Shown here one piece after another: positions 1 to 64,000 of a stretch of DNA of 64,000 nucleotides. Position 1 is the stretch's first letter. The number at the start of each line of letters is the position of its first letter. The position numbers and the translations under genes are program-made. Below the pieces are notes generated by a model. It did no database searches and had not been told where the DNA came from. It was given only the letters and a program-made list of their open reading frames with translations. The stretch is from Prolixibacteraceae bacterium (lineage in GTDB: Bacteria; Bacteroidota; Bacteroidia; Bacteroidales; Prolixibacteraceae). The stretch covers positions 186,001-250,000 of the forward strand of contig JAIBEZ010000028.1 in assembly GCA_019459485.1 (NCBI GenBank), written 5' to 3'.

Positions 1-72
1 GGTGGCCACATTTGGGCTGAAAGTGAAGTTGGTAAAGGAAGTACCTTTTATTTCACACTCAAATCGTCGTAA
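1..72 (+). CDS. Sensor histidine kinase, C-terminal end (partial)
   Basis: Only the last 23 codons are in the window, open from the left edge to a TAA at 70-72. They read GGHIWAESEVGKGSTFYFTL plus three more residues. This is the end of a GHKL ATPase domain: a G2-box glycine pair, then the WAESEVGKGSTFYF strand that closes most histidine kinases. The sensor part and any receiver domain lie outside the window. The gene converges on the response regulator next door with a 4-bp gap, so the two are not co-transcribed, and whether they form a pair cannot be judged. The family call is firm for so short a piece because this terminal motif is so characteristic. Confidence 0.8.
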   Translation, partial: GGHIWAESEVGKGSTFYFTLKSS

Positions 73-76
73 TTTC

Positions 77-1240
77 TTATTTCCCTGCTATAGCATATGT
101 TAAAACATCTTCTTTGGTAATGGTTTTATCGCACAAAATAATCAGGCGCTCAATTACGTTCCTGAATTCGCGGATGTTGCCAGTCCATTTTATTTTCTGA
201 AGTTCGGAAATGGCGGCATCTTCAATTGTCTTTAGCGGCATTCCGTATTCAGTACAAATTAAATCAATAAAATAATTACACAGCACCGGAATATCTTCCA
301 CACGGTCATTCAAATCAGGCACATGGATGAGGATAACGCTTAAGCGGTGATACAAGTCTTCCCTGAAGTTATTCCTTTCAATTTCGTGTGCCAGGTTCTT
401 GTTTGTAGCCGCAATTACGCGAACATCCACTTTAATTTGTGCATCGCCGCCCACCCGTGTGATAATGCTTTCCTGCAAAACGCGCAAAACTTTGGCCTGG
501 GCCGAAAGGCTCATATCGCCGATTTCATCCAGAAAAATAGTCCCTCCGGTCGCCTGTTCAAACTTTCCTTTGCGTTGTTTTATTGCGGAAGTAAAAGCTC
601 CTTTTTCGTGACCAAATAATTCACTTTCGATAAGTTCAGATGGAATAGCTGCGCAGTTTACTTCTATAAACGGCGCCTCAGAACGGTTGCTCTTTTCGTG
701 CAGTCGGCGGGCAACCAGTTCTTTTCCGGTTCCGTTCGAGCCGGTTATTAAAACACGCGCGTCGGTAGGCGCAACACGGTCAACCATGTCGATAACCTTC
801 AGAATGGAAGCCGAATTCCCAACAATATCGAAACGTTTGTTGGCTTTTTTACGCAATACCTTTGTTTCGGTAATCAGGGTCGATTTGTCCATTGCATTGC
901 GCAGTGTGATCAGCAGCCGGTTCAAATCGAGCGGTTTTTCAATAAAATCGAATGCCCCTTTTTTGATCGATTCAACAGCTGTATCGATGTTTCCGTGACC
1001 CGAAATCATCACTACCGGGGTATCCGGTTTAATTTCTTCGATCTTTTGCAGTACTTCAATGCCGTCCATTCCCGGCATCTTAATATCACACAGAACAACG
1101 TCAAAATCAGTTGTTTTTAACAATTCGATGGCTTTAAAACCATCTTCGGCCAGTTCGACCTGGTATTTCTCGAATTCTAAAATATCTTTTAAAGTATTCC
1201 GAATGCTCCGTTCGTCATCAATCACTAATATTTTCGACAT
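77..1240 (-). CDS. Sigma-54-type response regulator lacking the C-terminal HTH
   Basis: The order is an N-terminal receiver domain (about residues 3-118; IDDE acidic pocket, phospho-acceptor Asp in VVLCDIKMPGMDG, Lys in FIEKP), then an AAA+ sigma-54 interaction domain (about 140-385). The AAA+ domain has Walker A GSNGTGKE, a GAFTSA loop in place of the canonical GAFTGA, and Walker B GGTIFLDEIGD. The start used is the Met of MSKILVIDDE; ten further upstream residues are possible but do not look like receiver sequence. The protein ends at YAIAGK just after the AAA lid, so the Fis-type helix-turn-helix normal for NtrC relatives is absent. By family it should remodel sigma-54 RNA polymerase when phosphorylated. 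How it finds promoters without its own HTH is unclear. It could act from solution or through a partner. Confidence 0.9.
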   Translation of the reverse strand: MSKILVIDDERSIRNTLKDILEFEKYQVELAEDGFKAIELLKTTDFDVVLCDIKMPGMDGIEVLQKIEEIKPDTPVVMISGHGNIDTAVESIKKGAFDFIEKPLDLNRLLITLRNAMDKSTLITETKVLRKKANKRFDIVGNSASILKVIDMVDRVAPTDARVLITGSNGTGKELVARRLHEKSNRSEAPFIEVNCAAIPSELIESELFGHEKGAFTSAIKQRKGKFEQATGGTIFLDEIGDMSLSAQAKVLRVLQESIITRVGGDAQIKVDVRVIAATNKNLAHEIERNNFREDLYHRLSVILIHVPDLNDRVEDIPVLCNYFIDLICTEYGMPLKTIEDAAISELQKIKWTGNIREFRNVIERLIILCDKTITKEDVLTYAIAGK

Positions 1241-1257
1241 AAGCGTAGTTTTTATCC

Positions 1258-1352
1258 TGAAACGAGCCATGAGTGATAATTACACACAGAGGCATGATTA
1301 TCAATGGCGAGTTCCATCTGGCAATTAAAAAACAAATTATAAACAGATGAAA
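1258..1352. repeat. Dispersed repeat, copy A
   Basis: This stretch between the response regulator start and the ppx stop matches 15848-15963. Both begin TGAAACGAGCCAT, share a GATTAT...TGGCGAGTT block, and end with the same 37 bp (1316-1352 here, 15927-15963 there) with no mismatch. Copy A is the shorter form, without the two CCCGAT...ATCGGG palindromes of copy B. It could be a small mobile repeat or a conserved untranslated element. Confidence 0.75.
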
Positions 1353-1366
1353 ATGAATGGTCAAAT

Positions 1367-2287
1367 TTAGTTGAAAATATGCTCGTATAAAACACCTTCC
1401 CGCAGGGCAAAGTCGGTTTGATAGATTTTGTGAATTTTTAACCTTTCGATTACCATTTTTATAAAAATCACAGAAGGAACAATCATCTCAATACGAATGG
1501 ATTCCATGCCTTTCATTTTCATCCGGTCGGAAGTTGTTGATGCAAGCAATTTTTCATAAATGAGGTAAAAGTCATTTGTTGAAACTTCCTGCCTGATGCG
1601 GGTTTTTGTTCCGGCATCGGTTTGGTCAATCAGGTCGGCCAAAGTGTCGAATGCTCCTGAACAGCCTATCATCATTGATATGTTAACATTTTGCAAGCGA
1701 ATCCATAATGGTTCAAGCCGGCTTTCAAACCAGTCGTTAATTTTTGTGATTTCTTCAGGTGTAATAGGGTCGGAGGGAGGTATTTGTTCAATGATTCGGG
1801 CCATTCCGAGCGGAAAACTTTCTTTCCAGACTGGACTACCTGCATTGGTCAGGATAAATTCATTGCTTCCGCCTCCAATATCCAGAATGAGGGAATGGTC
1901 TTCAATTTCGCCAAAGGCCAGTTTTACACCATTAAAAATCAGTTCTGCTTCTTTTTCTCCTGAAATTATCTGCAATTCAAGCCCGGTGTGTTTTTGTATT
2001 TCTTCCTGAAACCAATTTTTGTTTGTTGCCTCCCTGATGGCTGATGTTGCGACTACAATGGTTTTGACAGCGTCGTGTTTTTTAATTCTTTCCTGTTGTT
2101 TTCTGATCGCCTGAATTGCCCGTTCCAATCCATCGGGCGTCAACTGATTTTTATCGATTCCGTTTTTTCCGAGTTTAACGACTTCTTTCCCCTGATACAG
2201 AATGTGATAATTTGTATGCTCGAACTCAGCAATCAGCAGGTTGCAGGTATTGGTTCCAAGGTCGATGATTGCGATTTTATGACTCAT
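1367..2287 (-). CDS. Ppx/GppA family phosphatase (exopolyphosphatase or pppGpp phosphohydrolase)
   Basis: A 306-residue member of the actin-like ASKHA fold. The first phosphate-binding loop IDLGTNTCNLLI is at residues 7-18, a second nucleotide-binding loop is ILDIGGGSNEF at about 139-149, and ATSAIREA at about 81-88 is the usual Ppx/GppA motif. The length fits the short form made only of the two catalytic domains, without the HD-like C-terminal extension of E. coli Ppx. The family releases phosphate from polyphosphate or the gamma phosphate of pppGpp; sequence alone does not separate the two activities. It starts 22 bp after the MntA stop on the same strand, so it may be transcribed with the upstream toxin-antitoxin genes. 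Confidence 0.9.
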   Translation of the reverse strand: MSHKIAIIDLGTNTCNLLIAEFEHTNYHILYQGKEVVKLGKNGIDKNQLTPDGLERAIQAIRKQQERIKKHDAVKTIVVATSAIREATNKNWFQEEIQKHTGLELQIISGEKEAELIFNGVKLAFGEIEDHSLILDIGGGSNEFILTNAGSPVWKESFPLGMARIIEQIPPSDPITPEEITKINDWFESRLEPLWIRLQNVNISMMIGCSGAFDTLADLIDQTDAGTKTRIRQEVSTNDFYLIYEKLLASTTSDRMKMKGMESIRIEMIVPSVIFIKMVIERLKIHKIYQTDFALREGVLYEHIFN

Positions 2288-2309
2288 GAAAAAGTAGTTG
2301 GGAATGTTT

Positions 2310-2630
2310 CTATTGATTTTTGATCGGGAAAAGACGGATTCCTATGCGGTCGATATGTTCTTTTAGATCATTGTTGCTAATACTGTTGTAATTCAGAACA
2401 TCAAACTTATATGGCAAAGTGGTTTCTTCATTTAATTGGTAACTAATGGATGAAACAATTTCAGTAGTGAGTTTATCTCCCTTTAAAGCCAAATCCACAT
2501 CACTTCCTGTTCTGAAGTTTCCTTTGGCACGACTTCCAAACAGACACGCTTCAGTTACTTCCGGATGCGTCTGAATTACTGAGACAATAATTTCAATGTC
2601 TTTTTGTCGTAGGCCAACTAAATCAATCAC
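2310..2630 (-). CDS. mntA: MNT-domain nucleotidyltransferase, antitoxin of a HepT/MntA module
   Basis: A 106-residue minimal nucleotidyltransferase. The signature GSRAKGNFRTGSDVDLAL (about residues 31-48) contains the glycine-serine pair and the two catalytic aspartates of the GSx10DxD motif. In the characterised HepT/MntA systems this enzyme transfers AMP groups to a tyrosine of the HEPN toxin and so inactivates it. It overlaps the HepT gene by 8 bp, the usual arrangement for the HI0073/HI0074-like pair with the toxin gene first. The role as antitoxin is taken from the family. The motif and the overlap are seen directly. Confidence 0.88.
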   Translation of the reverse strand: MIDLVGLRQKDIEIIVSVIQTHPEVTEACLFGSRAKGNFRTGSDVDLALKGDKLTTEIVSSISYQLNEETTLPYKFDVLNYNSISNNDLKEHIDRIGIRLFPIKNQ

Positions 2631-3030
2631 TGTTTTTTTCTTTTAATATTTCGTACAATTGGTTGAGTATCGGGAAGTACTTTTCATGGATCAGTTCTTC
2701 AACTTCGGTGGCTTTTTCTTCGTCGTAGGTGTGAGCTGTTAAATTTCGGTCAAGCAATAATTCCATCCAGAGATGCCCATCTTCAATTAAACCAACTTCA
2801 AAGCCTTTTTTTAGCGCATTTCGGGGCGATCTCACATCTGTAAAACCTTGTTCTTCAAGATAATCTTTTAGTGTGTTCCAGGCTAGTTCGTAGCTCATCT
2901 CAAAGAACTGAATGATCCCTGCTTTTTGTAATAAATCAGGATTCTCAATCTCCAAAGCATCTGCCAGATGCCCAATTGCTTTTTCAAAGTTCTGAAATCG
3001 CTGTTTCCAACGTATGTCGCTGTTTTCCAT
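2623..3030 (-). CDS. hepT: HepT-like HEPN toxin (nucleotidyltransferase substrate-binding protein)
   Basis: A 135-residue all-alpha HI0074-type protein. The sequence LDRNLTAHTYDEE (about 92-104) fits R-x4-H-x-Y exactly: Arg and His are the proposed HEPN RNase residues and the Tyr is the residue that MntA-type enzymes AMPylate. The N-terminal half (RWKQRFQNFEKAIGHL, FEMSYELAWNTLKDYL) is typical of the TIGR01987 family. It is the first gene of the pair, reading into mntA. Toxicity and RNA cleavage are inferred from the family. Confidence 0.87.
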   Translation of the reverse strand: MENSDIRWKQRFQNFEKAIGHLADALEIENPDLLQKAGIIQFFEMSYELAWNTLKDYLEEQGFTDVRSPRNALKKGFEVGLIEDGHLWMELLLDRNLTAHTYDEEKATEVEELIHEKYFPILNQLYEILKEKNSD

Positions 3031-3071
3031 ATTTTAATAGACAATTCTAAAATAATTTTGAATCATTCTTC

Positions 3072-4412
3072 TCATTTCCTTTTTAGAGATTCTGGATTAT
3101 TAATTAGTTTTTTTATTATTTCCCAATCTCTTGATTCTTCTATATTTAATTTATCTAGACTTGCCAAACTGATAATTTTATTATAAAAATTTGTGTAAAA
3201 GCCGTTGAGTCCTTGATGGTATTCCGTTGATATGTATTCAATTTTCAAATCATCAAAACTGAACGAAAAACCTATCTCAGAATCGAATGAAAAGTTTACG
3301 ATAATATCTTCGTTAAGTAATAATGGTGCGCTTTCTTTGGGTTCAATATATCTAGTTTTTATATCATATTCGAATGATTTCAATTGTTCCTTAAACAAGG
3401 TATTTCTTGTAATTTTGCCATCTTCGGAGCTTCTTTTATGAATAATTGTACTTTCAAGAAATCCAATATTTTCCTTGCTAATACTTCTGATTGGAAGTAA
3501 TTTCTTCTTTTGGTCGTTAACAATTCGGCCAATAGATACTTTTTTAAGTGAATCTTTATCAAAGTATGACACTTTGAAAGGAGAGTTGCTCGACTTTATT
3601 TTTGTTACTGGCCTGAAAATCTGATTAACTTCTTCTTCAGTATATGCTTCTTTTATTTTGTTTATTTCGTTGTCTGAAAGGGGATTTGTGAATATTTCTT
3701 CATGGTATTTCTTGACTATATCAGCTCTTAGTTTCACAAGTTCTTTAACATCTCCTGGTCTTTGAAGAAAATCATTAGCAATTGAAAATTTAAAGCTGCC
3801 AAAGGCAGCGTCAACAATTAATGGATTAATTGATAATTGAAATTGATCATCAGCGAGTTCAAAATTATCAATTGAAATATTTGGAGTATTTTCAACTATA
3901 CGTTTAAACATTGCACTTGAAAATGCCTTTAATGATTTGAGATAATTTTCTGAAAAATCTTTTACCATTCCCATAGAAACGGCCGTGTCAAATATAATAT
4001 TTGCAGGTTCTATTACATAAAGAACACTTCGCTGTCTGAGAGTCGTGATGTAGTTATAGTTTTCACTGGCATGTTTTGCATCAATGTTTTTTAATGAAAT
4101 GGAAAGTTCCAATGCGTCATTTAATTGATCTCTAATTAGTTCGTCTTTTATATTTAAGAGTCCAAAAAAGATAAAATGCTGTGCTTCTTCAACCAATCCG
4201 GCTTTCAAGTTTAGATAAACTGCACTTCGGATCAAAATGCTTCTTGTTGGATCAAGTTCTGGTTTGTCAAAATAAAATTCGGCAACCTTACTTTCCAATT
4301 CGGCAGCTTGTGTATAGAAGTCAAATGCCAAATTTGGATTCCCAAACTCTAACGCCTGTTTCGCTTTGAAAGAAAGCTCCATTGCTTGTTGGTGTAATAT
4401 TTTTGGCCTCAT
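3072..4412 (-). CDS. Unrecognised 446-residue protein with TPR-like N-terminus
   Basis: I do not recognise this family. The first ~110 residues (QAMELSFKAKQALEFGNPNL and following) look like tandem helical hairpins of the TPR or MIT kind. The rest is mixed and charged, with a lysine-rich centre (IRSISKENIGFLESTIIHKR) and no catalytic motif I can name. There is no signal peptide or membrane segment, so it is probably cytoplasmic. The start overlaps the upstream 182-residue gene by ATGA and is preceded by a perfect AAGGAGG (4420-4426), very unusual for this clade. The gene is visibly AT-richer than the core genes around it. It is followed 41 bp later by hepT/mntA on the same strand. A defence or stress role is only a guess from the neighbourhood. 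Confidence 0.7.
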   Translation of the reverse strand: MRPKILHQQAMELSFKAKQALEFGNPNLAFDFYTQAAELESKVAEFYFDKPELDPTRSILIRSAVYLNLKAGLVEEAQHFIFFGLLNIKDELIRDQLNDALELSISLKNIDAKHASENYNYITTLRQRSVLYVIEPANIIFDTAVSMGMVKDFSENYLKSLKAFSSAMFKRIVENTPNISIDNFELADDQFQLSINPLIVDAAFGSFKFSIANDFLQRPGDVKELVKLRADIVKKYHEEIFTNPLSDNEINKIKEAYTEEEVNQIFRPVTKIKSSNSPFKVSYFDKDSLKKVSIGRIVNDQKKKLLPIRSISKENIGFLESTIIHKRSSEDGKITRNTLFKEQLKSFEYDIKTRYIEPKESAPLLLNEDIIVNFSFDSEIGFSFSFDDLKIEYISTEYHQGLNGFYTNFYNKIISLASLDKLNIEESRDWEIIKKLINNPESLKRK

Positions 4413-4957
4413 TTGTGCACCTCCTTAACTACTTTAGATTTACTGAATAAGGTCACAATCACTGAGGATTTTTCATTACGCATTGCCCCCCTAATAATTT
4501 GTCGATGCTTATCTTGTATCCGTCCCTTTAATGTATTTGTTTTTGATTCTTCTAAAACGCCAGAAACTTCAACAAAATGAAAGTTTGGATCCTCCAAAAA
4601 GTTTAATTCATCATCATTTGGTTCTTCTTTAAGGAAACGGTAATCGACGCCATCTCCAATTTCAGTCTGCTCAACATATTTGTAATCTAATAAAACTGAC
4701 ATTACAAACATTGCCAAAGACACTCCCCCAAAATTGGCAATATCTTTTTTTTCCTTTATTGCAACTTTCGAAAAATTGGAATCCCACTTCAATAAGGCAG
4801 GTCTGTTATTACCATCAATTAAAAAATTAAAAACAGTGCTTGAATCTACATGGTATTTATCTAATGCTACAGCTGCTGACTGATTGTAAAAAGCAATTTG
4901 CTCTTTCGTTGGGCCTTTGAGTTTTTCAATTGTTTGATTTAAGTTGTAGGTTTCCAT
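4409..4957 (-). CDS. Unrecognised 182-residue protein, first gene of a two-gene operon
   Basis: No family is recognised. It has no signal peptide or membrane helix. The second half contains FHFVEVSGVLEESKTNTLKG followed by a basic RIQDKHRQI segment. The acidic-hydrophobic-E-V-S-G pattern recalls one strand of PD-(D/E)xK-like folds, but I cannot identify a full active site. It overlaps the 446-residue gene by 4 bp (ATGA), which argues for translational coupling and a joint function. The 313 bp upstream of the start has no other gene. Confidence 0.65.
   Translation of the reverse strand: METYNLNQTIEKLKGPTKEQIAFYNQSAAVALDKYHVDSSTVFNFLIDGNNRPALLKWDSNFSKVAIKEKKDIANFGGVSLAMFVMSVLLDYKYVEQTEIGDGVDYRFLKEEPNDDELNFLEDPNFHFVEVSGVLEESKTNTLKGRIQDKHRQIIRGAMRNEKSSVIVTLFSKSKVVKEVHK
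4420..4426 (-). promoter_or_regulatory. Strong Shine-Dalgarno (AAGGAGG) before the 446-residue gene
   Basis: On the minus strand AAGGAGG is followed by a 7-base spacer and ATG at 4412. It lies inside the 3' end of the upstream gene. Bacteroidota genes rarely carry such a sequence, and starts elsewhere in this window do not (for example guaA, rpsA and uxaE), so it stands out and fixes this start. Confidence 0.6.
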
Positions 4958-5210
4958 ATATTAGTTTTGCATTCTCCATATTACCAATTCATTGACCATA
5001 ACCTCTTTTTATTCATTCTTCAGTATAATTTCTATATGGCTTTAAATATTAAATGCTCAGTTTATTAACGCCACAATTTAGGCCATTTAAAGTAATTTTC
5101 AATAAAGAAAGTCAAAAATATTATAACATTCTGGTCATGTCATCTGAAGGCATTAACCTGTTAGCTGATGAAATCGAGGTTTCCGTGGGAGAACTGAGCC
5201 TTTCTGCAAA

Positions 5211-5252
5211 ACAATACAAAAAAGGCCGGGAAACCCAGCCTTTTTGTATTGT
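5211..5252. terminator. Bidirectional hairpin terminator after cysK
   Basis: The arms ACAATACAAAAAAGGC (5211-5226) and GCCTTTTTGTATTGT (5238-5252) pair over 15 bp with one bulged A, around an 11-base loop. A/T runs lie inside the stem on both sides. It sits 19 bp past the cysK stop. The rest of 4958-5210 holds no gene I can support; a 73-codon reading frame at 5053-5274 runs through this hairpin and looks fortuitous. Confidence 0.7.
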
Positions 5253-5270
5253 ATCGGTATTCTTTGAGTA

Positions 5271-6182
5271 TTAAAACAATCCTTCAATGGATAAATACCT
5301 TTCACCTGTATCGTATGAAAAGGTGAGTATTTTTGACCCTTCAGGCAATTCTGAAATCTTTTTGGCAACAGCTGCAAACGAAGCTCCTGACGAAATTCCA
5401 ACAAATAAGCCTTCTTCTTTGGCTGCACGGCGGGCATAATCAAATGCTTCGTCTTTCGAAACCTTTATTACACCATCCAGAAATTCTGTTTTAAGATTGA
5501 CCGGAATAAATCCTGCACCAATTCCCTGTATCGGATGTGGGCCGGGAGATCCGCCACTGATTACAGGCGACAGTTCAGGCTCGACAGCAAACGTTTTTAA
5601 GTTTGGAAATTTCTGTTTTAATACTTCGGAAACTCCCGAAATGTGTCCGCCGGTACCAACGCCTGTGATCAGGTAATCAAAACCTTCCGGAAAATCGGCG
5701 AGAATTTCCTGCGCAGTTTTTTCTCTGTGGGCGGTAATATTGGCTTCATTGTCAAACTGCGATGGAATCCAGGAATCGGTCGTTTCTGCTGCCAGTTCAA
5801 CGGCTTTGGCGATAGCTCCTTTCATTCCCAGTTCGCGCGGAGTTAATACAAGTTCAGCGCCGTAAGCAGTCAGAATTCTTCTGCGCTCAACACTCATCGA
5901 TTCGGGCATTACCAATATCAGTTTGTATTTTTTTACGGCCGCAACGAGCGCTAAGCCAATTCCCGTATTTCCTGAAGTCGGTTCAATCAATACACTTCCC
6001 GGTTTTAAAATTCCTTTTGCCTCGGCATCTTCAACCATCGAAAGCGCAATCCTGTCTTTGATACTGCCTCCCGGATTTGTTTTTTCAAGCTTTACATATA
6101 CTTCAAATCCAGCAGGATACAAATTATTGACCCTTACCAGTGGACTATTGCCAATGGTTTCCAAAATGTTGTTTACTTTCAT
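5271..6182 (-). CDS. cysK: Cysteine synthase A (O-acetylserine sulfhydrylase)
   Basis: A 303-residue fold-type II PLP enzyme that makes L-cysteine from O-acetylserine and sulfide. Lys of [11 protein letters not shown] (about residues 36-46) is the PLP Schiff-base lysine. The substrate loop is [11 protein letters not shown] (about 68-78) and the phosphate-binding glycine loop is [13 protein letters not shown] (about 172-184). The length is normal for the family. The partner serine acetyltransferase is at 39009-39938, far away, so the two are not an operon here. The gene lies alone between two hairpin terminators. Confidence 0.95.
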
Positions 6183-6206
6183 ATTGTTGTATTTTTAAGG
6201 TTATAA

Positions 6207-6238
6207 ACAAAAAAAGCCTTCCGGGGTTCGGAAGGCTT
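6207..6238 (-). terminator. Intrinsic terminator of the NatB-like permease gene
   Basis: A perfect 10-bp stem, AAGCCTTCCG (6214-6223) with CGGAAGGCTT (6229-6238), has a 5-base loop. Read on the minus strand it is followed by a run of T residues (the A run at 6209-6215). It begins 4 bp after the permease stop. Confidence 0.85.
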
Positions 6239-6242
6239 CAAT

Positions 6243-7592
6243 TTAATTTTTATAAAATAGCCACTTTCCAATTTCTTTAAGAGTGACCTTTTTCCCGTAC
6301 ATCAGGATTCCTGTACGATAAATTTTCCCTGCAACCCAAATCGTTCCCAGAATGGTTGCAACAAGTATACTCATCGATAAAAGCATCTCCCATAAAGGAA
6401 TACCGTAGGGAATTCGAACCATCATTGTTACAGGTGATGTAAATGGTATCATGGATGCCCAGAAAGCGAGTGAACCTTCAGGATTTTTAGCAACTGCAAA
6501 CAGTATCATAATTGATAAAATCAATGGCATGGTCACCGGAAGCATCATTTGCTGGGCATCTTCGTCGCTGTCAACAGCCGATCCGATCGCTCCCATCAAC
6601 GAAGCATAAAGCAGAAAACCGCCGATGAAATAGAAGAACAAAGCAAATATAATCAGCGGGATATTCAGGTTGCCAATCATTTGGATGATATCCAATACCA
6701 TATTTTCTTTCGCCGGACTGGCAGCACCCATTTGTTCCATCGCCTGGCTGCTTGACATTATGTTTTGAGCCTGAATAGCTGTTTCGGCCGATCCTTGCCC
6801 CATGTAAGCTGCAACTCCGGTGGTAATAGTCAATCCAAGTACAATCCAGATTGCAATTTGGGTCAATCCAACAAGGCCGATTCCGATAATTTTTCCAAAC
6901 AGAAGCTGAAATGGTTTTACCGACGAAATAATAACTTCCACAATCCGGCTCGATTTTTCTTCCATAACTCCCTTCATCACCATCGTTCCGTATATGAAAA
7001 CAAACATGTAAATCAGAATTCCGGAAGCATAACCAATGGCCGCTGCTATTTCCGTAGAGCTTTTCACAGCTTCGCCTTTTTCGCCCAATTTGATGGTATT
7101 CAGTTTGATCCGTGTCCGTGTTGCAGCCAGTTTCTTTTCCAGATCGGGCACTCCGGTTTCATTGATTACCTGTTGCCGTTTTTCGCCTTCGATGATGCTT
7201 TCAATCCGGTTGGAAATCATGTTTTTAATATCGAAGGTGATCTGTTTGTCCGAAATCAACTCAGCCTGATTGGTAGTCAGGATATTCGTCGGGATAAAAA
7301 GCAATGCATAGAACTTCCCCGATTTGAAATTTTTACTTAGTTCATTGTATTCCTGTTCAGGAATATAATGGAATTTGGTGAATTCAGTGCTTTCTATTTT
7401 GTTCAGAATAAGACTTGTCGGGTCGTAAACGGCAATGGTACGTTCCTCCGAATCATCCAATGTTGCCAGATATACAGGAAGAATTGTCATCGCAGCCATC
7501 ATTAGCGGAACCAGCAATGTCATGATAATGAACGATTTTTTCTTTACCCGTGTAAGGTATTCACGTTTAAGAATAAGAATGGATTTATTCAT
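6243..7592 (-). CDS. ABC-2 type (NatB-like) permease
   Basis: A 449-residue membrane protein of the ABC-2 exporter class. An N-terminal transmembrane helix at about 20-45 (SFIIMTLLVPLMMAAMTILP) follows a basic REYLTRVKKK segment. An extracytoplasmic domain of ~140 residues follows, then a group of five or six membrane helices from about 185 to the C-terminus. This architecture matches the sodium-export permease NatB and its many Bacteroidota relatives. The ATPase partner is encoded just upstream (7693-8625). The substrate cannot be read from sequence; sodium, peptide or drug export are all possible. The start MNKSILILKREYLTR is well placed for the family. Confidence 0.88.
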   Translation of the reverse strand: MNKSILILKREYLTRVKKKSFIIMTLLVPLMMAAMTILPVYLATLDDSEERTIAVYDPTSLILNKIESTEFTKFHYIPEQEYNELSKNFKSGKFYALLFIPTNILTTNQAELISDKQITFDIKNMISNRIESIIEGEKRQQVINETGVPDLEKKLAATRTRIKLNTIKLGEKGEAVKSSTEIAAAIGYASGILIYMFVFIYGTMVMKGVMEEKSSRIVEVIISSVKPFQLLFGKIIGIGLVGLTQIAIWIVLGLTITTGVAAYMGQGSAETAIQAQNIMSSSQAMEQMGAASPAKENMVLDIIQMIGNLNIPLIIFALFFYFIGGFLLYASLMGAIGSAVDSDEDAQQMMLPVTMPLILSIMILFAVAKNPEGSLAFWASMIPFTSPVTMMVRIPYGIPLWEMLLSMSILVATILGTIWVAGKIYRTGILMYGKKVTLKEIGKWLFYKN

Positions 7593-7623
7593 ATTGGTAT
7601 GTTTTATCTTTTAATAGTCGCTT

Positions 7624-7690
7624 TAAAAAGTCTCAGTGTTCAGTCTCAGTGTTCAGTAAAAACTGAAAACTGAGACTGCGACTGAACACT
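7624..7690. repeat. Phrase-like repeat with hairpin between ABC genes
   Basis: TCTCAGTGTTCAG occurs twice in tandem (7631-7643, 7644-7656) and then inverted with one mismatch at 7663-7675, followed by CTGCGACTGAACACT. The second and third units can form a 13-bp hairpin with a 6-base loop. The ACTGCGACTG phrase recurs at 23879 and 42109. It fills most of the 100-bp gap between the ATPase and permease genes. Confidence 0.6.
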
Positions 7691-7692
7691 TT

Positions 7693-8625
7693 CTATAACT
7701 TGTTTTCGCGGTTTGATTGTTCAACGACATGGATGAAAACTTCGTTCATACTTGGGATTATTTCTTTGAACGATACAATCTCGAACTGGTTCATCAGCAA
7801 TTTCAATAATTCATTGTTTGATTGACCATTGTTGAATTGAATCTTCATCTGATTCAGATGGGCAGTTCGTACCTGTTCAAGTATGCTGAATTCATGACCC
7901 AACCGGTGGTGCGAATCAGGTGCCTCACCCCGGTAAGCAACTTCAAAGGTATTGGTTTTGAATTTTTCTTTTACCTCGTCAATCTGGCCGTCCAGAATCT
8001 TTTTTGATTGGTTGATCAGCGCAATGTGATCACAGATTTCTTCAACCGACGACATGTTGTGGGTCGAGAAAATAATCGTTGTGCCCTGCTTCTTTAGCTC
8101 AAGGATTTCATTCTTGATCAGGTTGGTGTTGATAGGGTCGAAGCCAGTGAAAGGCTCGTCAAATATAAGCAGTTTGGGTTTGTGGATGACCGTGGTAATG
8201 AACTGGACTTTTTGGGCCATTCCTTTCGAAAGCTCTTCAACCTTTTTGCCCCACCATGCCTGAATCTCAAATTTCTCGAACCAGTATTTCAGACTTTTCA
8301 GGGCATCATTTTTCGACATTCCCTTCAGTTGAGCAAGGTACAGCGCCTGTTCGCCCACTTTCATCTTTTTGTACAAACCGCGTTCCTCGGGCAGGTAGCC
8401 GATTTGGTAAATATCTTCAGCTTTTAATCGCCGGCCATCAAAAAACAATTCACCGCTGTCGGGGGCGGTAATTTGGTTAATAATTCTGATGAGTGTCGTT
8501 TTTCCGGCGCCATTAGGGCCAAGCAGGCCAAAAACAGAAGCTTCTTTTACTGAAATGCTGACAGTGCTTAAAGCAACATGTCCGGCATATTCTTTTACAA
8601 TATTGTTTGCCTGAAATAATTCCAT
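7693..8625 (-). CDS. ABC transporter ATP-binding protein (NatA-like)
   Basis: A 310-residue single-domain ABC ATPase. Walker A is GLLGPNGAGKTTL (about 33-45), the signature LSKGMAQKVQ (about 137-146) is a slight variant of LSGGQ, Walker B is LLIFDEPFTGFD (about 156-167), and the switch histidine is in IIFSTHNMS. The ~80-residue C-terminal tail fits the DUF4162 extension of this subfamily. It pairs with the permease at 6243-7592, separated by a repeat-filled 67-bp spacer. It energises export of an unknown substrate. Confidence 0.93.
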   Translation of the reverse strand: MELFQANNIVKEYAGHVALSTVSISVKEASVFGLLGPNGAGKTTLIRIINQITAPDSGELFFDGRRLKAEDIYQIGYLPEERGLYKKMKVGEQALYLAQLKGMSKNDALKSLKYWFEKFEIQAWWGKKVEELSKGMAQKVQFITTVIHKPKLLIFDEPFTGFDPINTNLIKNEILELKKQGTTIIFSTHNMSSVEEICDHIALINQSKKILDGQIDEVKEKFKTNTFEVAYRGEAPDSHHRLGHEFSILEQVRTAHLNQMKIQFNNGQSNNELLKLLMNQFEIVSFKEIIPSMNEVFIHVVEQSNRENKL

Positions 8626-8713
8626 GGTTAAATATTTGAAAACTTATGAATAGGTTATAACGATCTGCTGAATGTTACAGAATGTCAAATATTTTCTTTG
8701 GCAGGAAGTCAGA

Positions 8714-9268
8714 TTATAGAATTTCAGATGACTCTTCAGCAGCAAAAATGCTGAAATGAACGCTTCCGTATCTGCGTAAATCCTGAAAGTTGGGATGTGC
8801 AGAGTAATCAAACTGCCCGGAATGCTCCAGAATGAACATTCCGCCGGGTTTTAATAAATTATTTTTGAAAATGAGATCAGCAACCTCCGAAAACTTGGGA
8901 TGATCGTATGGCGGATCTGCAAAAATCAAATCAAACTGCTCGTGAATTCTGGCTGCAAAAACAAAAACATTCGACTTTACCACCCGGATACTTTTTTCTC
9001 CCAGTTTTTCGATCACTTCTTTGATGAATTGAATATGCGCCACATTGATTTCAACTGCTGTAACGTCCGGGCAACCCCGGGATGCCAACTCATAACTGAT
9101 ACTGCCAGTTCCTGAAAACAGATCAAGTGCCCTGATACCCTCAAAATCAATAGAATTCTGAAGAATATTGAACAAACTTTCCTTAGCCATATCGGTGGTT
9201 GGCCGGGCTTTAAACGATTTGCCGGGACTGAAAACCCGGCCTTTGTATTTTCCTCCGACTATTCGCAT
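8714..9268 (-). CDS. rsmD: 16S rRNA (guanine966-N2)-methyltransferase
   Basis: A 184-residue Rossmann-fold SAM-dependent methyltransferase. It opens MRIVGGKYKGR with the KARPTTDMAKESLFNIL segment typical of RsmD. The SAM-binding motif I is ALDLFSGTGSISYELASRG (about 43-61), and the catalytic motif IV is FADPPYD (about 115-121). It methylates G966 of 16S rRNA near the P site. The start overlaps the 3' end of the DUF3822 gene by 10 bp; this gene pair is conserved in Bacteroidota. Confidence 0.93.
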   Translation of the reverse strand: MRIVGGKYKGRVFSPGKSFKARPTTDMAKESLFNILQNSIDFEGIRALDLFSGTGSISYELASRGCPDVTAVEINVAHIQFIKEVIEKLGEKSIRVVKSNVFVFAARIHEQFDLIFADPPYDHPKFSEVADLIFKNNLLKPGGMFILEHSGQFDYSAHPNFQDLRRYGSVHFSIFAAEESSEIL

Positions 9269-10104
9269 TGATAGGTATTTAAAAGGCTTATAAACTGGTG
9301 CTTTTGAACTTTGTCAAAAGTGCTGCTGTAATTAAAATCTGCCGGCGGGTTCATAAAATAAACATTGCTGACATACTTTTTCAGTTGCCTGATATAACCG
9401 GAATCATCAGCGACATAACCTCCGATTAATAGTTCGTCGCGTTCCGGATCGATTTGCAAGGTATGGCAGATATTTAAGGTGTAATACAGAAAGTCGGATT
9501 CGTTTTTGAAATAAAAGCTGTTGAACAGAGCGATCTGCATGTCTTTTATCGCGATCATCCTGATGTATTTCTTTTCAAAGTTGATCAGCAACGAATTTTT
9601 CTTTTCATTTCGCTGATTGATGGCAGCGGCCAGCATAGGCACTGATTTGTGTTTCAAATTGAATTCAGTAAACTTTCGGTTGAGCAAGGTTATCAATTCT
9701 TTGGGATAACTGAATATCAATTGCTGATTGAATCCCGGCAAATCGGTTACCGCAATATCTTCATTTTTATTGATGTCATTGGTAAGTTCTGCAACTTTTT
9801 TTGCAAGTTCAGGCTCTGAATATGCTTTTGGGATCAGGCTTGCTTTATTGGTTGAATAAATAATTGAAACTGATTGATAGGACGCATTTAATTTGTCTTC
9901 CTGATCAAATATGGCTTCAATTTTTTTTGCAAGGAATTGTAATTTACCAACGATTAAAGGAATATGCCTTAAAACAATGTATTTCTTTCGGATAACGTCA
10001 AGGATAGAAAAAGAAAATCCATCCAGGCCAACCTGGATGGATAGATTATATTCTGATGCTAGTTTTAAATCGAAGGTGTCGTCAACAAAATTTAATTCAT
10101 GCAT
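9259..10104 (-). CDS. DUF3822 family protein
   Basis: A 281-residue protein of the Bacteroidota-specific DUF3822 family. The fold is thought to be ASKHA/actin-like because the duplicated pattern YNLSIQVGLDGFSFSILD (about 18-35) and NSLLINFEKKYIRMIAIKDM (about 172-191) resembles the two halves of such proteins; this is an inference. No catalytic residues can be named. It sits directly upstream of rsmD with overlapping coding ends and downstream of a small membrane-anchored protein, as in many Bacteroidota genomes. The function is unknown. Confidence 0.8.
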   Translation of the reverse strand: MHELNFVDDTFDLKLASEYNLSIQVGLDGFSFSILDVIRKKYIVLRHIPLIVGKLQFLAKKIEAIFDQEDKLNASYQSVSIIYSTNKASLIPKAYSEPELAKKVAELTNDINKNEDIAVTDLPGFNQQLIFSYPKELITLLNRKFTEFNLKHKSVPMLAAAINQRNEKKNSLLINFEKKYIRMIAIKDMQIALFNSFYFKNESDFLYYTLNICHTLQIDPERDELLIGGYVADDSGYIRQLKKYVSNVYFMNPPADFNYSSTFDKVQKHQFISLLNTYQCE

Positions 10105-10113
10105 AAGGAAAAG

Positions 10114-10746
10114 TTATTCCCAGTTACCGGCATTGTTGATTGTTTCTTCCAATGATCCAACTTTTAATCCCGGATATTTGTCGTTTGTTCTTCTGGATTC
10201 ATTAAGATTAATTACCAACTGTCTGTCGAGTCCTTTAAGGACTGTGTTGTTGTGTGCTTTTACTTCGAAAACAGGTACTTTAATTCCTGATCCGGTTGTA
10301 ATAACGCCTGCTCCCAGTTGGAACATAGCAACAGTGTCCGGAATCGGAATAAATTTAATGTCATCAATTTTATAACCTTTACCGAAGATGGTATCTAAAA
10401 CATTAACATAGACAGTATCACGGATGATCTTACCTTCTTTTAAAGCCTGTTTTTCAGTCCATCCGGCTTCAATCATACTGTCAGTTAACATACCAATTTT
10501 ACGAACCAGAGGTAATTCACCTGTTTTAACAAAATTGATCAAAGTATCCCAACTTCCGGTAAATTTTCCGTGTATATCTTTGTATGCAATTTCTGCTTTA
10601 CGGATATCTTTCAGACGTTCAATGGTTGCATCATATCTTTCTTTCTTTGCTTTTTCAAAGTCCAGAGGTCTTTCGACACTTGTGTACAATAAATAAGCGA
10701 GAATTATTGCAACTGCAACCAGAACGATTTGTATTACTGTTTTCAT
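10114..10746 (-). CDS. Membrane-anchored protein of unknown function
   Basis: A 210-residue protein. One N-terminal transmembrane helix (about residues 5-22, IVLVAVAIILAYLLYTS) is followed by a short basic coiled segment (FEKAKKERYDATIERLKDIR). The soluble domain contains repeated aspartate-rich loops. The N-terminal helix and adjoining IRKAEIAYKDIHGKFTGSW segment resemble pilin-like or secretion-associated anchors, but without a prepilin cleavage motif. I recognise the protein as conserved in Bacteroidota next to DUF3822 and rsmD, but not by function. It is the first gene of that three-gene operon and has its own promoter-like box at 10781-10788. Confidence 0.75.
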   Translation of the reverse strand: MKTVIQIVLVAVAIILAYLLYTSVERPLDFEKAKKERYDATIERLKDIRKAEIAYKDIHGKFTGSWDTLINFVKTGELPLVRKIGMLTDSMIEAGWTEKQALKEGKIIRDTVYVNVLDTIFGKGYKIDDIKFIPIPDTVAMFQLGAGVITTGSGIKVPVFEVKAHNNTVLKGLDRQLVINLNESRRTNDKYPGLKVGSLEETINNAGNWE

Positions 10747-10780
10747 CTTACGAGTTTTAAGATTAGTTTTTGATTGGTTG

Positions 10781-10788
10781 CAAATTTA
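10781..10788 (-). promoter_or_regulatory. Putative -7 box (TAAATTTG) for the DUF3822-rsmD operon
   Basis: The minus-strand sequence TAAATTTG fits the Bacteroidota -7 consensus TAnnTTTG and lies 34 bp upstream of the ATG at 10746. The divergent helicase gene starts at 10838. Confidence 0.4.
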
Positions 10789-10837
10789 TAAAAAAAAATA
10801 ATTTAGAATCTTTGGTTTTGTTTTATTTTAGCCGTGT

Positions 10838-12262
10838 ATGATAAAAAAACACATTCAATCTGAAATAATCAATAATCTGGGGAAATTACCCACATCCGGT
10901 CAGGAGGAACTTTCGCTTAAACTAGCTGATTTTGTTGCAGATTCGGAGCTTGATGCAATATTTTTACTGAAAGGATATGCAGGTACCGGTAAAACTACAA
11001 TGTTGAGTTCGCTTGTAAAAACCTTTACTAAATTCAAATTCAGATCGGTTTTACTGGCCCCAACCGGCCGTGCGGCAAAAGTATTGTCAAGTTATACCGG
11101 CCAAAATGCATATACTATTCATAAAAACATCTACCGGCAGCAATCTTCCAGCGATGGATCAGGCAGATTTGTGCTGAATAAAAACCTTTTCAAAGACACA
11201 TTTTTTATTGTTGATGAAGCATCAATGATTTCCAATTCAAATGCAGAAACTTCTATTTTCGGTTCGGGACGTTTGCTGGAGGATTTGATAGAATATGTAT
11301 ATTCCGGTTCAAACTGCCGCCTCTTTCTGGTGGGCGATACTGCACAGCTTCCGCCGGTTGGTTTGGATGTCAGTCCTGCATTATCGAAAAAAGACCTTGA
11401 TTTTTACGACAGGTATGTTTATGAATATGAATTGACAGAAGTTGTAAGGCAGGATAAGCATTCAGGAATATTATTCAATGCGACTTTTATTCGGAACCTG
11501 ATTACTGAAGGAAGTTATACCTCCGGATACTTTCACCTGGAATACAAACAATTCGATGATATTCGCAGAATTTCAGGCTCAGAACTGATCGAAGAAATAT
11601 CGACCTGTTACGATCGGTTTGGTTTGATTGAAACGATTGTGGTTACAAGGTCGAACAAACGCGCCAATAAGTTCAATGAAGGCATCAGAAGCACCATTCT
11701 GTACAAAGAGGCCGACATCTCGGTGGGCGATCTGATAATGATTGTAAAGAACAATTATTTCTGGCTCGAAGCAAACGAAAAAATCGATTTTATTGCCAAT
11801 GGCGACATTGCCGAAATAATTTCCATATATAAACATGAAGAGCTGTATGGTTTCAGGTTTGCAAATATCAGCCTCCGTTTGCTCGATTATCCTGACATTG
11901 AATTTGACTGTAAGATCATACTTGATACTTTAAGCATTGAATCGGCAGCCTTAAACAGCGAACAAAACCGAAAACTGTTTGATGCGGTTGCAGAAGATTA
12001 TCAGGATATCCGAAGTAAAAAGAAACGCTGGGAAAAGATTCGCGAGAATCCTTATTTTAATGCACTTCAGGTAAAATTTGCATATGCAGTTACCTGCCAC
12101 AAGGCGCAGGGAGGTCAATGGAACGCTGTTTTTGTCGATCAGGGTTATTTAACCGAAGAGATGCTGAACAAGGAATTTCTGAGATGGCTTTACACTGCAT
12201 TCACCCGCCCGACAGAACGGTTGTACCTGGTGAATTTCAATAAGCAGTTTTTTGAACAGTAA
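10838..12262 (+). CDS. RecD/Pif1-like superfamily 1B DNA helicase
   Basis: A 474-residue helicase. Walker A is GYAGTGKTTM (about 46-55), motif Ia APTGRAAKVL (about 75-84), and the Walker B region is FFIVDEASMI (about 124-133). Motif III is FLVGDTAQLPPVG (about 165-177), motif IV includes VTRSNKRANKFN, and the C-terminal UvrD_C_2 segment has VTCHKAQGGQWNAVFVD. The length is that of compact stand-alone RecD2/Pif1-like proteins without RecBC partners, none of which lie nearby. The last 26 bp overlap the convergent RNase Z gene. A role in repair or replication-fork restart is expected from the family. Confidence 0.88.
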   Translation: MIKKHIQSEIINNLGKLPTSGQEELSLKLADFVADSELDAIFLLKGYAGTGKTTMLSSLVKTFTKFKFRSVLLAPTGRAAKVLSSYTGQNAYTIHKNIYRQQSSSDGSGRFVLNKNLFKDTFFIVDEASMISNSNAETSIFGSGRLLEDLIEYVYSGSNCRLFLVGDTAQLPPVGLDVSPALSKKDLDFYDRYVYEYELTEVVRQDKHSGILFNATFIRNLITEGSYTSGYFHLEYKQFDDIRRISGSELIEEISTCYDRFGLIETIVVTRSNKRANKFNEGIRSTILYKEADISVGDLIMIVKNNYFWLEANEKIDFIANGDIAEIISIYKHEELYGFRFANISLRLLDYPDIEFDCKIILDTLSIESAALNSEQNRKLFDAVAEDYQDIRSKKKRWEKIRENPYFNALQVKFAYAVTCHKAQGGQWNAVFVDQGYLTEEMLNKEFLRWLYTAFTRPTERLYLVNFNKQFFEQ

Positions 12263-13166
12263 TCACATCGCCTTCCAAAATCGCTCGCGTATTTGGGAAA
12301 ATTGCCTTTGCTTCTTCCAGAATGGGAGTGTGGTCTTTGTACCTTGCCGAAAAATGTCCGATTAGCAATTGGCGAGCCTGTGCTTTTAAGGCAACTTCGG
12401 CGGCTTCTTTTCCGGTTGAATGGAAAGTTGTATGTGCCAGTTTCCGGTTGTCTTCGGCAAAAGTTGCTTCATGGTAAAGCAAATCTACATTTCTGATTGA
12501 TTCGATGTAGGATTCGTCAAATCTGGTATCGCTGCAAAAGGCAAACGAACGTGCTTTGAATTTTTTTACAGTCAGTTGTGCATGTGGAATTATCCGCCCG
12601 TCGCTGGTTAAAAAGTCACCTCCTTCTTTGATTCTTTGTCTTTCGCAAATTGGAATTTGGTATTCTTCGATTTTTTTCGCCAGTAAATTTGGCAAGGCTG
12701 GTTTTTCATCGAACCTAAAACCACAGGTTGGTATCCGGTGCGACAATGGAAATGAATAGACTGAGACTTTCGCATCTTCGTAAATCAACTGTTCGCGCTT
12801 GAAATTCAAGGGATGGAAAACAATTCGCAAGGGAAATTCTTCAGGATAAAGAAAATTTATTTGTGCTGTAATGTATTTCTGGAGTTCGGAGTGCGAATAA
12901 ATATGCAGATCCTTTTCGCGTCCAAGTAGTATCATGGTCGAAATGAGCCCTATCAGTCCAAAAATATGGTCGCCATGAAGATGGGTAATGAAGATATGAT
13001 CAATTTTTGAAAATCCGATTTTGAATTTTCGCATTTGCGTTTGGGTTCCTTCGCCGCAATCGATCAAAAAAAACCGCCCAAGTACATTGAGTACCTGGGC
13101 GGTTGGATATCTGTTTGATGTTGGCAATGCTGAACTTGTTCCGAGTATGGTCAGTTGAAAAGACAT
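12237..13166 (-). CDS. rnz: Ribonuclease Z (tRNA 3' endonuclease)
   Basis: A metallo-beta-lactamase-fold RNase of 309 residues from the Met of MSFQLTILGTSSALP; five extra upstream residues are possible. The signature FITHLHGDHIFGL (about 59-71) holds the HxHxDH zinc ligands, with further ligands in SHRIPTCGFRF, AFCSDTRFD, EATFAEDN and HTTFHSTG. The enzyme trims tRNA 3' ends or acts on other RNAs. It overlaps the convergent helicase gene by 26 bp at the 3' end and lies downstream of a STAS protein gene (22 bp from the start used here), probably in one transcript. Confidence 0.94.
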   Translation of the reverse strand: MSFQLTILGTSSALPTSNRYPTAQVLNVLGRFFLIDCGEGTQTQMRKFKIGFSKIDHIFITHLHGDHIFGLIGLISTMILLGREKDLHIYSHSELQKYITAQINFLYPEEFPLRIVFHPLNFKREQLIYEDAKVSVYSFPLSHRIPTCGFRFDEKPALPNLLAKKIEEYQIPICERQRIKEGGDFLTSDGRIIPHAQLTVKKFKARSFAFCSDTRFDESYIESIRNVDLLYHEATFAEDNRKLAHTTFHSTGKEAAEVALKAQARQLLIGHFSARYKDHTPILEEAKAIFPNTRAILEGDVITVQKTAY

Positions 13167-13188
13167 TGTTTGGTCTGACAAAGTCAGA

Positions 13189-13542
13189 TTATATTATTTC
13201 CTTTTCTTTCAGAATGTTCTCAGCTTCTTTTACCGTTTTCGTAATAAGTAAAACAGTATGAAGCATTGATATCCTGATGATCTGCTCAACATCGGGTTGG
13301 AGTCCGGTCAATATAAATGTACCTGTTGAATCCTCACACAATCGGTTAGCAACCAGAATGGCGCTTAATCCTGAAGAATCGCAGTATTCACATTCACTGA
13401 CATCCAAAACGATGTTCTTTTCACCGTTCGCATTTACCACCACAAGTTCTGATTTCAAATCCGGGGCATTGTTGGTGTCCAGTCTGTCTGTCAAAACTCT
13501 AACGAGTGTATAGCCTGTTAATTTAATTATTTCAAAATCCAT
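13189..13542 (-). CDS. STAS-domain anti-sigma-factor antagonist-like protein
   Basis: A 117-residue single-domain STAS protein. The phosphorylatable serine region is ECEYCDSSGLSAILVANRLC (about 51-70), where DSSGL is the usual SpoIIAA-type motif. It should bind an anti-sigma factor or Rsb-type kinase in its unphosphorylated form. No such kinase or sigma factor is adjacent, so the partner is unknown. It is followed closely by rnz. Confidence 0.88.
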   Translation of the reverse strand: MDFEIIKLTGYTLVRVLTDRLDTNNAPDLKSELVVVNANGEKNIVLDVSECEYCDSSGLSAILVANRLCEDSTGTFILTGLQPDVEQIIRISMLHTVLLITKTVKEAENILKEKEII

Positions 13543-13585
13543 AGACGCAATTTATGAAATCCAAATGGATTTGTAATAACCTAAA

Positions 13586-15649
13586 TTAATTTTCTTTCTG
13601 TTCGTCGGCCTCCATCTGAGTCCTAAGAGCAGCAAGTTCAGAAATATCTCCAAGTGTAGTCTTTTCAGCACTATTTGTTTCTTTCACTTGTTTTACGGCT
13701 TTGCTGGTAGCTTTCACCTGAGTTTTTCTTTTTGCTGTTTCTTCAGCTTTCTTCTCATCTTCGAATACTCTTGAATGAGATAAGATGATCCTTTTGGCAG
13801 CTTTAGAGAACTCGATAACTTTGAATTCGAGTTTTTCTTCAAGCTGTGCTTGAGTTCCGTCTTCTTTTACCAGGTGGCGTGGGGTTGCAAAACCTTCAAC
13901 ACCGTATGGAAGGGCAACAGTTGCACCTTTGTCGAACAATTCAACCAGGGTTCCTTCGTGAACTGAATCAACAGAGAAGATAGTTTCGAATACATCCCAT
14001 GGATTTTCTTCCAATTGTTTGTGTCCGAGGCTTAAACGACGGTTTTCTTTATCGATGTCAAGAACTGTAACTTCGATTTCAGATCCGATAGCTGTAAATT
14101 CTGAAGGATGTTTGATTTTCTTGGTCCAGCTAAGATCCGAAATGTGGATCAGGCCGTCAACACCTTCCTGAATTTCAACAAATACACCGAAGTTGGTGAA
14201 GTTACGAACTGTAGCTTTGTGTTTTGTTCCAACACCAAATACAGTATCAATATCTTGCCAAGGATCAGTTTTAAGCTGTTTGATACCCAAAGACATTTTG
14301 CGTTCTTCGCGGTCGAGGGTTAAAATCTGAGCTTCAACTTCGTCGCCAACTTTCAGGAAGTCCTGAGCGCTGCGAAGATGCTGTGACCATGACATTTCAG
14401 AAACATGGATCAAACCTTCAACGCCGGCAGCAATTTCAACAAATGCACCGTAATCGGCCATCACAACTACTTTACCTTTAACAGAATCGCCAACTTTCAA
14501 CTCACCACCAAGGCTATCCCATGGGTGAGGAGTCAATTGTTTCAGACCCAAAGCGATGCGTTTCTTGTCGTCATCGAAGTCGAGAATTACGACGTTCAGT
14601 TTCTGATCAAGTTCAACAATTTCGTTCGGGTGAGAAATACGTCCCCATGAAAGGTCGGTAATGTGAATAAGTCCGTCAACACCGCCAAGGTCGATGAATA
14701 CTCCGTATGAAGTAACATTTTTAACGGTACCTTCGAGTACCTGTCCTTTTTCGAGTTTCGAGATAATTTCTTTTTTCTGCAATTCGAGTTCTGCTTCGAT
14801 CAATGCTTTGTGAGAAACTACCACGTTACGGAATTCATGGTTGATTTTAACCACTTTGAATTCCATTGTTTTGCCAACATAAATGTCGTAATCACGAATT
14901 GGTTTCACATCAATCTGCGAACCTGGCAAGAAGGCCTCAATTCCGAATACGTCAACGATCATACCGCCTTTCGTACGGCATTTGATGTATCCTTTGATTA
15001 CTTCATCTTTGTCAAGAGCTTCGTTTACACGATCCCATGAACGCAATGCCCTTGCTTTTTTGTGAGAAAGGATCATCTGTCCTTTTAAATCTTCCAGGCT
15101 TTCAATGTAAACTTCAACCAGATCTTTTGGTTTTAATTCAGGATTGTAACGAAATTCGTTCAAGCTGACAATACCATCTGATTTGTATCCGATGTCAATT
15201 ACGACTTCGCGTTTGTTCATCGAAATAACCTTTCCTTCAACGACTTCTTTTTCCTGAACAGTCGTCAATGTTTTCTCATAAAGAGTTTCAAGATCATTTT
15301 TACTTCTTCCGCTGAAACCTTTGTCTGCTTCTACCAAAGCATCCCAGTCAAAATCAGCAGTTTCGGCAACAACAGTTTTAGGTGCTTTTGCTTTTTTCAC
15401 TACCGGAATAACTACAGGTTCAGCAAATTCTGCTGCTTGTTCTTCTGCCTGCGCAACAACTTCTTCAGTTGTAGCTTCTACAGGAGCAATAACTTCTTCA
15501 ACCACTTCAACAGGTGTTTCGGCAATTTCTTCAATTACTGTTTCTTCAGGTGCAACAGTTTCTTCAACTACTGCGGTTGGTGTTTCAACAGTTTCCTGTT
15601 GTTCGAGTTCTACCTTAGGATCAAGGTTCTCTGTGTTGTTTTCTACCAT
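13586..15649 (-). CDS. rpsA: 30S ribosomal protein S1 with acidic N-terminal extension
   Basis: A 687-residue S1 protein. Six S1/OB-fold repeats can be counted after residue ~130, including EGKVISMNKREVVIDIG, GYIKCRTKGGMIVDVFG, EGTVKNVTSYGVFIDLG, GKVVVMADYGAFVEI, ATVRNFTNFGVFVEI and EGTLVELFDKGATVALP. The first ~95 residues are a low-complexity Glu/Val/Ala/Pro tail (VEETVAPEETVIEEIAETP) with a short KKAKAPK basic spacer. S1 helps the 30S subunit hold and unfold mRNA, important in a clade that seldom uses Shine-Dalgarno pairing. The gene stands alone with a promoter-like box 50 bp upstream. Confidence 0.95.
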   Translation of the reverse strand: MVENNTENLDPKVELEQQETVETPTAVVEETVAPEETVIEEIAETPVEVVEEVIAPVEATTEEVVAQAEEQAAEFAEPVVIPVVKKAKAPKTVVAETADFDWDALVEADKGFSGRSKNDLETLYEKTLTTVQEKEVVEGKVISMNKREVVIDIGYKSDGIVSLNEFRYNPELKPKDLVEVYIESLEDLKGQMILSHKKARALRSWDRVNEALDKDEVIKGYIKCRTKGGMIVDVFGIEAFLPGSQIDVKPIRDYDIYVGKTMEFKVVKINHEFRNVVVSHKALIEAELELQKKEIISKLEKGQVLEGTVKNVTSYGVFIDLGGVDGLIHITDLSWGRISHPNEIVELDQKLNVVILDFDDDKKRIALGLKQLTPHPWDSLGGELKVGDSVKGKVVVMADYGAFVEIAAGVEGLIHVSEMSWSQHLRSAQDFLKVGDEVEAQILTLDREERKMSLGIKQLKTDPWQDIDTVFGVGTKHKATVRNFTNFGVFVEIQEGVDGLIHISDLSWTKKIKHPSEFTAIGSEIEVTVLDIDKENRRLSLGHKQLEENPWDVFETIFSVDSVHEGTLVELFDKGATVALPYGVEGFATPRHLVKEDGTQAQLEEKLEFKVIEFSKAAKRIILSHSRVFEDEKKAEETAKRKTQVKATSKAVKQVKETNSAEKTTLGDISELAALRTQMEADEQKEN

Positions 15650-15700
15650 TTAATAATCAATTAATTAATGAGTTAGACTGTATATTAAATAAATGCGCGG

Positions 15701-15708
15701 CAAAATTA
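15701..15708 (-). promoter_or_regulatory. Putative -7 box (TAATTTTG) of rpsA
   Basis: Minus-strand TAATTTTG matches TAnnTTTG, 51 bp upstream of the rpsA ATG, with a T-rich stretch in the -33 region. It lies in the 377-bp gap between rpsA and rfbA, which also holds repeat copy B and the rfbA box; nothing else is seen there. Confidence 0.4.
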
Positions 15709-15847
15709 AGACTATTCCGCTATAAAAAAAAGATTTTCAAGTATTTTTCGTCCAATTCGGCATTTCAGCGGTGTTATTTTATACTTTCATTTTTTTACTG
15801 AATGTTTTTAGAGTACTTTCAAATTATATTCTGATTTTTGTGCTTTG

Positions 15848-15963
15848 TGAAACGAGCCATCCCGATTAATCGGGACACAGGAGAATGATTATTGGCGAGT
15901 TCTCCCGATATTCATCGGGACAGGCTATCTGGCAATTAAAAAACAAATTATAAACAGATGAAA
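15848..15963. repeat. Dispersed repeat, copy B, with two internal palindromes
   Basis: Same element as 1258-1352: same TGAAACGAGCCAT head and same 37-bp tail (15927-15963). Copy B carries two extra palindromic pieces, CCCGATTAATCGGGA (15861-15875) and TCCCGATATTCATCGGGA (15903-15920). It appears to be copy A with REP-like palindromes added. It lies between divergent rpsA and rfbA, ending 63 bp before the rfbA start. Confidence 0.75.
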
Positions 15964-15983
15964 TTCTGCTTACTAATAATCCG

Positions 15984-15991
15984 TATTTTTG
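15984..15991 (+). promoter_or_regulatory. Putative -7 box (TATTTTTG) of the rfb operon
   Basis: TATTTTTG fits the Bacteroidota TAnnTTTG consensus, 35 bp upstream of the rfbA ATG. No clear TTTG is found 19 bp further upstream; that position falls at the end of repeat copy B. Confidence 0.4.
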
Positions 15992-16026
15992 ATTTCATCG
16001 AATTGTAAATTTTTATCTTGTAAATT

Positions 16027-16908
16027 ATGAAGGGAATTATTCTTGCCGGTGGGTCCGGTACACGTCTGTATCCGATTACTAAAAGTATTTCGAAACAAAT
16101 TATTCCGATTTACGACAAGCCCATGATTTATTATCCTTTGTCGGTTCTGATGTTGGCCGGAATCCGTGAGATTCTGATCATCTCAACTCCAAAAGACATT
16201 CACCTGTATCAGGATTTGCTGGAAGACGGCAGCCAACTCGGTATCAAACTCGAATATGGCATCCAACCTTCTCCTGACGGTCTGGCCCAGGCATTTATTA
16301 TTGGTGAAGAATTTATTGGTAATGATTCAGTTTGTCTGGTTTTAGGCGACAATATCTTCTACGGATATAATTTCAGGTCAATTCTGGAAGAAGCAGCTGC
16401 CCTTAAAGATGGCGCAATTGTTTTCGGTTACTATGTGAACGACCCCGAAAGGTATGGTGTCGCCGAGTTTGATGATACCGGCAAAGTTTTGTCGATTGAA
16501 GAAAAACCGGAACATCCGAAATCAAATTATGCGGTTACCGGATTGTATTTCTACGGAAATGATGTGGTGAAAAAAGCAATAAGTTTGAAACCTTCGAAAA
16601 GGGGGGAACTTGAAATCACCGATTTAAATAAAATCTATCTGGATGAAGGCCGTTTAAACATGAAGTTACTCGGACGTGGTTTTGCATGGCTCGATACCGG
16701 TACCCATGAAAGTCTGATGCAGGCCTCAAATTTCATCCATACCATTGAAGAGCGGCAGGGATTAAAAGTGTCGTGCATCGAGGAAATTGCCTTTTTGTGT
16801 GGTTATATCAATAAAGACCAGTTACTTAAACTGGCTGAACCACTTAAGAAAAATCAATATGGCGAGTATTTAATCAATCTGGCCAACCGGAAAGTTGTAT
16901 CGTTTTAA
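16027..16908 (+). CDS. rfbA: Glucose-1-phosphate thymidylyltransferase
   Basis: A 293-residue nucleotidyltransferase, first step of dTDP-L-rhamnose synthesis (glucose-1-phosphate plus dTTP). The nucleotide-binding loop [17 protein letters not shown] (about 8-24) and the DKPMIYYPL segment (about 30-38) are diagnostic, as is LGDNIFYG with its catalytic Asp. The length matches RmlA. It begins the rfb operon; rfbB (4,6-dehydratase) is not in the window. Confidence 0.96.
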
Positions 16909-16954
16909 CAATTTATTGGCATATATTGTTTGGATGAATCCCTGCTTCCTGTAG

Positions 16955-17992
16955 ATGCAAATCGATATTGAAAAAATGGAGAATAAAGTTGACAGTCTAA
17001 ATAGCAATTACCAAAATTTGGTAGCTCAAATATCCGAAACATATGCGTATGGATATAGGAAAGCTGTGGCAGCTGTTAATTCCAATATGGTTGAAACCAA
17101 TTGGAAGATTGGACAATATATAATTGAGTTTGAGCAAGGAGGTAGTTCAAAGGCGAAATATGGAAAAGCCCTTTTGGAAAACCTTTCCAAGGATTTGACC
17201 AGTTTGCATGGCAAAGGATTTAGTCGTTCGAACCTTAACTATATGAGGTTATTTTACCAGCGATTTCCAATTTGTGAGGAGCTTCCTCACAAATTGAGCT
17301 GGACTCATTTTTGTGAACTGGTTAAAATTGATGATCCATTGGAACGTTCATTTTACGAAAAGCAAACTATCATTGAAAATTGGAGTACAACCGATTTAAT
17401 CAGACAAAAAAAATCGTCCCTATATTTACGCTTGGCAGCTTCGAAAGACAAGGAAGGCATTTTGAAATTGGCAAAACATGGGCAAGTTATTCAAAAGCCT
17501 ATTGATATTATCAGAGACCCTTGTGTACTCGAATTTCTTAAAATACCCGAGCCCTACCACTTGTCCGAAACCGATTTGGAAACACGCATAATTGACCATT
17601 TACAGCAATTCTTATTAGAACTGGGTAAAGGTTTTGCTTTTATTGGCCGCCAATACCGCGTTCCGGTCGGAACCCGCAATCACTCTGTCGATTTGGTTTT
17701 TTACCACCGTATTCTGAAATGTTTTGTATTGATTGACCTAAAAAAAGAAGAAGCCGGATATGAAGATGTAGGTCAAATGAACATGTACCTTGGTTATTTC
17801 GAAAACGAGGAAAACACTGAAGGTGACAATCCGCCCATAGGCATTGTGTTGGCAAAAGAAAAGGACGATTTGCTGGTGAAATATGCCATGCACAATATTT
17901 CGTCACAACTTTTTGTAAACAAGTACCAGCTATATTTGCCCGATAAAGAAGAATTACAGGAATTAATCAACACCCAATTGCAATATAAATAA
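16955..17992 (+). CDS. DUF1016 family PD-(D/E)xK nuclease (YhcG-like)
   Basis: A 345-residue protein. The N-terminal DUF1016 helical domain (about 15-160) contains NWKIGQYIIEFEQ and GFSRSNLNYMRLFYQRF. The C-terminal PD-(D/E)xK nuclease domain (about 200-340) has VDLVFYHRILKCFVLIDLKK, which supplies the Asp and the D-x-K catalytic pair, and then GQMNMYLGYFE. The start at 16955 is used; an ATG at 16976 is possible. It sits 46 bp after rfbA and 6 bp before rfbC on the same strand, splitting a rhamnose operon with which it has no metabolic link. YhcG relatives are often near restriction or mobile genes, so this looks like an acquired cargo gene. Confidence 0.88.
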   Translation: MQIDIEKMENKVDSLNSNYQNLVAQISETYAYGYRKAVAAVNSNMVETNWKIGQYIIEFEQGGSSKAKYGKALLENLSKDLTSLHGKGFSRSNLNYMRLFYQRFPICEELPHKLSWTHFCELVKIDDPLERSFYEKQTIIENWSTTDLIRQKKSSLYLRLAASKDKEGILKLAKHGQVIQKPIDIIRDPCVLEFLKIPEPYHLSETDLETRIIDHLQQFLLELGKGFAFIGRQYRVPVGTRNHSVDLVFYHRILKCFVLIDLKKEEAGYEDVGQMNMYLGYFENEENTEGDNPPIGIVLAKEKDDLLVKYAMHNISSQLFVNKYQLYLPDKEELQELINTQLQYK

Positions 17993-17998
17993 TTTATA

Positions 17999-18556
17999 AT
18001 GAAGATAATTGAAACTCCAATTCCGGGACTGTTAATTATAGAGCCCAAGGTTTTTGCTGACCAGAGGGGATATTTTCTGGAAAGTTACAACCAGATTAAA
18101 TTTGAAGAAGCTGGTATATCAACCGTTTTTGTTCAGGATAATGAATCAAAATCGGGGAGGGGAGTGATTCGTGGCCTGCATTACCAGCTCGAACCTTATT
18201 CGCAGACCAAACTCGTGCGTGTTATTCAGGGCAGTGTTTATGACGTAGCTGTTGATTGTAGAAAAGGATCACCCACTTTCGGGCAATCTTATGGTCTGGA
18301 ACTGAGCGAAGAAAATAAATTGCAGTTTTTTATTCCGAAAGGATTTGCCCACGGTTTTTCTGTTTTGAGTGAAACTGCGGTTTTCTCTTATAAATGTGAT
18401 GCATTGTACCATCCTGCTGCCGAAAGGGGTATCTTGTACAATGATCCGGCTCTGAAAATTGATTGGGGAATTGACCCCTCTGAAGCAATTGTTTCCGGCA
18501 AGGACACGATTCTACCATTATTTGCCGACGCTGAAATGAATTTTAAATTCCAGTAA
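17999..18556 (+). CDS. rfbC: dTDP-4-dehydrorhamnose 3,5-epimerase
   Basis: A 185-residue cupin-fold RmlC. The catalytic His lies in RGLHYQLEP (about 59-67), with RVIQGSVYDVAVDCRKGSPT and FIPKGFAHGF as further signatures; the second conserved Tyr is in FSYKCDALYHP. It converts dTDP-4-keto-6-deoxyglucose to the rhamno form. It starts 6 bp after the DUF1016 stop and ends 1 bp before rfbD. Confidence 0.95.
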   Translation: MKIIETPIPGLLIIEPKVFADQRGYFLESYNQIKFEEAGISTVFVQDNESKSGRGVIRGLHYQLEPYSQTKLVRVIQGSVYDVAVDCRKGSPTFGQSYGLELSEENKLQFFIPKGFAHGFSVLSETAVFSYKCDALYHPAAERGILYNDPALKIDWGIDPSEAIVSGKDTILPLFADAEMNFKFQ

Positions 18557-18557
18557 T

Positions 18558-19433
18558 ATGACTAAAATATTAATCACCGGTGCCAATGGTCAACTTGGTT
18601 CCGAAATCAGGAAATCAAGCGAATTATTTCCCGGGTTCAGTTTTGTATTTACAGATTTGAATGAACTGGATATCACCAGTCCATCGGCTGTTGAAGCCAT
18701 GCTGAAAGAAGAAAAACCTCAGTGGCTGATCAATTGTGCTGCCTACACCGCAGTTGACAAAGCCGAAACTGAAGCCGAAACAGCCTGGCTGATAAATGCC
18801 GTTTCACCCGCAATTCTGGCTGAAAAAACAAAAGCAGTTGGTTGCCGTTTTGTCCAGATTTCAACCGATTATGTATTCGACGGGAAAAACTACCGGCCTT
18901 ATGTTGAGGATGATGAGGTAAATCCGACTTCGGTTTATGGAAGTACAAAACTGGAAGGCGAGTTGATCAGCCTGACGAACAATCCTGAAACACTAGTGAT
19001 CAGAACTTCATGGCTGTACTCTTCATTCGGCGGTAACTTTGTTAAAAGCATGATTAAATTTGGTAAAGAACGCAAACTGCTCAACGTAATTTTTGATCAG
19101 ATTGGAACACCAACTTATGCCGGAGATCTGGCCATGGCGATATTGGAAATCATCCGGAAAACAGAATCAGGAGAACGTGATTTTGTTGCCGGAACTTACC
19201 ATTATTCAAACGAAGGTGTTTGCAGCTGGTACGATTTTGCCATTGCCATCCACCAGATTTATGGCATCAATTGTGAAGTCAGCGCCATCGAGTCAAAAGA
19301 TTATCCTTCAGTTGTAGCAAGGCCGCCTTACAGTGTTTTAAATAAATCAAAAATTAAAAGTAATTTTGGAATTGAGATTCCATATTGGCGTAAGAGTCTG
19401 GAAAAATGTATTATTGAAATCAAAAAACTATAA
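18558..19433 (+). CDS. rfbD: dTDP-4-dehydrorhamnose reductase
   Basis: A 291-residue extended SDR, last step of dTDP-L-rhamnose synthesis. NAD(P)-binding GANGQLGSEI (about 7-16), INCAAYTAVDKAE (about 57-69) with the active-site region, STDYVFDG (about 106-113), and the YxxxK catalytic pair in YGSTKLEGE (about 129-137). The start is 1 bp from the rfbC stop and the end is 2 bp before the phosphohexomutase start, so the operon is tight. Confidence 0.95.
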   Translation: MTKILITGANGQLGSEIRKSSELFPGFSFVFTDLNELDITSPSAVEAMLKEEKPQWLINCAAYTAVDKAETEAETAWLINAVSPAILAEKTKAVGCRFVQISTDYVFDGKNYRPYVEDDEVNPTSVYGSTKLEGELISLTNNPETLVIRTSWLYSSFGGNFVKSMIKFGKERKLLNVIFDQIGTPTYAGDLAMAILEIIRKTESGERDFVAGTYHYSNEGVCSWYDFAIAIHQIYGINCEVSAIESKDYPSVVARPPYSVLNKSKIKSNFGIEIPYWRKSLEKCIIEIKKL

Positions 19434-19435
19434 TT

Positions 19436-21184
19436 ATGACAGCAACTAACGATCTTTTAAACTCGGTAAAAGCCAAAGCGACCGAATGGTTAAGCGAGGT
19501 TTATGATGCAGAAACCCGTGCCGAAGTACAAAGACTTCTGGATAATGAGGATACCAGCGAATTGATTGACTCTTTCTACAAAGATCTGGAATTCGGAACA
19601 GGTGGTTTGCGCGGAGTAATGGGAGTCGGAACAAACCGGATGAATGTTTATACGGTTGGTGCTGCTACTCAGGGCCTCAGCAATTACCTGAAAAAAGAAT
19701 TTGCCGCATTGCCTTCAATTAAAGTTGCCATTGCTTACGACTGCCGAAACAACAGCCGTTTGTATTCCGAAACCAGTGCACAGATATTTTCAGCAAACGG
19801 AATCGAAGTTTTGATTTTCGATGATTTGCGCCCAACGCCCGAAATGTCGTATGTAATTCGCGAATACGGTTGCCAGAGCGGAATTATTCTGACCGCATCG
19901 CACAACCCGAAAAAGTACAATGGATACAAAGCCTATTGGGATGACGGATCGCAGTTGGTGGCACCACACGATGAAAATGTAATTATTGAGGTTCAGAAAG
20001 TAAAAGCCGAAGACATTAAATTTAAAGGTAACAACGAATTGATTACCATTATCGGCGAAGAGGTTGATGCGAAATTTATCGAAAAAGTTAAGACCGTTTC
20101 AATCGCTCCTGATCTGGTTAAAAAATATGCCGACCTTAAAATAGTTTACACACCAATACATGGAACCGGTGTAAAAATGATTCCGAGGGCAATCAGGGCT
20201 TTTGGGTTCACCAATATTTTCAATGTTCCTGAACAGGATGTGGTGAGTGGCGATTTTCCAACCGTAATTTCGCCTAATCCTGAAGAACCGGCTGCCATGA
20301 AAATGGCTATTCAGAAAGCGATGGAAGTGGATGCCGATGTTGTGCTGGCTTCTGACCCTGATGCCGACCGCATTGGAGTTGCTGTGAAAAATCTGAAAGG
20401 TGAATACGTGATAATCAACGGCAACCAGACTGCTTTGCTGTTTATCTACTACATTGTCACCAACATGAAAAAGAACAATTTGCTGAAAGGCAATGAGTTC
20501 ATTGTTAAAACCATCGTGACAACCGAGAAGATTGCAGAGATTGCCAATAGGAATGGCATCGAATATTTTGATGTTTACACAGGCTTTAAATTCATAGCCG
20601 AAATTATCCGCGAACTCGAAGGAAAGAAAAAATACATTGGTGGTGGTGAAGAGAGTTTTGGCTTTATGCCAGCCGATTTTGTTCGCGACAAAGATGCCGT
20701 TTCGTCCTGCGCATTGATGGCCGAGATTACCGCATGGGCAAAAGATCAGGGCAAATCGTTGTATGAGTTGCTGTTGGATGTTTATTTGGAATACGGATAT
20801 TCAAGGGAAAAAATGAAATACGTGGTTCGTGAAGGAAAATCGGGCGCCGACGAAATTGAGCAAATGATGGTTACTTTCAGGAACAATCCACCACGCATTT
20901 TGGGAGGATCGAACCTGAAATTTGTAAAAGATTACGACACCCTGATTGAAAAAAATCTTCTGACCGGTGAGGAAAAGAAGATCGATCAGAAAATAACCAT
21001 GAACGTTTTGCAGTTTTTCACTGAAGACGGAACCAAAATTTCAGTTCGTCCTTCAGGAACAGAGCCAAAAATTAAGTTCTATTTTGAAGTTACAAGTGAA
21101 CTGAAGAACCGTGCTGATTTTGATGCCGTTGAGCAACTTGCCGATGCAAAAATCGATAATATTATGAAAGAACTTGACTTGTAA
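19436..21184 (+). CDS. Phosphoglucomutase/phosphomannomutase
   Basis: A 582-residue alpha-D-phosphohexomutase of the long PgcA/ManB type. The phosphoserine loop is TASHNPKKYNGYK (about 145-157), the Mg-binding loop is DPDADRIGV (about 306-314), the sugar-binding loop is GGGEESFGF (about 401-409), and the phosphate loop is RPSGTEPKIKFY near the C-terminus. It would interconvert glucose-6-phosphate and glucose-1-phosphate, feeding RfbA, consistent with its position as last gene of the rfb operon. Specificity between glucose and mannose is not certain. Confidence 0.93.
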   Translation: MTATNDLLNSVKAKATEWLSEVYDAETRAEVQRLLDNEDTSELIDSFYKDLEFGTGGLRGVMGVGTNRMNVYTVGAATQGLSNYLKKEFAALPSIKVAIAYDCRNNSRLYSETSAQIFSANGIEVLIFDDLRPTPEMSYVIREYGCQSGIILTASHNPKKYNGYKAYWDDGSQLVAPHDENVIIEVQKVKAEDIKFKGNNELITIIGEEVDAKFIEKVKTVSIAPDLVKKYADLKIVYTPIHGTGVKMIPRAIRAFGFTNIFNVPEQDVVSGDFPTVISPNPEEPAAMKMAIQKAMEVDADVVLASDPDADRIGVAVKNLKGEYVIINGNQTALLFIYYIVTNMKKNNLLKGNEFIVKTIVTTEKIAEIANRNGIEYFDVYTGFKFIAEIIRELEGKKKYIGGGEESFGFMPADFVRDKDAVSSCALMAEITAWAKDQGKSLYELLLDVYLEYGYSREKMKYVVREGKSGADEIEQMMVTFRNNPPRILGGSNLKFVKDYDTLIEKNLLTGEEKKIDQKITMNVLQFFTEDGTKISVRPSGTEPKIKFYFEVTSELKNRADFDAVEQLADAKIDNIMKELDL

Positions 21185-21215
21185 GTTTCAAGTTTCAGGT
21201 TCAAAGTTTCAAGTT
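21184..21215. repeat. Phrase-like repeat (AAGTTTCAGGTTCAAAGTTT family)
   Basis: AAGTTTCAAGTTTCAGG and following immediately after the pgm stop. The 21 bp at 21191-21211 are the exact reverse complement of 52287-52307. Relatives occur at 37764-37793, 39937-39965 and 58527-58557. A second small repeat (ATGACTATAAATGACTATTG) follows at about 21261-21290. Confidence 0.65.
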
Positions 21216-21329
21216 AAAAACGTTGTTCATCATTAATGCAATGAAGATCACTGACTATAGAATGACTATAAATGACTATTGAATGACAATAAATGAAAAT
21301 CCAACAATCAATAAATTAACCAAAAACCA

Positions 21330-22091
21330 ATGACAATGAAACATGTATTATTTTCAGCAGCAGGCGTTCTTGCTTTTACTGCAATTTTCGCTCAGGGAAG
21401 AACTGATTTCCCGATGAAACCTGAAATGACTGAAATCTGGGATCCTGAAATTACAGTGATAACTCCCGGAGCAACAGTTGTTGATGCCCCATCGGATGCC
21501 ATTGTACTTTTCGACGGAGTAAACCTGGGTACTGAATGGACCAATGACGCCGGTGCGGAACCCGGTTGGACTGTGGCCAATGGTGCTGTAACTGTCGCAA
21601 AAGGCAAAGGAACGATTAAAACCAAACGCGTGTTCAATGATTTTCAGCTTCACATCGAATGGCGGTCGCCTTCTGAAGTGGTTGGTGAAAGTCAGGGGCG
21701 TGGAAACAGCGGTGTTTTTCTTCAGGGAATATACGAAGTTCAGGTATTGGATAACTACAATAACAGAACTTACCGCAATGGACAGGCCGGAAGTTTGTAC
21801 AAACAACATCCACCACTGGTAAATGCTTGTAAAGCCCCGGGTGTGTGGCAGGTGTACGATATTATTTACACAGCTCCCCGGTTTAATTCAAACGGGACTT
21901 ATTTTACACCGCCAACTGTAACCGTTTTGCACAATGGTGTTTTGGTGCAAAATCATGTGGCGTTGCGTGGCCCAACCGAATACATCGGAATTCCTGAATA
22001 TACTGTAAAACCTCATGGTGCCGGACCAATTAGTTTGCAGGATCATGGCAATCCGGTGAGTTATCGCAATATCTGGATTCGCGAATTGTAA
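21330..22091 (+). CDS. Secreted DUF1080 (3-keto-disaccharide hydrolase-like) protein
   Basis: A 253-residue exported protein. A signal peptide (about 1-22, HVLFSAAGVLAFTAIFAQG) is followed by one DUF1080 concanavalin-like beta-sandwich: IVLFDGVNLGTEW at about 59, then GRGNSGVFLQGIYEVQVLD and GSLYKQHPP. DUF1080 proteins are lectin-like or hydrolytic and several act on 3-keto-glycosides; the exact substrate is unknown. A second ATG two codons downstream is equally possible. It has its own terminator and no obvious operon partner. Confidence 0.88.
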   Translation: MTMKHVLFSAAGVLAFTAIFAQGRTDFPMKPEMTEIWDPEITVITPGATVVDAPSDAIVLFDGVNLGTEWTNDAGAEPGWTVANGAVTVAKGKGTIKTKRVFNDFQLHIEWRSPSEVVGESQGRGNSGVFLQGIYEVQVLDNYNNRTYRNGQAGSLYKQHPPLVNACKAPGVWQVYDIIYTAPRFNSNGTYFTPPTVTVLHNGVLVQNHVALRGPTEYIGIPEYTVKPHGAGPISLQDHGNPVSYRNIWIREL

Positions 22092-22100
22092 TAATTTAAC

Positions 22101-22138
22101 AGCAAAGCTTTCTTTAAACAGGAAGCTTTGCTTTTTTC
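22101..22138 (+). terminator. Intrinsic terminator of the DUF1080 gene
   Basis: AGCAAAGCTT (22101-22110) pairs with AAGCTTTGCT (22123-22132). The stem can extend by a wobble and a C-G pair to leave an 8-base loop, and a T run follows (22132-22137). It starts 9 bp after the stop codon. Confidence 0.85.
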
Positions 22139-22159
22139 ACCTAACCCGAACCACATCCG

Positions 22160-23773
22160 ATGTCGTCAAGCCCAAAATTGTTTTTCGTATTTTTTCTGTT
22201 ATCCTTCCTTTCATTCAATACCATTGCCCAAACTTTTACTTCCTCCAATCTTCCTTTGGTTATTATCAACACCAATGGACAGACGATAAAAGATGATCCG
22301 AAAGTTACTGTCGATATGGGAATTATCTGGAATGGCCCCGGAAAACGAAATGCATTGAGCGATCCTAAAAATAATTATGCAGGCAAAGTCGGCATCGAGA
22401 TTCGGGGATCTTCTTCACAGGATCTTTTTCCGAAGAAAAGCTACGGCTTCGAAACCAGATCAGCTGATGGCCTTGACATTGACGTTTCGCTGTTGGATTT
22501 GCCCGAAGAAAACGATTGGATTTTGTATGCGCCCTATACCGACAAAACGATGATCCGTGATGTGCTTACTTATACTCTGGATGCCTCGCTGGGGCATTGG
22601 TCGCCACGTTGCCGTTATGTCGAACTTTTCCTGAACGGCAATTACGATGGAGTTTATGTGCTGATGGAAAAAATCAAGCGCAACAAAAACAGGGTTGACA
22701 TTGCCAAACTTACCACAGCCGACAATTCAGGTGAAGCATTGACAGGAGGGTACATTGTTAAAATTGATAAAACAACCGGCGGTGGTGGCGAAGGATGGAG
22801 TTCTAATTATAGCAATATTGTTGGACGGACTTTTTATCAGTACGATTATCCAAAGTCGAAGGAGATTACTACAATCCAAAAAAGTTATATCCAAACTTAT
22901 ATTCGCCTGATGGAAAATGCGCTGTATCAGGAAGTTTTTAATGTTCCGGGCAGTTATCATGAATACCTGAACGATTCCTCTTTTATAGATTTCATGATTA
23001 TTAACGAGTTGGCCAAAAATGTGGACGGTTACAGGTTGAGCTCATATTTGTACAAGGGGAAAAATGAACGAATAAATTGCGGCCCCATCTGGGATTTTAA
23101 CCTCACCTACGGAAATGCCGATTATTTCAATGGCTGGTCGTCTTCAGGTTTTCAATATCAGGCAAATTTGGGAGGTGATTACTGGCAAAATCCGTTCTGG
23201 TGGAATAAGTTAATGCAAGATCCGGCCTATGTCACAAAGCTAAAGAAACGTTGGACCTGGATTCGTAAACATGAGCTTTCCGATCAGCGGATCAGTTTTG
23301 TAATTGATAGTTTAACCAATGTAATTTCTGAAGCACAGGTTCGCAATTATCAACGGTGGCCAATTTTGGGTGTAAAAGTCTGGCCCAATTATTACGTCGG
23401 AAATAGCTACACCTCTGAAGTCAGTTGGATGAAAGACTGGATCACCAAACGATTGACTTTCCTTGATCAGCAATGGCCATACGACTTTACCGGCATCGAA
23501 AACGAATTCGTTTCCAAATCAATTTCCATTTTTCCAAATCCGTTTACCGACAGGTTGACGGTTCAGCTTGCTCCAACTTTTAATGGAGAAGGAACTGCTG
23601 AAATAGTTAGCTTGGGTGGAGTTTTGCTCCGAAAAAACAACATTGTTGTTCAAAACGGACAAGTTCAGCTTGATTTTTCAGGAAATAATTCTTTGAGTCC
23701 GGGATTGTATGTTTTAAGAATCAACCAAAACAATCGCGTATTATTAACTGAAAAAGTTGTAAAAAGGCCGTAG
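22160..23773 (+). CDS. CotH-like protein with T9SS sorting domain
   Basis: A 537-residue exported protein. A signal peptide (about 1-23, LFFVFFLLSFLSFNTIAQ) is followed by a CotH kinase-like domain (about 30-430). That domain contains VGIEIRGSSSQDLFPKKSYG, WILYAPYTDKTMIRDVL, YVLMEKIKRNKNRVDI and the proposed active-site stretch GPIWDFNLTYGNADYF. The C-terminal T9SS type A domain (about 455-537) begins SISIFPNPFTDRL and ends with a GLYVLRI strand and basic tail. CotH of spore formers is an atypical kinase; in Bacteroidota the role is unknown. The tail predicts export through the type IX system to the cell surface. Confidence 0.9.
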   Translation: MSSSPKLFFVFFLLSFLSFNTIAQTFTSSNLPLVIINTNGQTIKDDPKVTVDMGIIWNGPGKRNALSDPKNNYAGKVGIEIRGSSSQDLFPKKSYGFETRSADGLDIDVSLLDLPEENDWILYAPYTDKTMIRDVLTYTLDASLGHWSPRCRYVELFLNGNYDGVYVLMEKIKRNKNRVDIAKLTTADNSGEALTGGYIVKIDKTTGGGGEGWSSNYSNIVGRTFYQYDYPKSKEITTIQKSYIQTYIRLMENALYQEVFNVPGSYHEYLNDSSFIDFMIINELAKNVDGYRLSSYLYKGKNERINCGPIWDFNLTYGNADYFNGWSSSGFQYQANLGGDYWQNPFWWNKLMQDPAYVTKLKKRWTWIRKHELSDQRISFVIDSLTNVISEAQVRNYQRWPILGVKVWPNYYVGNSYTSEVSWMKDWITKRLTFLDQQWPYDFTGIENEFVSKSISIFPNPFTDRLTVQLAPTFNGEGTAEIVSLGGVLLRKNNIVVQNGQVQLDFSGNNSLSPGLYVLRINQNNRVLLTEKVVKRP

Positions 23774-23810
23774 TGGTGTGTCAACATTAAACTCTCAAAA
23801 CCCATTCACC

Positions 23811-23860
23811 CTGAACTTGTTTCAGGATCCCATATGTCACGGATGCTGAAACAAGTTCAG
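23811..23860. repeat. Inverted repeat CTGAACTTGTTTCAG with phrase-like tail
   Basis: CTGAACTTGTTTCAG (23811-23825) and its perfect complement CTGAAACAAGTTCAG (23846-23860) flank a 20-base loop. Then come GCATGACG and an ACTGCGACTGACCACT phrase (about 23878-23900) shared with 7676 and 42109. No gene is supported between the CotH stop at 23773 and guaA. Confidence 0.7.
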
Positions 23861-23955
23861 CATGACGCCGCATCAATACTGCGACTGACCACTGACCACT
23901 TCCTTTTTCAACCTTACCATTTCCTTACTTCTTTTTCTTCCGAAGGACGAGCCGA

Positions 23956-23984
23956 TTTGTGGGAAAGTTTTTTATCTATCTTTG
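23956..23984 (+). promoter_or_regulatory. Promoter of guaA (TTTG-N17-TATCTTTG)
   Basis: A -33 TTTG (23956-23959) and a -7 TATCTTTG (23977-23984) in the Bacteroidota form, spacer 17, lie 25 bp upstream of the ATG at 24010. Its position rules out the in-frame start at 23959 and supports the 24010 start. Confidence 0.6.
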
Positions 23985-24009
23985 CGGCAATTCACAAAAA
24001 ACATGTCTC

Positions 24010-25539
24010 ATGCAGGAAAAAATACTTATCCTCGATTTTGGTTCACAATACACACAGTTGATTGGCCGGCGCGTTAGGGAGTTGAACGTTTATTGCGAAA
24101 TCTATCCTTTTAACCATTTTCCAGCGATTGACGAAACAGTCAAAGGAGTCATTTTGTCCGGAAGCCCGTTTTCTGTTCGCGATGCGAATGCACCGAAACC
24201 AGATTTGTCGCTGATTAAAGGCGAATTACCATTGTTGGGAGTTTGCTACGGCGCACAATACCTGGCCCATTATTTTGGCGGCGAAGTAATGCCTTCCGAT
24301 TCGCGTGAATACGGACGCGCAAAGCTTGGCTTCGTTGATTCTAAAAATGTGCTTTTTAAAAATATAAGCGATCATACCCAGGTTTGGATGTCGCATGGCG
24401 ATACCATCGAACGCATTCCCGAAAACTATAAAGTAATTGCAAGTACCGCCGACGTTGACAAAGCGGCGTTTCAAATAGAAGGCGAGCAAACTTTTGGCAT
24501 TCAGTTTCATCCCGAAGTTTACCATACCACCGAAGGAACCCAGTTGCTACATAATTTTGTAGTTGATATTTGTGGCTGCAAACAAGACTGGACACCTGAT
24601 TCGTTCATTGAAACAACAATAAAAGAACTTCAGGATAAATTGGGCGACGACAAAGTAGTGCTGGGTCTTTCAGGCGGAGTTGATTCGTCGGTGGCCGGAG
24701 TACTTTTGCACCGTGCGATCGGTAAAAACCTGACCTGTATTTTCGTTGACAACGGCTTGTTGCGCAAAGATGAATTTCAGCAAGTGCTCGATTCGTATCA
24801 GCACATGGGCCTGAATGTAATCGGTGTCGATGCCCGGCAGAAATTCTGGGACGATTTGGCCGGAATTACCGATCCTGAAACAAAACGTAAAACAATTGGC
24901 CGCGACTTCATCGAAGTGTTCGATGTGGAAGCGCACAAGATAAAAGATGTAAAATGGCTGGCGCAGGGTACAATTTATCCTGATGTGATCGAATCTGTTT
25001 CTGTAAACGGACCTTCGGCAACCATCAAATCGCACCACAATGTGGGTGGATTGCCCGAAAAAATGCACCTGAAAGTGGTTGAACCATTGAATCTGCTTTT
25101 CAAAGACGAAGTTCGCAGGGTAGGGAAGTCTTTGGGCATTTATCCTGAATTACTTGGCCGTCACCCTTTTCCGGGACCGGGATTGGGAATCCGCATTTTG
25201 AGTGATGTGACTCCCGAAAAAGTTGCTATCCTTCAGGAAGTTGATGCCATTTTTATCAACGGATTGAAAGAATGGGGATTGTACGACAAAGTATGGCAGG
25301 CCGGGGCAATGCTGTTGCCGGTTCAATCGGTTGGTGTGATGGGCGACGAACGTACCTACGAAAATGTGGTTGCCTTGCGCGCCGTGGCTTCCACCGATGG
25401 AATGACCGCCGACTGGGTGCATTTACCGTATGAATTCCTTGCCAAAATGTCAAACGAAATCATCAACAAAGTTCGCGGAATCAATCGCGTAGTTTACGAT
25501 ATCAGCTCAAAACCACCGGCAACCATCGAGTGGGAATAA
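24010..25539 (+). CDS. guaA: GMP synthase (glutamine-hydrolysing)
   Basis: A 509-residue enzyme that makes GMP from XMP. The class I glutamine amidotransferase domain comes first (about 1-190; [13 protein letters not shown] with the Cys nucleophile, FHPEVYHT with the His-Glu pair). The ATP-pyrophosphatase domain follows with P-loop [11 protein letters not shown] (about 217-227). The GMP synthase C-terminal domain ends KPPATIEWE. The start at [16 protein letters not shown] matches the family N-terminus. Single gene with its own promoter and terminator. Confidence 0.97.
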
Positions 25540-25567
25540 AACAGTGGTAAGTTTTTAGTGAAAACAT

Positions 25568-25595
25568 AAAAGGAGGTTCTAGAGCCTCCTTTTTT
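25568..25595 (+). terminator. Intrinsic terminator of guaA
   Basis: AAAAGGAGG (25568-25576) pairs with CCTCCTTTT (25585-25593) across an 8-base loop and is followed by T residues. It lies 28 bp after the stop. Confidence 0.85.
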
Positions 25596-25942
25596 CGTTT
25601 GAAAGAAAGTGATGGTTTCACTTCAAGAGAACTCTGACTAACTAACATACCGTGAAAATCGCTTTAAAAAACTTCGGAATTATCGGATATATGGTTGGGT
25701 TGAATAGCCACAGCATTTATGCCGTTGGAAGATGAATAATCCTTATTCCGGCTTTAGCCTAAACGGTCTCTTAACACGGTAATAAGAAAAAAAAAGTTAT
25801 GCTGCCGGCTCCAAATTCGGAAAAGTATATGCAAACCGTTTGTTTCCGCCAATAAATAAAACATCGAAAAAGAAACCACTGTCGAAACGGATAAACCGGG
25901 CAACATAAACGTGAGAACAGGTAAAAAAACATCTAAAACGCC

Positions 25943-26262
25943 AATCCAAACATGTAAATCTGCTTTTAGACGGTTTAACACCAGAATCAAAAAAAGGATT
26001 CGTACCAAAAACCGTCCAAAACATGAATCCAAATTTGTAAACCTGTTTTGGGCGGTTTAATGCCAGAATCCAAAAAAAGATTCGGGTCAAAAACCGTCCA
26101 AAACACAAATCCAAATATAAATTTGTCCTAAAAAGTTTTGAAGGGCTGAATCCAAAAAAAGATTAGTATCAAAAACTGTCCAAAACACAAATCCAAATTT
26201 GGATTGGCTAAAAAAAGCGTTGAAGGGGTAAATCCAAATTTAAATTGCATTGGAAATACAAA
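25943..26262. repeat. Tandem repeat, period 82-83 bp, about four imperfect units
   Basis: Units begin with AATCCAAA at 25943, 26026, 26108 and 26190 (periods 83, 82, 82). Each of the first three carries a GAATC-CAAAAAAAGATT-like core and ends CAAAAAC(C/T)GTCCAAAACA. The last unit is truncated and diverged; a more degenerate unit may precede the first. Minus-strand frames across it repeat a CFGRFL...ILxLNR pattern but lack any start signal. Confidence 0.8.
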
Positions 26263-26538
26263 AACAACCACCACCTATTAATGCAATCGACCAAATGAGG
26301 CCGAAATGGTGAAAGACCATCAGTTAGTTGGATCATATTTTTTAGGGCGTACAGGTAAATGATAAAAACAGAATGCGTAAATAAGTTTGGAAATAAAAGT
26401 GATAAATAGTTTAGATCGATAGACATAACCCCTTACTTTTAAAGCTTTGAAAACGGTTAGCAATAGCGGGTTGAAAACAATGGGATTAATAGAGTATTAT
26501 AAACTTTACTCTATTTACGTTAGCTTTTAAATTAAAGC

Positions 26539-26652
26539 ATGGCTATAGAGATTAAAATATTGCCAGTATTTCAAGGAGATGGTGTAACAAAAAGCATTAT
26601 CCTTAATCCCGGCATATACAACTGCTGGTTGTTGAATAACAACCATAAGTAG
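26539..26652 (+). pseudogene. Possible truncated start of an MBL-fold hydrolase gene
   Basis: A 37-codon frame starts MAIEIKILPVFQGDGV and stops at TAG 26650-26652. The opening resembles the first strand of metallo-beta-lactamase-fold hydrolases (typically hydrophobic-K-(I/F)-L-x-(A/V)-x-x-GD), but no HxHxDH motif follows here. It could equally be chance. Confidence 0.25.
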
Positions 26653-26706
26653 CGCAATTACAACGATAAGTGTTTTTATTTTTCTGATTCCGGAAATGCA
26701 TCGGCA

Positions 26707-26714
26707 TATCTTTG
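26707..26714 (+). promoter_or_regulatory. Putative -7 box (TATCTTTG) of the XRE-pentapeptide gene
   Basis: TATCTTTG lies 27 bp upstream of the ATG at 26742, the same spacing as in guaA. It overlaps a theoretical upstream TTG start (26712), which argues for 26742. Confidence 0.45.
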
Positions 26715-26741
26715 CTGTGTCGAAAAATTAAAAACAAAACG

Positions 26742-27761
26742 ATGGAAAATATGGAAACTAAATTGATTGGCAATAAAATTGCCGAAGCACGAAAGAAAGC
26801 AACTATTTCTCAGGCCCAGCTTGCGGAGCGTCTATTCATTAGTCCGCAGGCTGTTGGGAAATGGGAACGCGGAGAATCAATGCCGGATATCATTACTTTA
26901 AATCGTCTGGCAGAAATTCTGGGTGTTGACCTTAACTATTTTTCAGAAAATTTTCAATCTGCGGCCACTGAATCCGATAGCCATCGGATGGCGTCTGTTG
27001 AGCCTTTGGTTAACCAATCGGATGAATCCGATGGCTATCGGATGCCTTCCGGAAAGCAAAAGCTGAGTTGGGATATGTCGCGCGGAAACTGGATGGACGC
27101 TGACTTTTCAGGGTTGAAAGATCTGCATGAAAAATTCAGTTCCTCCAACATGCAGCGCTGCAAGTTTATCGGTTCCGATTTGTCTGGACTTCTTCTAAAA
27201 GCCAATAATGTTGATAGTTGTGACTTTTCAGGTTCCGATATCAGCAACAGTCACATTCAGCTTTCTCACTTAAACAAAAATATATTTAAGGAGTGTACAC
27301 TGAAAAACGCTGAATTTTCAAGAAGTCATATTCACGTTTGCGATTTCACCGGCGCCGATTTTACCGGAATCAAATTTTCAGAAAGTTATCTCTACGGCTG
27401 CGAATTCACTGGCGCCAATTTTACAGGTATGGTGATTAAATCGGGTGGCTTTGCCGGCGTGGTGGCCAAATCCGCTGACTTAGAGAAAAATGCAATTGCC
27501 AATGCTGTGTGGAACCGCACTTCTTTTATTGATTCACAGATTGCCGATATCGTTTTCACCGGTACATTGGAGGACTGTTATTTTGAAAACTGCGCCTTTA
27601 AAAGGGTGACATTCCGGAATGCAATGCTTACCAACACTTTCTTTAAAAATAAGAGTTTAAAAGGGATTCGGTTTATTGACTGTCAGGCAGATCGGATGAC
27701 CTACGAATTCCTGAAAAACGGAAAAGCGGATTTAACCGGTATCACATTGTTAACTTCATAA
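26742..27761 (+). CDS. XRE-family HTH protein fused to pentapeptide-like repeats
   Basis: A 339-residue protein. An N-terminal XRE helix-turn-helix (about 6-66; ISQAQLAERLFISPQAVGKWERG is the recognition region) is followed by a linker (about 70-110). The second half (about 110-335) is made of pentapeptide-like (A/C/S-D/E-F-x-x) repeats such as CDFSGSDISNS, CDFTGADFTGIKF and CEFTGANFTG, predicting a right-handed beta-helix. Some such helices mimic DNA. The linker holds two copies of an ESD(S/G)(H/Y)RM(A/P)S motif encoded by mutually inverted palindromes (26972-26989, 27026-27043). Gene starts at 26742 or 26751. It is a single-gene unit closed by a strong terminator. A transcriptional role is likely; the target is unknown. 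Confidence 0.85.
   Translation: MENMETKLIGNKIAEARKKATISQAQLAERLFISPQAVGKWERGESMPDIITLNRLAEILGVDLNYFSENFQSAATESDSHRMASVEPLVNQSDESDGYRMPSGKQKLSWDMSRGNWMDADFSGLKDLHEKFSSSNMQRCKFIGSDLSGLLLKANNVDSCDFSGSDISNSHIQLSHLNKNIFKECTLKNAEFSRSHIHVCDFTGADFTGIKFSESYLYGCEFTGANFTGMVIKSGGFAGVVAKSADLEKNAIANAVWNRTSFIDSQIADIVFTGTLEDCYFENCAFKRVTFRNAMLTNTFFKNKSLKGIRFIDCQADRMTYEFLKNGKADLTGITLLTS
26972..27043. repeat. Pair of REP-like palindromes inside a coding region
   Basis: ATCCGATAGCCATCGGAT (26972-26989) is near-palindromic, and ATCCGATGGCTATCGGAT (27026-27043) is its exact reverse complement. A third palindromic piece, ATCGGATGAATCCGAT (27018-27033), joins them. All are in frame and code for the linker of the XRE-pentapeptide protein. 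Confidence 0.8.
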
Positions 27762-27800
27762 AGGAGGAAACCCATTGAATCCCGCGCTGCGCCAGGCTAC

Positions 27801-27849
27801 AAACGTAAAACAGCCAGCCCACATTCCGTCGGCTGGCTGTTTTACGTTT
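27801..27849. terminator. Bidirectional terminator, perfect 19-bp stem
   Basis: AAACGTAAAACAGCCAGCC (27801-27819) pairs perfectly with its complement at 27831-27849 around an 11-base loop. It lies between convergent genes, 40 bp after the XRE gene and 11 bp after the NIPSNAP gene, with A/T runs in both outer arms. Confidence 0.85.
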
Positions 27850-27860
27850 ATACCAATACC

Positions 27861-28652
27861 TTAAAAATCAGAATAATCGGTTGGGTGCAGCAGTGTTTTT
27901 ACTGAATTGGAAACTGTGTTTTTATATTCTGCAATGGCCGAAAGTGTTTTCCATTCAGGATGAGCACGGAACGCAGCCCATCGGTCGGCATGTATTGTTG
28001 TATTGGCAAATGTAGTGAGGTACATCAGGTTGGGCATTGTACTACCCGAGATAACTTCAGCATAAAAAACGGCATTGAAGTCCAGCTTTGTAAAAAGTTT
28101 GATCTCGCCGCCTTCGTTAAACATTTTTACTTTTTTCCTGAAAAGGTTTTCTGTCGGGCCTTCGTAACTTCTCAGTTCATAAATTCTTTCCGAAGGAGCT
28201 GTTTTATGGTTCGGAATGAAAAAGTTTGGGGCATCGGGAAAAGCTTTCAGGAGGATTGATTCTTTGCGGATGAATGGTTTTTGGTCGAACGGAGCGCCCA
28301 GAAAATCACTTCCATTCGTTTGGTATTGCTGATCGTTCTCAAGCATTTCCTGAATTTTGGCAAAATGGTCAAGCGACTTGAAAGGAATCCAGACATACAC
28401 ACGTTTTTCCGAAGTTGTGTCGCTTTCGATGGGTTTAAATACGCCCACCTTTTGAATTCCTGCCTTGTGAAGCGCTGGCAAATAGACGCTTTTCAGGAAA
28501 TTCTCCACTTTTTGCTGCTGAACCTTTCCTGTTAAGCGGAAAACCTGAATCTGGTAATAATCTCTTGAAGCGGCAATCGCAGAAAATGTAAATACAAGGG
28601 CAAAAAATGTCATCAGGAAAAATGACCGGCTGAATTTTGTGGGTTGGTTCAT
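27861..28652 (-). CDS. Exported NIPSNAP family protein
   Basis: A 263-residue protein. A signal peptide (about 1-28, SFFLMTFFALVFTFSAIAAS) is followed by two NIPSNAP ferredoxin-like domains. The first begins YYQIQVFRLTGKVQQQKVEN (about 32) and the second IYELRSYEGPTENLFRKKVK (about 151). These domains belong to the dimeric alpha-beta barrel superfamily; no enzymatic activity is known for the exported bacterial form. It has no operon partner. Confidence 0.88.
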   Translation of the reverse strand: MNQPTKFSRSFFLMTFFALVFTFSAIAASRDYYQIQVFRLTGKVQQQKVENFLKSVYLPALHKAGIQKVGVFKPIESDTTSEKRVYVWIPFKSLDHFAKIQEMLENDQQYQTNGSDFLGAPFDQKPFIRKESILLKAFPDAPNFFIPNHKTAPSERIYELRSYEGPTENLFRKKVKMFNEGGEIKLFTKLDFNAVFYAEVISGSTMPNLMYLTTFANTTIHADRWAAFRAHPEWKTLSAIAEYKNTVSNSVKTLLHPTDYSDF

Positions 28653-28719
28653 TTTGTCTTTTTAATTTATTTGTTGAAAATGTTTTTATTCGAAATACAA
28701 AAACTTTTGTGTGGAGGTT

Positions 28720-28772
28720 GTTCCTTCGGTCTTCTGACTTCTGTCTTCCGTCTCCGGTCTTCCGTCTCCGAT
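28720..28772. repeat. Phrase-like repeat (CTTCCGTCTCCGGT)
   Basis: Tandem variants of TCTTCTGACT-TCTGTCTTCCGTCTCCGG-TCTTCCGTCTCCG fill the gap between two minus-strand genes and end 8 bp before the stop of the next gene. This belongs to the same class of short-phrase intergenic sequence as the other loci listed here. Confidence 0.5.
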
Positions 28773-28779
28773 CAATTTT

Positions 28780-29580
28780 TCATTTCTGACTTGACGGCAA
28801 TTTTACTTCCTGAATACACCAGTAATCCCATTGTTTCAGAAAATTCATTTCTCCCGCGCCCGAAAATATTTCAGTTTCGTTGCTGCCTTCAATAATTCCA
28901 GAAAAATTAATATCGAATTGCACTTTCCCGTTTAGTTCATCAAATTGAATATCGGTGATTTCAAGTTTGTTGAGCGTGAACGATTTGAAAGCCTGCCGGA
29001 AATTATCAAACCACTTGTTTCCTTCTGCCTCTTTTGTCAGATTGTTGGTGTAAAAGTCTGATTCCTTGTCTAAGAATGATCTGAAAAAATCGGAGCAGCC
29101 ATTTCTGAGGTCGTATTCATGGTTCGGATGGAATTCTTCATAAGTAAAATGGCTGATCCACCCTTCCATCTTTATATTGTCAGTTTCAGTCAAAAACAGT
29201 TCTTCGGTGATAAACCGGTATAATTCGCGGTCGTCAACTTCGCAAAGCGTATCCAGATGGATTTGATACTCATTTAGCAGTTGCATAATTTGATCCAGTT
29301 CCGCGCTGATTTCATCGTCGGGAATGGCTTCACTTTTCCTGAATTCCGGTTTCCCAATGAAATCGTAAATCATTACACGCTCCGAATCATGGAATGCCTT
29401 TTCGAAATTTATAACATTGTCCAGAAACTGGCTTTCCACGTCAGGCGGCAAATCTGCGTTTGGCGATTCGATGGGGAAATCAGCTCCGTATTCGAGTCTC
29501 AGTTTCATCCGTTTAATCTCATTTTCCTGTCTCAAACGTTCGAGTTCGTCTTCAAATTCTTCCGGTTCGTGGTCTTTCAT
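28780..29580 (-). CDS. Hypothetical cytoplasmic protein
   Basis: A 266-residue acidic protein with no recognised domain. The N-terminus is a charged helix (HEPEEFEDELERLRQENEIK), there is no signal peptide or membrane segment, and the C-terminal ~90 residues (GNKWFDNFRQAFKSFTLNKL and the following beta-rich part) look like an SnoaL/NTF2-like fold by pattern, which is only a guess. Related proteins occur in Bacteroidota. The 213 bp beyond its start hold no gene. Confidence 0.65.
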   Translation of the reverse strand: MKDHEPEEFEDELERLRQENEIKRMKLRLEYGADFPIESPNADLPPDVESQFLDNVINFEKAFHDSERVMIYDFIGKPEFRKSEAIPDDEISAELDQIMQLLNEYQIHLDTLCEVDDRELYRFITEELFLTETDNIKMEGWISHFTYEEFHPNHEYDLRNGCSDFFRSFLDKESDFYTNNLTKEAEGNKWFDNFRQAFKSFTLNKLEITDIQFDELNGKVQFDINFSGIIEGSNETEIFSGAGEMNFLKQWDYWCIQEVKLPSSQK

Positions 29581-29793
29581 TTCTGTTGGATTCTAAGGAA
29601 AATACAGGCGATTCTTGTTTCTTTTATTTTTCCAAATATATGAAAATCTGCTAAGTTGTTACTCCTCAACCTTGTTTATTGAAAAAGGTGTTTAAATCTT
29701 TCACAATCAACTCAATTGAAAGAAGCAGCTTCCACCATACTTATCGCATAATCTTGTTGCGTTATATTTTTTATCATGCTATATAGGTCAGTG

Positions 29794-32700
29794 TTAATTC
29801 TTTAATGCTTTTCTGATTACCATTCCTTTATTGGTGTATACTTTTATAAAATACAGGCCTGCTGGGAAAATCGAAATATTTAATAAATTTTCGTTTGTCT
29901 TCACCAACAGAATTCTACCATTTAAATCCGTAAATTCAATTCTTTCGATCGGGTAAGGTGATTTTATGTTCAAATAGTAGTTGGCAGGATTTGGATAGAC
30001 AAGAACCTCTGGAAAATCATCAGATACTTCGATTCCGGTATTTACTCCTGTCGTATATGTAAATTCCTCTGAATAATACACATTTGTCCCATCAGTGGCT
30101 TTTATTCTAAAATAATATTCAGTAACAGGCGCCAAACCAGACAATGTGGATTGAACAGTATTTGTCATCATTCCTGAAGAATAATTTGGAGTTGAAAAAA
30201 TTGCACTCCCAAAGTCTTTGGTAGTTCCATATTCAAATTGAATATTGTAGATGAATTTCCCATTCGCATTAATCAATCCTTGCAACTTGATTGAACTATC
30301 AGATATCTTTTGAACTTCAATTGGAATGATAATTACATCTCCCGAAATCCGCAAGATATTCTCACCTGAAAATATTGTTTCAGATCCCAGATTGGCTTTT
30401 AACCTAAAGAAATAAACTGTATTTATATCAAGGTCTGTCAATTGTGTTTGAAAGTAACCAAAACTATTTTTATTTACTTGATCCGGGGTGATTTTCACAA
30501 TGTTATTGTAACTACGCAGTGTGCCATATTCGAATACAATATTTTTTATCGTATCCTTATATGCAGTAATGTTGGCACTCAAGTTTACTGTTTCTCCATT
30601 TATGTATTGGGTATATAAACTTATTTTATATTCGGGTGAAGTAGTGAACGAAACTCTGGGACCAAATATTTCCACTCCTTCATGAACGGCTTTTATTCTG
30701 GTGAAATATTTTGTTTCTGGTTTCAATAGCGTCAATTTACCCCTGATTCCTTCGGTTGTTCCGCCTGCTACAATAACGGGAGTAGCTGCAATACTCTGAC
30801 TAAAAAGCGTATCGGTTCCAAATTGGAATTCGATATTTGTTATATCTCCTTTATTGGAAATTACATTACCCGATAAATCAGCCTCATTGGACGAAACACT
30901 ATACAAATAACCCATAATTAATTGAAAATCGGGCAGTGTTTTAAATTGAAGGATGTTGCTTGAATATTCAACCCCATTGTATGTTGCACTTAATCTATAG
31001 TTGTATGTAGTATTTGGTTGGAGATTATTCAATTCAATTGATGTGTTTATCAATGTGTTTAAGCTAACAGTATCAGGAACTACGGGGACTACATTATTTA
31101 AAAATGAAACTCCATGTTCAAATCGGATCTTCTCAATTTTACCAGCATTAGATGCCACATTGCCGGTTAAGGTAACACTGGTATTTGTAATATTTGTTGC
31201 TGGATTTACCAAGAGGGATACTGGTTGAAAATCAATCTTGTTTTTTAATATTAAGCCACTGCCCCCGTAGATGAATATATTATCACTGAATATTTCGATA
31301 CCCGGAACACGATAAGGCGGATTAACACTTTCCCAACTCGCACCACCATTAATTGTTTTATATGAATAAGCATAGTCGTCAGAGACATATCCAACATTGT
31401 TGGAATAAAACTTTACATTTTTATAGTATCCATATGGGATTGTAATTTTTTGCCAGAATTTTGCACCGTCATTTGTTTTATACATCAGCGCATCATCGCC
31501 AACAAAACATCCGTTATTTTCATCCAAAAAATGAAATGAATTAATATCATCGTCAATTTCGAAGGTAACGATCCAATTTTTTCCACCATCAATGGTTTTA
31601 TAAATCCGGTTATAGTAATTGCCAATGTTACGGGCATAACCAACGGTCGAGTTTATAAATTGTATTTGTCCAAAACTGATCGCATTTAATTGTTGCCAGG
31701 TATTTCCTCCATCTACCGTTTTAAATGTTGCACCTCCACTAACATAACCAGTGTTTTCATCCACAAAATCAATAGCATAAAGATTTGCATCCAGTATTTC
31801 CATCCCTTTGTTTTTTGCGACCCAGGTTTTTCCTCCATCAATTGTTTTATAAACCTTACCAACACTTGCCGAGGTACCTATATCACCTCCAGCAATGCAA
31901 TAGCCAATATTTTCATTTATAAAATCAAATTGTACAGTATTTTCTGTTTTCACGGGAGCTCCAATATTTGTCCATGTATTACCACTATTGGTAGTTTTAA
32001 AAAATGTATTTCCCACAAGGCCATATCCAACCTGATCGGTAACAAAATCAAGTTGCTTAACGTTGCCATAGGTAGGAGAATATTCTTTCCAATTCTTTCC
32101 ACCATCACTGGTTTTCAGGATCCGACCACTCATTCCTGTTGCAAATCCTGTCATACCATCAATAAAGTAAATATCATTCAGAGTTGTGCCACCATACCTT
32201 CCATTCTGAAAACCACTCCACTCCCAGGTAGAGCCTCCATTGGTTGTTTTAAAGATTACACCATCTTCTCCTGCACAAAATCCGTTTTGAGCATCAGTAA
32301 ATGAAAAGGAATAAATTTCATCAAAGGAACCTTTTTTTATTTGCCATGTTTCGCCACCATCAACAGTCTTTAAAATCTCAGCCATATATCCACGAGATAC
32401 AAACCCTGTGTTTTTATCTGCAAAATATATTGTGTTGATATTGCTGGAAGATGTATTGTTCGAACTTTTTATAGTCCATTTACTTCCCCCATCAATTGTT
32501 TTAAGTATAGTTCCGTTTGAACATCCAACATGCCCCACTTCTGAGCTTGTAAAATAGGAATCTGTAATCGTGGAATTGGTGATAGAATATGTTTTCCAGC
32601 CTACTCCCCCGTCAAACGAAACATATAAATTATGGACACCCGTTATCAATATAGTATCCTTGCTAATAACGCTGATAGCATTCAGATCATCGGCAAAACT

Positions 32701-34776
32701 GACATTCAGTTTATTCCAGCCGCTACCCAGGTACGTCGATTTGTATAATGTCCCGCCATTACCAATAATGTAGCCGATATTATTTTTAAATGCGATTCGT
32801 TTACCTGAGGATATCTTTGTTTTTATTTCCCACGTATTACCACCATCTGTTGTTCCAATGAGATGATTGTCATTAATAATAAAACCTGTTTGACTATTAA
32901 TGAAGCAAATATCCAGCCCTGGTAATGCTGATGGTTTGGGATTGAGTAATTTCCAACCATTCGGATCTTCATTGTTCCCTTGTTGGCTTTTATAGGCATA
33001 TATTGACTTTGTCGCAGTACAACCGTTTTCATTTTCAACAGTAACTGAATACCATGCTTCCTTTTTTATATATATCGTAGGCGTTGTTTCACCGGTACTC
33101 CATTGATAAGATTTAAAATTGCCTGGATTTAATGGAATGGAATCAAGTGTTCCTATTTTTATTGAATCAGGTAAATTAATTACAGGTAGATCTGTGACAT
33201 GCAAAAATATTGAATCTGAGAAGAAACAGCCGAATGTATTTGATACTATCAGTTTATAATTCCCTGTCTTTTTTATTATTATTGATCTGGTGGTTTCTCC
33301 GGTGTTCCACAAATAGGACGTAAAACCTTCGGCAACAGATAATTCATGACCATAACAAACAGTTGTATCTTTGCCCAGATCAAATTTTGAAACGGGATTG
33401 ATGGTGATCTGTTCGATAATGGTGTCAATCTTTTCCGGATAATAAGCAAGCAATCGAACAGAATAATCTCCTGCCTCTGAATATTGAAATTCGGGATTGA
33501 GGGAATTAGATGCACTTCCCTCGCCAAAAAACCAGCGGACAGAATCTAACCTGTAATCGTTGGTAATATGAAACCCAACAGGATGGGCCTGACAGGTATT
33601 GTCAAAAGTAAAACTTGTTTTAAAAAAGTAATTCTGAATAAAATTTGGGGTCAGGGCAACAAACGAACTTCCACCTTCAAGAAACAATCCATTTTCTTTT
33701 ACAATACAATCTTTGCCATATTCGTTTGGATTTGTTATTACTCCAAGATGTCCTGTACCACCACCACCACCACCTTTGGTAATATAGATTTTCCCGTTCG
33801 GTGCAAGCTGCATTTGACGAAAACTGTTATTGTTCTCCTGAATTAAAAGTACTCTTGATTGATTTATTTCTTCAATTGATTGACCAGTAATATTAAACTG
33901 GTATAAACCGCTGGTGCCAGTACTGCCGTTTTGATAAACAAATAGCTTGGTTGCATCGGGAGAAAATTCGATTCCATTACACCCATTATGGGGAGCCGGC
34001 AATTTAAAACTCATAGGATTGGACAATCTTCCCGAAGAAGAATCAAAATCAAATAAGTCAAAGCCCCCAATGGTCGCATACTCATCATAACTGCAAGCAA
34101 TTTTCTTTCCATCCGGCGAGATCTTTAATTGGCCTGAAAAAGAGGAAATATTTGAGTTCCCCGCAGTACTTATGACTGGAGTGTCAGATAACCCAGATGC
34201 TGAAACTAAATATGAATAGTATTTGTTTGTATTATTTTGTTGGGTAACCAGCCATATGTCTTTTTGGTTTTGATGATATATCGCAGTGATTTTATTCGAA
34301 ATGTTATTCAGTATTTTCTCCCCTTTCACAATAACATCACCCAAACCATTATTGAGACTCATATCAACAATTGAATACCATAACCAGGCATCTGATTGTC
34401 CATTTTGGGGATCGACTGTAAATAAGTAATATAAAGAAGTTGAGCCGGGATTGGGTATAACGATAGATTCTTGCAATGAAAAACCTCCGGTTAAGGTGAC
34501 CAGATTTTTTCCATTGGGCATCAATTCGTTATTTTTATTCAATACATTAAGTCCATCAGAGTAAAATAACAAATCACCATTTTTATCGCTTATGATTCCT
34601 GCCCCCCGGTTATCATTAGGTGCATAATCTTTACGAATGATCACCGAATTATCCCGGAATTCAAGTCCGAAATCACCAAATACCCAGTTATTGGCATAGT
34701 TCTGTGAGTAAAGAAATTGACTTATTAATAATGCAAAAATAATGCTTATTACTTTTTTCAGTTGTATTTTTTTCAT
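29794..34776 (-). CDS. Giant T9SS surface protein with YCF48 repeats
   Basis: A 1660-residue exported protein starting at MKKIQLKKVISIIFALLIS (signal peptide to about 24). In order: a WD40-like propeller (about 25-400); a PKD domain (about 410-470, with WFFGEGSASNSLNPEFQYSEAGDYSV); two Ig-like segments with YLWNTGETT and YQWSTGETT; a YCF48/sialidase-like propeller region (about 610-1225) with at least twelve T-x-(D/N)GGxxW motifs; four fibronectin-like modules each with a (I/V)xFxxG(T/V) strand; and a T9SS type A tail (last ~80 residues, VLVYPNPANYYLNI to GLYFIKVYTNKGMVIRKALKN). Further in-frame residues upstream of 34776 do not fit an exported protein. Likely a surface adhesin or stalk; no catalytic site is seen. 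Confidence 0.88.
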   Translation of the reverse strand: MKKIQLKKVISIIFALLISQFLYSQNYANNWVFGDFGLEFRDNSVIIRKDYAPNDNRGAGIISDKNGDLLFYSDGLNVLNKNNELMPNGKNLVTLTGGFSLQESIVIPNPGSTSLYYLFTVDPQNGQSDAWLWYSIVDMSLNNGLGDVIVKGEKILNNISNKITAIYHQNQKDIWLVTQQNNTNKYYSYLVSASGLSDTPVISTAGNSNISSFSGQLKISPDGKKIACSYDEYATIGGFDLFDFDSSSGRLSNPMSFKLPAPHNGCNGIEFSPDATKLFVYQNGSTGTSGLYQFNITGQSIEEINQSRVLLIQENNNSFRQMQLAPNGKIYITKGGGGGGTGHLGVITNPNEYGKDCIVKENGLFLEGGSSFVALTPNFIQNYFFKTSFTFDNTCQAHPVGFHITNDYRLDSVRWFFGEGSASNSLNPEFQYSEAGDYSVRLLAYYPEKIDTIIEQITINPVSKFDLGKDTTVCYGHELSVAEGFTSYLWNTGETTRSIIIKKTGNYKLIVSNTFGCFFSDSIFLHVTDLPVINLPDSIKIGTLDSIPLNPGNFKSYQWSTGETTPTIYIKKEAWYSVTVENENGCTATKSIYAYKSQQGNNEDPNGWKLLNPKPSALPGLDICFINSQTGFIINDNHLIGTTDGGNTWEIKTKISSGKRIAFKNNIGYIIGNGGTLYKSTYLGSGWNKLNVSFADDLNAISVISKDTILITGVHNLYVSFDGGVGWKTYSITNSTITDSYFTSSEVGHVGCSNGTILKTIDGGSKWTIKSSNNTSSSNINTIYFADKNTGFVSRGYMAEILKTVDGGETWQIKKGSFDEIYSFSFTDAQNGFCAGEDGVIFKTTNGGSTWEWSGFQNGRYGGTTLNDIYFIDGMTGFATGMSGRILKTSDGGKNWKEYSPTYGNVKQLDFVTDQVGYGLVGNTFFKTTNSGNTWTNIGAPVKTENTVQFDFINENIGYCIAGGDIGTSASVGKVYKTIDGGKTWVAKNKGMEILDANLYAIDFVDENTGYVSGGATFKTVDGGNTWQQLNAISFGQIQFINSTVGYARNIGNYYNRIYKTIDGGKNWIVTFEIDDDINSFHFLDENNGCFVGDDALMYKTNDGAKFWQKITIPYGYYKNVKFYSNNVGYVSDDYAYSYKTINGGASWESVNPPYRVPGIEIFSDNIFIYGGSGLILKNKIDFQPVSLLVNPATNITNTSVTLTGNVASNAGKIEKIRFEHGVSFLNNVVPVVPDTVSLNTLINTSIELNNLQPNTTYNYRLSATYNGVEYSSNILQFKTLPDFQLIMGYLYSVSSNEADLSGNVISNKGDITNIEFQFGTDTLFSQSIAATPVIVAGGTTEGIRGKLTLLKPETKYFTRIKAVHEGVEIFGPRVSFTTSPEYKISLYTQYINGETVNLSANITAYKDTIKNIVFEYGTLRSYNNIVKITPDQVNKNSFGYFQTQLTDLDINTVYFFRLKANLGSETIFSGENILRISGDVIIIPIEVQKISDSSIKLQGLINANGKFIYNIQFEYGTTKDFGSAIFSTPNYSSGMMTNTVQSTLSGLAPVTEYYFRIKATDGTNVYYSEEFTYTTGVNTGIEVSDDFPEVLVYPNPANYYLNIKSPYPIERIEFTDLNGRILLVKTNENLLNISIFPAGLYFIKVYTNKGMVIRKALKN

Positions 34777-35127
34777 AACGAATTCGATATAGGTTTGTGT
34801 TCGTTTTTTAATGCAAGCCATGTTTTGCAGCAACACGCAGAGCCAGAATTTAATCAATAAATTTCCTGCAAAGTACAGCTTTTCAAATATGTTTGTTTCT
34901 GGTCGATTACTATTTTATTGATTGAAAAATTGATCGTTTTTCCATTTGGATGGATTGTTGATAATGTAATTCGCAATGTTTTGATACGATTGTTCATCGC
35001 GGATAATGTGTTCCCAATAATCGCGTTGCCATAATTTTTTGTCAAACCGTGGCCAATCCAATGTTTTCACCCCACGTATGTATTCGTTTGTCGACATTGT
35101 TTTAAACCATTGAACGACATTATGTTG

Positions 35128-35149
35128 GGGCGAACCTATGTGTTCGCCC
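35128..35149. repeat. REP-like hairpin GGGCGAAC...GTTCGCCC
   Basis: A perfect 8-bp stem with a 6-base loop (CTATGT) lies inside the RAYT pseudogene. A decayed relative (GGGCGAATCCATGTGTTCTCC) lies at 35489-35509 in the same gene. Both fit the clade's GGGGCGAATnCATGTGTTCGCC repeat family. Confidence 0.75.
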
Positions 35150-35254
35150 AATCCGTGTGTTTCACCCGATACATTTTCGCCCGAACCCGTTCCGTGTGTT
35201 TCGCCCGAACCCGTTGTATCCGCACCACACAAACCCGTATTGCCCGCATCGTCA

Positions 35255-35276
35255 GGGCAGACACGCAGGTCTGCCC
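35255..35276. repeat. REP-like hairpin GGGCAGAC...GTCTGCCC
   Basis: A perfect 8-bp stem with a 6-base loop sits exactly at the frameshift of the RAYT pseudogene; the in-frame TGA abuts it. It resembles GGGGCAGACnnnnnGTCTGCCCC repeats linked to RAYT genes in several phyla. Confidence 0.75.
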
Positions 35277-35925
35277 CCTACGTTATCACCCATTTTCATC
35301 GTTGTGTCGTCTATTGACGATGATTTTTTTTTAATGTTTTGATTTCCGTTTCCGTTGTTTTCGATGATACAATGAAAATGGTTTGGCATCACCACATATT
35401 CATGACATTTAATATCGGGATATTTATATTCCAATTCATGGTACCAATTTCCAACCATTTTCCCCGCATCGTTTAATATCATTTGTTGGGGCGAATCCAT
35501 GTGTTCTCCATCAACCATTTCTCCAAACATACAAATCCGATTTTGCACACAAATGGTAATGAAATACAAACCGGCCTTCGAATAATCATATCCTTTTAAC
35601 CGGATCGACCGTCGGTGGTGTATGTTCGGATTGTAGGCCATATTTTATGAATCAATTTGATTGTACCTTGATTTATGCGCGGGTGTGTTCGAAATACTTT
35701 AACGTTACAACGGGCGGAATTTATGTGATTGAAATAAACCATAACTTGAAAAACCATCATCAAATGTAAAATACTTTTTTGATCTATCTTTTATGTTGAG
35801 CATATTTATTTTTAATTTGTTTTTCCTGTAACTTTTTGTATAAAATTCGCACTTATGAACACTGACCCCATACGAATGTTAACTTATATTAAGACTGTTT
35901 TTGCTGTTTGCCAGTTTTTATAAAC

Positions 35926-35933
35926 TATTTTTG
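35926..35933 (+). promoter_or_regulatory. Putative -7 box (TATTTTTG) of the S41 protease gene
   Basis: TATTTTTG fits TAnnTTTG; candidate -33 TTTG tetramers lie at 35900-35903 and 35907-35910 (spacers 22 and 15). It is 78 bp upstream of the ATG. Nothing else is supported in the 370-bp gap 35642-36011. Confidence 0.35.
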
Positions 35934-36011
35934 CGGAATCAATAAATATACAGGATTGGACTTTTGCATGATAATTGAAGCACTGTCCATCCGATCATAA
36001 AAAATACAATT

Positions 36012-37625
36012 ATGAATTTCAATTACAGAATTACAGGTTTTTCAATTCTGCTGGGGATGATACTATTTGCTGGAGGAATTGAATTGAAAGCCCAGGACGT
36101 TCAAAACAGCACAATGAAATACGGTCGTTTACTAAGGTTAATTGATAGCTACTACGTAGATACGACCAATGTGGATGATTTAACAGAAAAGGCAATTGTT
36201 GAGGTACTTCGTGATCTTGATCCTCACTCCGTTTATATTTCTAAGGAAGAAGTGGAAAAAATGAACGAACCGCTTCTGGGAAACTTCGAAGGAGTAGGTA
36301 TTTCATTCAATGTTTACCGCGATACCTTGATGGTGGTAACAACTGTTCCGGGTGGTCCTTCCGAAAAAGTCGGGATCAGGGCTGGCGACCGGATTGTGGC
36401 GGTCGATTCGAAAAATATTGCCAGTGTTGGCCTTAAAAATGCCGACGTATATGATTATCTGCGCGGTAAAAAAGGAACCAAGGTTGAATTGAAAGTGAAA
36501 CGCAAAGGCGAAGAAAATTTGATTGACTTTCTGGTTATCCGCGATAAAATCCCGATCAACAGCCTTGATGCATCCTACATGATCAATGAAAATACAGGTT
36601 ACATCAAACTGAACAAATTCTCGGCAACTACCACCAGCGAGTTTTTGGAGGCAATTCAAGCCTTAAAGGCTGGTGCAAAGTTGAACAATTTGGTGCTCGA
36701 TTTGCGCGGCAATGGCGGCGGATATCTGACAGCAGCTACCGAGTTGGCCGATCAGTTTCTTACTGCCTACAAACTAATTGTTTACACCCAGGGAAAACAT
36801 ACCGACAAAAAAGAATACAATTCAACGGCACTCGGCGAACTGGAACAGGGCAAGCTGATTGTGCTGATTGATGAAGGTTCTGCTTCGGCCAGCGAAATTG
36901 TAGCCGGAGCTGTTCAGGATTGGGATCGCGGCGTGCTGATCGGACGGCGTTCGTTTGGCAAAGGTTTGGTACAACAGCCTTTCCCGCTCACCGACGGTTC
37001 AATGATACGTTTAACTACCGCTCATTATTATACTCCGAGTGGCCGGAACATTCAGAAACCATATGAAGAAGGTGCTGATGAATACCAGAAAGATTATATG
37101 AGACGAATTGAGCATGGTGAGTTGTTCACGAAAGACAGCATTGTACAGAACGAGGCGTTGATGTTTTCGACCAAGGTTAGCAAACGCAATGTTTACGGAG
37201 GTGGTGGTGTGATGCCCGATTTATTTATCCCGATCGATACTTCAAAGTATTACGTTTATTACAACAATCTGGTTCGTAAGAACGTCGTTTACACCGGAGT
37301 GCTGGATATCATGGACGAAAGCCGTAATAGCTTCAAACAAAAGTATTCCGATTTCAAAACATACGTCGATAAGTTTGAAGTAACCGACGAAATGGTCAAC
37401 AAAATTATGGATGCCGGAGAAAAGGAAGGGATTAAAAAAGAGGAAAAGAGTGTTGAATTTGCCCGTCCGCTGATGAAACAGCATATGAAAGGCCTGATTG
37501 CCCGCGATCTTTTCTCGACGAGCCATTATTTTCAAATCATGAATGCCGAAGACGAAACAATCAAGAAAGCGGTTGAAGTCATCGCCCAAAGAGGGGCCTA
37601 CGAGAAGATTCTGAGTGGGAAATAA
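36012..37625 (+). CDS. S41 family C-terminal processing protease (CtpA/Prc-like)
   Basis: A 537-residue exported protease. A signal peptide (about 1-27, ending in GIELKAQ) precedes a conserved N-terminal region (LDPHSVYI), a PDZ domain (about 85-170; GVGISF and GDRIVAVDSKNI) and the S41 catalytic core. The nucleophile Ser lies in EGSASASEIVAGA (about 289-301) and the general-base Lys in RSFGKGLVQ (about 314-322). A ~160-residue C-terminal region follows, usual for Bacteroidota. It acts in the periplasm, probably in processing or turnover of envelope proteins. Single gene. Confidence 0.92.
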   Translation: MNFNYRITGFSILLGMILFAGGIELKAQDVQNSTMKYGRLLRLIDSYYVDTTNVDDLTEKAIVEVLRDLDPHSVYISKEEVEKMNEPLLGNFEGVGISFNVYRDTLMVVTTVPGGPSEKVGIRAGDRIVAVDSKNIASVGLKNADVYDYLRGKKGTKVELKVKRKGEENLIDFLVIRDKIPINSLDASYMINENTGYIKLNKFSATTTSEFLEAIQALKAGAKLNNLVLDLRGNGGGYLTAATELADQFLTAYKLIVYTQGKHTDKKEYNSTALGELEQGKLIVLIDEGSASASEIVAGAVQDWDRGVLIGRRSFGKGLVQQPFPLTDGSMIRLTTAHYYTPSGRNIQKPYEEGADEYQKDYMRRIEHGELFTKDSIVQNEALMFSTKVSKRNVYGGGGVMPDLFIPIDTSKYYVYYNNLVRKNVVYTGVLDIMDESRNSFKQKYSDFKTYVDKFEVTDEMVNKIMDAGEKEGIKKEEKSVEFARPLMKQHMKGLIARDLFSTSHYFQIMNAEDETIKKAVEVIAQRGAYEKILSGK

Positions 37626-37800
37626 CAGTTATCGCAGTTGACAGTTATCGCAATTGTCAATGTGAAGGTCATTGTTGGTCATTAGTTTCACGTCATTCAT
37701 AGTTATTTTCTTCGCTTTATTCATTGTAAAGTTTGCAACTAATATTAAATGACGAATGACTACTTTAAACTTTTAACCTGAAACTTTTAACTGTTTTCAA
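37626..37800. repeat. Phrase-like repeats between ctp and pnuC
   Basis: CAGTTATCGCAGTTGACAG and a variant (37626-37665) are followed by TAAACTTTTAACCTGAAAC and AACTTTTAACTG (37764-37793), a member of the AACCTGAAACTTT family also at 52285. No gene is seen in this gap. Confidence 0.5.
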
Positions 37801-37806
37801 CGCTTT

Positions 37807-38415
37807 ATGGAACTAACAATCAAATGGCTTTCAGGAAATTACATTGAGCTCCTGGGAGCCATTTTAGGTATTGCCTATATATTCTTTTCCATCCGCCAGA
37901 ACATTCTAACCTGGCCGGTAGGCTTGCTTACTTCTGCAATTTACGTATCGGTTTTTTTTTCAACGAAACTTTATGCCGACATGGGATTGCAGATGTACTA
38001 TGTCGTTATCAGTATTTATGGCTGGTACGAATGGAAATGGGGAAATTCTGCCTCCAAACCGGAACCATTAAAAGTGAACCGCCTAAACATTCGTCTGGGC
38101 GTTTTACTTGCGGCAATCAGTTTTGTACTATTTATTCTGATGTGGTTTATTCTGGATAATTACACCGATTCGAACGTTCCGGTGGCCGATTCGCTGGCAA
38201 CATCGCTTAGCATTGTTGCCACCTGGATGCTCGCCCGAAAAATACTGGAACATTGGTTGGTATGGATTTTTGTGGACGCATTCTCCATCGGGCTGTTTTG
38301 GTACAAGGAACTTTATCCTACAGTCATTCTGTTTGTTGTTTACACCATCATGGCAGTTATCGGATACATTGAATGGAAGAAAGAGATTATTACAAAACAT
38401 GAACTCACTAAATAA
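37807..38415 (+). CDS. pnuC: Nicotinamide mononucleotide/riboside transporter PnuC
   Basis: A 202-residue membrane protein with about seven helices. WPVGLLTSAIYVSVFF and VVISIYGWYEWKWG are typical PnuC segments, the latter carrying the conserved WYxWKWG aromatic substrate site. It moves nicotinamide riboside across the inner membrane by facilitated diffusion driven by phosphorylation. The gene ends inside the start of the NadR-like kinase gene (17-bp overlap), which would trap the substrate. Confidence 0.92.
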   Translation: MELTIKWLSGNYIELLGAILGIAYIFFSIRQNILTWPVGLLTSAIYVSVFFSTKLYADMGLQMYYVVISIYGWYEWKWGNSASKPEPLKVNRLNIRLGVLLAAISFVLFILMWFILDNYTDSNVPVADSLATSLSIVATWMLARKILEHWLVWIFVDAFSIGLFWYKELYPTVILFVVYTIMAVIGYIEWKKEIITKHELTK

Positions 38416-38938
38416 CCCGATACGAATAGTCATTACCGGTCCCGAATCGACCGGAAAAACAACAATGGCCAAGCAACTGGCCGAATTGTACAATGGCCGG
38501 TACATTCCTGAATTTGCCCGTGAGTATGTGGAAAAACTTCCCCATCACTACACCTTTGCCGATGTTGAAGCAATTGCAAATACCCAGATTGATCAGTACC
38601 AGTCAACGAAATCAGGTTCAGAACAAATTTTTTTCTTCGACACCTGGCTCATCATTACCAAAGTTTGGTTTAACTGGGTTTTTGGTCGGACTCCGGAATG
38701 GTTGGAAGATAAAATACACGATTGTCCGATCGATTTGTTCCTGTTGTGCCGACCCGATTTGCCATGGGAACCTGATGCTGTTCGGGAAAACGGAGGTGAA
38801 AACCGACTGAAATTGTACGATCAATACCGGAACGAACTGAACCATTATGGTTTTAAATACGTTGAAATCGGCGGGAGTGGGGAAGTCCGTCTGCAATCAG
38901 CCATTGATGCGATCAATAATAATTGTCTGTTGTTGTGA
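38399..38938 (+). CDS. NadR-like nicotinamide riboside kinase/AAA ATPase
   Basis: A 179-residue P-loop protein, MNSLNNPIRIVITGPESTGKTT at the N-terminus (Walker A GPESTGKTT at about 14-22), then IPEFAREYVEKLPHHYT and FFDTWLIITKVW, as in the kinase domain of NadR. The adenylyltransferase and HTH domains of full NadR are absent. It should phosphorylate nicotinamide riboside. The start is chosen because it overlaps pnuC by 17 bp and begins just before the P-loop; an open frame further upstream is antisense-like sequence within pnuC. Confidence 0.85.
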   Translation: MNSLNNPIRIVITGPESTGKTTMAKQLAELYNGRYIPEFAREYVEKLPHHYTFADVEAIANTQIDQYQSTKSGSEQIFFFDTWLIITKVWFNWVFGRTPEWLEDKIHDCPIDLFLLCRPDLPWEPDAVRENGGENRLKLYDQYRNELNHYGFKYVEIGGSGEVRLQSAIDAINNNCLLL

Positions 38939-39008
38939 AACTTTCAGCCTTTTAGTTTGATATCACTTTCAAAAGTGTGATTTTTGTCAATAATTAAAAT
39001 TCGTACAA

Positions 39009-39938
39009 ATGAATTCAGAAAAGAATTTCGAACATAAAATGAGCCGTGCAGTAGAGCAGCTGGCCGATCCAAAATCATACAACATGGTTTGCCACGAACA
39101 CCGCATGGGCGAACCTTTGCCTTCGATTGAAAAACTCGGCAAAATAGTTGGGTTGATCCGTGAGATTTTGTTTCCCGGATACTTCGGAAATACCAGTCTG
39201 CGGGCAAATACAATCAAACATTATGTAGGTGTAAACATCGACGAATTGTTTGAATTGTTGTCGGAACAGATACTCGCCGGTTTGTGTTTTACCTGCGCCA
39301 ACCCCGAACAGGTTGATATGCAGGAACGTTCGAAATTTGCTCAGGGACTTGCATCCGACTTTATTTCATTTCTTCCTGAAATCAGGCGACTGCTGATAAC
39401 CGATGTTGAAGCTGCTTACCTTGGCGATCCTGCGGCAAACAACCGGAGTGAAGTTATATACTGTTATCCTGCCATCAGAGCCATCAGCAATCACCGGGTT
39501 GGTCATCAGTTGCTCCAGTTGGGAGTTCCACTCATTCCCCGGATTATTTCTGAAATGGGGCATTCCGAAACCGGCATCGACATTCATCCCGGAGCACAAA
39601 TCGGCGAATCGTTCACCATCGATCATGGTACCGGTGTAGTGATCGGCTCAACAACAATCATCGGTAAAAATGTTAAACTTTATCAGGGAGTTACGCTCGG
39701 GGCAAAAAGTTTTCCTCTGGACGAAGACGGTAATCCGATCAAAGGAATTCCACGCCATCCGATTGTGGAAGACAACGTGATCATTTATGCACAGGCAACC
39801 ATTCTGGGACGCATCAGGATTGGCGCAAATTCAGTAATTGGAGGAAACGTTTGGGTTACCAATAGTCTTCCGCCAAATAGCAAACTTGTTCAGTTTAAAG
39901 CCAAAGAATCAGATTACAGCGACGGAGCAGGAATTTAG
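39009..39938 (+). CDS. cysE: Serine O-acetyltransferase
   Basis: A 309-residue enzyme that acetylates L-serine with acetyl-CoA for cysteine synthesis. The N-terminal helical domain is followed by a left-handed beta-helix of hexapeptide repeats (about 190-290), with GHSETGIDIHPGAQIGESF, IDHGTGVVIGSTTIIGKNV and YQGVTLGAKSF; the catalytic His-Asp pair is in the IHPGA/IDHGTG region. This is the longer, EpsC-like form frequent in Bacteroidota. Its partner CysK is encoded at 5271-6182. Confidence 0.94.
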   Translation: MNSEKNFEHKMSRAVEQLADPKSYNMVCHEHRMGEPLPSIEKLGKIVGLIREILFPGYFGNTSLRANTIKHYVGVNIDELFELLSEQILAGLCFTCANPEQVDMQERSKFAQGLASDFISFLPEIRRLLITDVEAAYLGDPAANNRSEVIYCYPAIRAISNHRVGHQLLQLGVPLIPRIISEMGHSETGIDIHPGAQIGESFTIDHGTGVVIGSTTIIGKNVKLYQGVTLGAKSFPLDEDGNPIKGIPRHPIVEDNVIIYAQATILGRIRIGANSVIGGNVWVTNSLPPNSKLVQFKAKESDYSDGAGI

Positions 39939-40055
39939 AAGTTTCAGGTTCCATGTTTCAAGTTGTATTCATTGATCATCAGTGATGGGATTTGTTTCTT
40001 GTTTTTTTTATTCGATATTCATTATTGGACATTGAATATTGGTTATTAATCTTAA
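39937..40055. repeat. Phrase-like repeats after cysE
   Basis: AAGTTTCAGGTTCCATGTTT begins at the cysE stop (39939-39958), and GATATTCATTATTGGACATT with GAATATTGGTTATTAA lies at about 40013-40049. Both belong to families found again near 52285 and 58430-58557. Confidence 0.5.
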
Positions 40056-40079
40056 GTCTTTCATATAAAAAATCATATT

Positions 40080-41240
40080 GTGTTGAAAAAACAAAAATAC
40101 ACCGCCACTACTTTGGCCGGATTAGAAGAAGTACTTGCACAGGAGTTGATCGAAATTGGTGCAGATGAGGTGCAGATAGGCCGTCGTTCGGTGTATTTCA
40201 GCGGAGATTTAAAGTTACTGTACAAAGCGAATTATTGCCTGCGGAGTGCTTTGCGAATTTTGCTGCCCATCGATTCCTACAAGATTCATTCGGCAGACGA
40301 TTTATACCAGCGCGGAAAAAACTTCAAATGGGAAGATTTGTTCGGCTGCGATCAGACTTTTGCCATTCAGAGCACCGTTTTTACCGATCTTTTCAACAAT
40401 TCAATGTATGCCTCCCTCAAACTGAAGGACGCCATCGTCGATCGTTTCCGCTACAAATTCGGAGAACGTCCATCTGTAAATTCCAAAAATCCTGACATTC
40501 TCATTAATCTGCACATCAGCAACGAGTACTGTACCATTTCGCTCGACAGCAGCGGCGAATCGCTGCACAAACGCGGTTACAGGCTCGACCAGAACGAAGC
40601 GCCAATGAGCGAAGTACTTGCCGCAGGTTTGATCCGGCTTTCAGATTGGGACCGCAAAAGCGACCTGATTGATCCGATGTGTGGCTCGGGCACGATCGCT
40701 ATTGAAGCAGCCATGCTGGCAAATGGTATTTATCCGGGAAGTATCCGGAAAGACTTTTGTTTCCGCAACTGGCGAAATTTTAATCCTGAAATGTTTGCTC
40801 AAATGGAAGAAGAAGTTCAGCCAAATGGGATTCAGCCAGTGAGAATTTCAGCCTCAGATATTTCGCGCAGGAACATCGACATTGCATATAAAAATGCAGA
40901 AGCTGCCGGAGTTTTGAAGCTTATTGACTTTAAAATATCTGATTTCAGAGTATTGGAACCCGTCTCCGAAAAGCCTTTCCTGCTGTTTAATCCACCTTAT
41001 GGCGAACGTTTGACTCCTGATGATACCAATTTTTATTCGATGATTGGCGAACGACTGAAACATCATTATACCAATGCAACTGTCTGGATTATAAGTACCC
41101 CGCAATGTTTGAAATCGATTGGATTGCGCCCTTCACGTAAAATATCTATCCTGAACGGCTCGCTGGAATGCAGTTTCCGGAAATATGAATTGTACAGCGG
41201 GTCGAAGAAGGTTGCTCCTGAAAAAGATGTGGCTGAGTAA
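40080..41240 (+). CDS. THUMP-domain class I rRNA methyltransferase (RlmL N-domain-like)
   Basis: A 386-residue protein. A THUMP RNA-binding domain (about 45-155) is followed by a SAM-dependent methyltransferase domain (about 165-375). The SAM motif is LIDPMCGSGTIAIEAA (about 197-212) and the catalytic motif IV is FNPPYGERL (about 305-313), indicating N2-guanine methylation as in RlmL/YcbY (G2445 of 23S rRNA). The start codon appears to be GTG at 40080; no ATG is close. It converges with aroE (9-bp gap). Confidence 0.9.
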   Translation: MLKKQKYTATTLAGLEEVLAQELIEIGADEVQIGRRSVYFSGDLKLLYKANYCLRSALRILLPIDSYKIHSADDLYQRGKNFKWEDLFGCDQTFAIQSTVFTDLFNNSMYASLKLKDAIVDRFRYKFGERPSVNSKNPDILINLHISNEYCTISLDSSGESLHKRGYRLDQNEAPMSEVLAAGLIRLSDWDRKSDLIDPMCGSGTIAIEAAMLANGIYPGSIRKDFCFRNWRNFNPEMFAQMEEEVQPNGIQPVRISASDISRRNIDIAYKNAEAAGVLKLIDFKISDFRVLEPVSEKPFLLFNPPYGERLTPDDTNFYSMIGERLKHHYTNATVWIISTPQCLKSIGLRPSRKISILNGSLECSFRKYELYSGSKKVAPEKDVAE

Positions 41241-41249
41241 TTAGCTAAT

Positions 41250-41999
41250 TTAGCTATTCCATATTTCCCAGGATTTTAATGCCTGAAGGTGCAGCATTTC
41301 CAATCCGTTTTTGGTTTTGGCGCCCTGCGCTTTCCCTTTTTTCAGGAACAGGGTTTCAGCCGGATTGTAAACCAGATCGTACAAAATATGATCGGAAGTA
41401 ATTAATTCGTAAGGCAGATCAGGACAACTGTCCACCTTCGGGAAAGTGCCCAATGGCGTGGCGTTGATGACAATCAGGTATTCTTTCATCAGTTCATCGT
41501 TTAACTGATTGTACCTGATTTCCTTTTCGGCCAGATCTTCTTTCGTGGTTGCCGAAAGATATTCAATTTCCATTTTCCCGAACAAATATTTGATGGCTTT
41601 TGAAGCTCCTCCAGTTCCTAGAATCAGTGCTTTTTTGTGCTTTTCTTCCAGCATTGGCCGGAGTGAATTTTCAAATCCATACAGGTCGGTATTGAATCCT
41701 TTCAAAATCCGTTTACCGTTGCGATACGATATTTTGACAGTGTTTACCGCTCCGATTTCCGCAGCTTCAGCGTCAATTTCATCCAGAAAAGACATGATTT
41801 GCTGCTTGTACGGAATCGTGCAGTTCAACCCGCAAATGTTCTTGTTTGAATCAAAAATACCCAAAAATTCGCCGATGGTATCCAACTCGAAGTTCACGTA
41901 TTCATGATCAGAAAGGTTTTCGCTGGTAAACTTTTCAGTAAAGAAATTCCTGGAAAACGAATGCCCCAGATGGTATCCGATGAGTCCGTATGTTTTCAT
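41250..41999 (-). CDS. aroE: Shikimate dehydrogenase
   Basis: A 249-residue NADPH enzyme of the shikimate pathway. GYHLGHSFSRNFF (about 8-20) binds shikimate, the catalytic Lys is in NCTIPYKQ (about 59-66), and the paired Asp in GFNTDLYGFE (about 98-107). The dinucleotide loop is LGTGGASKAI (about 127-136). It is slightly shorter than E. coli AroE, normal for Bacteroidota. Single gene. Confidence 0.95.
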   Translation of the reverse strand: MKTYGLIGYHLGHSFSRNFFTEKFTSENLSDHEYVNFELDTIGEFLGIFDSNKNICGLNCTIPYKQQIMSFLDEIDAEAAEIGAVNTVKISYRNGKRILKGFNTDLYGFENSLRPMLEEKHKKALILGTGGASKAIKYLFGKMEIEYLSATTKEDLAEKEIRYNQLNDELMKEYLIVINATPLGTFPKVDSCPDLPYELITSDHILYDLVYNPAETLFLKKGKAQGAKTKNGLEMLHLQALKSWEIWNS

Positions 42000-42108
42000 G
42001 AGACCGTTTAAAGTTAAATGTTCAAAGTTTGTCGTGCAATATCATTAAAGGCTCTTTCACAATAAATGACGCGAAGCCAATGACCACCAATAACCTGTAT
42101 TTCTGCCT

Positions 42109-42140
42109 ACTGCGACTGCTCACTGCGACTGCCCACTTCT
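42109..42140. repeat. Phrase-like repeat ACTGCGACTG
   Basis: ACTGCGACTGCTC-ACTGCGACTGCCC followed by ACTTCT. It is the third copy of the phrase at 7676 and 23878 and touches the stop codon of the ABC-F gene. Confidence 0.55.
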
Positions 42141-44002
42141 TACGCCCACTCACTCAGTTCCAGCCAGCGCATTTCTTTTTCTTCCAGCAGTTCGGTAATT
42201 GCAACATATCTGGTCGATTTTTCCTGTAACTGATTGCTTTCCAGAGTTCCTGAATTCAGTTCTTCGTTGATCGCCGCCTTTTCAGTTTCAAGCACTTCAA
42301 TGTCATTTTCAAGCTGCTCCAGTTCCTTTTTCTCGTTAAAAGTGAGCTTCCTTTCTTTCACTTTTACTGGTTTTGGCAATTCTTTTTGCTCCGGTTTCTT
42401 GTTCCGTTTTTCTTCCTGTTCCTCCTGAAGTTGTTTTTCCCTCCATTCAGAATAATTTCCGGGGAAATCTTTGATATTGCCTTCTCCATCAAATACAAAC
42501 AGGTGGTCAACGATTTTGTCCATAAAATAGCGGTCGTGCGAAACAATGATCACACAGCCCTGAAAAACGCGCAGGTATTCTTCCAGAACGGCCAGTGTCA
42601 TGATGTCCAGATCGTTGGTCGGCTCATCCAGAATCAGGAAATTCGGGTTTGTCATCAGGATGGTGCACAGATACAGCCGACGCTTTTCGCCGCCTGAAAG
42701 CTTTTCAACAAACGAATACTGCGTGTCAGGAGGAAAAAGAAAGGTTGTAAGTAACTGCGATGCAGTCAGTTTTCGCCCGTCCTCGAAATTGATTACTTCG
42801 GCAATTTTTTGAACACAATCAATCACTTTGTCGCCCGGATTGAACTCAATACCGGTTTGCTGGTAATAGCCGAAACGGATCGTTTGCCCGATTTCGATTT
42901 TACCGCTATCGGGTTGAAGGTTTCCGGTTACAATGTTCAGGAAAGTTGACTTTCCGGTGCCGTTTTTACCCGCGATGCCCACTTTTTCGAACCGTTGAAA
43001 TTTGTACGAAAAGTCTTTGATCAGGCAAAGATCATCATACGATTTACTGACGTTTTCAAGATCAAGAATTTTATTTCCGATCCGCGACGAATTCATGCTC
43101 AGTTCAATGTTATTTTCATTCAGGTTTTGCGAAGCCTTTATTTTCAGGTCATCCACACGTTCCATGCGGTATTTCGATTTGGTTCCGCGTGCCTGTGGCA
43201 TCCGGCGCGACCATTCCAACTCGGTGCGAAGCAGGTTTCTGGCTTTGTCAACCCCGGCAGCCGTGGCTTCCATGCGTTCCTGCCGTTTTTCCAGAAAATA
43301 CGAATAATTGCCTCGGTGGCGGTAAATCGTATTGCCCTCCATTTCAAGTATTTCGTTGCAAACGCGGTCGAGGAAATACCGGTCGTGCGTAACCATGAAC
43401 AGGGTGATTTTTGTTTTTTCCAGATAATTTTCCAGCCATTCAATCATTTCAAGGTCGAGGTGGTTGGTCGGCTCGTCCAGCATCAGCACATCGGGTTCAT
43501 TGATCAGCACATTTGCCAGCGCCACGCGTTTCTTTTGTCCTCCTGAAAGTTCTGAAATCGGTTGGTCGTAATCGGTAATTTTCAGTTGTGTAAGTATCTG
43601 TTTTACTTTTACTTCATAGTCCCACGCATGATGGTGTTCCATCAGTTCGGTGTATTTTGTAATGTCGTCCTTGTGATTCAGGCGCAAAGCAAGTTCGAAG
43701 TTTCGGATGGTCTCCACAATTTCACTGCCCGACTGAAATACAGCTTCAAAAACCGTAAGATTTTCATCCAGTTCAGGAATTTGTTTTAGATAGGCAATCC
43801 GGATATCGCTGGTTCTGGTTATTAGTCCCGATTCCGGAGTATCGTTTCCGGCAAGCAATTCCATGAGCGTAGTTTTCCCGGTGCCATTGCGGGCAATGAG
43901 AGCAATTTTCTGATGTTCAAATATGGTGAAGGAAATATTTTCGAATAATAACTGTTCGCCAAATCGTTTCGATAAATTTTCAGCCTGCAAAAACGGAGTC
44001 AT
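42140..44002 (-). CDS. ABC-F family ATPase (Uup-like)
   Basis: A 620-residue soluble protein with two ABC domains. Walker A motifs are ARNGTGKTTL (about 36) and GKNGTGKSTF (about 342), signatures LSGGQKKRV and LSGGEKRRL, Walker B LMLDEPTNHLD and LILDEPTNDLD. There is no membrane domain. A linker (TELEWSRRMPQARGTKSKYR) and a C-terminal coiled coil (about 525-615, KKELEQLENDIEVLETEKAA) are typical of Uup. ABC-F proteins act on the ribosome; Uup is also linked to precise excision of transposons. The start is the Met of MTPFLQAENLSKRFG. Confidence 0.92.
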   Translation of the reverse strand: MTPFLQAENLSKRFGEQLLFENISFTIFEHQKIALIARNGTGKTTLMELLAGNDTPESGLITRTSDIRIAYLKQIPELDENLTVFEAVFQSGSEIVETIRNFELALRLNHKDDITKYTELMEHHHAWDYEVKVKQILTQLKITDYDQPISELSGGQKKRVALANVLINEPDVLMLDEPTNHLDLEMIEWLENYLEKTKITLFMVTHDRYFLDRVCNEILEMEGNTIYRHRGNYSYFLEKRQERMEATAAGVDKARNLLRTELEWSRRMPQARGTKSKYRMERVDDLKIKASQNLNENNIELSMNSSRIGNKILDLENVSKSYDDLCLIKDFSYKFQRFEKVGIAGKNGTGKSTFLNIVTGNLQPDSGKIEIGQTIRFGYYQQTGIEFNPGDKVIDCVQKIAEVINFEDGRKLTASQLLTTFLFPPDTQYSFVEKLSGGEKRRLYLCTILMTNPNFLILDEPTNDLDIMTLAVLEEYLRVFQGCVIIVSHDRYFMDKIVDHLFVFDGEGNIKDFPGNYSEWREKQLQEEQEEKRNKKPEQKELPKPVKVKERKLTFNEKKELEQLENDIEVLETEKAAINEELNSGTLESNQLQEKSTRYVAITELLEEKEMRWLELSEWA

Positions 44003-44173
44003 ACTTTTTTCTGCAAAAATAGCAATTTCAGGCAACCAATGATTGAATTTGAAAATTTGGCGATTGGCAAATTTGGCAAAGCACGCGTTCCGTCATCAAA
44101 TGGTTTAATTGTCTCATTGTTTAATTGTCGAATGTTAGTTTTGTTTAAGTTTGGGGTTTATAATCAATGACCG

Positions 44174-44818
44174 ATGGAAAAGAAAGAATTGTTTGAACGG
44201 GTAATCGCTTATTTTCAGAAGGAAATGCCGATTGCTGAAACCGAGTTGGAGTATTCCAATCCTTATGAGTTGCTGGTGGCGGTCATCCTTTCGGCCCAAT
44301 GTACCGACAAGCGTGTAAATTTGATAATGCCTGAATTGCTAAAGCGGTTTCCTACTCCTGAAACGCTTGCTGAAGTTGATTCAGCGGAGGTTTTTGATTA
44401 CATCCGGTCGTGTTCGTATCCCAACAACAAGGCCAAACACTTGGTTGGAATGGCCCGGATGCTGGTAAACGATTTTGGCGGAACGGTGCCTGATGACATT
44501 GATGAACTGCAGAAATTACCGGGAGTCGGACGTAAAACTGCGAATGTAATCGCTTCGGTGGTTTATAACAAACCGGCGATGGCTGTTGATACACACGTTT
44601 TCAGGGTAGCTGCCCGTATCGGATTGAGCACCAGCTCGAAAACCCCTTTGGAAACAGAAAGGCAACTGGTTGAATATTTTCCTGAAGAATTGCTGCCCTT
44701 GGCGCATCACTGGCTGATTTTACACGGACGATATGTTTGCGTTGCCCGATCACCCAAATGTGAAAAATGCGGATTGAAGGATGTTTGCAAATATTTTCAG
44801 GAAGAAGATAAAAAATGA
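44174..44818 (+). CDS. nth: Endonuclease III (DNA glycosylase/AP lyase)
   Basis: A 214-residue base-excision repair enzyme for oxidised pyrimidines. The helix-hairpin-helix is LPGVGRKTANV (about 115-125) with the catalytic Lys, the catalytic Asp lies in AVDTHVFRVAARIG (about 136-149), and the C-terminal [4Fe-4S] ligands are in the C-x6-C-x2-C-x5-C of CVARSPKCEKCGLKDVC. Length is normal. The gene precedes a ferredoxin gene but a structured intergenic region and a separate promoter intervene. Confidence 0.95.
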   Translation: MEKKELFERVIAYFQKEMPIAETELEYSNPYELLVAVILSAQCTDKRVNLIMPELLKRFPTPETLAEVDSAEVFDYIRSCSYPNNKAKHLVGMARMLVNDFGGTVPDDIDELQKLPGVGRKTANVIASVVYNKPAMAVDTHVFRVAARIGLSTSSKTPLETERQLVEYFPEELLPLAHHWLILHGRYVCVARSPKCEKCGLKDVCKYFQEEDKK

Positions 44819-44826
44819 ATTTCTTC

Positions 44827-44904
44827 CTGATCCGATGAATTGAAAATAGAAAGCCGGGCCAATTTTCAATGCTGTTGCTTTTTTATGAGCCTTCATCGGA
44901 TCAG
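44827..44904. repeat. Nested inverted repeats between nth and ferredoxin
   Basis: Outer arms CTGATCCGATGAA (44827-44839) and TTCATCGGATCAG (44892-44904) are perfect; inner arms ATTGAAAAT (44839-44847) and ATTTTCAAT (44862-44870) are perfect. Together they can form one branched or stacked hairpin. It could be a terminator for nth, a small RNA, or a miniature repeat. Confidence 0.7.
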
Positions 44905-44986
44905 TCTGACAGTCAACTTAATATTAAATGTTCACGGTTTAGTGGAAATTAATTTTGTTAATTTTTTTATTTTTTGCCAAACTTCG

Positions 44987-44994
44987 TACATTTG
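44987..44994 (+). promoter_or_regulatory. Putative -7 box (TACATTTG) of the ferredoxin gene
   Basis: TACATTTG is an exact TAnnTTTG match 28 bp upstream of the ATG at 45023; a TTTG lies at 44973-44976 but only 10 bp away, so the -33 element is unclear. Confidence 0.5.
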
Positions 44995-45022
44995 CCAAAT
45001 CAAAAACTAAAAAGAACAAGTT

Positions 45023-45193
45023 ATGGCTTATAAAATTTCAGAAGAATGTATTGCTTGCGGTACATGCATCGATGAATGTCCTGTTGAAGCAATTTCTGAG
45101 GGAGATATCTATAAAATTGATGCCGACCTTTGCACTGATTGTGGATCGTGTGCCGAAGTTTGTCCGGTTGATGCAATTTCTATTGCAGAGTAA
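45023..45193 (+). CDS. 2[4Fe-4S] ferredoxin
   Basis: A 56-residue bacterial-type ferredoxin. Two cluster motifs are seen, CIACGTCIDECP (about 9-20) and CTDCGSCAEVCP (about 38-49), each CxxCxxCxxxCP. It is a soluble low-potential electron carrier, for example for pyruvate:ferredoxin oxidoreductase or hydrogenase, and points to anaerobic or facultative metabolism. It has its own promoter box and terminator, so it is a monocistronic unit. Confidence 0.95.
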   Translation: MAYKISEECIACGTCIDECPVEAISEGDIYKIDADLCTDCGSCAEVCPVDAISIAE

Positions 45194-45216
45194 TTCCCGG
45201 TCGAAATAAAGCTTCA

Positions 45217-45252
45217 AATAAGCTGATCTTTTTAAGGTCAGCTTATTTTTTT
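45217..45252 (+). terminator. Intrinsic terminator of the ferredoxin gene
   Basis: AATAAGCTGATC (45217-45228) pairs with GGTCAGCTTATT (45236-45247) with one wobble, and a run of T follows to 45252. It begins 24 bp after the stop. Confidence 0.85.
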
Positions 45253-45315
45253 GAGAGGTATGCAACTATCTGGTCTGATTTTTGTCTCTAATGGCAGGTT
45301 ATAATACTTTTTATC

Positions 45316-45675
45316 ATGAAGACAATTTATACTTTTTTACTGATAATGGCATTTGGATTTGTTGGTTACGCGCAAAAACCTGCGTTGCAACCATCAGTTA
45401 ATGCTACGGAAACCTCCTCTTTTTCAATCAATAAAGTATATCCAAATCCGGTAAAAGATTTTGTTACCGTTGAAGTTCAGTCTGAGATAACCGGAACAAT
45501 ACAAGTTAGCCTTTTTAATATATTGGGAACTGAAGTAAAGAAATGGGAGACCCAATCCCTCAACAATGGCGACCAAATATTAAAGCTCGACCTTTCACAG
45601 TTTAAAAGCGGTGTTTATATCCTGAAAATCAATAAACAGGGATTGGTAAGGACGCAGGTTTTGAAGAAAAATTAG
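45316..45675 (+). CDS. Mini T9SS cargo: signal peptide plus sorting domain
   Basis: A 119-residue protein. The signal peptide (about 1-19, TIYTFLLIMAFGFVGYAQ) is followed by ~16 residues and then directly by a complete T9SS type A C-terminal domain: INKVYPNPVKDFVTVEV (about 38-54), VSLFNILGTEV (about 64-74), and SGVYILKINKQG (about 101-112) with a basic tail. There is no separate cargo domain, so the mature protein is almost all sorting signal. It may be the remnant of a larger gene or a small surface protein in its own right. Confidence 0.88.
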   Translation: MKTIYTFLLIMAFGFVGYAQKPALQPSVNATETSSFSINKVYPNPVKDFVTVEVQSEITGTIQVSLFNILGTEVKKWETQSLNNGDQILKLDLSQFKSGVYILKINKQGLVRTQVLKKN

Positions 45676-45694
45676 AAGCATCAATTTATTGAGC

Positions 45695-45729
45695 ATAAAA
45701 AAGCTGTCCTTTTGGGGCAGCTTTTTTAT
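45695..45729. terminator. Bidirectional terminator after the mini T9SS gene
   Basis: ATAAAAAAGCTGTCC (45695-45709) pairs with GGGGCAGCTTTTTTAT (45714-45729) with one mismatch. A and T runs at both ends would terminate both the plus-strand gene and, from the other side, gnd. Confidence 0.8.
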
Positions 45730-45771
45730 TTATGGGATCAGGTGAAACCCAGACTTGCTTGGTGTCTGAGA

Positions 45772-45805
45772 CTTCGGGGCAAGCTCAGTCGAACGCTTGC
45801 CGAAG
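45772..45805. repeat. REP-like inverted repeat touching the gnd stop
   Basis: CTTCGGGGCAAGC (45772-45784) and GCTTGCCGAAG (45795-45805) pair except for a 2-base bulge, around TCAGTCGAAC. The sequence matches the widespread CTTCGGCAAGCTCAGTCGAA repeat type. It ends 1 bp before the gnd stop codon. Confidence 0.6.
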
Positions 45806-45806
45806 G

Positions 45807-47261
45807 CTAAACTACATAAGTTCTTGAAGTAGTGTCGCCACCACGTCCTGTCCAGTTGGTGTGGAAAAATTCACCGCGAGGTTTGTCGATACGTTCGTAG
45901 GTGTGAGCACCGAAATAGTCGCGCTGAGCCTGTAACAAGTTAGCTGGCAAACGTTCGCTGCGCAATCCGTCGAAGTAGCAAAGTGCCGATGTCAATGCAG
46001 GAACCGGGATTCCGTTGGTCAGTGCAGTTGCACAAACACGACGCCATCCGGCCTGTGCTTTTTCAACGATTTCTTTAAAGTGTGGATCAAGCAACAAGTT
46101 TGACAATGCCGGGTTTTTGTCGAATGCAATTTTGATATCTCCCAGGAATCTTGAGCGAATGATGCAACCACCACGCCACATCAAAGCAATACCGCCGTAA
46201 TTCAGGTTCCAGCCGTATTCTTTTGCAGCTTCCATCATCAGGTTGTAACCTTGTGCATACGAAATAATTTTGGCTCCGAACAACGCGTCTTTCAGGTCTG
46301 AAATCATCTGAGCTTTGTCGATGGTTTTGTCAACAACCGGTCCGCTAATTACTTTCGAAGCTTCAACACGCATGTCTTTCTGAGCCGACAAGCAACGTGC
46401 AAATACCGATTCACCGATCAAAGTCAATGGAATTCCAAGGTCGAGTGCTGTAACAGCAGTCCATTTTCCGGTACCTTTTTGCCCGGCAGTGTCGAGAATT
46501 TTTTCAACCATCGGTTCGCCGTCTTCATCTTTGAACCCAAGAATGTCGCGGGTAATTTCGATCAGATACGAATCCAAATCGCCTTCGTTGTACTTTTTGA
46601 AAACATCGTGCATTTCGTCAGCGCTAAGTCCCAGCATTTCTTTCATCAATTGATAGGCTTCGCAGATAATTTGCATATCGCCATATTCAATTCCGTTGTG
46701 AACCATTTTTACGAAGTGACCTGCGCCACCTTCGCCAACCCAGTCGCAGCAAGGGGTGCCGTCTTCCACTTTGGCCGAAATAGCCTGAAAAATATCTTTC
46801 ACAGCAGGCCATGCAGCAGGTGATCCGCCGGGCATGATCGATGGCCCGAGCAATGCACCTTCTTCACCGCCCGAAACGCCGGTTCCGATGTACAATAACC
46901 CTTTGCTTTCAACATATTTGGCGCGTCGAATGGTGTCGGGAAAATGCGAGTTTCCGCCGTCGATGATGATATCTCCTTCTTCCAGATGAGGAATAATCAG
47001 TTCAATGAAATCATCTACAGGTTTTCCTGCTTTTACCAACATCATCACTTTGCGCGGTTTTGCCAAAGAAGCACACAATTCTTCAATCGAATGTGCTCCA
47101 ATGAAGTTTTTACCGGCGCCGCGACCAGCCATAAACTCGTCAACACGGGCAACAGTGCGGTTAAAAACTCCAACTGTAAAGCCTTTGCTCTCCATGTTCA
47201 ATACAAGGTTTTCGCCCATCACGGCCAAACCTATTAATCCAATGTCTGCTAATTTTTTCAT
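45807..47261 (-). CDS. gnd: 6-phosphogluconate dehydrogenase, decarboxylating
   Basis: A 484-residue enzyme of the long, Gram-negative type. The NADP-binding loop is IGLAVMGENLVLN (about 10-22), the substrate loop GVSGGEEGALLGPSIMPGG (about 128-146), and the catalytic Lys is in GAGHFVKMVHNGIEYGD (about 184-200). It turns 6-phosphogluconate into ribulose-5-phosphate plus CO2 with NADPH. No glucose-6-phosphate dehydrogenase is adjacent. Instead it is the distal gene of the minus-strand run holding the LarA-like enzyme, which could supply gluconate. Confidence 0.96.
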   Translation of the reverse strand: MKKLADIGLIGLAVMGENLVLNMESKGFTVGVFNRTVARVDEFMAGRGAGKNFIGAHSIEELCASLAKPRKVMMLVKAGKPVDDFIELIIPHLEEGDIIIDGGNSHFPDTIRRAKYVESKGLLYIGTGVSGGEEGALLGPSIMPGGSPAAWPAVKDIFQAISAKVEDGTPCCDWVGEGGAGHFVKMVHNGIEYGDMQIICEAYQLMKEMLGLSADEMHDVFKKYNEGDLDSYLIEITRDILGFKDEDGEPMVEKILDTAGQKGTGKWTAVTALDLGIPLTLIGESVFARCLSAQKDMRVEASKVISGPVVDKTIDKAQMISDLKDALFGAKIISYAQGYNLMMEAAKEYGWNLNYGGIALMWRGGCIIRSRFLGDIKIAFDKNPALSNLLLDPHFKEIVEKAQAGWRRVCATALTNGIPVPALTSALCYFDGLRSERLPANLLQAQRDYFGAHTYERIDKPRGEFFHTNWTGRGGDTTSRTYVV

Positions 47262-47296
47262 GTTCGTTATCGTTAAAAATTTATATTAAAATTTGA

Positions 47297-47367
47297 ACCA
47301 CATAGGCACATAGGGCACATAGATTTTCTTCTATTTTTTTCTATTGTGTTCTATGTGTCTATGTGGT
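47297..47367. repeat. Inverted repeat of CACATAG phrases, copy 1
   Basis: ACCACATAGGCACATAG (47297-47313) and CTATGTGTCTATGTGGT (47351-47367) match in 16 of 17 positions. The right arm overlaps the end of pdxB and supplies its stop codon. The same family is at 50967-51034. Confidence 0.7.
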
Positions 47368-48489
47368 TTGTAAATTAAATCCCAGTTTTTTCAATACATC
47401 TATAGTTTTGTGCCCGATATTTTTCGGAACAATCGTAAACGCCGGAAACTCCCTTCGGACAGGGTAATCACCACGCAACTGCTCAAATTGTGCAGGGGCT
47501 TTCCTGAAGGCCTGATCATCATTTCGAATATCGTAGGTATTCAAAATCGCTTTGGAAATGATTTCCTGTTCGCTCAATCCTGTTCCGTCAAGTTCAAAAA
47601 CCGGATTTGCCGGAAGTTCTACTCCTGAAGGTTGCCAGTTTTCCAATCCCAAATTGAAGAATTGGCTGATTGCATGAACGCTCATTTGTGATCCGGTGGC
47701 TTTTCCGTCTTTTGAATAACCTGCAATGTGTGGCGTTGCAATTTCTGTCATTGCCAGTAATTCCAGATCAATGTCTGGTTCATTTTCCCAGCAGTCGCAA
47801 ACAAATCCGGAGATTTGCCCGTTTTTCAAAGCTGTTTTTACTGAAAGTGTTTCAATCACTTCACCCCGACATGAGTTGATCAGAATTGGGTTCCGTTTTA
47901 GTTCAGCAAAGAAAGCTTCGTTTCCAAGATGGAAAGTAGTGTCTTCTCCTTTCATATTCAGCGGAACATGCAAGGTAATAATGTCGGCTTTTTCCATTAC
48001 CTGTTTCAGGCTGACAAAAGCGGCAGAACCTTCAGCACGTTCGCGTGGCGGGTCATTCAGCAAAACTTTCATGCCAAATAAATCGCAAATGCGGGTAACT
48101 TTGCTACCCACGTTTCCGACGCCAACTACCCCAATGCACAAATCTTTCAGGTTCAGATTTTTTCTTTCCGCCAAAACCATCAATGTTGAGGCGATGTATT
48201 GTTCCACCGATTTACTGTTGCAGCCGGGTGCGTTCGTCCATTTAATTCCGGAAGCAGCACAGTAATCGGTATCGATGTGGTCGTAACCAATGGTTGCTGT
48301 CGCGATGAATTTGACCGATGAACCGGCCAGCAACTTTTCATTGCAAATGGTTCGGGTGCGGGTAACGATCGCATCGGCATCTTTCGCTATTTCCGGAGTC
48401 GTTTTTGACCCGGACAGATAGACTACCTCGGCCACTCCTTCGAAAGCGCCACGGATATAGGGGATTTTATCGTCAATTATAATCTTCAT
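47359..48489 (-). CDS. pdxB: Erythronate-4-phosphate dehydrogenase
   Basis: A 376-residue D-2-hydroxyacid dehydrogenase from MKIIIDDKIPY. ATATIGYDHIDTDYC (about 67-81), APGCNSKSVEQYI (about 87-99), the NAD loop GVVGVGNVGSKV (about 116-127), catalytic Arg in NSCRGEV, Glu in WENEPDI, and His in TPHIAGYS. The C-terminal PdxB dimerisation domain (about 285-376) separates it from other hydroxyacid dehydrogenases. The family acts in DXP-dependent vitamin B6 synthesis. It is 5 bp from the Gfo/Idh/MocA gene; the stop codon lies inside a repeat. Confidence 0.88.
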   Translation of the reverse strand: MKIIIDDKIPYIRGAFEGVAEVVYLSGSKTTPEIAKDADAIVTRTRTICNEKLLAGSSVKFIATATIGYDHIDTDYCAASGIKWTNAPGCNSKSVEQYIASTLMVLAERKNLNLKDLCIGVVGVGNVGSKVTRICDLFGMKVLLNDPPRERAEGSAAFVSLKQVMEKADIITLHVPLNMKGEDTTFHLGNEAFFAELKRNPILINSCRGEVIETLSVKTALKNGQISGFVCDCWENEPDIDLELLAMTEIATPHIAGYSKDGKATGSQMSVHAISQFFNLGLENWQPSGVELPANPVFELDGTGLSEQEIISKAILNTYDIRNDDQAFRKAPAQFEQLRGDYPVRREFPAFTIVPKNIGHKTIDVLKKLGFNLQTT

Positions 48490-48494
48490 ATTTC

Positions 48495-49541
48495 TTAGAT
48501 ATTTCGGCAACTGCCTTTAACCCGTTTGCTGTTGTCGGGTTTGGTGGCATAATAATCTTTTACCATTTCTTCGAGTACGGCACTTGTTCGGGCGGCAGTC
48601 TTTCCGGTACTTACACATTGTTCTACTCCGCGCAATTCGTTCACTACCTGTTCGATCAGATAATGTTGAATGTTTTCAGGATTTTGGAAACTGAAGCTAA
48701 CCGTTCCTTCAGGAGTGGTCAGTTTTACATCGCCATGCTGAAAGCTGGAGAAAGTAAGTTTTCCCTTGGTTCCGTTGATTTCAATGATATCTTCTTCGTT
48801 TCCTTTGGCGACTACAAAACACCAGCTTCCTGTACCAATCACGCCATTTCCAAACAAGAATGTCCCTGTTACAGAATCTTCAGCAGAATAATATCCTGCC
48901 TGATTTTCAGCTATTCCATGAACCTGAATGACTGGGCCAAATACGAAATCAAGAAAATCGAGCTGGTGTGAAGCTAAATCATAGAAATAGCCAGCACCTG
49001 CAATCTCCGGTTTCACATGCCAGAATTGAGTTTCATGTTTTAGATCGCGGTCGGGTACCGACTTGTGAAGACGGATATTTACCGTTATTGGTTTTCCAAT
49101 GATCCCATTATTAATCAATTCTTTTACTTTCAGGAAGGCTGGAAGCGACCTTCGGTAATAGGCTACAAACAAAGGCATTCCGGTTTCTTCCGAAACGCGG
49201 AGCATTTCCTTGCATTCCTGATAATTGCGCGCCATTGGTTTTTCAACATAAACCGGCTTTCCGGATTTCATGGCGGCAATGGCATACGATGCATGGGTGT
49301 CGGGTGGCGTAGCAATGTAAACTGCATTTACCTCCGGATCATTGATCAACTCACTGGCTTCGGAATACCATTTCGGAACGCCATGCCGCTCTGCATAATC
49401 CTGAGCCAATGCAGCATTACGGCGCATCACTGCCACCAACCTGGAATGTTCAACTTTTTTAAAAGCCGGACCGCTCTTTAGTTCGGTCACATTTCCACAG
49501 CCAATAATTCCCCAACGTACATCCTGAATTTTATGCATCAT
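48495..49541 (-). CDS. Gfo/Idh/MocA family oxidoreductase
   Basis: A 348-residue NAD(P)-dependent sugar oxidoreductase. The Rossmann loop is WGIIGCGNVTEL (about 10-21), the strand YIATPPDTHASYAIAAM follows (about 75-91), and the catalytic Lys is in VYVEKPMARN (about 97-106). The C-terminal domain has AGYFYDLASHQLDFLDFVFG with the active-site histidine. It sits between the LarA-like enzyme and pdxB on one strand; an oxidoreduction of a sugar acid in the uronate pathway is plausible, but the substrate is not known. Confidence 0.88.
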   Translation of the reverse strand: MMHKIQDVRWGIIGCGNVTELKSGPAFKKVEHSRLVAVMRRNAALAQDYAERHGVPKWYSEASELINDPEVNAVYIATPPDTHASYAIAAMKSGKPVYVEKPMARNYQECKEMLRVSEETGMPLFVAYYRRSLPAFLKVKELINNGIIGKPITVNIRLHKSVPDRDLKHETQFWHVKPEIAGAGYFYDLASHQLDFLDFVFGPVIQVHGIAENQAGYYSAEDSVTGTFLFGNGVIGTGSWCFVVAKGNEEDIIEINGTKGKLTFSSFQHGDVKLTTPEGTVSFSFQNPENIQHYLIEQVVNELRGVEQCVSTGKTAARTSAVLEEMVKDYYATKPDNSKRVKGSCRNI

Positions 49542-49546
49542 TTTTT

Positions 49547-49651
49547 GATTAACGATTAACGATTAACGATTAACGATTTGTGATTAACGATTTCAGAAAT
49601 TTGGAGTGGTAATCAATCCGCAATCGTTAATCTTCAATCTATAATCGTTAA
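49547..49651. repeat. GATTAAC heptamer tandem with inverted copies
   Basis: GATTAAC occurs four times in direct tandem (49547-49574) and again at 49582-49588. The inverse GTTAATC lies at 49626-49632 and 49645-49651. The array fills the gap between the Gfo start and the larA-like stop codon, where it ends, and can fold back on itself. Confidence 0.75.
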
Positions 49652-50941
49652 TCAATATTTGAACCGATCTTTAAACGCCCAAAGTCCCAATGCCGGATTT
49701 GAAATGTAGAAGATTTCTTCTCCATCGGCCATTGTATTATAACCGTCGCGCAGTTTGGCAGGATCGTATTTGGCAGTTACTTCGTCAATATCTGCATATT
49801 TAAAGCCAACGCTTTCAATCTCTGCCTGTGTCAGGTTTTCCGATCCTTTTCCGGGGCAATAGGTAATATTGAAACGTCCTTCGGAAGAGCCGTGAATGAG
49901 GTGGGCTGCGGCGCTCAGGTTATTACGCAGTTCTTCGTTTTCGTCGCAAAATTTCAAAGTTGCCGGAGTCCCGAAGTAGCCGTATTTGCGGATCAGGCGA
50001 TCGATTTCCTTGTCTTCGCCGAACTCCTTCAGGGCAGGAGCCAAAACGATTAGTTCGCCGTCATCGTCAATTGCCATGCGGGTTCGGTAAATTGATTTGT
50101 TGCCCAGCCATGTACTTTTGAATTCGGTTGGATCAAGGTAAACCACCACTTTTTTCAGCGGTTTTTCAAGCATTTCGAAGTTTACCAGCAAAGCCAGTTT
50201 GGCCGCTTTGTCGAACACTTCAAAATCGTCGCCGATGTACAATCCACGTGTTTTAATTTTGCCGTCGGTTTTGTCCAGTCCAACTACCGTTTGCACATAT
50301 ACAATTGGCATGTGTTGGGTGAAATTATCCGAAGCATAATTGAAAATGCGGCGAACCGGAGTGTCGGCATGGCCCATCATTTTTTCCATTCCATAAGCTG
50401 CGCCTACAAAATGGCTTTTGTTGATGCCTTCCACACCTCCGGTTCCGACGAAAATGTTTTTGTTGTAATTGGCCATTCCCACTACTTCGTGCGGAACAAC
50501 CTGCCCGATCGACAAAATCAGGTCGAAATTGCCTTCAATCAGCAATTTGTTGACTTGCGCAGGCCATGGAAACTCAACGGCACCACCCGAAACTTCTTTG
50601 ACGAATTCGGCAGGAACAGTTCCAACTGTCACCACATCGTTGCGCCAGTCGTGCTCGCGAATCAGCGATGCAGGCATGGCACCAAACATGTGTGAAATCT
50701 GATGATCAGTCATTGGAGTGTGAGTTCCCAATGCTGGCAAAACGTCTGTTAACGCGTCGCCATAAAAATTCCAGGTCATTTCTGTTAATTCACCGGCCCG
50801 ACTTGGCAAACGGGTATAATCCGGCGGAATCGCCAGTACTTTTTTTCGTGGCCCCATTTTCGAAAACGCCTGATAAAGACCAATCCGAAGATGTTCGGCG
50901 GTCAATTCGTCGTTTACTGAGCCTATTTCGTAATAAAGCAT
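49652..50941 (-). CDS. LarA-superfamily nickel-pincer hydroxyacid racemase/epimerase
   Basis: A 429-residue LarA (DUF2088) enzyme. His151 (VPHEVVG), Lys161 (ANYNKNIF) and His177 (INKSHFVG) have the same spacings, 10 and 16 residues, as His174, Lys184 and His200 of lactate racemase, which hold and bind the nickel pincer nucleotide. PDYTR (Asp41, Arg44) and GTHTPMT (His74) match the substrate and catalytic sites. It is thus probably active. The context (fructuronate reductase, sugar kinases, gnd) fits a sugar-acid epimerase, such as the D-gluconate 2-epimerase known in this superfamily, better than lactate racemase. Cofactor genes larB, larC and larE are not in the window. Confidence 0.87.
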   Translation of the reverse strand: MLYYEIGSVNDELTAEHLRIGLYQAFSKMGPRKKVLAIPPDYTRLPSRAGELTEMTWNFYGDALTDVLPALGTHTPMTDHQISHMFGAMPASLIREHDWRNDVVTVGTVPAEFVKEVSGGAVEFPWPAQVNKLLIEGNFDLILSIGQVVPHEVVGMANYNKNIFVGTGGVEGINKSHFVGAAYGMEKMMGHADTPVRRIFNYASDNFTQHMPIVYVQTVVGLDKTDGKIKTRGLYIGDDFEVFDKAAKLALLVNFEMLEKPLKKVVVYLDPTEFKSTWLGNKSIYRTRMAIDDDGELIVLAPALKEFGEDKEIDRLIRKYGYFGTPATLKFCDENEELRNNLSAAAHLIHGSSEGRFNITYCPGKGSENLTQAEIESVGFKYADIDEVTAKYDPAKLRDGYNTMADGEEIFYISNPALGLWAFKDRFKY

Positions 50942-50966
50942 ATCTTCTGTTTTTAATGTTAATATA

Positions 50967-51034
50967 CTATTGTGTCCTATGTGTCTATGTGTTTATATTT
51001 TATTTTGAACCACATAGGCGCATAGGACACATAG
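50967..51034. repeat. Inverted repeat of CACATAG phrases, copy 2
   Basis: CTATTGTGTCCTATGTGTC and on (50967-50994) pairs imperfectly with AACCACATAGGCGCATAGGA and on (51008-51034). It is the same family as 47297-47367, and fills the gap between the PfkB kinase and the larA-like gene. Confidence 0.7.
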
Positions 51035-51042
51035 AAAAATCA

Positions 51043-52122
51043 CTATCGCTTAACGCGTGCATTTCCGCCCCAGATGCTCCAAACCATGTCTTCGTCGGCA
51101 GGTTGTGCATAGTCGGTGAGGAAAGTGGTTGCCAGAGCGCCGGTTGCCCAGCCAAATTGCGGCCATTTTTCAGGTTCCCAACCTTTCAGGATACCATAAA
51201 GCAAACCGCCCACAAAACCGTCGCCACCACCAATGCGGTCGAGTACTGTGATTTTGCGCGGTTCAATTACCTGCCATTCGTTGCCTTCGAGCATGATTGC
51301 ACCCCAAAGGTGTTCGTTGGCGCTGATTACCTGACGCAAAGTAGTTGCAAATACCGATGCATTTGGAAAAGCTTCTTTTACGCGGTTAATCATTCCTTTG
51401 AATCCATCAATTTCGGCTTCAATTCCTTTTCCACCGGCTTCAGGGCCCTGAATACCCAAACAAAGCTGGAAATCTTCTTCGTTACCAATCAGGATATCGG
51501 CTACCGAAGCAATTTCAGTAAAGCTTTCGCGCAATTCCTTGTCGCGTCCTTTCCAGAAGGAAGCACGGTAATTCAGGTCGAATGCAATACGAGTTCCGTA
51601 TTTCTTGGCAGCACGTGCAATTTCAAGACAAAAAGTAGTTGTTTCTGGAGATAAAGCTCCAATCAATCCTGAAAGGTGAACAATCTGTACGCCTTCTTTT
51701 CCGAAAATGCGTTCTAGATCGAAATCTTTCACATTCAATGTCCGGCCAACTTCGCCGGCACGGTCGTTTTGTACGCGAGGGCCGCGGGTTCCGAAACCGC
51801 TGTCGGCAATGTTGAACTGGTGGCGGTATCCCCATGGATCACCCTGAGCCACTTCAGGTCCTTCATAATCCATATTCCGGCTGCGGAGGCTGCTTTTTAT
51901 AAATAACGCAATCGGACTGTCTTTCACGAAAGTGGTCAGTACTTTTACCGGAAGACCAAGTGAAGAAGAGATATTTGCAACATTTGTTTCAGCACTGGTA
52001 GCCTGCATTTCGAACAGGTTGCTGCTGTGAACCGGCTGTCCGTTTACCGGCGTGATGCGAACACCCATGCTGGTTGGAACCAGCATGGAATATTTACAGT
52101 CTTTTTTTAATTCGAAACTCAT
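51043..52122 (-). CDS. PfkB-family sugar kinase
   Basis: A 359-residue ribokinase-like enzyme. The N-terminal substrate segment AETNVANISSSLG (about 45-57), FDLNYRASFWKG (about 182-193), NEEDFQLCLGI (about 218-228) and the catalytic GGGDGFVGGLLYG near 291-303 are seen; the anion-hole Asp is the D of GGGD. It resembles 2-dehydro-3-deoxygluconate kinases and is a distant paralogue of kdgK at 57385. Its N-terminal domain differs enough that the substrate may be another sugar acid such as gluconate. It is upstream of the larA-like gene. Confidence 0.86.
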   Translation of the reverse strand: MSFELKKDCKYSMLVPTSMGVRITPVNGQPVHSSNLFEMQATSAETNVANISSSLGLPVKVLTTFVKDSPIALFIKSSLRSRNMDYEGPEVAQGDPWGYRHQFNIADSGFGTRGPRVQNDRAGEVGRTLNVKDFDLERIFGKEGVQIVHLSGLIGALSPETTTFCLEIARAAKKYGTRIAFDLNYRASFWKGRDKELRESFTEIASVADILIGNEEDFQLCLGIQGPEAGGKGIEAEIDGFKGMINRVKEAFPNASVFATTLRQVISANEHLWGAIMLEGNEWQVIEPRKITVLDRIGGGDGFVGGLLYGILKGWEPEKWPQFGWATGALATTFLTDYAQPADEDMVWSIWGGNARVKR

Positions 52123-52284
52123 ATTTTAGATTTTAAGATTTAAGACAATGTATTTTCTTGCAAATAAGGTAATAAGGTTGTTTTTAGGTTTATTTACTTT
52201 CTACTAAGGTTAAGATATTAGAAATAAGGTTTTTAATATCCAATGCTCAATACTCAAAACCCAATCTCCAAGGTATCGCTCCAA

Positions 52285-52313
52285 CCTGAAACTTTGAACC
52301 TGAAACTTTGAAC
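52285..52313. repeat. Tandem CCTGAAACTTTGAA
   Basis: The 14-mer CCTGAAACTTTGAA is perfectly repeated at 52285-52298 and 52299-52312, 6 bp from the stop of the SDR gene. The piece 52287-52307 is inverted at 21191-21211. A CCAATGCTCAATACTCAAAA phrase precedes it. Confidence 0.7.
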
Positions 52314-52318
52314 TTCTT

Positions 52319-53170
52319 TTATACTCCTCCAAACGCGCTGTATCCGCCGTCAACCGGGATTACGATGCCGGTTACGAACGATGAAACATCAGAAAGAAGG
52401 AATAGGGTAGCGCCCTGCAAATCTTCGGGTTCGCCGAATTTGCCCATTGGCGTGTTGTTCACGATTTTTTGTCCACGGGCAGAGAAATTTCCGGTTGCCT
52501 GATCCAATACCAAAAAACGATTTTGGTCGGTGATGAAGAATCCCGGAGCAACAGCATTTACGCGAATTCCGACTTTGGCCAGATGTACAGCAAACCATTC
52601 TGTGAAATTATTCACGGATGCTTTTGCTGCCGAATAGGCTGGAATTTTGGTGAGCGGTTTGTAAGAATTCATAGATGAAACATTCAGGACCACTCCTTTT
52701 TTGTTTTTCAGCATATCGGTGGTAAAAACCATTGAAGGTAGCAAAGTACCTTTGAAGTTTAGAGCAAAAACCTTGTCAAAACCGTCCATTTCCAGTCCGT
52801 AGAAAGTGTCTTCGAGATGATCGAGGCTGTCTTCATTCATCTGTTCAACTTTTGTTGTCGCGGTTGGGTGGTTTCCACCTGCACCGTTAATCAACAGGTC
52901 GATGTCCCCTAATTTCTCATTAATCTCTTGCTTGGCTTTGATCAATGATTCTTTGTCGAGCACATTGGCTTCAACACCAATTACTTCAGCTTTAAATTCT
53001 TTGGAAATTTCTGCAGCTACTTTGTCGGCCACTGCTTTATTAATATCGGCAATTGCAATTTTCACCCCAACCGAGGCCATTGCTTTTACCATTGCTGAAC
53101 CAATAACACCGGCGCCACCGGTTATCACACATACTTTACCTTTAAGGTCGCTAAAACTGATTGGATTCAT
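52319..53170 (-). CDS. SDR-type D-mannonate oxidoreductase (fructuronate reductase)
   Basis: A 283-residue classical SDR. The cofactor loop is ITGGAGVIGSAMV (about 15-27), NGAGGNHPT follows at about 93-101, and the catalytic Ser and YxxxK pair are in NVSSMNSYKPLTKIPAYSAAK (seen in two pieces, about 159-179). In hexuronate clusters of Bacteroidota and Firmicutes this SDR replaces the long-chain UxuB, reducing fructuronate to D-mannonate. The neighbouring LacI-type gene and the divergent uxaE-uxaC genes support that role. Confidence 0.87.
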   Translation of the reverse strand: MNPISFSDLKGKVCVITGGAGVIGSAMVKAMASVGVKIAIADINKAVADKVAAEISKEFKAEVIGVEANVLDKESLIKAKQEINEKLGDIDLLINGAGGNHPTATTKVEQMNEDSLDHLEDTFYGLEMDGFDKVFALNFKGTLLPSMVFTTDMLKNKKGVVLNVSSMNSYKPLTKIPAYSAAKASVNNFTEWFAVHLAKVGIRVNAVAPGFFITDQNRFLVLDQATGNFSARGQKIVNNTPMGKFGEPEDLQGATLFLLSDVSSFVTGIVIPVDGGYSAFGGV

Positions 53171-53185
53171 CTTCTTATAATTTAG

Positions 53186-54262
53186 TTATTTATAGTAATC
53201 AAGGTTTTCTTTTGTAATAATATCAATTGATGTATAGTTTTCATTGTTTACCTCTTTTTTAAGCACAAGGTTTTCAAAAAGTGTGATAATTGAACGATAT
53301 CCTTGTTCTTCAGGGCGTTGACAGATGAGAAAGTCAATAATCCCTTTTTTTAGGAAATGGATGTTTTCATTGATTAAGTCATGACCGATTACCCGTATTC
53401 CTGACAAATTGGCTTCCTCGATTAACCGGGCCAGTAAATAAACCTGCGAATTGGTTACAAAAATGCCCTTGATGCCGGCATTTGATTTTAACAGATCTGT
53501 TATTTTAGTCTGACAGGTTATATCGGTCGGGTCAGTAATTTCAAGCGTGATTAATTCCTTTTTTGCTGAAGATGAATTGAAATATTCGTAGAACCCTTTC
53601 TCTCTTTGCACCAGATGGTTCATGTTGTCTTTTTCTTTGGCAAATTGGAGAACAAGGATGGTCGCATTTTCAGGAATTGAATAATCAAGCAACTTTGCCG
53701 CAAGTGTTCCCGATTGAAATGAATCCTGTCCGATGTAACTTAATTTGTCGCTGTCTTTAATGTTTGAATCAATGAATACATAAGGAATGTCGCGTTTTTT
53801 CAGTTCCGCAATAAATTCCTTCGATTCTCTGGAAAAAAAAGGTGCAAGTACTACTCCCTCCGGATTGTTATTAAGGATTAGTTCAGCTTCTCTTTTAAAT
53901 GTTTTTGTGTCGGTTTGCTTGAAAAGATGAATGTTAATGTTGACCCCGTATTGCTGAATTTCCTGAAATGCTTTTCTAACGCCAATCATTGGCTTATTCC
54001 AGTATGATTCAGACGAAATCGGTTCAGGAAAAAGCAAAGCAAACGAAAAGGTTTTTTTCGACGCCAGCGTGCTTGCCAATATATTGGGCTGGTATTCCAT
54101 TTCATTAATAATTGCAAGGATTTTATCACGCGTGGCCTCGGAGACTTCTCCACGTTTGTGAATTACACGGTCAACTGTTCCGATTGAAACGTTTGCCTTC
54201 AGTGCAATATCCTTAATTCTGGTGCGGTTAATTGCTTTGATAAATCTCAATTTTAATGTCAA
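53186..54262 (-). CDS. LacI-family transcriptional regulator
   Basis: A regulator of about 354-358 residues. The N-terminal HTH is RTRIKDIALKANVSIGTVDR with the hinge helix in YQPNILASTLASKK, and a periplasmic-binding-protein-like effector domain follows (about 60-350; NIHLFKQTD, VVLAPFFSRES, YIGQDSFQSG, RVIGHDLINEN). No ATG precedes the HTH; TTG at 54260-54262 or 54248-54250 is likely. The divergent gap carries two palindromes, one over the -33 region of this gene, so autoregulation is expected. The ligand is probably a hexuronate intermediate, inferred from context. Confidence 0.88.
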   Translation of the reverse strand: MTLKLRFIKAINRTRIKDIALKANVSIGTVDRVIHKRGEVSEATRDKILAIINEMEYQPNILASTLASKKTFSFALLFPEPISSESYWNKPMIGVRKAFQEIQQYGVNINIHLFKQTDTKTFKREAELILNNNPEGVVLAPFFSRESKEFIAELKKRDIPYVFIDSNIKDSDKLSYIGQDSFQSGTLAAKLLDYSIPENATILVLQFAKEKDNMNHLVQREKGFYEYFNSSSAKKELITLEITDPTDITCQTKITDLLKSNAGIKGIFVTNSQVYLLARLIEEANLSGIRVIGHDLINENIHFLKKGIIDFLICQRPEEQGYRSIITLFENLVLKKEVNNENYTSIDIITKENLDYYK

Positions 54263-54278
54263 AAATATTTGGCAGCAA

Positions 54279-54286
54279 CAAAACTA
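54279..54286 (-). promoter_or_regulatory. Putative -7 box (TAGTTTTG) of the LacI-family gene
   Basis: Minus-strand TAGTTTTG matches TAnnTTTG. Nineteen bp upstream is operator-like site 1 (54306-54319), which would cover the -33 element. Confidence 0.45.
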
Positions 54287-54305
54287 AATAATTTTCTCTT
54301 AGTGT

Positions 54306-54319
54306 CGTGTACGAACACG
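54306..54319. promoter_or_regulatory. Operator-like palindrome 1 (CGTGTACGAACACG)
   Basis: Matches CGTGTnCGnACACG, an even-spaced palindrome with a central CG typical of LacI-family operators. It lies 44 bp before the regulator start, over its expected -33 region. Confidence 0.7.
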
Positions 54320-54394
54320 GAAAAAGTATTGTATAACATTTTTAGACGATTTTGGTTTTTTATGGTTGCAGGATTAATATTTAGTATCTATTTT

Positions 54395-54408
54395 CGTGTC
54401 CGTACACG
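54395..54408. promoter_or_regulatory. Operator-like palindrome 2 (CGTGTCCGTACACG)
   Basis: Second copy of CGTGTnCGnACACG, 89 bp from copy 1, 44 bp before the uxaE start. A weak -7 (TAGTTTTA, 54418-54425) places the uxaE -33 element within this site. Confidence 0.7.
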
Positions 54409-54451
54409 GAATGTTTTTAGTTTTATTTATGTATCAGTAAATTAATACAAT

Positions 54452-55699
54452 ATGCAATTAGGAAAATTTAGTTTGGGAATTGGTGACCGGTTTTCGCACC
54501 AGGGCGTTGCACAATTGCGGGCAATTGTAAAAGCCAATCAAACCGGATTGGACATTAGTCCTGTTTGGAACAAGTCGAACCGCGAACATATTTACGTTCA
54601 TTCGCATCCGGCTGATGTTCGTAAAGAGGCCGATGCTGCTGTTGCCGCACTGGGTTTCTCCGGAAAGTATTTTGTTGATGCCGACCATATTAATTTGGGA
54701 ACAGTAGCTCCGTTTGTTGAAACCGCTGATTTTTTCACTCTTGATGTTGCTTCGTTTATCGGAAAAGAAAGTCCGGAAGCGGAAGTGAAAGATTTTGTGG
54801 CTTCGTGCAGTAAATACATGGGGAAACTTTCTATCCCCGGAATTGATCATCCGATTGAAGTGACCGAAGAATTGCTGGTTGTAATTGCAGGTAAATTTCT
54901 GGCTGCAACCAAACAGGCTTCCGAAATTTATAGTTTCCTGAAAGAAAAAAAAGGCGAAGGCAATTTTATTACCGAAGTTTCAATGGACGAAGTCGAAACT
55001 CCTCAAACTCCTGTCGATCTGTTTTTTATACTGAAGATGTTGGCCGATAAAGGCGTTCCGGCGCAAACAATTGCTCCGAAATTTACCGGTCGCTTTAATA
55101 AAGGTGTCGATTACACCGGAAATGTTGATCAGTTTGCAAGAGAATTTGAAGAAGATGTTTTGGTGATCGACTATGCTATAAAGGAATTCGGACTCCCTGC
55201 TGAACTGAAATTGAGCGTTCACTCCGGAAGCGATAAATTCACGATTTATCCGATTATGGCCGGAATCATCAGGAAATACGACAAAGGTCTGCACGTAAAA
55301 ACCGCCGGAACAACCTGGCTCGAAGAAGTGATCGGACTGGCTTTGGCAGGCGGCGAAGCTTTGGAAATAGCAAAGTCGATTTATACCATTGCATTGGGTC
55401 GAAAAGACGAACTTTGCGCTCCGTACGCCGATGTAATTGACATTGACGATTCGAAACTTCCATCAGCAGAAGAAGTAGCCGGATGGAGCAGCGAAAAATT
55501 TGCCAATACGCTACGCCACATTCCCGGACATCCTGATTACAATCCAAATTTACGTCAGTTGATTCATGTGGGATACAAAGTTGCATCTGAAATGGGCACA
55601 GCTTATACCGACCTTCTGAAAAAACACGCCGATGTGATTGGTAGCTGTGTAGAAGAAAATATTTACGAACGCCACCTGAAACGGTTGTTTAACCTGTAG
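54452..55699 (+). CDS. uxaE: Tagaturonate epimerase
   Basis: A 415-residue member of the UxaE family, which interconverts tagaturonate and fructuronate so that galacturonate joins the glucuronate route. LGKFSLGIGDRFSHQGVAQL (about 3-22), HIYVHSHPADVR and KYFVDADHINLGTVAPF carry the conserved His and Asp residues likely to bind metal; LSVHSGSDKFTIYP and RHIPGHPDYN follow. First gene of the right arm, under the divergent operator region. Confidence 0.9.
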   Translation: MQLGKFSLGIGDRFSHQGVAQLRAIVKANQTGLDISPVWNKSNREHIYVHSHPADVRKEADAAVAALGFSGKYFVDADHINLGTVAPFVETADFFTLDVASFIGKESPEAEVKDFVASCSKYMGKLSIPGIDHPIEVTEELLVVIAGKFLAATKQASEIYSFLKEKKGEGNFITEVSMDEVETPQTPVDLFFILKMLADKGVPAQTIAPKFTGRFNKGVDYTGNVDQFAREFEEDVLVIDYAIKEFGLPAELKLSVHSGSDKFTIYPIMAGIIRKYDKGLHVKTAGTTWLEEVIGLALAGGEALEIAKSIYTIALGRKDELCAPYADVIDIDDSKLPSAEEVAGWSSEKFANTLRHIPGHPDYNPNLRQLIHVGYKVASEMGTAYTDLLKKHADVIGSCVEENIYERHLKRLFNL

Positions 55700-55780
55700 A
55701 AGTTCGGAGTGCCTAAAATTCGGAGTGCCTGGAGTTTTAAAACTTCGAACTTTAGGCACTCTAGTTCACTTTAGGCACTT
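55698..55780. repeat. Phrase-like inverted repeat after uxaE
   Basis: AGAAGTTCGGAGTGCCTAAA begins at the uxaE stop. AGTGCCTAAA (55708-55717) is inverted as TTTAGGCACT at 55751-55760 and 55770-55779, and GAAGTTCG pairs with CGAAC/ACTTCGAAC. It could act as a terminator-like hairpin or stall between uxaE and uxaC. Confidence 0.7.
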
Positions 55781-55812
55781 GTAAAAAAAAGTAAAATCTA
55801 AATCTAAACGAT

Positions 55813-57213
55813 ATGAAAAAATTTATGGACGAAAATTTTCTGCTACAAACCCAAACTGCGCAGAAATTGTATCACGAACATGCGGCCAAAATGCCGATTT
55901 TTGATTACCACTGTCACATCAATCCAAAAGATATTGCCGACGACCGGAAATTCAATACGATTACCGAAATCTGGCTGGCCGGCGATCATTACAAATGGCG
56001 CGGAATGCGTACCAACGGGGTAGCCGAAAAATATTGCACCGGCGATGCCAGCGATTGGGAAAAGTTCGAAAAGTGGGCTGAAACTGTTCCTCATACTTTG
56101 CGGAATCCGTTGTATCACTGGACTCACCTCGAACTGAAAAAGTTTTTCGGAATCAATGAAGTTTTAAGTCCGAAAAATGCACGTACAATTTACGATGCCT
56201 GCAATGCAAAACTGCAAACTCCGGAATATAGTTGCAGAAACATTATTCGTATGGCCAACGTGCATACCATTTGTACCACCGACGATCCGGTTGATTCGCT
56301 CGAATATCACCAGAAAATTAAAGCCGACGGATTTGAGGTATCTGTACTGCCTGCATGGCGTCCAGATAAAGCCATGATGGTTGAACACCCAATTTCATAC
56401 AACGAGTATATCAACCAACTGGCAAAAGTTTCAGGAATGGAAATTAAATCATTTCCTGAATTGATGGCCGCTTTGGACAAACGTCACCAGTATTTTCACG
56501 ATAATGGTTGCCGTTTATCCGATCATGGATTGGATACCGCTTTTGCCGACGATTATACTACCGATGAAATTGATGCTCTTTTTATTAAGGTAAGGATTGG
56601 CTACCGGCTTACTTCAAGAGAAATAATGAAGTTTAAATCGTGCATGCTGTATGAATTTGGAAAGATGGATCACTCCCGCGGATGGATCCAGCAATTTCAT
56701 ATCGGTGCATTAAGAAATAACAATACCCGCTTGTTCAATCAGTTAGGACCTGATGTCGGATTCGATTCTATTGGCGACAAACCGATTGCAGAACCATTGT
56801 CGAAATTGCTGAACCGTTTGGACATGGAAGATAGACTGTGCAAAACGGTTTTGTACAACCTGAATCCGAGAGACAATGAATTGTATGCCACCATGATCGG
56901 CAATTTTCAGGATGGAAGTGTCGCCGGTAAAATGCAATGGGGCTCCGGATGGTGGTTTCTGGATCAGAAAGACGGCATGGAAAAACAGATTAATGCCTTA
57001 TCGAACCTAGGTTTACTAAGCCGGTTCGTAGGAATGTTAACCGATTCAAGAAGTTTTCTTTCATACACACGTCACGAATATTTCCGTCGTACACTATGTA
57101 ATATTTTAGGAAACGATGTCGAAAACGGCGAAATCCCGAACGACATGGAATTGCTGGGTCAAATGGTTGAGAACATCAGCTTTAACAACGCAAAAAACTA
57201 TTTTAATTTTTAA
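55813..57213 (+). CDS. uxaC: Glucuronate isomerase
   Basis: A 466-residue amidohydrolase-fold uronate isomerase turning D-glucuronate into fructuronate and D-galacturonate into tagaturonate. Metal-binding His pair in FDYHCHINPKD (about 30-40), ICTTDDPVDS (about 153-162), and C-terminal LTDSRSFLSYTRHEYFRR. Length matches the family. Second gene of the right arm, 113 bp after uxaE across a repeat. Confidence 0.96.
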   Translation: MKKFMDENFLLQTQTAQKLYHEHAAKMPIFDYHCHINPKDIADDRKFNTITEIWLAGDHYKWRGMRTNGVAEKYCTGDASDWEKFEKWAETVPHTLRNPLYHWTHLELKKFFGINEVLSPKNARTIYDACNAKLQTPEYSCRNIIRMANVHTICTTDDPVDSLEYHQKIKADGFEVSVLPAWRPDKAMMVEHPISYNEYINQLAKVSGMEIKSFPELMAALDKRHQYFHDNGCRLSDHGLDTAFADDYTTDEIDALFIKVRIGYRLTSREIMKFKSCMLYEFGKMDHSRGWIQQFHIGALRNNNTRLFNQLGPDVGFDSIGDKPIAEPLSKLLNRLDMEDRLCKTVLYNLNPRDNELYATMIGNFQDGSVAGKMQWGSGWWFLDQKDGMEKQINALSNLGLLSRFVGMLTDSRSFLSYTRHEYFRRTLCNILGNDVENGEIPNDMELLGQMVENISFNNAKNYFNF

Positions 57214-57253
57214 GAAAAAAGTTACTTTTCCCGCCTTTTTGGTACGTACAGAA

Positions 57254-57284
57254 TTTGTTGAATTTGATAAAAATAGTAGATTTG
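57254..57284 (+). promoter_or_regulatory. Promoter before kdgK (TTTG-N19-TAGATTTG)
   Basis: A -33 TTTG (57254-57257), an exact 19-bp spacer and a -7 TAGATTTG (57277-57284) make the best Bacteroidota promoter in the window. It would drive kdgK, eda and the transporter separately from uxaE-uxaC. Confidence 0.7.
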
Positions 57285-57296
57285 CAATCGATTGCA
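57283..57296. promoter_or_regulatory. Operator-like palindrome (TGCAATCGATTGCA)
   Basis: A perfect 14-bp palindrome with a central CG starts on the last bases of the -7 box and covers the expected transcription start. It has LacI-type operator form but differs from CGTGTnCGnACACG, so a different regulator is likely. Confidence 0.65.
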
Positions 57297-57384
57297 TAAA
57301 TTAATGGAATCGGGAGAAAGGAGACCGGAAACCGGAAAACTTCAAGTAGTAAATTGTAAATCATTAAATAGTAAATGTTAAGAG

Positions 57385-58416
57385 ATGAAAGTAGTTACAT
57401 TCGGAGAAATCATGTTGCGTCTGGCAACTCCTGGTTATTTGCGTTTCAGCCAAAGTAATAATTTAACAGCCACATTTGGCGGTGGCGAGGCCAATGTGGC
57501 CGTTTCGCTAGCCAACTTTGGTATTCCCGTAGATTTTGTTACCCGCCTGCCCAAAAATGACATTGCACAATCATGTGTGATGGATTTGCGTAAATATGGG
57601 GTAGGAGTGGATCAGATTGTTTATGGTGGCGAACGTCTTGGAATTTATTTTCTTGAAACCGGCGCTGTAAGCCGCGGTAGCAAGGTGGTTTACGACCGTG
57701 CACATTCAGCTATTTCTGAAATTAAATCAGGAATGATCGATTGGGACAAGGTTTTTGAAGGTGTTAACTGGTTTCACTGGACCGGAATTACTCCGGCTAT
57801 TTCGCAGGGAGCTGCCGATGTTTGTCTGGAAGCCATTCTGAAAGCAAACGAAAAAGGAATCACCGTTTCATGCGATTTGAACTACCGTAAAAATCTATGG
57901 AACTACGGCAAAAAAGCTGGCGAAGTGATGCCTGAACTGGTTGCCGGAACCGATGTGATTTTGGGTAATGAGGAAGATGCCGAAAAAGTACTCGGAATTA
58001 AACCCGAAGGTGTTGATGTTACCGGCGGTCATGTGGAGGCAGCAGCTTACGAATCTGTTTCAAAACAGATTATGGTAAAATATCCACGGTGTAAAAAAGT
58101 AATTACTACTTTGCGCGGGTCGATCAATGCCAACCACAACAGCTGGTCGGGCGTACTTTGGGATGGTAAAACTTTGTTTGAAGCGCCAACTTACCAGATT
58201 ACTGATATTGTTGACCGTGTTGGTGGCGGTGATTCGTTCATGGGCGGACTTGTTTATGGATTGCTTACTTATACCGAAGATGACCAGAAAGCACTGAACT
58301 TTGCTGTTGCTGCATCTTGCCTGAAACATACCATTTACGGCGATTACAATCAGGTAACCGTTGATGAAGTTGAAAAACTGATGGGTGGCGATGCTTCCGG
58401 CAGAGTTGCAAGGTAG
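57385..58416 (+). CDS. kdgK: 2-dehydro-3-deoxygluconate kinase
   Basis: A 343-residue PfkB-family kinase. MKVVTFGEIMLRLATPGYLRF opens it as in KdgK; FGGGEANVAVSLANFG (about 31-46) binds sugar; CDLNYRKNLW, NEEDAEKVLGI and the catalytic VDRVGGGDSFMGGLVYG (about 274-290) follow. It makes KDPG for the aldolase encoded next. It has its own promoter and operator. Confidence 0.94.
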   Translation: MKVVTFGEIMLRLATPGYLRFSQSNNLTATFGGGEANVAVSLANFGIPVDFVTRLPKNDIAQSCVMDLRKYGVGVDQIVYGGERLGIYFLETGAVSRGSKVVYDRAHSAISEIKSGMIDWDKVFEGVNWFHWTGITPAISQGAADVCLEAILKANEKGITVSCDLNYRKNLWNYGKKAGEVMPELVAGTDVILGNEEDAEKVLGIKPEGVDVTGGHVEAAAYESVSKQIMVKYPRCKKVITTLRGSINANHNSWSGVLWDGKTLFEAPTYQITDIVDRVGGGDSFMGGLVYGLLTYTEDDQKALNFAVAASCLKHTIYGDYNQVTVDEVEKLMGGDASGRVAR

Positions 58417-58429
58417 TTTTCAACTTTAA

Positions 58430-58557
58430 TATTGGTTATTGAGAGTTGGTTATTGGGACTTGAAATTCAAAATATCAAATATCCAATAACGAATATTCAA
58501 TATCCAATTTCCATGACTGAGGCAAAACTTGAAACCTGGAACTTGAAACTTTAAACT
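58430..58557. repeat. Phrase-like repeats between kdgK and eda
   Basis: AATATTGGTTATTGAGAGTT and GGTTATTGGG (58430-58458) are inverted as ATATCCAATAACGAATATTC and AATATCCAATTT (58480-58511). AACTTGAAACCTGGAACTTG with AAACTTTAAACTG (58527-58557) belongs to the 52285 family. No gene is seen in the gap. Confidence 0.6.
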
Positions 58558-58563
58558 GATTTT

Positions 58564-59235
58564 ATGGCACGTTTTACAAGAATAGAAGTAGCATTAAAAA
58601 TGAAAGAAACCGGCATGGTTCCGGTTTTTTATAACAAGGACGCTGAAGTTTGCAAGCAGGTTGTAAAAGCCTGCTACGACGGCGGTGTGCGGGTTTTTGA
58701 ATTCACGAACAGGGGCGATTTTGCCCACGAAGTATTTGCTGAAATCTCGAAATGGGCGGCCAAAGAAGCTCCGGAAATGATTTTGGGAGTAGGTTCGGTA
58801 ATCGACAGTGCAACGGCTGCACTTTACATTCAGCTTGGTTCCAATTTTATCGTTTCGCCTTTGATTGATGAAGACACAGCCCGCTTCTGCAACCGTCGAA
58901 AAATTGCCTGGAGTCCGGGTTGCGGTTCTGTTACTGAAATCAACCGTGCTCACGAATTAGGTGCCGAAGTGGTAAAAGTTTTTCCCGGATCATCGGTGGG
59001 CGGCCCTGATTTTATTTCAGGAGTAAAAGGCCCGATGCCTTGGGCCAGCATTATGCCAACAGGAGGCGTTTCACCTGATGAAGCCAATCTGAAAGGCTGG
59101 TTTAAGGCAGGTGTACATTGCGTGGGTATGGGGTCGCAATTGTTCCCGAAAGAGGTAATTGAATCAGGAAATTACCAGGCTATCACAGAAAAATGCAAAG
59201 AAGCTTTGGCAATCATCAAAAAGCTTAAAATATAA
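58564..59235 (+). CDS. eda: KDPG/4-hydroxy-2-oxoglutarate aldolase
   Basis: A 223-residue class I aldolase splitting KDPG into pyruvate and glyceraldehyde-3-phosphate. The Schiff-base Lys is in EVVKVFPGSSVGG (about 138-150), with VFEFTNRGDFA (about 45-55), ILGVGSVIDSATA (about 75-87) and MPTGGVSPDEANLKGW as further signatures. Last enzymatic step of the uronate route encoded here; the transporter gene follows 31 bp later. Confidence 0.95.
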   Translation: MARFTRIEVALKMKETGMVPVFYNKDAEVCKQVVKACYDGGVRVFEFTNRGDFAHEVFAEISKWAAKEAPEMILGVGSVIDSATAALYIQLGSNFIVSPLIDEDTARFCNRRKIAWSPGCGSVTEINRAHELGAEVVKVFPGSSVGGPDFISGVKGPMPWASIMPTGGVSPDEANLKGWFKAGVHCVGMGSQLFPKEVIESGNYQAITEKCKEALAIIKKLKI

Positions 59236-59266
59236 TCTAACAAGTATAAACCTAAAAAAGCAGCGG

Positions 59267-60601
59267 ATGAAACAACTCGAAAAAATCGGAAATTACCGGT
59301 GGACAATCTGTGCACTTGTATTCTTCGCAACAACAATCAACTATTTAGATCGACAGGTTATCAGTTTATTAAAGCCTTATCTGGAAGCAGATGGCGTATT
59401 TGGAACTGATCCAGCTCATTATGAATCAATTTATGCAAATCTCGTAATTGCTTTCCAGGTGGCGTATGCCGCAGGTATGCTTTTGATGGGCGGAATTATT
59501 GATCGCTTCGGCACAAAAATAGGCTATGCATTGTCCTTATTTGGCTGGAGTTTAGCCGCTATTGGCCATGCGTTTGCAAAAACCCCGTTTGGATTTGGTG
59601 TTGCCCGTGCTGCATTAGGTGTTCCTGAAGCAGGTAACTTTCCGGCGGCAATTAAGACCACAGCCGAATGGTTTCCGAAGAAGGAGAGAGCCCTTGCAAC
59701 AGGTATTTTTAATTCAGGAACAAATGTCGGAGCCATTATTGCACCAATGGTTGTTCCGTTAATTGCCATAACCCTTGGCTGGCAAATGGCTTTTATTATT
59801 ACAGGTGCGATTGGGTTGATATGGTTGTTTTTCTGGCAGATCATGTATGATACTCCTGAAAAAAAGTTGGCAAAAGGTCAGCTTAAACAGAGCGAATACG
59901 ATCATATTATGAGTGATAAAGAAGAAACCGTTGCTGCTGATGGTTCCGAATTTAAAAAGGTTAGTTGGTTGAAATTACTGAAATACAAACAAACATGGGC
60001 GTTCTTCCTCGGTAAATTACTTACCGATCCGGTTTGGTGGTTCTTCCTTTTCTGGTTGCCAGCCTTCCTGAAAGAACAATATGGCCTGACTGGTACGCAA
60101 GTTAGTTTTCCTATCGCACTTGTTTATACGATGACGACTTTCGGCAGTATTCTTGGCGGATGGTTGCCAAAATATTTCATCGAACACGGAATGGATGCCA
60201 ACAGGGCCCGGAAAAAATCGATGTTTATTTATGCATTATTCCCATTGTTGGTGCTTTCTGCCCAATATCTCGGAAGTTTCAATATGTGGTATGCAGTGAT
60301 CATTATTGGTATTGCAGCTTCAGCTCATCAGGCATGGTCAGCAAATATTTTCACTACCGTTTCTGATATGTTTCCAAAACGTGCCATTGCTTCGGTAACT
60401 GGTATTGGCGGTATGGCTGGCGCAGTTGGTGGTATCATGATTGCAAAAGCTGCCGGTATGTTATTCGACCATTACAAAGCAATGGGCGATATCAGAATTG
60501 GTTACGGAATCATGTTTATGATTTGCGCCACGGCTTATATTATTGCTTGGGTGGTAATGCACTTACTGGTTCCTAAATTCAAAAAAATTGAATTGGATTA
60601 A
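59267..60601 (+). CDS. MFS hexuronate transporter (ExuT-like)
   Basis: A 444-residue major facilitator of the anion:cation symporter family. Twelve helices can be placed. TTINYLDRQVISLLKPYL (about 18-35) is the family N-terminal signature with conserved Asp-Arg, and GVPEAGNFPAAIKTTAEWFPK (in two pieces, about 114-134) is the ExuT/GudP-like motif. It should import glucuronate or galacturonate. The start is the Met of MKQLEKIGNYRW, 31 bp after eda; an in-frame start inside eda does not fit. Confidence 0.92.
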   Translation: MKQLEKIGNYRWTICALVFFATTINYLDRQVISLLKPYLEADGVFGTDPAHYESIYANLVIAFQVAYAAGMLLMGGIIDRFGTKIGYALSLFGWSLAAIGHAFAKTPFGFGVARAALGVPEAGNFPAAIKTTAEWFPKKERALATGIFNSGTNVGAIIAPMVVPLIAITLGWQMAFIITGAIGLIWLFFWQIMYDTPEKKLAKGQLKQSEYDHIMSDKEETVAADGSEFKKVSWLKLLKYKQTWAFFLGKLLTDPVWWFFLFWLPAFLKEQYGLTGTQVSFPIALVYTMTTFGSILGGWLPKYFIEHGMDANRARKKSMFIYALFPLLVLSAQYLGSFNMWYAVIIIGIAASAHQAWSANIFTTVSDMFPKRAIASVTGIGGMAGAVGGIMIAKAAGMLFDHYKAMGDIRIGYGIMFMICATAYIIAWVVMHLLVPKFKKIELD

Positions 60602-60628
60602 TTCGGTTTATTGAATCAAATATTTTAA

Positions 60629-60662
60629 AGAAAAGCAGGTCGTTTGGCCTGCTTTTTCTTTT
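60629..60662 (+). terminator. Intrinsic terminator of the uronate operon
   Basis: AGAAAAGCAGG (60629-60639) pairs with CCTGCTTTTTCT (60648-60659), 8-base loop, followed by a T run, 27 bp after the transporter stop. Confidence 0.85.
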
Positions 60663-60760
60663 TTACAGATGATCGCAATAAAAACTTTTCTGTAGAATAG
60701 TTGTTATTGCTCAATCGAAACATGATGATGTTCTCGATTTTTAATTACTATTGCAGTTGT

Positions 60761-61057
60761 ATGGAATTATTAAAAAAGATAGTTTTTTTTATTGTTTTCT
60801 TTTTCACACTTGCACAGGCAATGGGGAATTCAAATTTCCGTTACGAGCAAAAATTGTTTGTGATTGAAAATCATGAAAATGAACAGACTCCAGCGGGTGA
60901 AATATTTTCCTTCGAATTTGACGAACCTGAAGATCAGAGTTCTATCATTACATATATACCATGCAGTTGTTTTTTAATTATAGAACAAAAAATTGTCGAA
61001 AAGAAATGTCATTTTCACAATTCATTTCACCACGCTTTCTGGCAGCCGCCTAAATAA
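60761..61057 (+). CDS. Small secreted protein of unknown function
   Basis: A 98-residue protein from the Met of MELLKKIVFFIVFFFTLAQA, a signal peptide of about 20 residues. The mature part is polar, with YIPCSCFLI and a His-rich C-terminus (CHFHNSFHHAFWQPPK) carrying Cys and His that might bind metal. I do not recognise the family. Frames reaching to 60701 add residues unlike a secreted protein. Confidence 0.5.
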   Translation: MELLKKIVFFIVFFFTLAQAMGNSNFRYEQKLFVIENHENEQTPAGEIFSFEFDEPEDQSSIITYIPCSCFLIIEQKIVEKKCHFHNSFHHAFWQPPK

Positions 61058-61099
61058 TCCTGACTAATTATTCACCTTAACTAAATTACCCGGATATTA

Positions 61100-61131
61100 C
61101 TTCGATACCAGCCACTGTTGTGGTATCGAGG
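61100..61131. repeat. Hairpin between the small secreted protein and the DedA-like gene
   Basis: CTTCGATACCA (61100-61110) pairs with TGGTATCGAGG (61121-61131) with one wobble and a 10-base loop. No T run follows, so it is not a standard terminator. Confidence 0.45.
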
Positions 61132-61264
61132 TTGGAGTTTACAGAGCAGGGAGTTCCTGTTCTTTTAACACTGTTGATTAACAGAATGAAAATAGCGAAG
61201 ATGAAGACGATCTTTTCTATTTGTATGAATAATGAAGAATAGATAGATATTAAGAGTAAGGATT

Positions 61265-61864
61265 ATGAGCAGATATGAGAAATTAGTTGTGTTGAACCGT
61301 TATTACAGGATAACGAAATTTTATGATTTTTTAAAAAGTACCGCTATAAAAGGAGGACTGGTAATTCTACTGTTTGTTGCTGTATTTGTTGTGTTGGAGT
61401 ATTTTTTCTTTGATTTTAATGCATTGCTGAATACAGTGGTTGAGACTTTTTCAACGACTTCAGTTTTTGTGACTTTTTTGATTTCCGAAACCTTTTTTGG
61501 ATTGCTTCCTCCTGAAATATTTATTGCATGGAGTGCGAAATCACTCACCCCCTGGTTGTTCTTGTTTATTATTGCAACCCTGTCATATGTAGGTGGTATT
61601 TTTGCTTATTTTATTGGGAATCAATTTAACCGAATTCCTTTAGTCAAAAGGCATATTGAGATGAAAATTGCTGCACACCTTGTCCATCTGCGAAAATGGG
61701 GTGGTATTTTTGTTTTTGTTGGCGCAATGCTTCCGGTGCCTCATTCGGTGGTGAGTTTTGCCTGCGGTTTAATCAAATACGATATAAAAAATTATTTGGG
61801 CTGGGCTCTTTTCCGGTTTGTACGTTTTTGGGTTTACGCACTTGTACTTTTTCAGGTGTTTTAA
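61265..61864 (+). CDS. DedA/VTT-domain membrane protein
   Basis: A 199-residue protein with four or five membrane helices. The SNARE-associated/VTT region contains FLISETFFGLLPPEIFIAWS (about 75-94) and GGIFVFVGAMLPVPHSVVSF (about 149-168) with the paired Pro-rich re-entrant loops (the G-x-x-x-P-V/x-P motif). Family members move lipids or act in membrane homeostasis. No operon partner. Confidence 0.8.
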   Translation: MSRYEKLVVLNRYYRITKFYDFLKSTAIKGGLVILLFVAVFVVLEYFFFDFNALLNTVVETFSTTSVFVTFLISETFFGLLPPEIFIAWSAKSLTPWLFLFIIATLSYVGGIFAYFIGNQFNRIPLVKRHIEMKIAAHLVHLRKWGGIFVFVGAMLPVPHSVVSFACGLIKYDIKNYLGWALFRFVRFWVYALVLFQVF

Positions 61865-61967
61865 TGTTCTAGATATCCGTAATATTATCCAATGTCATAA
61901 AAGTCATTCAAATGACCACAACTGACTGATCCAGAATTCCAAATAAGTATGTAAGCGGTTAATCACA

Positions 61968-62990
61968 TTAATGTTTTAGCCTGGCCAGTTCTTTTACAAT
62001 TGCCCAAATTCCATCATCAACCGGAATGCCCAATTCCATATTTTGATGCCGGGTTTTGAGCGATTGTTCGCCGGGATAAAATATTTCGCCGTTTTCTTTC
62101 GCCGGAACCGACGATTTGAGTTGTTCAATGGTTTCGCTTAATGCCTGATCGATAAATTCCTGCGTGTTTATTTTTAGCGGATTAACGGCAATAAACACCT
62201 GGCAACAGCTTCCGCAACTGCCTTTTCCTGAATTGTCAATTCCGGCAGTGGTTAGACCGCCCGAAAGCAGTGCTGAAATAATATCAAGCAAGATTGCAAA
62301 CCCTGAACCTTTCCAGTATCCCATTGGTAAAATCCGGCGTGTTTCCTCAATTATGCCTGGTTCATCCGTAAGATTTCCATCCTGATCAAAACCACCGTCA
62401 AACGGAAGTTTTTCGTTTCTCAGGCGTGTTACCTGTAATTTTCCGTAGGAATATTGCGACATGGCCATGTCAAGAACAATGTGCCCCTCTTCCCGTGGAA
62501 CTGCCATGATAAACGGATTGTTGCCGATTCCACAGGATTTTGCGCCCCAGGCAGGCATACACGATTCGGTGTTTGTCCAGCAGATGCCTATAAAACCTTT
62601 TTCAGCTGCCTGCCAACCGTAAGTTCCACCGCGCATCCAGTGTGTCGTATTGTTCAGGCTAACCAGTCCCAGTCCGTTTTGTGCTGCAATCTCGGTAGCA
62701 CGGTTCATGGCAAAAATGGCGTTTGTAATTCCCGGTCCAAGGTTCCCGTTGTACACTTCCATTGCACCGAGGTTTATTTCAAGGGTTGGAACTGCATTTA
62801 CATCAACCCAACCTTTTCCAATATACTCAACAAACCGCTCAACCCGGTTCAGTCCATGCGAATAAACACCATCCCGGCTTGATTCGGTATGGATTCGGGC
62901 ACAAACCTCCGCTTTATCTTCCGGCATTCCGGCATTCAGAAAAGCCTGTTTGATGGTGGCTTTCATTTCGTCAAATTGTATTCGGGTCAT
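61968..62990 (-). CDS. dlgD: 3-dehydro-L-gulonate 2-dehydrogenase (YiaK/DlgD-like)
   Basis: A 340-residue member of the malate/L-lactate dehydrogenase (Ldh) family. It matches YiaK over long stretches: SRDGVYSHGLNRVERFVEYI, THWMRGGTYGWQAAEKGFIG, CWTNTESCMPAWGAK, RILPMGYWKGSGFAILLD. The conserved His in SHG and HWM are catalytic in the family. It reduces 2,3-diketo-L-gulonate with NADH in L-ascorbate or L-gulonate catabolism. It lies on the other side of the uronate locus in the same strand direction as the glpK gene. Confidence 0.9.
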   Translation of the reverse strand: MTRIQFDEMKATIKQAFLNAGMPEDKAEVCARIHTESSRDGVYSHGLNRVERFVEYIGKGWVDVNAVPTLEINLGAMEVYNGNLGPGITNAIFAMNRATEIAAQNGLGLVSLNNTTHWMRGGTYGWQAAEKGFIGICWTNTESCMPAWGAKSCGIGNNPFIMAVPREEGHIVLDMAMSQYSYGKLQVTRLRNEKLPFDGGFDQDGNLTDEPGIIEETRRILPMGYWKGSGFAILLDIISALLSGGLTTAGIDNSGKGSCGSCCQVFIAVNPLKINTQEFIDQALSETIEQLKSSVPAKENGEIFYPGEQSLKTRHQNMELGIPVDDGIWAIVKELARLKH

Positions 62991-63051
62991 GGGGAATGAT
63001 GATTTATGAATGATCAGTGATTATTTGTACTTTGAATACTGAAAATGAAAA

Positions 63052-64000
63052 TCATTCCGTATCATCAGCCCAGGCATGAGACGCTTTAATGGCGCGATTC
63101 CAGCCTTTTATCAGAGAAATGGTATCATCAGGATTTATTGCAGGCGAAAAGGTTCGGCCTATTTGCCATTGTTGTTTAACCTCATTCAAATCGCTCCAGA
63201 AATTTACTGCCAGACCCGCTAGATAGGCGGCTCCCAAAGCTGTTGTTTCAGTATAAGCCGGCCTTATTACTTTTGTCTGTAATAAATCCGACTGAAATTG
63301 CATCAGTTGGTTGTTTACGGTCGCACCTCCGTCAACCCGCAATTCACTTATTTTTATTTCTGAATCTTTTTGCATGGCAAGCAATACTTCGTAGGTTTGA
63401 TAGGCAATGCTGTCGAGCGCTGCACGGGCAATGTGCGCGGATGTTGAACCTCTGGTCAATCCGACGATTAGTCCGCGGGCATGTTGGTTCCAGTGAGGAG
63501 CGCCCATTCCGGCAAAAGCAGGAACAAAATAAACACCACCGCTGTCGTCAGCCTTTGCTGCAAGCCGCTCAACATCCACCGATTTTTTGATGATGCCAAG
63601 ACCATCGCGCAACCACTGAACAACTGCTCCTGCAATGAAAATACTCCCTTCGAGTGCATAAGTCGTTTCGTCCCCAATCTTCCAGGCGATGGTTGTAAGC
63701 AAATTGCTTTTTGAAACGATTGGTTTATTGCCGATGTTCATCACCATAAAACAACCCGTTCCATAGGTGTTCTTCACCATTCCCGGCTCAATGCACATCT
63801 GGCCAAACAATGCAGCCTGCTGATCACCCGCAATACCTGAAATGGTGATTCCGGGAGCAAGATGTCCGGCAGTGGTTCCGTAAATTTCGCTGGAAGACCT
63901 TACTTCAGGAAGCATATTTTGCGGAATATCAAAAATCCGGAGCAGATCGTCGTCCCATTTAAGCGTGTGAATATTGAACAGCATGGTTCGCGAAGCATTC
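63052..64000 (-). CDS. glpK: Glycerol kinase, C-terminal part (partial)
   Basis: The last 315 codons, open to the right window edge; the first residues visible are [16 protein letters not shown], the usual start of the second half of glycerol kinase. [47 protein letters not shown] and [20 protein letters not shown] are FGGY-kinase motifs specific to GlpK. It phosphorylates glycerol to glycerol-3-phosphate. The N-terminal domain is outside the window. Confidence 0.95.

Follow-up and report, generated by a model that had tools for sequence, protein, structure and literature searches.

The window analysed here, a stretch of 64,000 nucleotides from a Prolixibacteraceae genome (5.53 Mb, 99.88% complete), contains a hexuronate locus composed of two divergent arms. 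The arm on the + strand carries uxaE (tagaturonate epimerase, 54452..55699; PF16257, 183 bits, cut-off 27), uxaC (glucuronate/galacturonate isomerase, 55813..57213; PF02614, 704 bits; NF002794, 667 bits), kdgK (2-keto-3-deoxygluconate (KDG) kinase, 57385..58416; E 4.4e-100 to the KDG kinase 2AFB), eda (KDPG/KHG aldolase, 58564..59235; NF005499, 372 bits, cut-off 275) and a gene for an MFS transporter of the hexuronate/galactonate type (59159..60601; PF07690). The transporter scores 225.6 bits with the galactonate transporter model TIGR00893, under the cut-off of 395; its first start codon overlaps eda, and the real start is probably further downstream.

The arm on the - strand begins with a LacI-family regulator (53186..54262; PF00356, PF13407), followed by an SDR fructuronate reductase (D-mannonate oxidoreductase, 52319..53170; NF006132, 370.8 bits, cut-off 281), a PfkB-family kinase (51043..52122; PF00294), a larA-like gene (49652..50941), a Gfo/Idh/MocA oxidoreductase (48495..49541; PF01408, PF22725, PF02894), pdxB (4-phosphoerythronate dehydrogenase, 47359..48510; NF001309, 448.5 bits, cut-off 434) and gnd (NADP-dependent decarboxylating 6-phosphogluconate dehydrogenase, 45807..47261; TIGR00873, 756 bits, cut-off 427). 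UxaC, the SDR, the LarA-like protein, PdxB, Gnd and Eda are all over their NCBIfam cut-offs and UxaE is over the Pfam cut-off, while the PfkB kinase and the Gfo/Idh/MocA protein are assigned at family level only. The five genes of the + strand and the SDR, kinase, larA-like and gnd genes named in the original prediction are all recovered, and the - strand arm additionally contains LacI, Gfo/Idh/MocA and PdxB.

The same operator-like palindrome is present twice in the divergent promoter, as CCGTGTTCGTACACGA at 54305..54320 and, 89 bp from it, as CCGTGTACGGACACGA at 54394..54409, both read on the - strand. Since the two sites lie between the divergent arms, both arms look like one regulon, for which the LacI protein is the proposed repressor. 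In 80 named loci, all 31 operator sites are located upstream of lacI, uxaE or uxaC. Four of these loci (L125, L129, L137, L181) have the operator upstream of a cluster that contains uxuA, which places uxuA in the same regulon in some relatives.

The LarA-like protein belongs by score to group 18 of the LarA superfamily (NF052594, 655 bits, curated cut-off 500), a nickel-dependent group for which hexonate epimerase function has been predicted but no activity assigned (PMC7583248); our literature search found no enzyme activity for any group-18 LarA. Residues D41, R44, H74, H151, K161, H177 and K282 correspond to the NPN-binding and catalytic residues D72, R75, H108, H174, K184, H200 and K298 of LarA, and are invariant in 22 of 22 group-18 proteins, as is the loop residue E152. 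The predicted fold (pLDDT 87.6) has 4NAR, the Thermotoga GntE2, as its top match (E 1.3e-28; next match 2.4e-16), so that the nearest solved structure is a mannonate/gluconate epimerase. By sequence, the protein scores as group 18 and falls outside the GntE groups 19 and 20, being 28% identical to GntE2 and 24-27% identical to the GntE-type proteins of six relatives. Around the catalytic lysine, group 18 has N281, R286 and R288, versus G, K and E/Q in the GntE-type LarAs. In addition, larB, larC and larE are all present in the genome, adjacent to one another (L217).

The PfkB kinase holds the same position in relatives, and we refer to proteins at this position as slot kinases. They make up 72 of 101 kinases and form their own clade (support 1.0), separated from KdgK by the midpoint split, and the kinase of the window lies on their side of it. 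Among named KDG kinases its closest match is 2AFB (7e-29). A search for a gluconate kinase, proposed with the original prediction, reveals no GntK (TIGR01313) over the cut-off in the genome (best 27 bits versus 113.75) or in any of the 22 genomes that carry group-18 larA, leaving a PfkB protein distinct from KdgK in the kinase position. The FGGY kinase adjoining the locus is GlpK (TIGR01311, 742 bits, cut-off 590) and was rejected as gluconokinase, scoring 160 bits with the FGGY gluconokinase model TIGR01314 (cut-off 648.6). Several neighbourhoods of larA in relatives have no recognisable kinase (for example L179, L183 and L190), and a PFK-family protein is found near larA in some loci.

Complete or partial versions of the block of reductase, PfkB kinase, larA and gnd are found in Bacteroidota, Ignavibacteria, Verrucomicrobiota and Planctomycetota. 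Of 21 other group-18 larA genes, 20 have gnd in their neighbourhood and 19 a mannonate-type SDR. Within 4 kb of larA, in the 46 named loci with that flank on each side, gnd and the SDR are each present in 40, the slot kinase in 36 and Gfo/Idh/MocA in 15. The gnd and SDR counts in the two sets show that the arrangement is beyond chance. The gnd gene of the window is the sole full-length copy over the cut-off in its genome; every larA-18 genome likewise possesses one full-length gnd, which in 21 of the 22 lies in the vicinity of larA, and transketolase follows gnd in 3 of 21 larA-18 neighbourhoods. The zwf gene is present in the window genome and absent in 7 of the 22 carriers, 6 of which also lack uxuA; in two genomes (G039, G377) zwf is found beside a separate short 6PGDH-like gene (306-307 aa).

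Like gnd itself, pdxB recurs, adjoining gnd in relatives. The 46 loci divide into 20 with PdxB only, 3 with a HAD protein only, 1 with both and 22 with neither, counts too few to tell whether HAD substitutes for PdxB. It is possible that PdxB protects Gnd from 4-phosphoerythronate. We tentatively suggest that, in carriers lacking both uxuA and zwf, the mannonate branch would be the main or only source of 6-phosphogluconate, with PdxB beside gnd serving as a proofreading enzyme that removes the Gnd inhibitor 4-phosphoerythronate.

The reported lack of a mannonate dehydratase gene holds for the locus, which contains no uxuA, but not for the genome. One intact uxuA is located on another contig (G000:C106:28591-29772; PF03786, E 1.4e-120; TIGR00695, 498 bits, cut-off 199.6), so the genome is not uxuA-less. 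One of the two findings named with the original prediction as speaking against it was a uxuA elsewhere under the same regulator: the gene is there, but no operator match above chance lies within 32 kb around it, and no hexuronate genes were found in its surroundings. The same gene set is present in relatives without uxuA, where the original prediction proposed to look for it: 15 of 22 larA-18 genomes lack uxuA, compared with 7 of 66 comparable genomes without larA-18. These 66 controls are uxaC genomes without any LarA match of at least 140 bits, from a control that covered 80 of the 118 genomes with uxaC but no group-18 larA (all 48 from other classes and 32 of 70 from the same class or order). 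The presence of uxuA in 7/22 versus 59/66 genomes gives a Fisher p of 4.6e-7, and counted by genus (5/16 versus 41/46) a p of 2.3e-5, both overstated because the genomes are related. Out of 48 enolase-superfamily matches over the cut-off, 29 proteins were scanned (from 30 loci, of which L073 yielded no frame), and none matched a mannonate dehydratase model at 1e-60 in a library that may or may not hold such a model; ManD may still be the missing dehydratase in some genomes without uxuA.

Genomes with other LarA types were considered as a second case of uxuA replacement. Only 3 of these 14 contain uxuA, but the class is mixed and was rejected as a clean case: seven of them (f39) have neither uxuA nor a full-length gnd in their loci examined. 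Near larA, six of the seven have a gene of about 300 aa distantly similar to gnd, and the one scored, in L209, is tartronate-semialdehyde-reductase-like. The absence of uxuA alone is thus no proof of a mannonate-to-gluconate branch.

Taken together, the locus is probably a hexuronate regulon under LacI control, with a branch from mannonate through larA, the PfkB kinase and Gnd, and the cluster most likely converts sugar acids of the pectin and glucuronate type to pentose phosphates. The sequence itself shows protein families, residues, operator-like sites, the order of genes and their presence or absence; we infer all catalytic steps, the kinase substrate, the order of kinase and epimerase, and repression by the LacI protein. 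UxaC would isomerise galacturonate and glucuronate, UxaE would epimerise tagaturonate to fructuronate, and the SDR would reduce fructuronate to D-mannonate. The group-18 LarA, using nickel-pincer nucleotide supplied by LarB/LarC/LarE, would invert C2 to give D-gluconate, which the neighbouring PfkB kinase may phosphorylate at C6; Gnd would then convert 6-phosphogluconate into ribulose-5-phosphate by oxidative decarboxylation. Because Gnd would regain the NAD(P)H that the reductase consumes, the conversion of hexuronate to pentose phosphate would cost one ATP and no net redox. This branch, as originally predicted, agrees with the operator, with the conserved order of genes and with gnd occurring as a single full-length, larA-linked copy, and also with the absence of uxuA in 15 and of zwf in 7 of the 22 carriers. 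It had been placed beside or instead of the KDG route; with uxuA elsewhere in the genome, only "beside" applies here, and KdgK and Eda could serve the KDG route with the unlinked UxuA, while in many relatives the branch would be the sole mannonate exit found.

The order of the last steps may also be reversed, with the PfkB kinase making 6-phosphomannonate and the group-18 LarA acting as a 6-phosphomannonate 2-epimerase, although we regard this as unlikely. Mannonate is phosphorylated first in Lactobacillus suebicus extracts (PMC6978723), in five loci that lack gnd within 4 kb the kinase is still paired with larA (L172, L173, L189, L198 from Verrucomicrobia, and L199), and the basic residues that set group 18 apart could be taken as a weak hint of phosphate binding. 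Against this order, members of groups 19 and 20, as tested, epimerise unphosphorylated mannonate (PMC7583248), and clusters with GntE-type LarA (L203, L207) also contain a slot kinase, of a second subtype that shares 76-78% identity with the L040 kinase. Gene order cannot settle the matter, since it varies, with SDR-kinase-gnd-larA for example in L156 and L159-L161; colinearity was therefore rejected as proof of a kinase-first route.

Somewhat less probable is that the slot kinase is merely a second KDG kinase, gluconate being phosphorylated by a kinase encoded elsewhere. Its similarity to 2AFB agrees with this reading, as do the three larA-18 genomes that have a slot kinase without a KdgK-like protein and the two without either, and in such genomes the slot kinase may serve KDG. 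But the separate clade, the additional KdgK-type protein in 17 of 22 genomes and the lack of GntK in all 22 argue for a different role. Least probable is the classical Ashwell isomerase pathway (uxaC-uxuB-uxuA-kdgK-eda) through the unlinked uxuA, with the larA-gnd arm acting on another hexonate or aldarate and gnd as a housekeeping gene: the upper steps, KdgK and Eda are shared with it, zwf and uxuA are in the genome, uxuA belongs to the cluster itself in 8 of the 80 named loci and the other LarA type of L209 adjoins a tartronate-semialdehyde reductase-like gene, but the locus has no uxuA and an additional larA-kinase-gnd block, the genomic uxuA stands apart from operator and hexuronate genes, most carriers lack uxuA, the operator joins both arms and the SDR encoded close to larA is a D-mannonate oxidoreductase.

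The route had been presented as new, but it is already in print. A GntE route from mannonate to gluconate, followed by gluconokinase and 6PGDH, was proposed for Thermotoga maritima (Rodionova 2012, as cited in PMC6978723 and PMC7583248). As described in those citations, it shares with our proposal UxaE, fructuronate reductase, a LarA-family hexonate epimerase, a kinase, Gnd and the pentose phosphate link; it differs in having a group 20 LarA instead of group 18 and a gluconokinase gene instead of PfkB, whereas the LacI operator, PdxB and the absence of uxuA in 15 of 22 carriers are features of the present system. In L. suebicus extracts, mannonate kinase and 6-phosphomannonate 2-epimerase activities were measured with the genes unidentified, and UxuA, KdgK and KdgA were not detected in the proteome (Valk 2020, PMC6978723). 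That route is likewise a redox-neutral conversion of hexuronate to ribulose-5-phosphate, but its kinase acts first and it feeds phosphoketolase. The enzyme set described here would thus be a new variant of a known pathway.

Our analysis gives an uncharacterised group of nickel enzymes, the group-18 LarAs, a likely pathway, and reveals that bacteria with gnd inside a hexuronate cluster can lack uxuA and zwf. Annotations of the slot kinase as a KDG kinase and of gnd as a plain housekeeping gene would be corrected. Moreover, the block offers candidate genes for the redox-neutral conversion of hexuronates to pentose phosphates, a conversion of interest for pectin-based fermentation whose genes were then unknown (Valk 2020, PMC6978723).

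The hexuronate locus reads outwards in both directions from a divergent intergenic region (54263-54451), in an assembly of 5.53 Mb with 99.88% completeness. The + arm carries, in outward order, uxaE, uxaC, kdgK, eda and an MFS transporter gene. The - arm carries lacI, the SDR (fructuronate reductase) gene, a PfkB kinase gene, the larA-like gene, a Gfo/Idh/MocA gene, pdxB and gnd. The SDR scores as a member of the D-mannonate oxidoreductase subfamily (370.8 bits against a cut-off of 281), gnd (45807-47261) encodes a full-length 6-phosphogluconate dehydrogenase (756 bits against a cut-off of 427), and the LarA-like protein (49652-50941) bears the NCBIfam name of group 18, 'putative hexonate epimerase' (655 bits, cut-off 500). 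Near the locus lie genes for 3-dehydro-L-gulonate 2-dehydrogenase (61968-62990, -; NF009750, 409.6 bits, cut-off 316) and glycerol kinase GlpK (63052-64000, -), which extends beyond the window end and is followed by an SMP-30/gluconolactonase-like protein (2556-3455 of fetched locus L003).

The locus was originally described as lacking uxuA. This holds for the locus only, since a single uxuA lies elsewhere in the genome, at C106:28591-29772. Its neighbours include a Glu/Gln-tRNA synthetase, a pirin, a GH16 protein and a PALP-family (threonine-dehydratase-like) protein, and a scan of ten proteins around it found no hexuronate enzyme. Of 395 genomes sampled from the phylum, 22 encode a protein that passes the cut-off of the group 18 family (NF052594). 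Among these carriers uxuA is missing from 15, and it is found in none of their 21 larA neighbourhoods other than the window; one carrier (G124) has no uxaC. The control comprised 80 of the 118 uxaC-positive genomes without group 18 larA. It has uxuA in 62 genomes: 59 of the 66 without a LarA match of at least 140 bits, and 3 of the 14 that have another LarA. The difference between carriers and genomes without a LarA match (7/22 vs 59/66, Fisher p 4.6e-7) is also seen when counted by genus (5/16 vs 41/46, p 2.3e-5) and outside the window's class (6/21 vs 27/34, p 2.6e-4). Another LarA type occurs in L205, L208, L209, L211, L213, L214 and L215, and uxuA is absent from all seven genomes. Six of these loci have a ~300 aa gene with distant gnd similarity near larA; in L209 it scored as tartronate-semialdehyde-reductase-like and is followed by a 6-phosphogluconolactonase-like gene. 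Judging from gene content, these uxuA-less genomes may hold a further LarA-linked sugar-acid route.

Apart from the window, gnd is present in 20 of 21 group 18 neighbourhoods (~8 kb away in L058, not found in that of L053), and a mannonate-type SDR in 19 (missing in L056 and L059). At least 583 relatives were confirmed among titled genome records, and the best 80 of these served as named loci; their titles span Bacteroidota, Ignavibacteria, Verrucomicrobia, Lentisphaerae, Kiritimatiellae and Planctomycetota. The closest titled relatives among the matches listed are Bacteroidota MAGs (e.g. Paludibacter, Prolixibacteraceae), with LarA identity of at most 92%. In the 46 of these 80 loci with at least 4 kb on either side of larA, gnd (40/46), the SDR (40/46) and the PfkB kinase (36/46) lie within 4 kb; L172, L173, L188, L189, L198 and L199 have no gnd within this distance. 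Among the best 80, the block is often partial outside Bacteroidota and Ignavibacteria. Four Verrucomicrobia loci have kinase and larA without gnd, Phycisphaerae loci have a HAD-family gene and larA with gnd present or absent, and in L202 (Sedimentisphaerales) larA is accompanied by the SDR, the kinase and gnd. A HAD-family protein of ~296 aa directly precedes larA in L047 (10638-11528), L049, L051 and L055, whose genomes are four of the five among the 22 without a separate KdgK; such a protein is also near larA in L167, L177, L188, L194, L197 and L201. In L047 (11616-12896), L049, L167, L171 and L201 a PFK-superfamily protein (PRK14072 'PPi-PFK' subfamily) lies near larA, occupying the place of the PfkB kinase in the first two; sedoheptulose-7-phosphate is one possible substrate.

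The catalytic and cofactor positions of LarA are occupied by invariant residues in all 22 group 18 proteins, and the specificity loop contains Glu152, as in GntE2. The AlphaFold2 model of the window LarA (mean pLDDT 87.6) best matches Thermotoga GntE2 (4NAR, E 1.3e-28), followed by lactate racemase (2.4e-16). Moreover, LarB, LarC and LarE genes adjoin one another on contig C10 of the same genome. According to the accessible part of PMC7583248, members of LarA groups 19 and 20 are mannonate-to-gluconate epimerases, and hexonate activity of group 18 is a prediction only. A later study adds two mannonate-active LarAs, LarAH15 and LarAH10, and its accessible text (PMC11770544) contains none of the terms 'group 18', 'LarAH18' and 'hexonate'.

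The genome-wide search for gluconate kinase suggested by the original prediction returned no GntK-type protein over the TIGR01313 cut-off in any of the 22 genomes. The PfkB kinase beside larA (51043-52122), here called the slot kinase, matches the solved KDG kinase 2AFB far more weakly (7e-29) than does KdgK (57385-58416; 4.4e-100). In 19 of the 22 genomes (all but G062, G224 and G263) the contig with larA also carries a slot kinase, no more than ~14 kb away. In a tree of 101 PfkB proteins of these loci, 72 slot kinases, which form two subtypes, separate from 29 KdgK proteins with support 1.0, and all 101 keep the GxGD motif; three of the 19 (G039, G014, G243) are outside the tree, their assignment resting on identity and place. 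Seventeen genomes additionally have a KdgK-type protein; G361, G302 and G124 have the slot kinase only, and G224 and G263 have neither. In L203 and L207 the second slot subtype accompanies a GntE-type LarA and gnd; L216 has the KdgK type only. KDG, gluconate and mannonate have a common C6 hydroxyl and the same C4 and C5 configuration, so that action on gluconate or mannonate would be a small step for a KDG-kinase relative, and we infer such a role for the slot kinase.

We favour the epimerase acting before the kinase, because characterised LarA relatives use free acids and because the slot kinase also occurs in GntE-type clusters. The same order was proposed for Thermotoga (Rodionova 2012, as cited in the accessible parts of PMC6978723 and PMC7583248). 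The reverse order, with the epimerase working on 6-phosphomannonate, is less favoured; its precedent is in L. suebicus extracts, where mannonate is phosphorylated first and 6-phosphomannonate epimerised afterwards, by enzymes that the accessible text knows as activities without genes (PMC6978723).

Exactly one gnd over cut-off is present in each of the 22 genomes, and in 21 it lies in the larA neighbourhood (exception G176; ~9 kb away in G014). Seven genomes have no zwf (G333, G263, G124, G361, G031, G093, G014), and all of these except G333 also have no uxuA; in these six, the genes searched for, a set that did not include FGGY gluconokinase, offer no other feed into gnd. In G039 (C25:67034-69368) and G377 (C8:20504-22835), zwf adjoins a short 6PGDH-like gene whose frame of 306-307 aa scores under the gnd cut-off; the full-length gnd in the larA cluster of these genomes is a separate gene. 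Transketolase comes after gnd in L039, L040 and L043. The window pdxB (47359-48510) adjoins gnd, as in many relatives: in the named loci (best 80 of at least 583) both genes occur together in 26 cases, within 300 bp of each other in 21 and within 1.5 kb in the remaining five, and four further pdxB matches lie in locus sequences that show no gnd. Gnd is inhibited by 4-phosphoerythronate, a condition that makes gluconate toxic to cpgA mutants of B. subtilis (PMC6449344, accessible part). Expression of E. coli PdxB reportedly helps a cpgA-type mutant (PMC12445079), and the accessible text of that source calls PdxB an erythrose-4-phosphate dehydrogenase and GAPDH paralogue. This description differs from the NCBIfam name, and proofreading for Gnd by PdxB, through removal of 4-phosphoerythronate, is therefore put forward as a suggestion. 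PdxB could equally serve vitamin B6 synthesis.

The 189 bp separating lacI from uxaE contain two copies of CCGTGTnCGnnCACGA (54305-54320 and 54394-54409), spaced 89 bp. At up to two mismatches the window has four matches (both strands of two palindromes) against 0.49 expected, a number reached by 0 of 100 shuffles. In the best 80 of at least 583 relatives, each of the 31 exact core sites is found no more than 250 bp upstream of lacI, uxaE or uxaC. Where lacI precedes the SDR, it has such a site in 22 of 27 cases, the exceptions being L131, L136, L166, L182 and L197. The window LacI protein probably binds both operator-like sites. In L130 a direct repeat of ~39 bp lies beside two operators, between uxaE (ends 6163) and lacI (starts 6417). 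The best match in a 32 kb span surrounding uxuA has two mismatches and falls within the tRNA-synthetase gene, and matches in that span are no more numerous than by chance. Thus, of the alternative raised originally, a uxuA elsewhere under the same regulator, the gene exists and the shared operator was not seen in that span. The operator placement ties the gnd arm to hexuronates and, judged on these 32 kb, puts this genome's uxuA outside the regulon.

A literature search, with most subscription papers (including Rodionova 2012) beyond reach, found no description of the cluster, no group 18 activity and no mannonate kinase gene. A redox-neutral route from galacturonate to ribulose-5-phosphate is reported for L. 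suebicus in the accessible part of Valk 2020 (PMC6978723). The pathway itself is already published; what is new is the enzyme set, the regulon and the distribution. In 8 of the 80 named loci (best 80 of at least 583), uxuA lies within the cluster, always between the SDR and kinase/larA. The operator precedes lacI of the uxuA-containing cluster in L125, L129, L137 and L181, so uxuA can be part of this regulon in relatives. The presence of uxuA and larA under one regulator marks mannonate as a branch point, from which, on this genomic evidence, it could go either way in these relatives.
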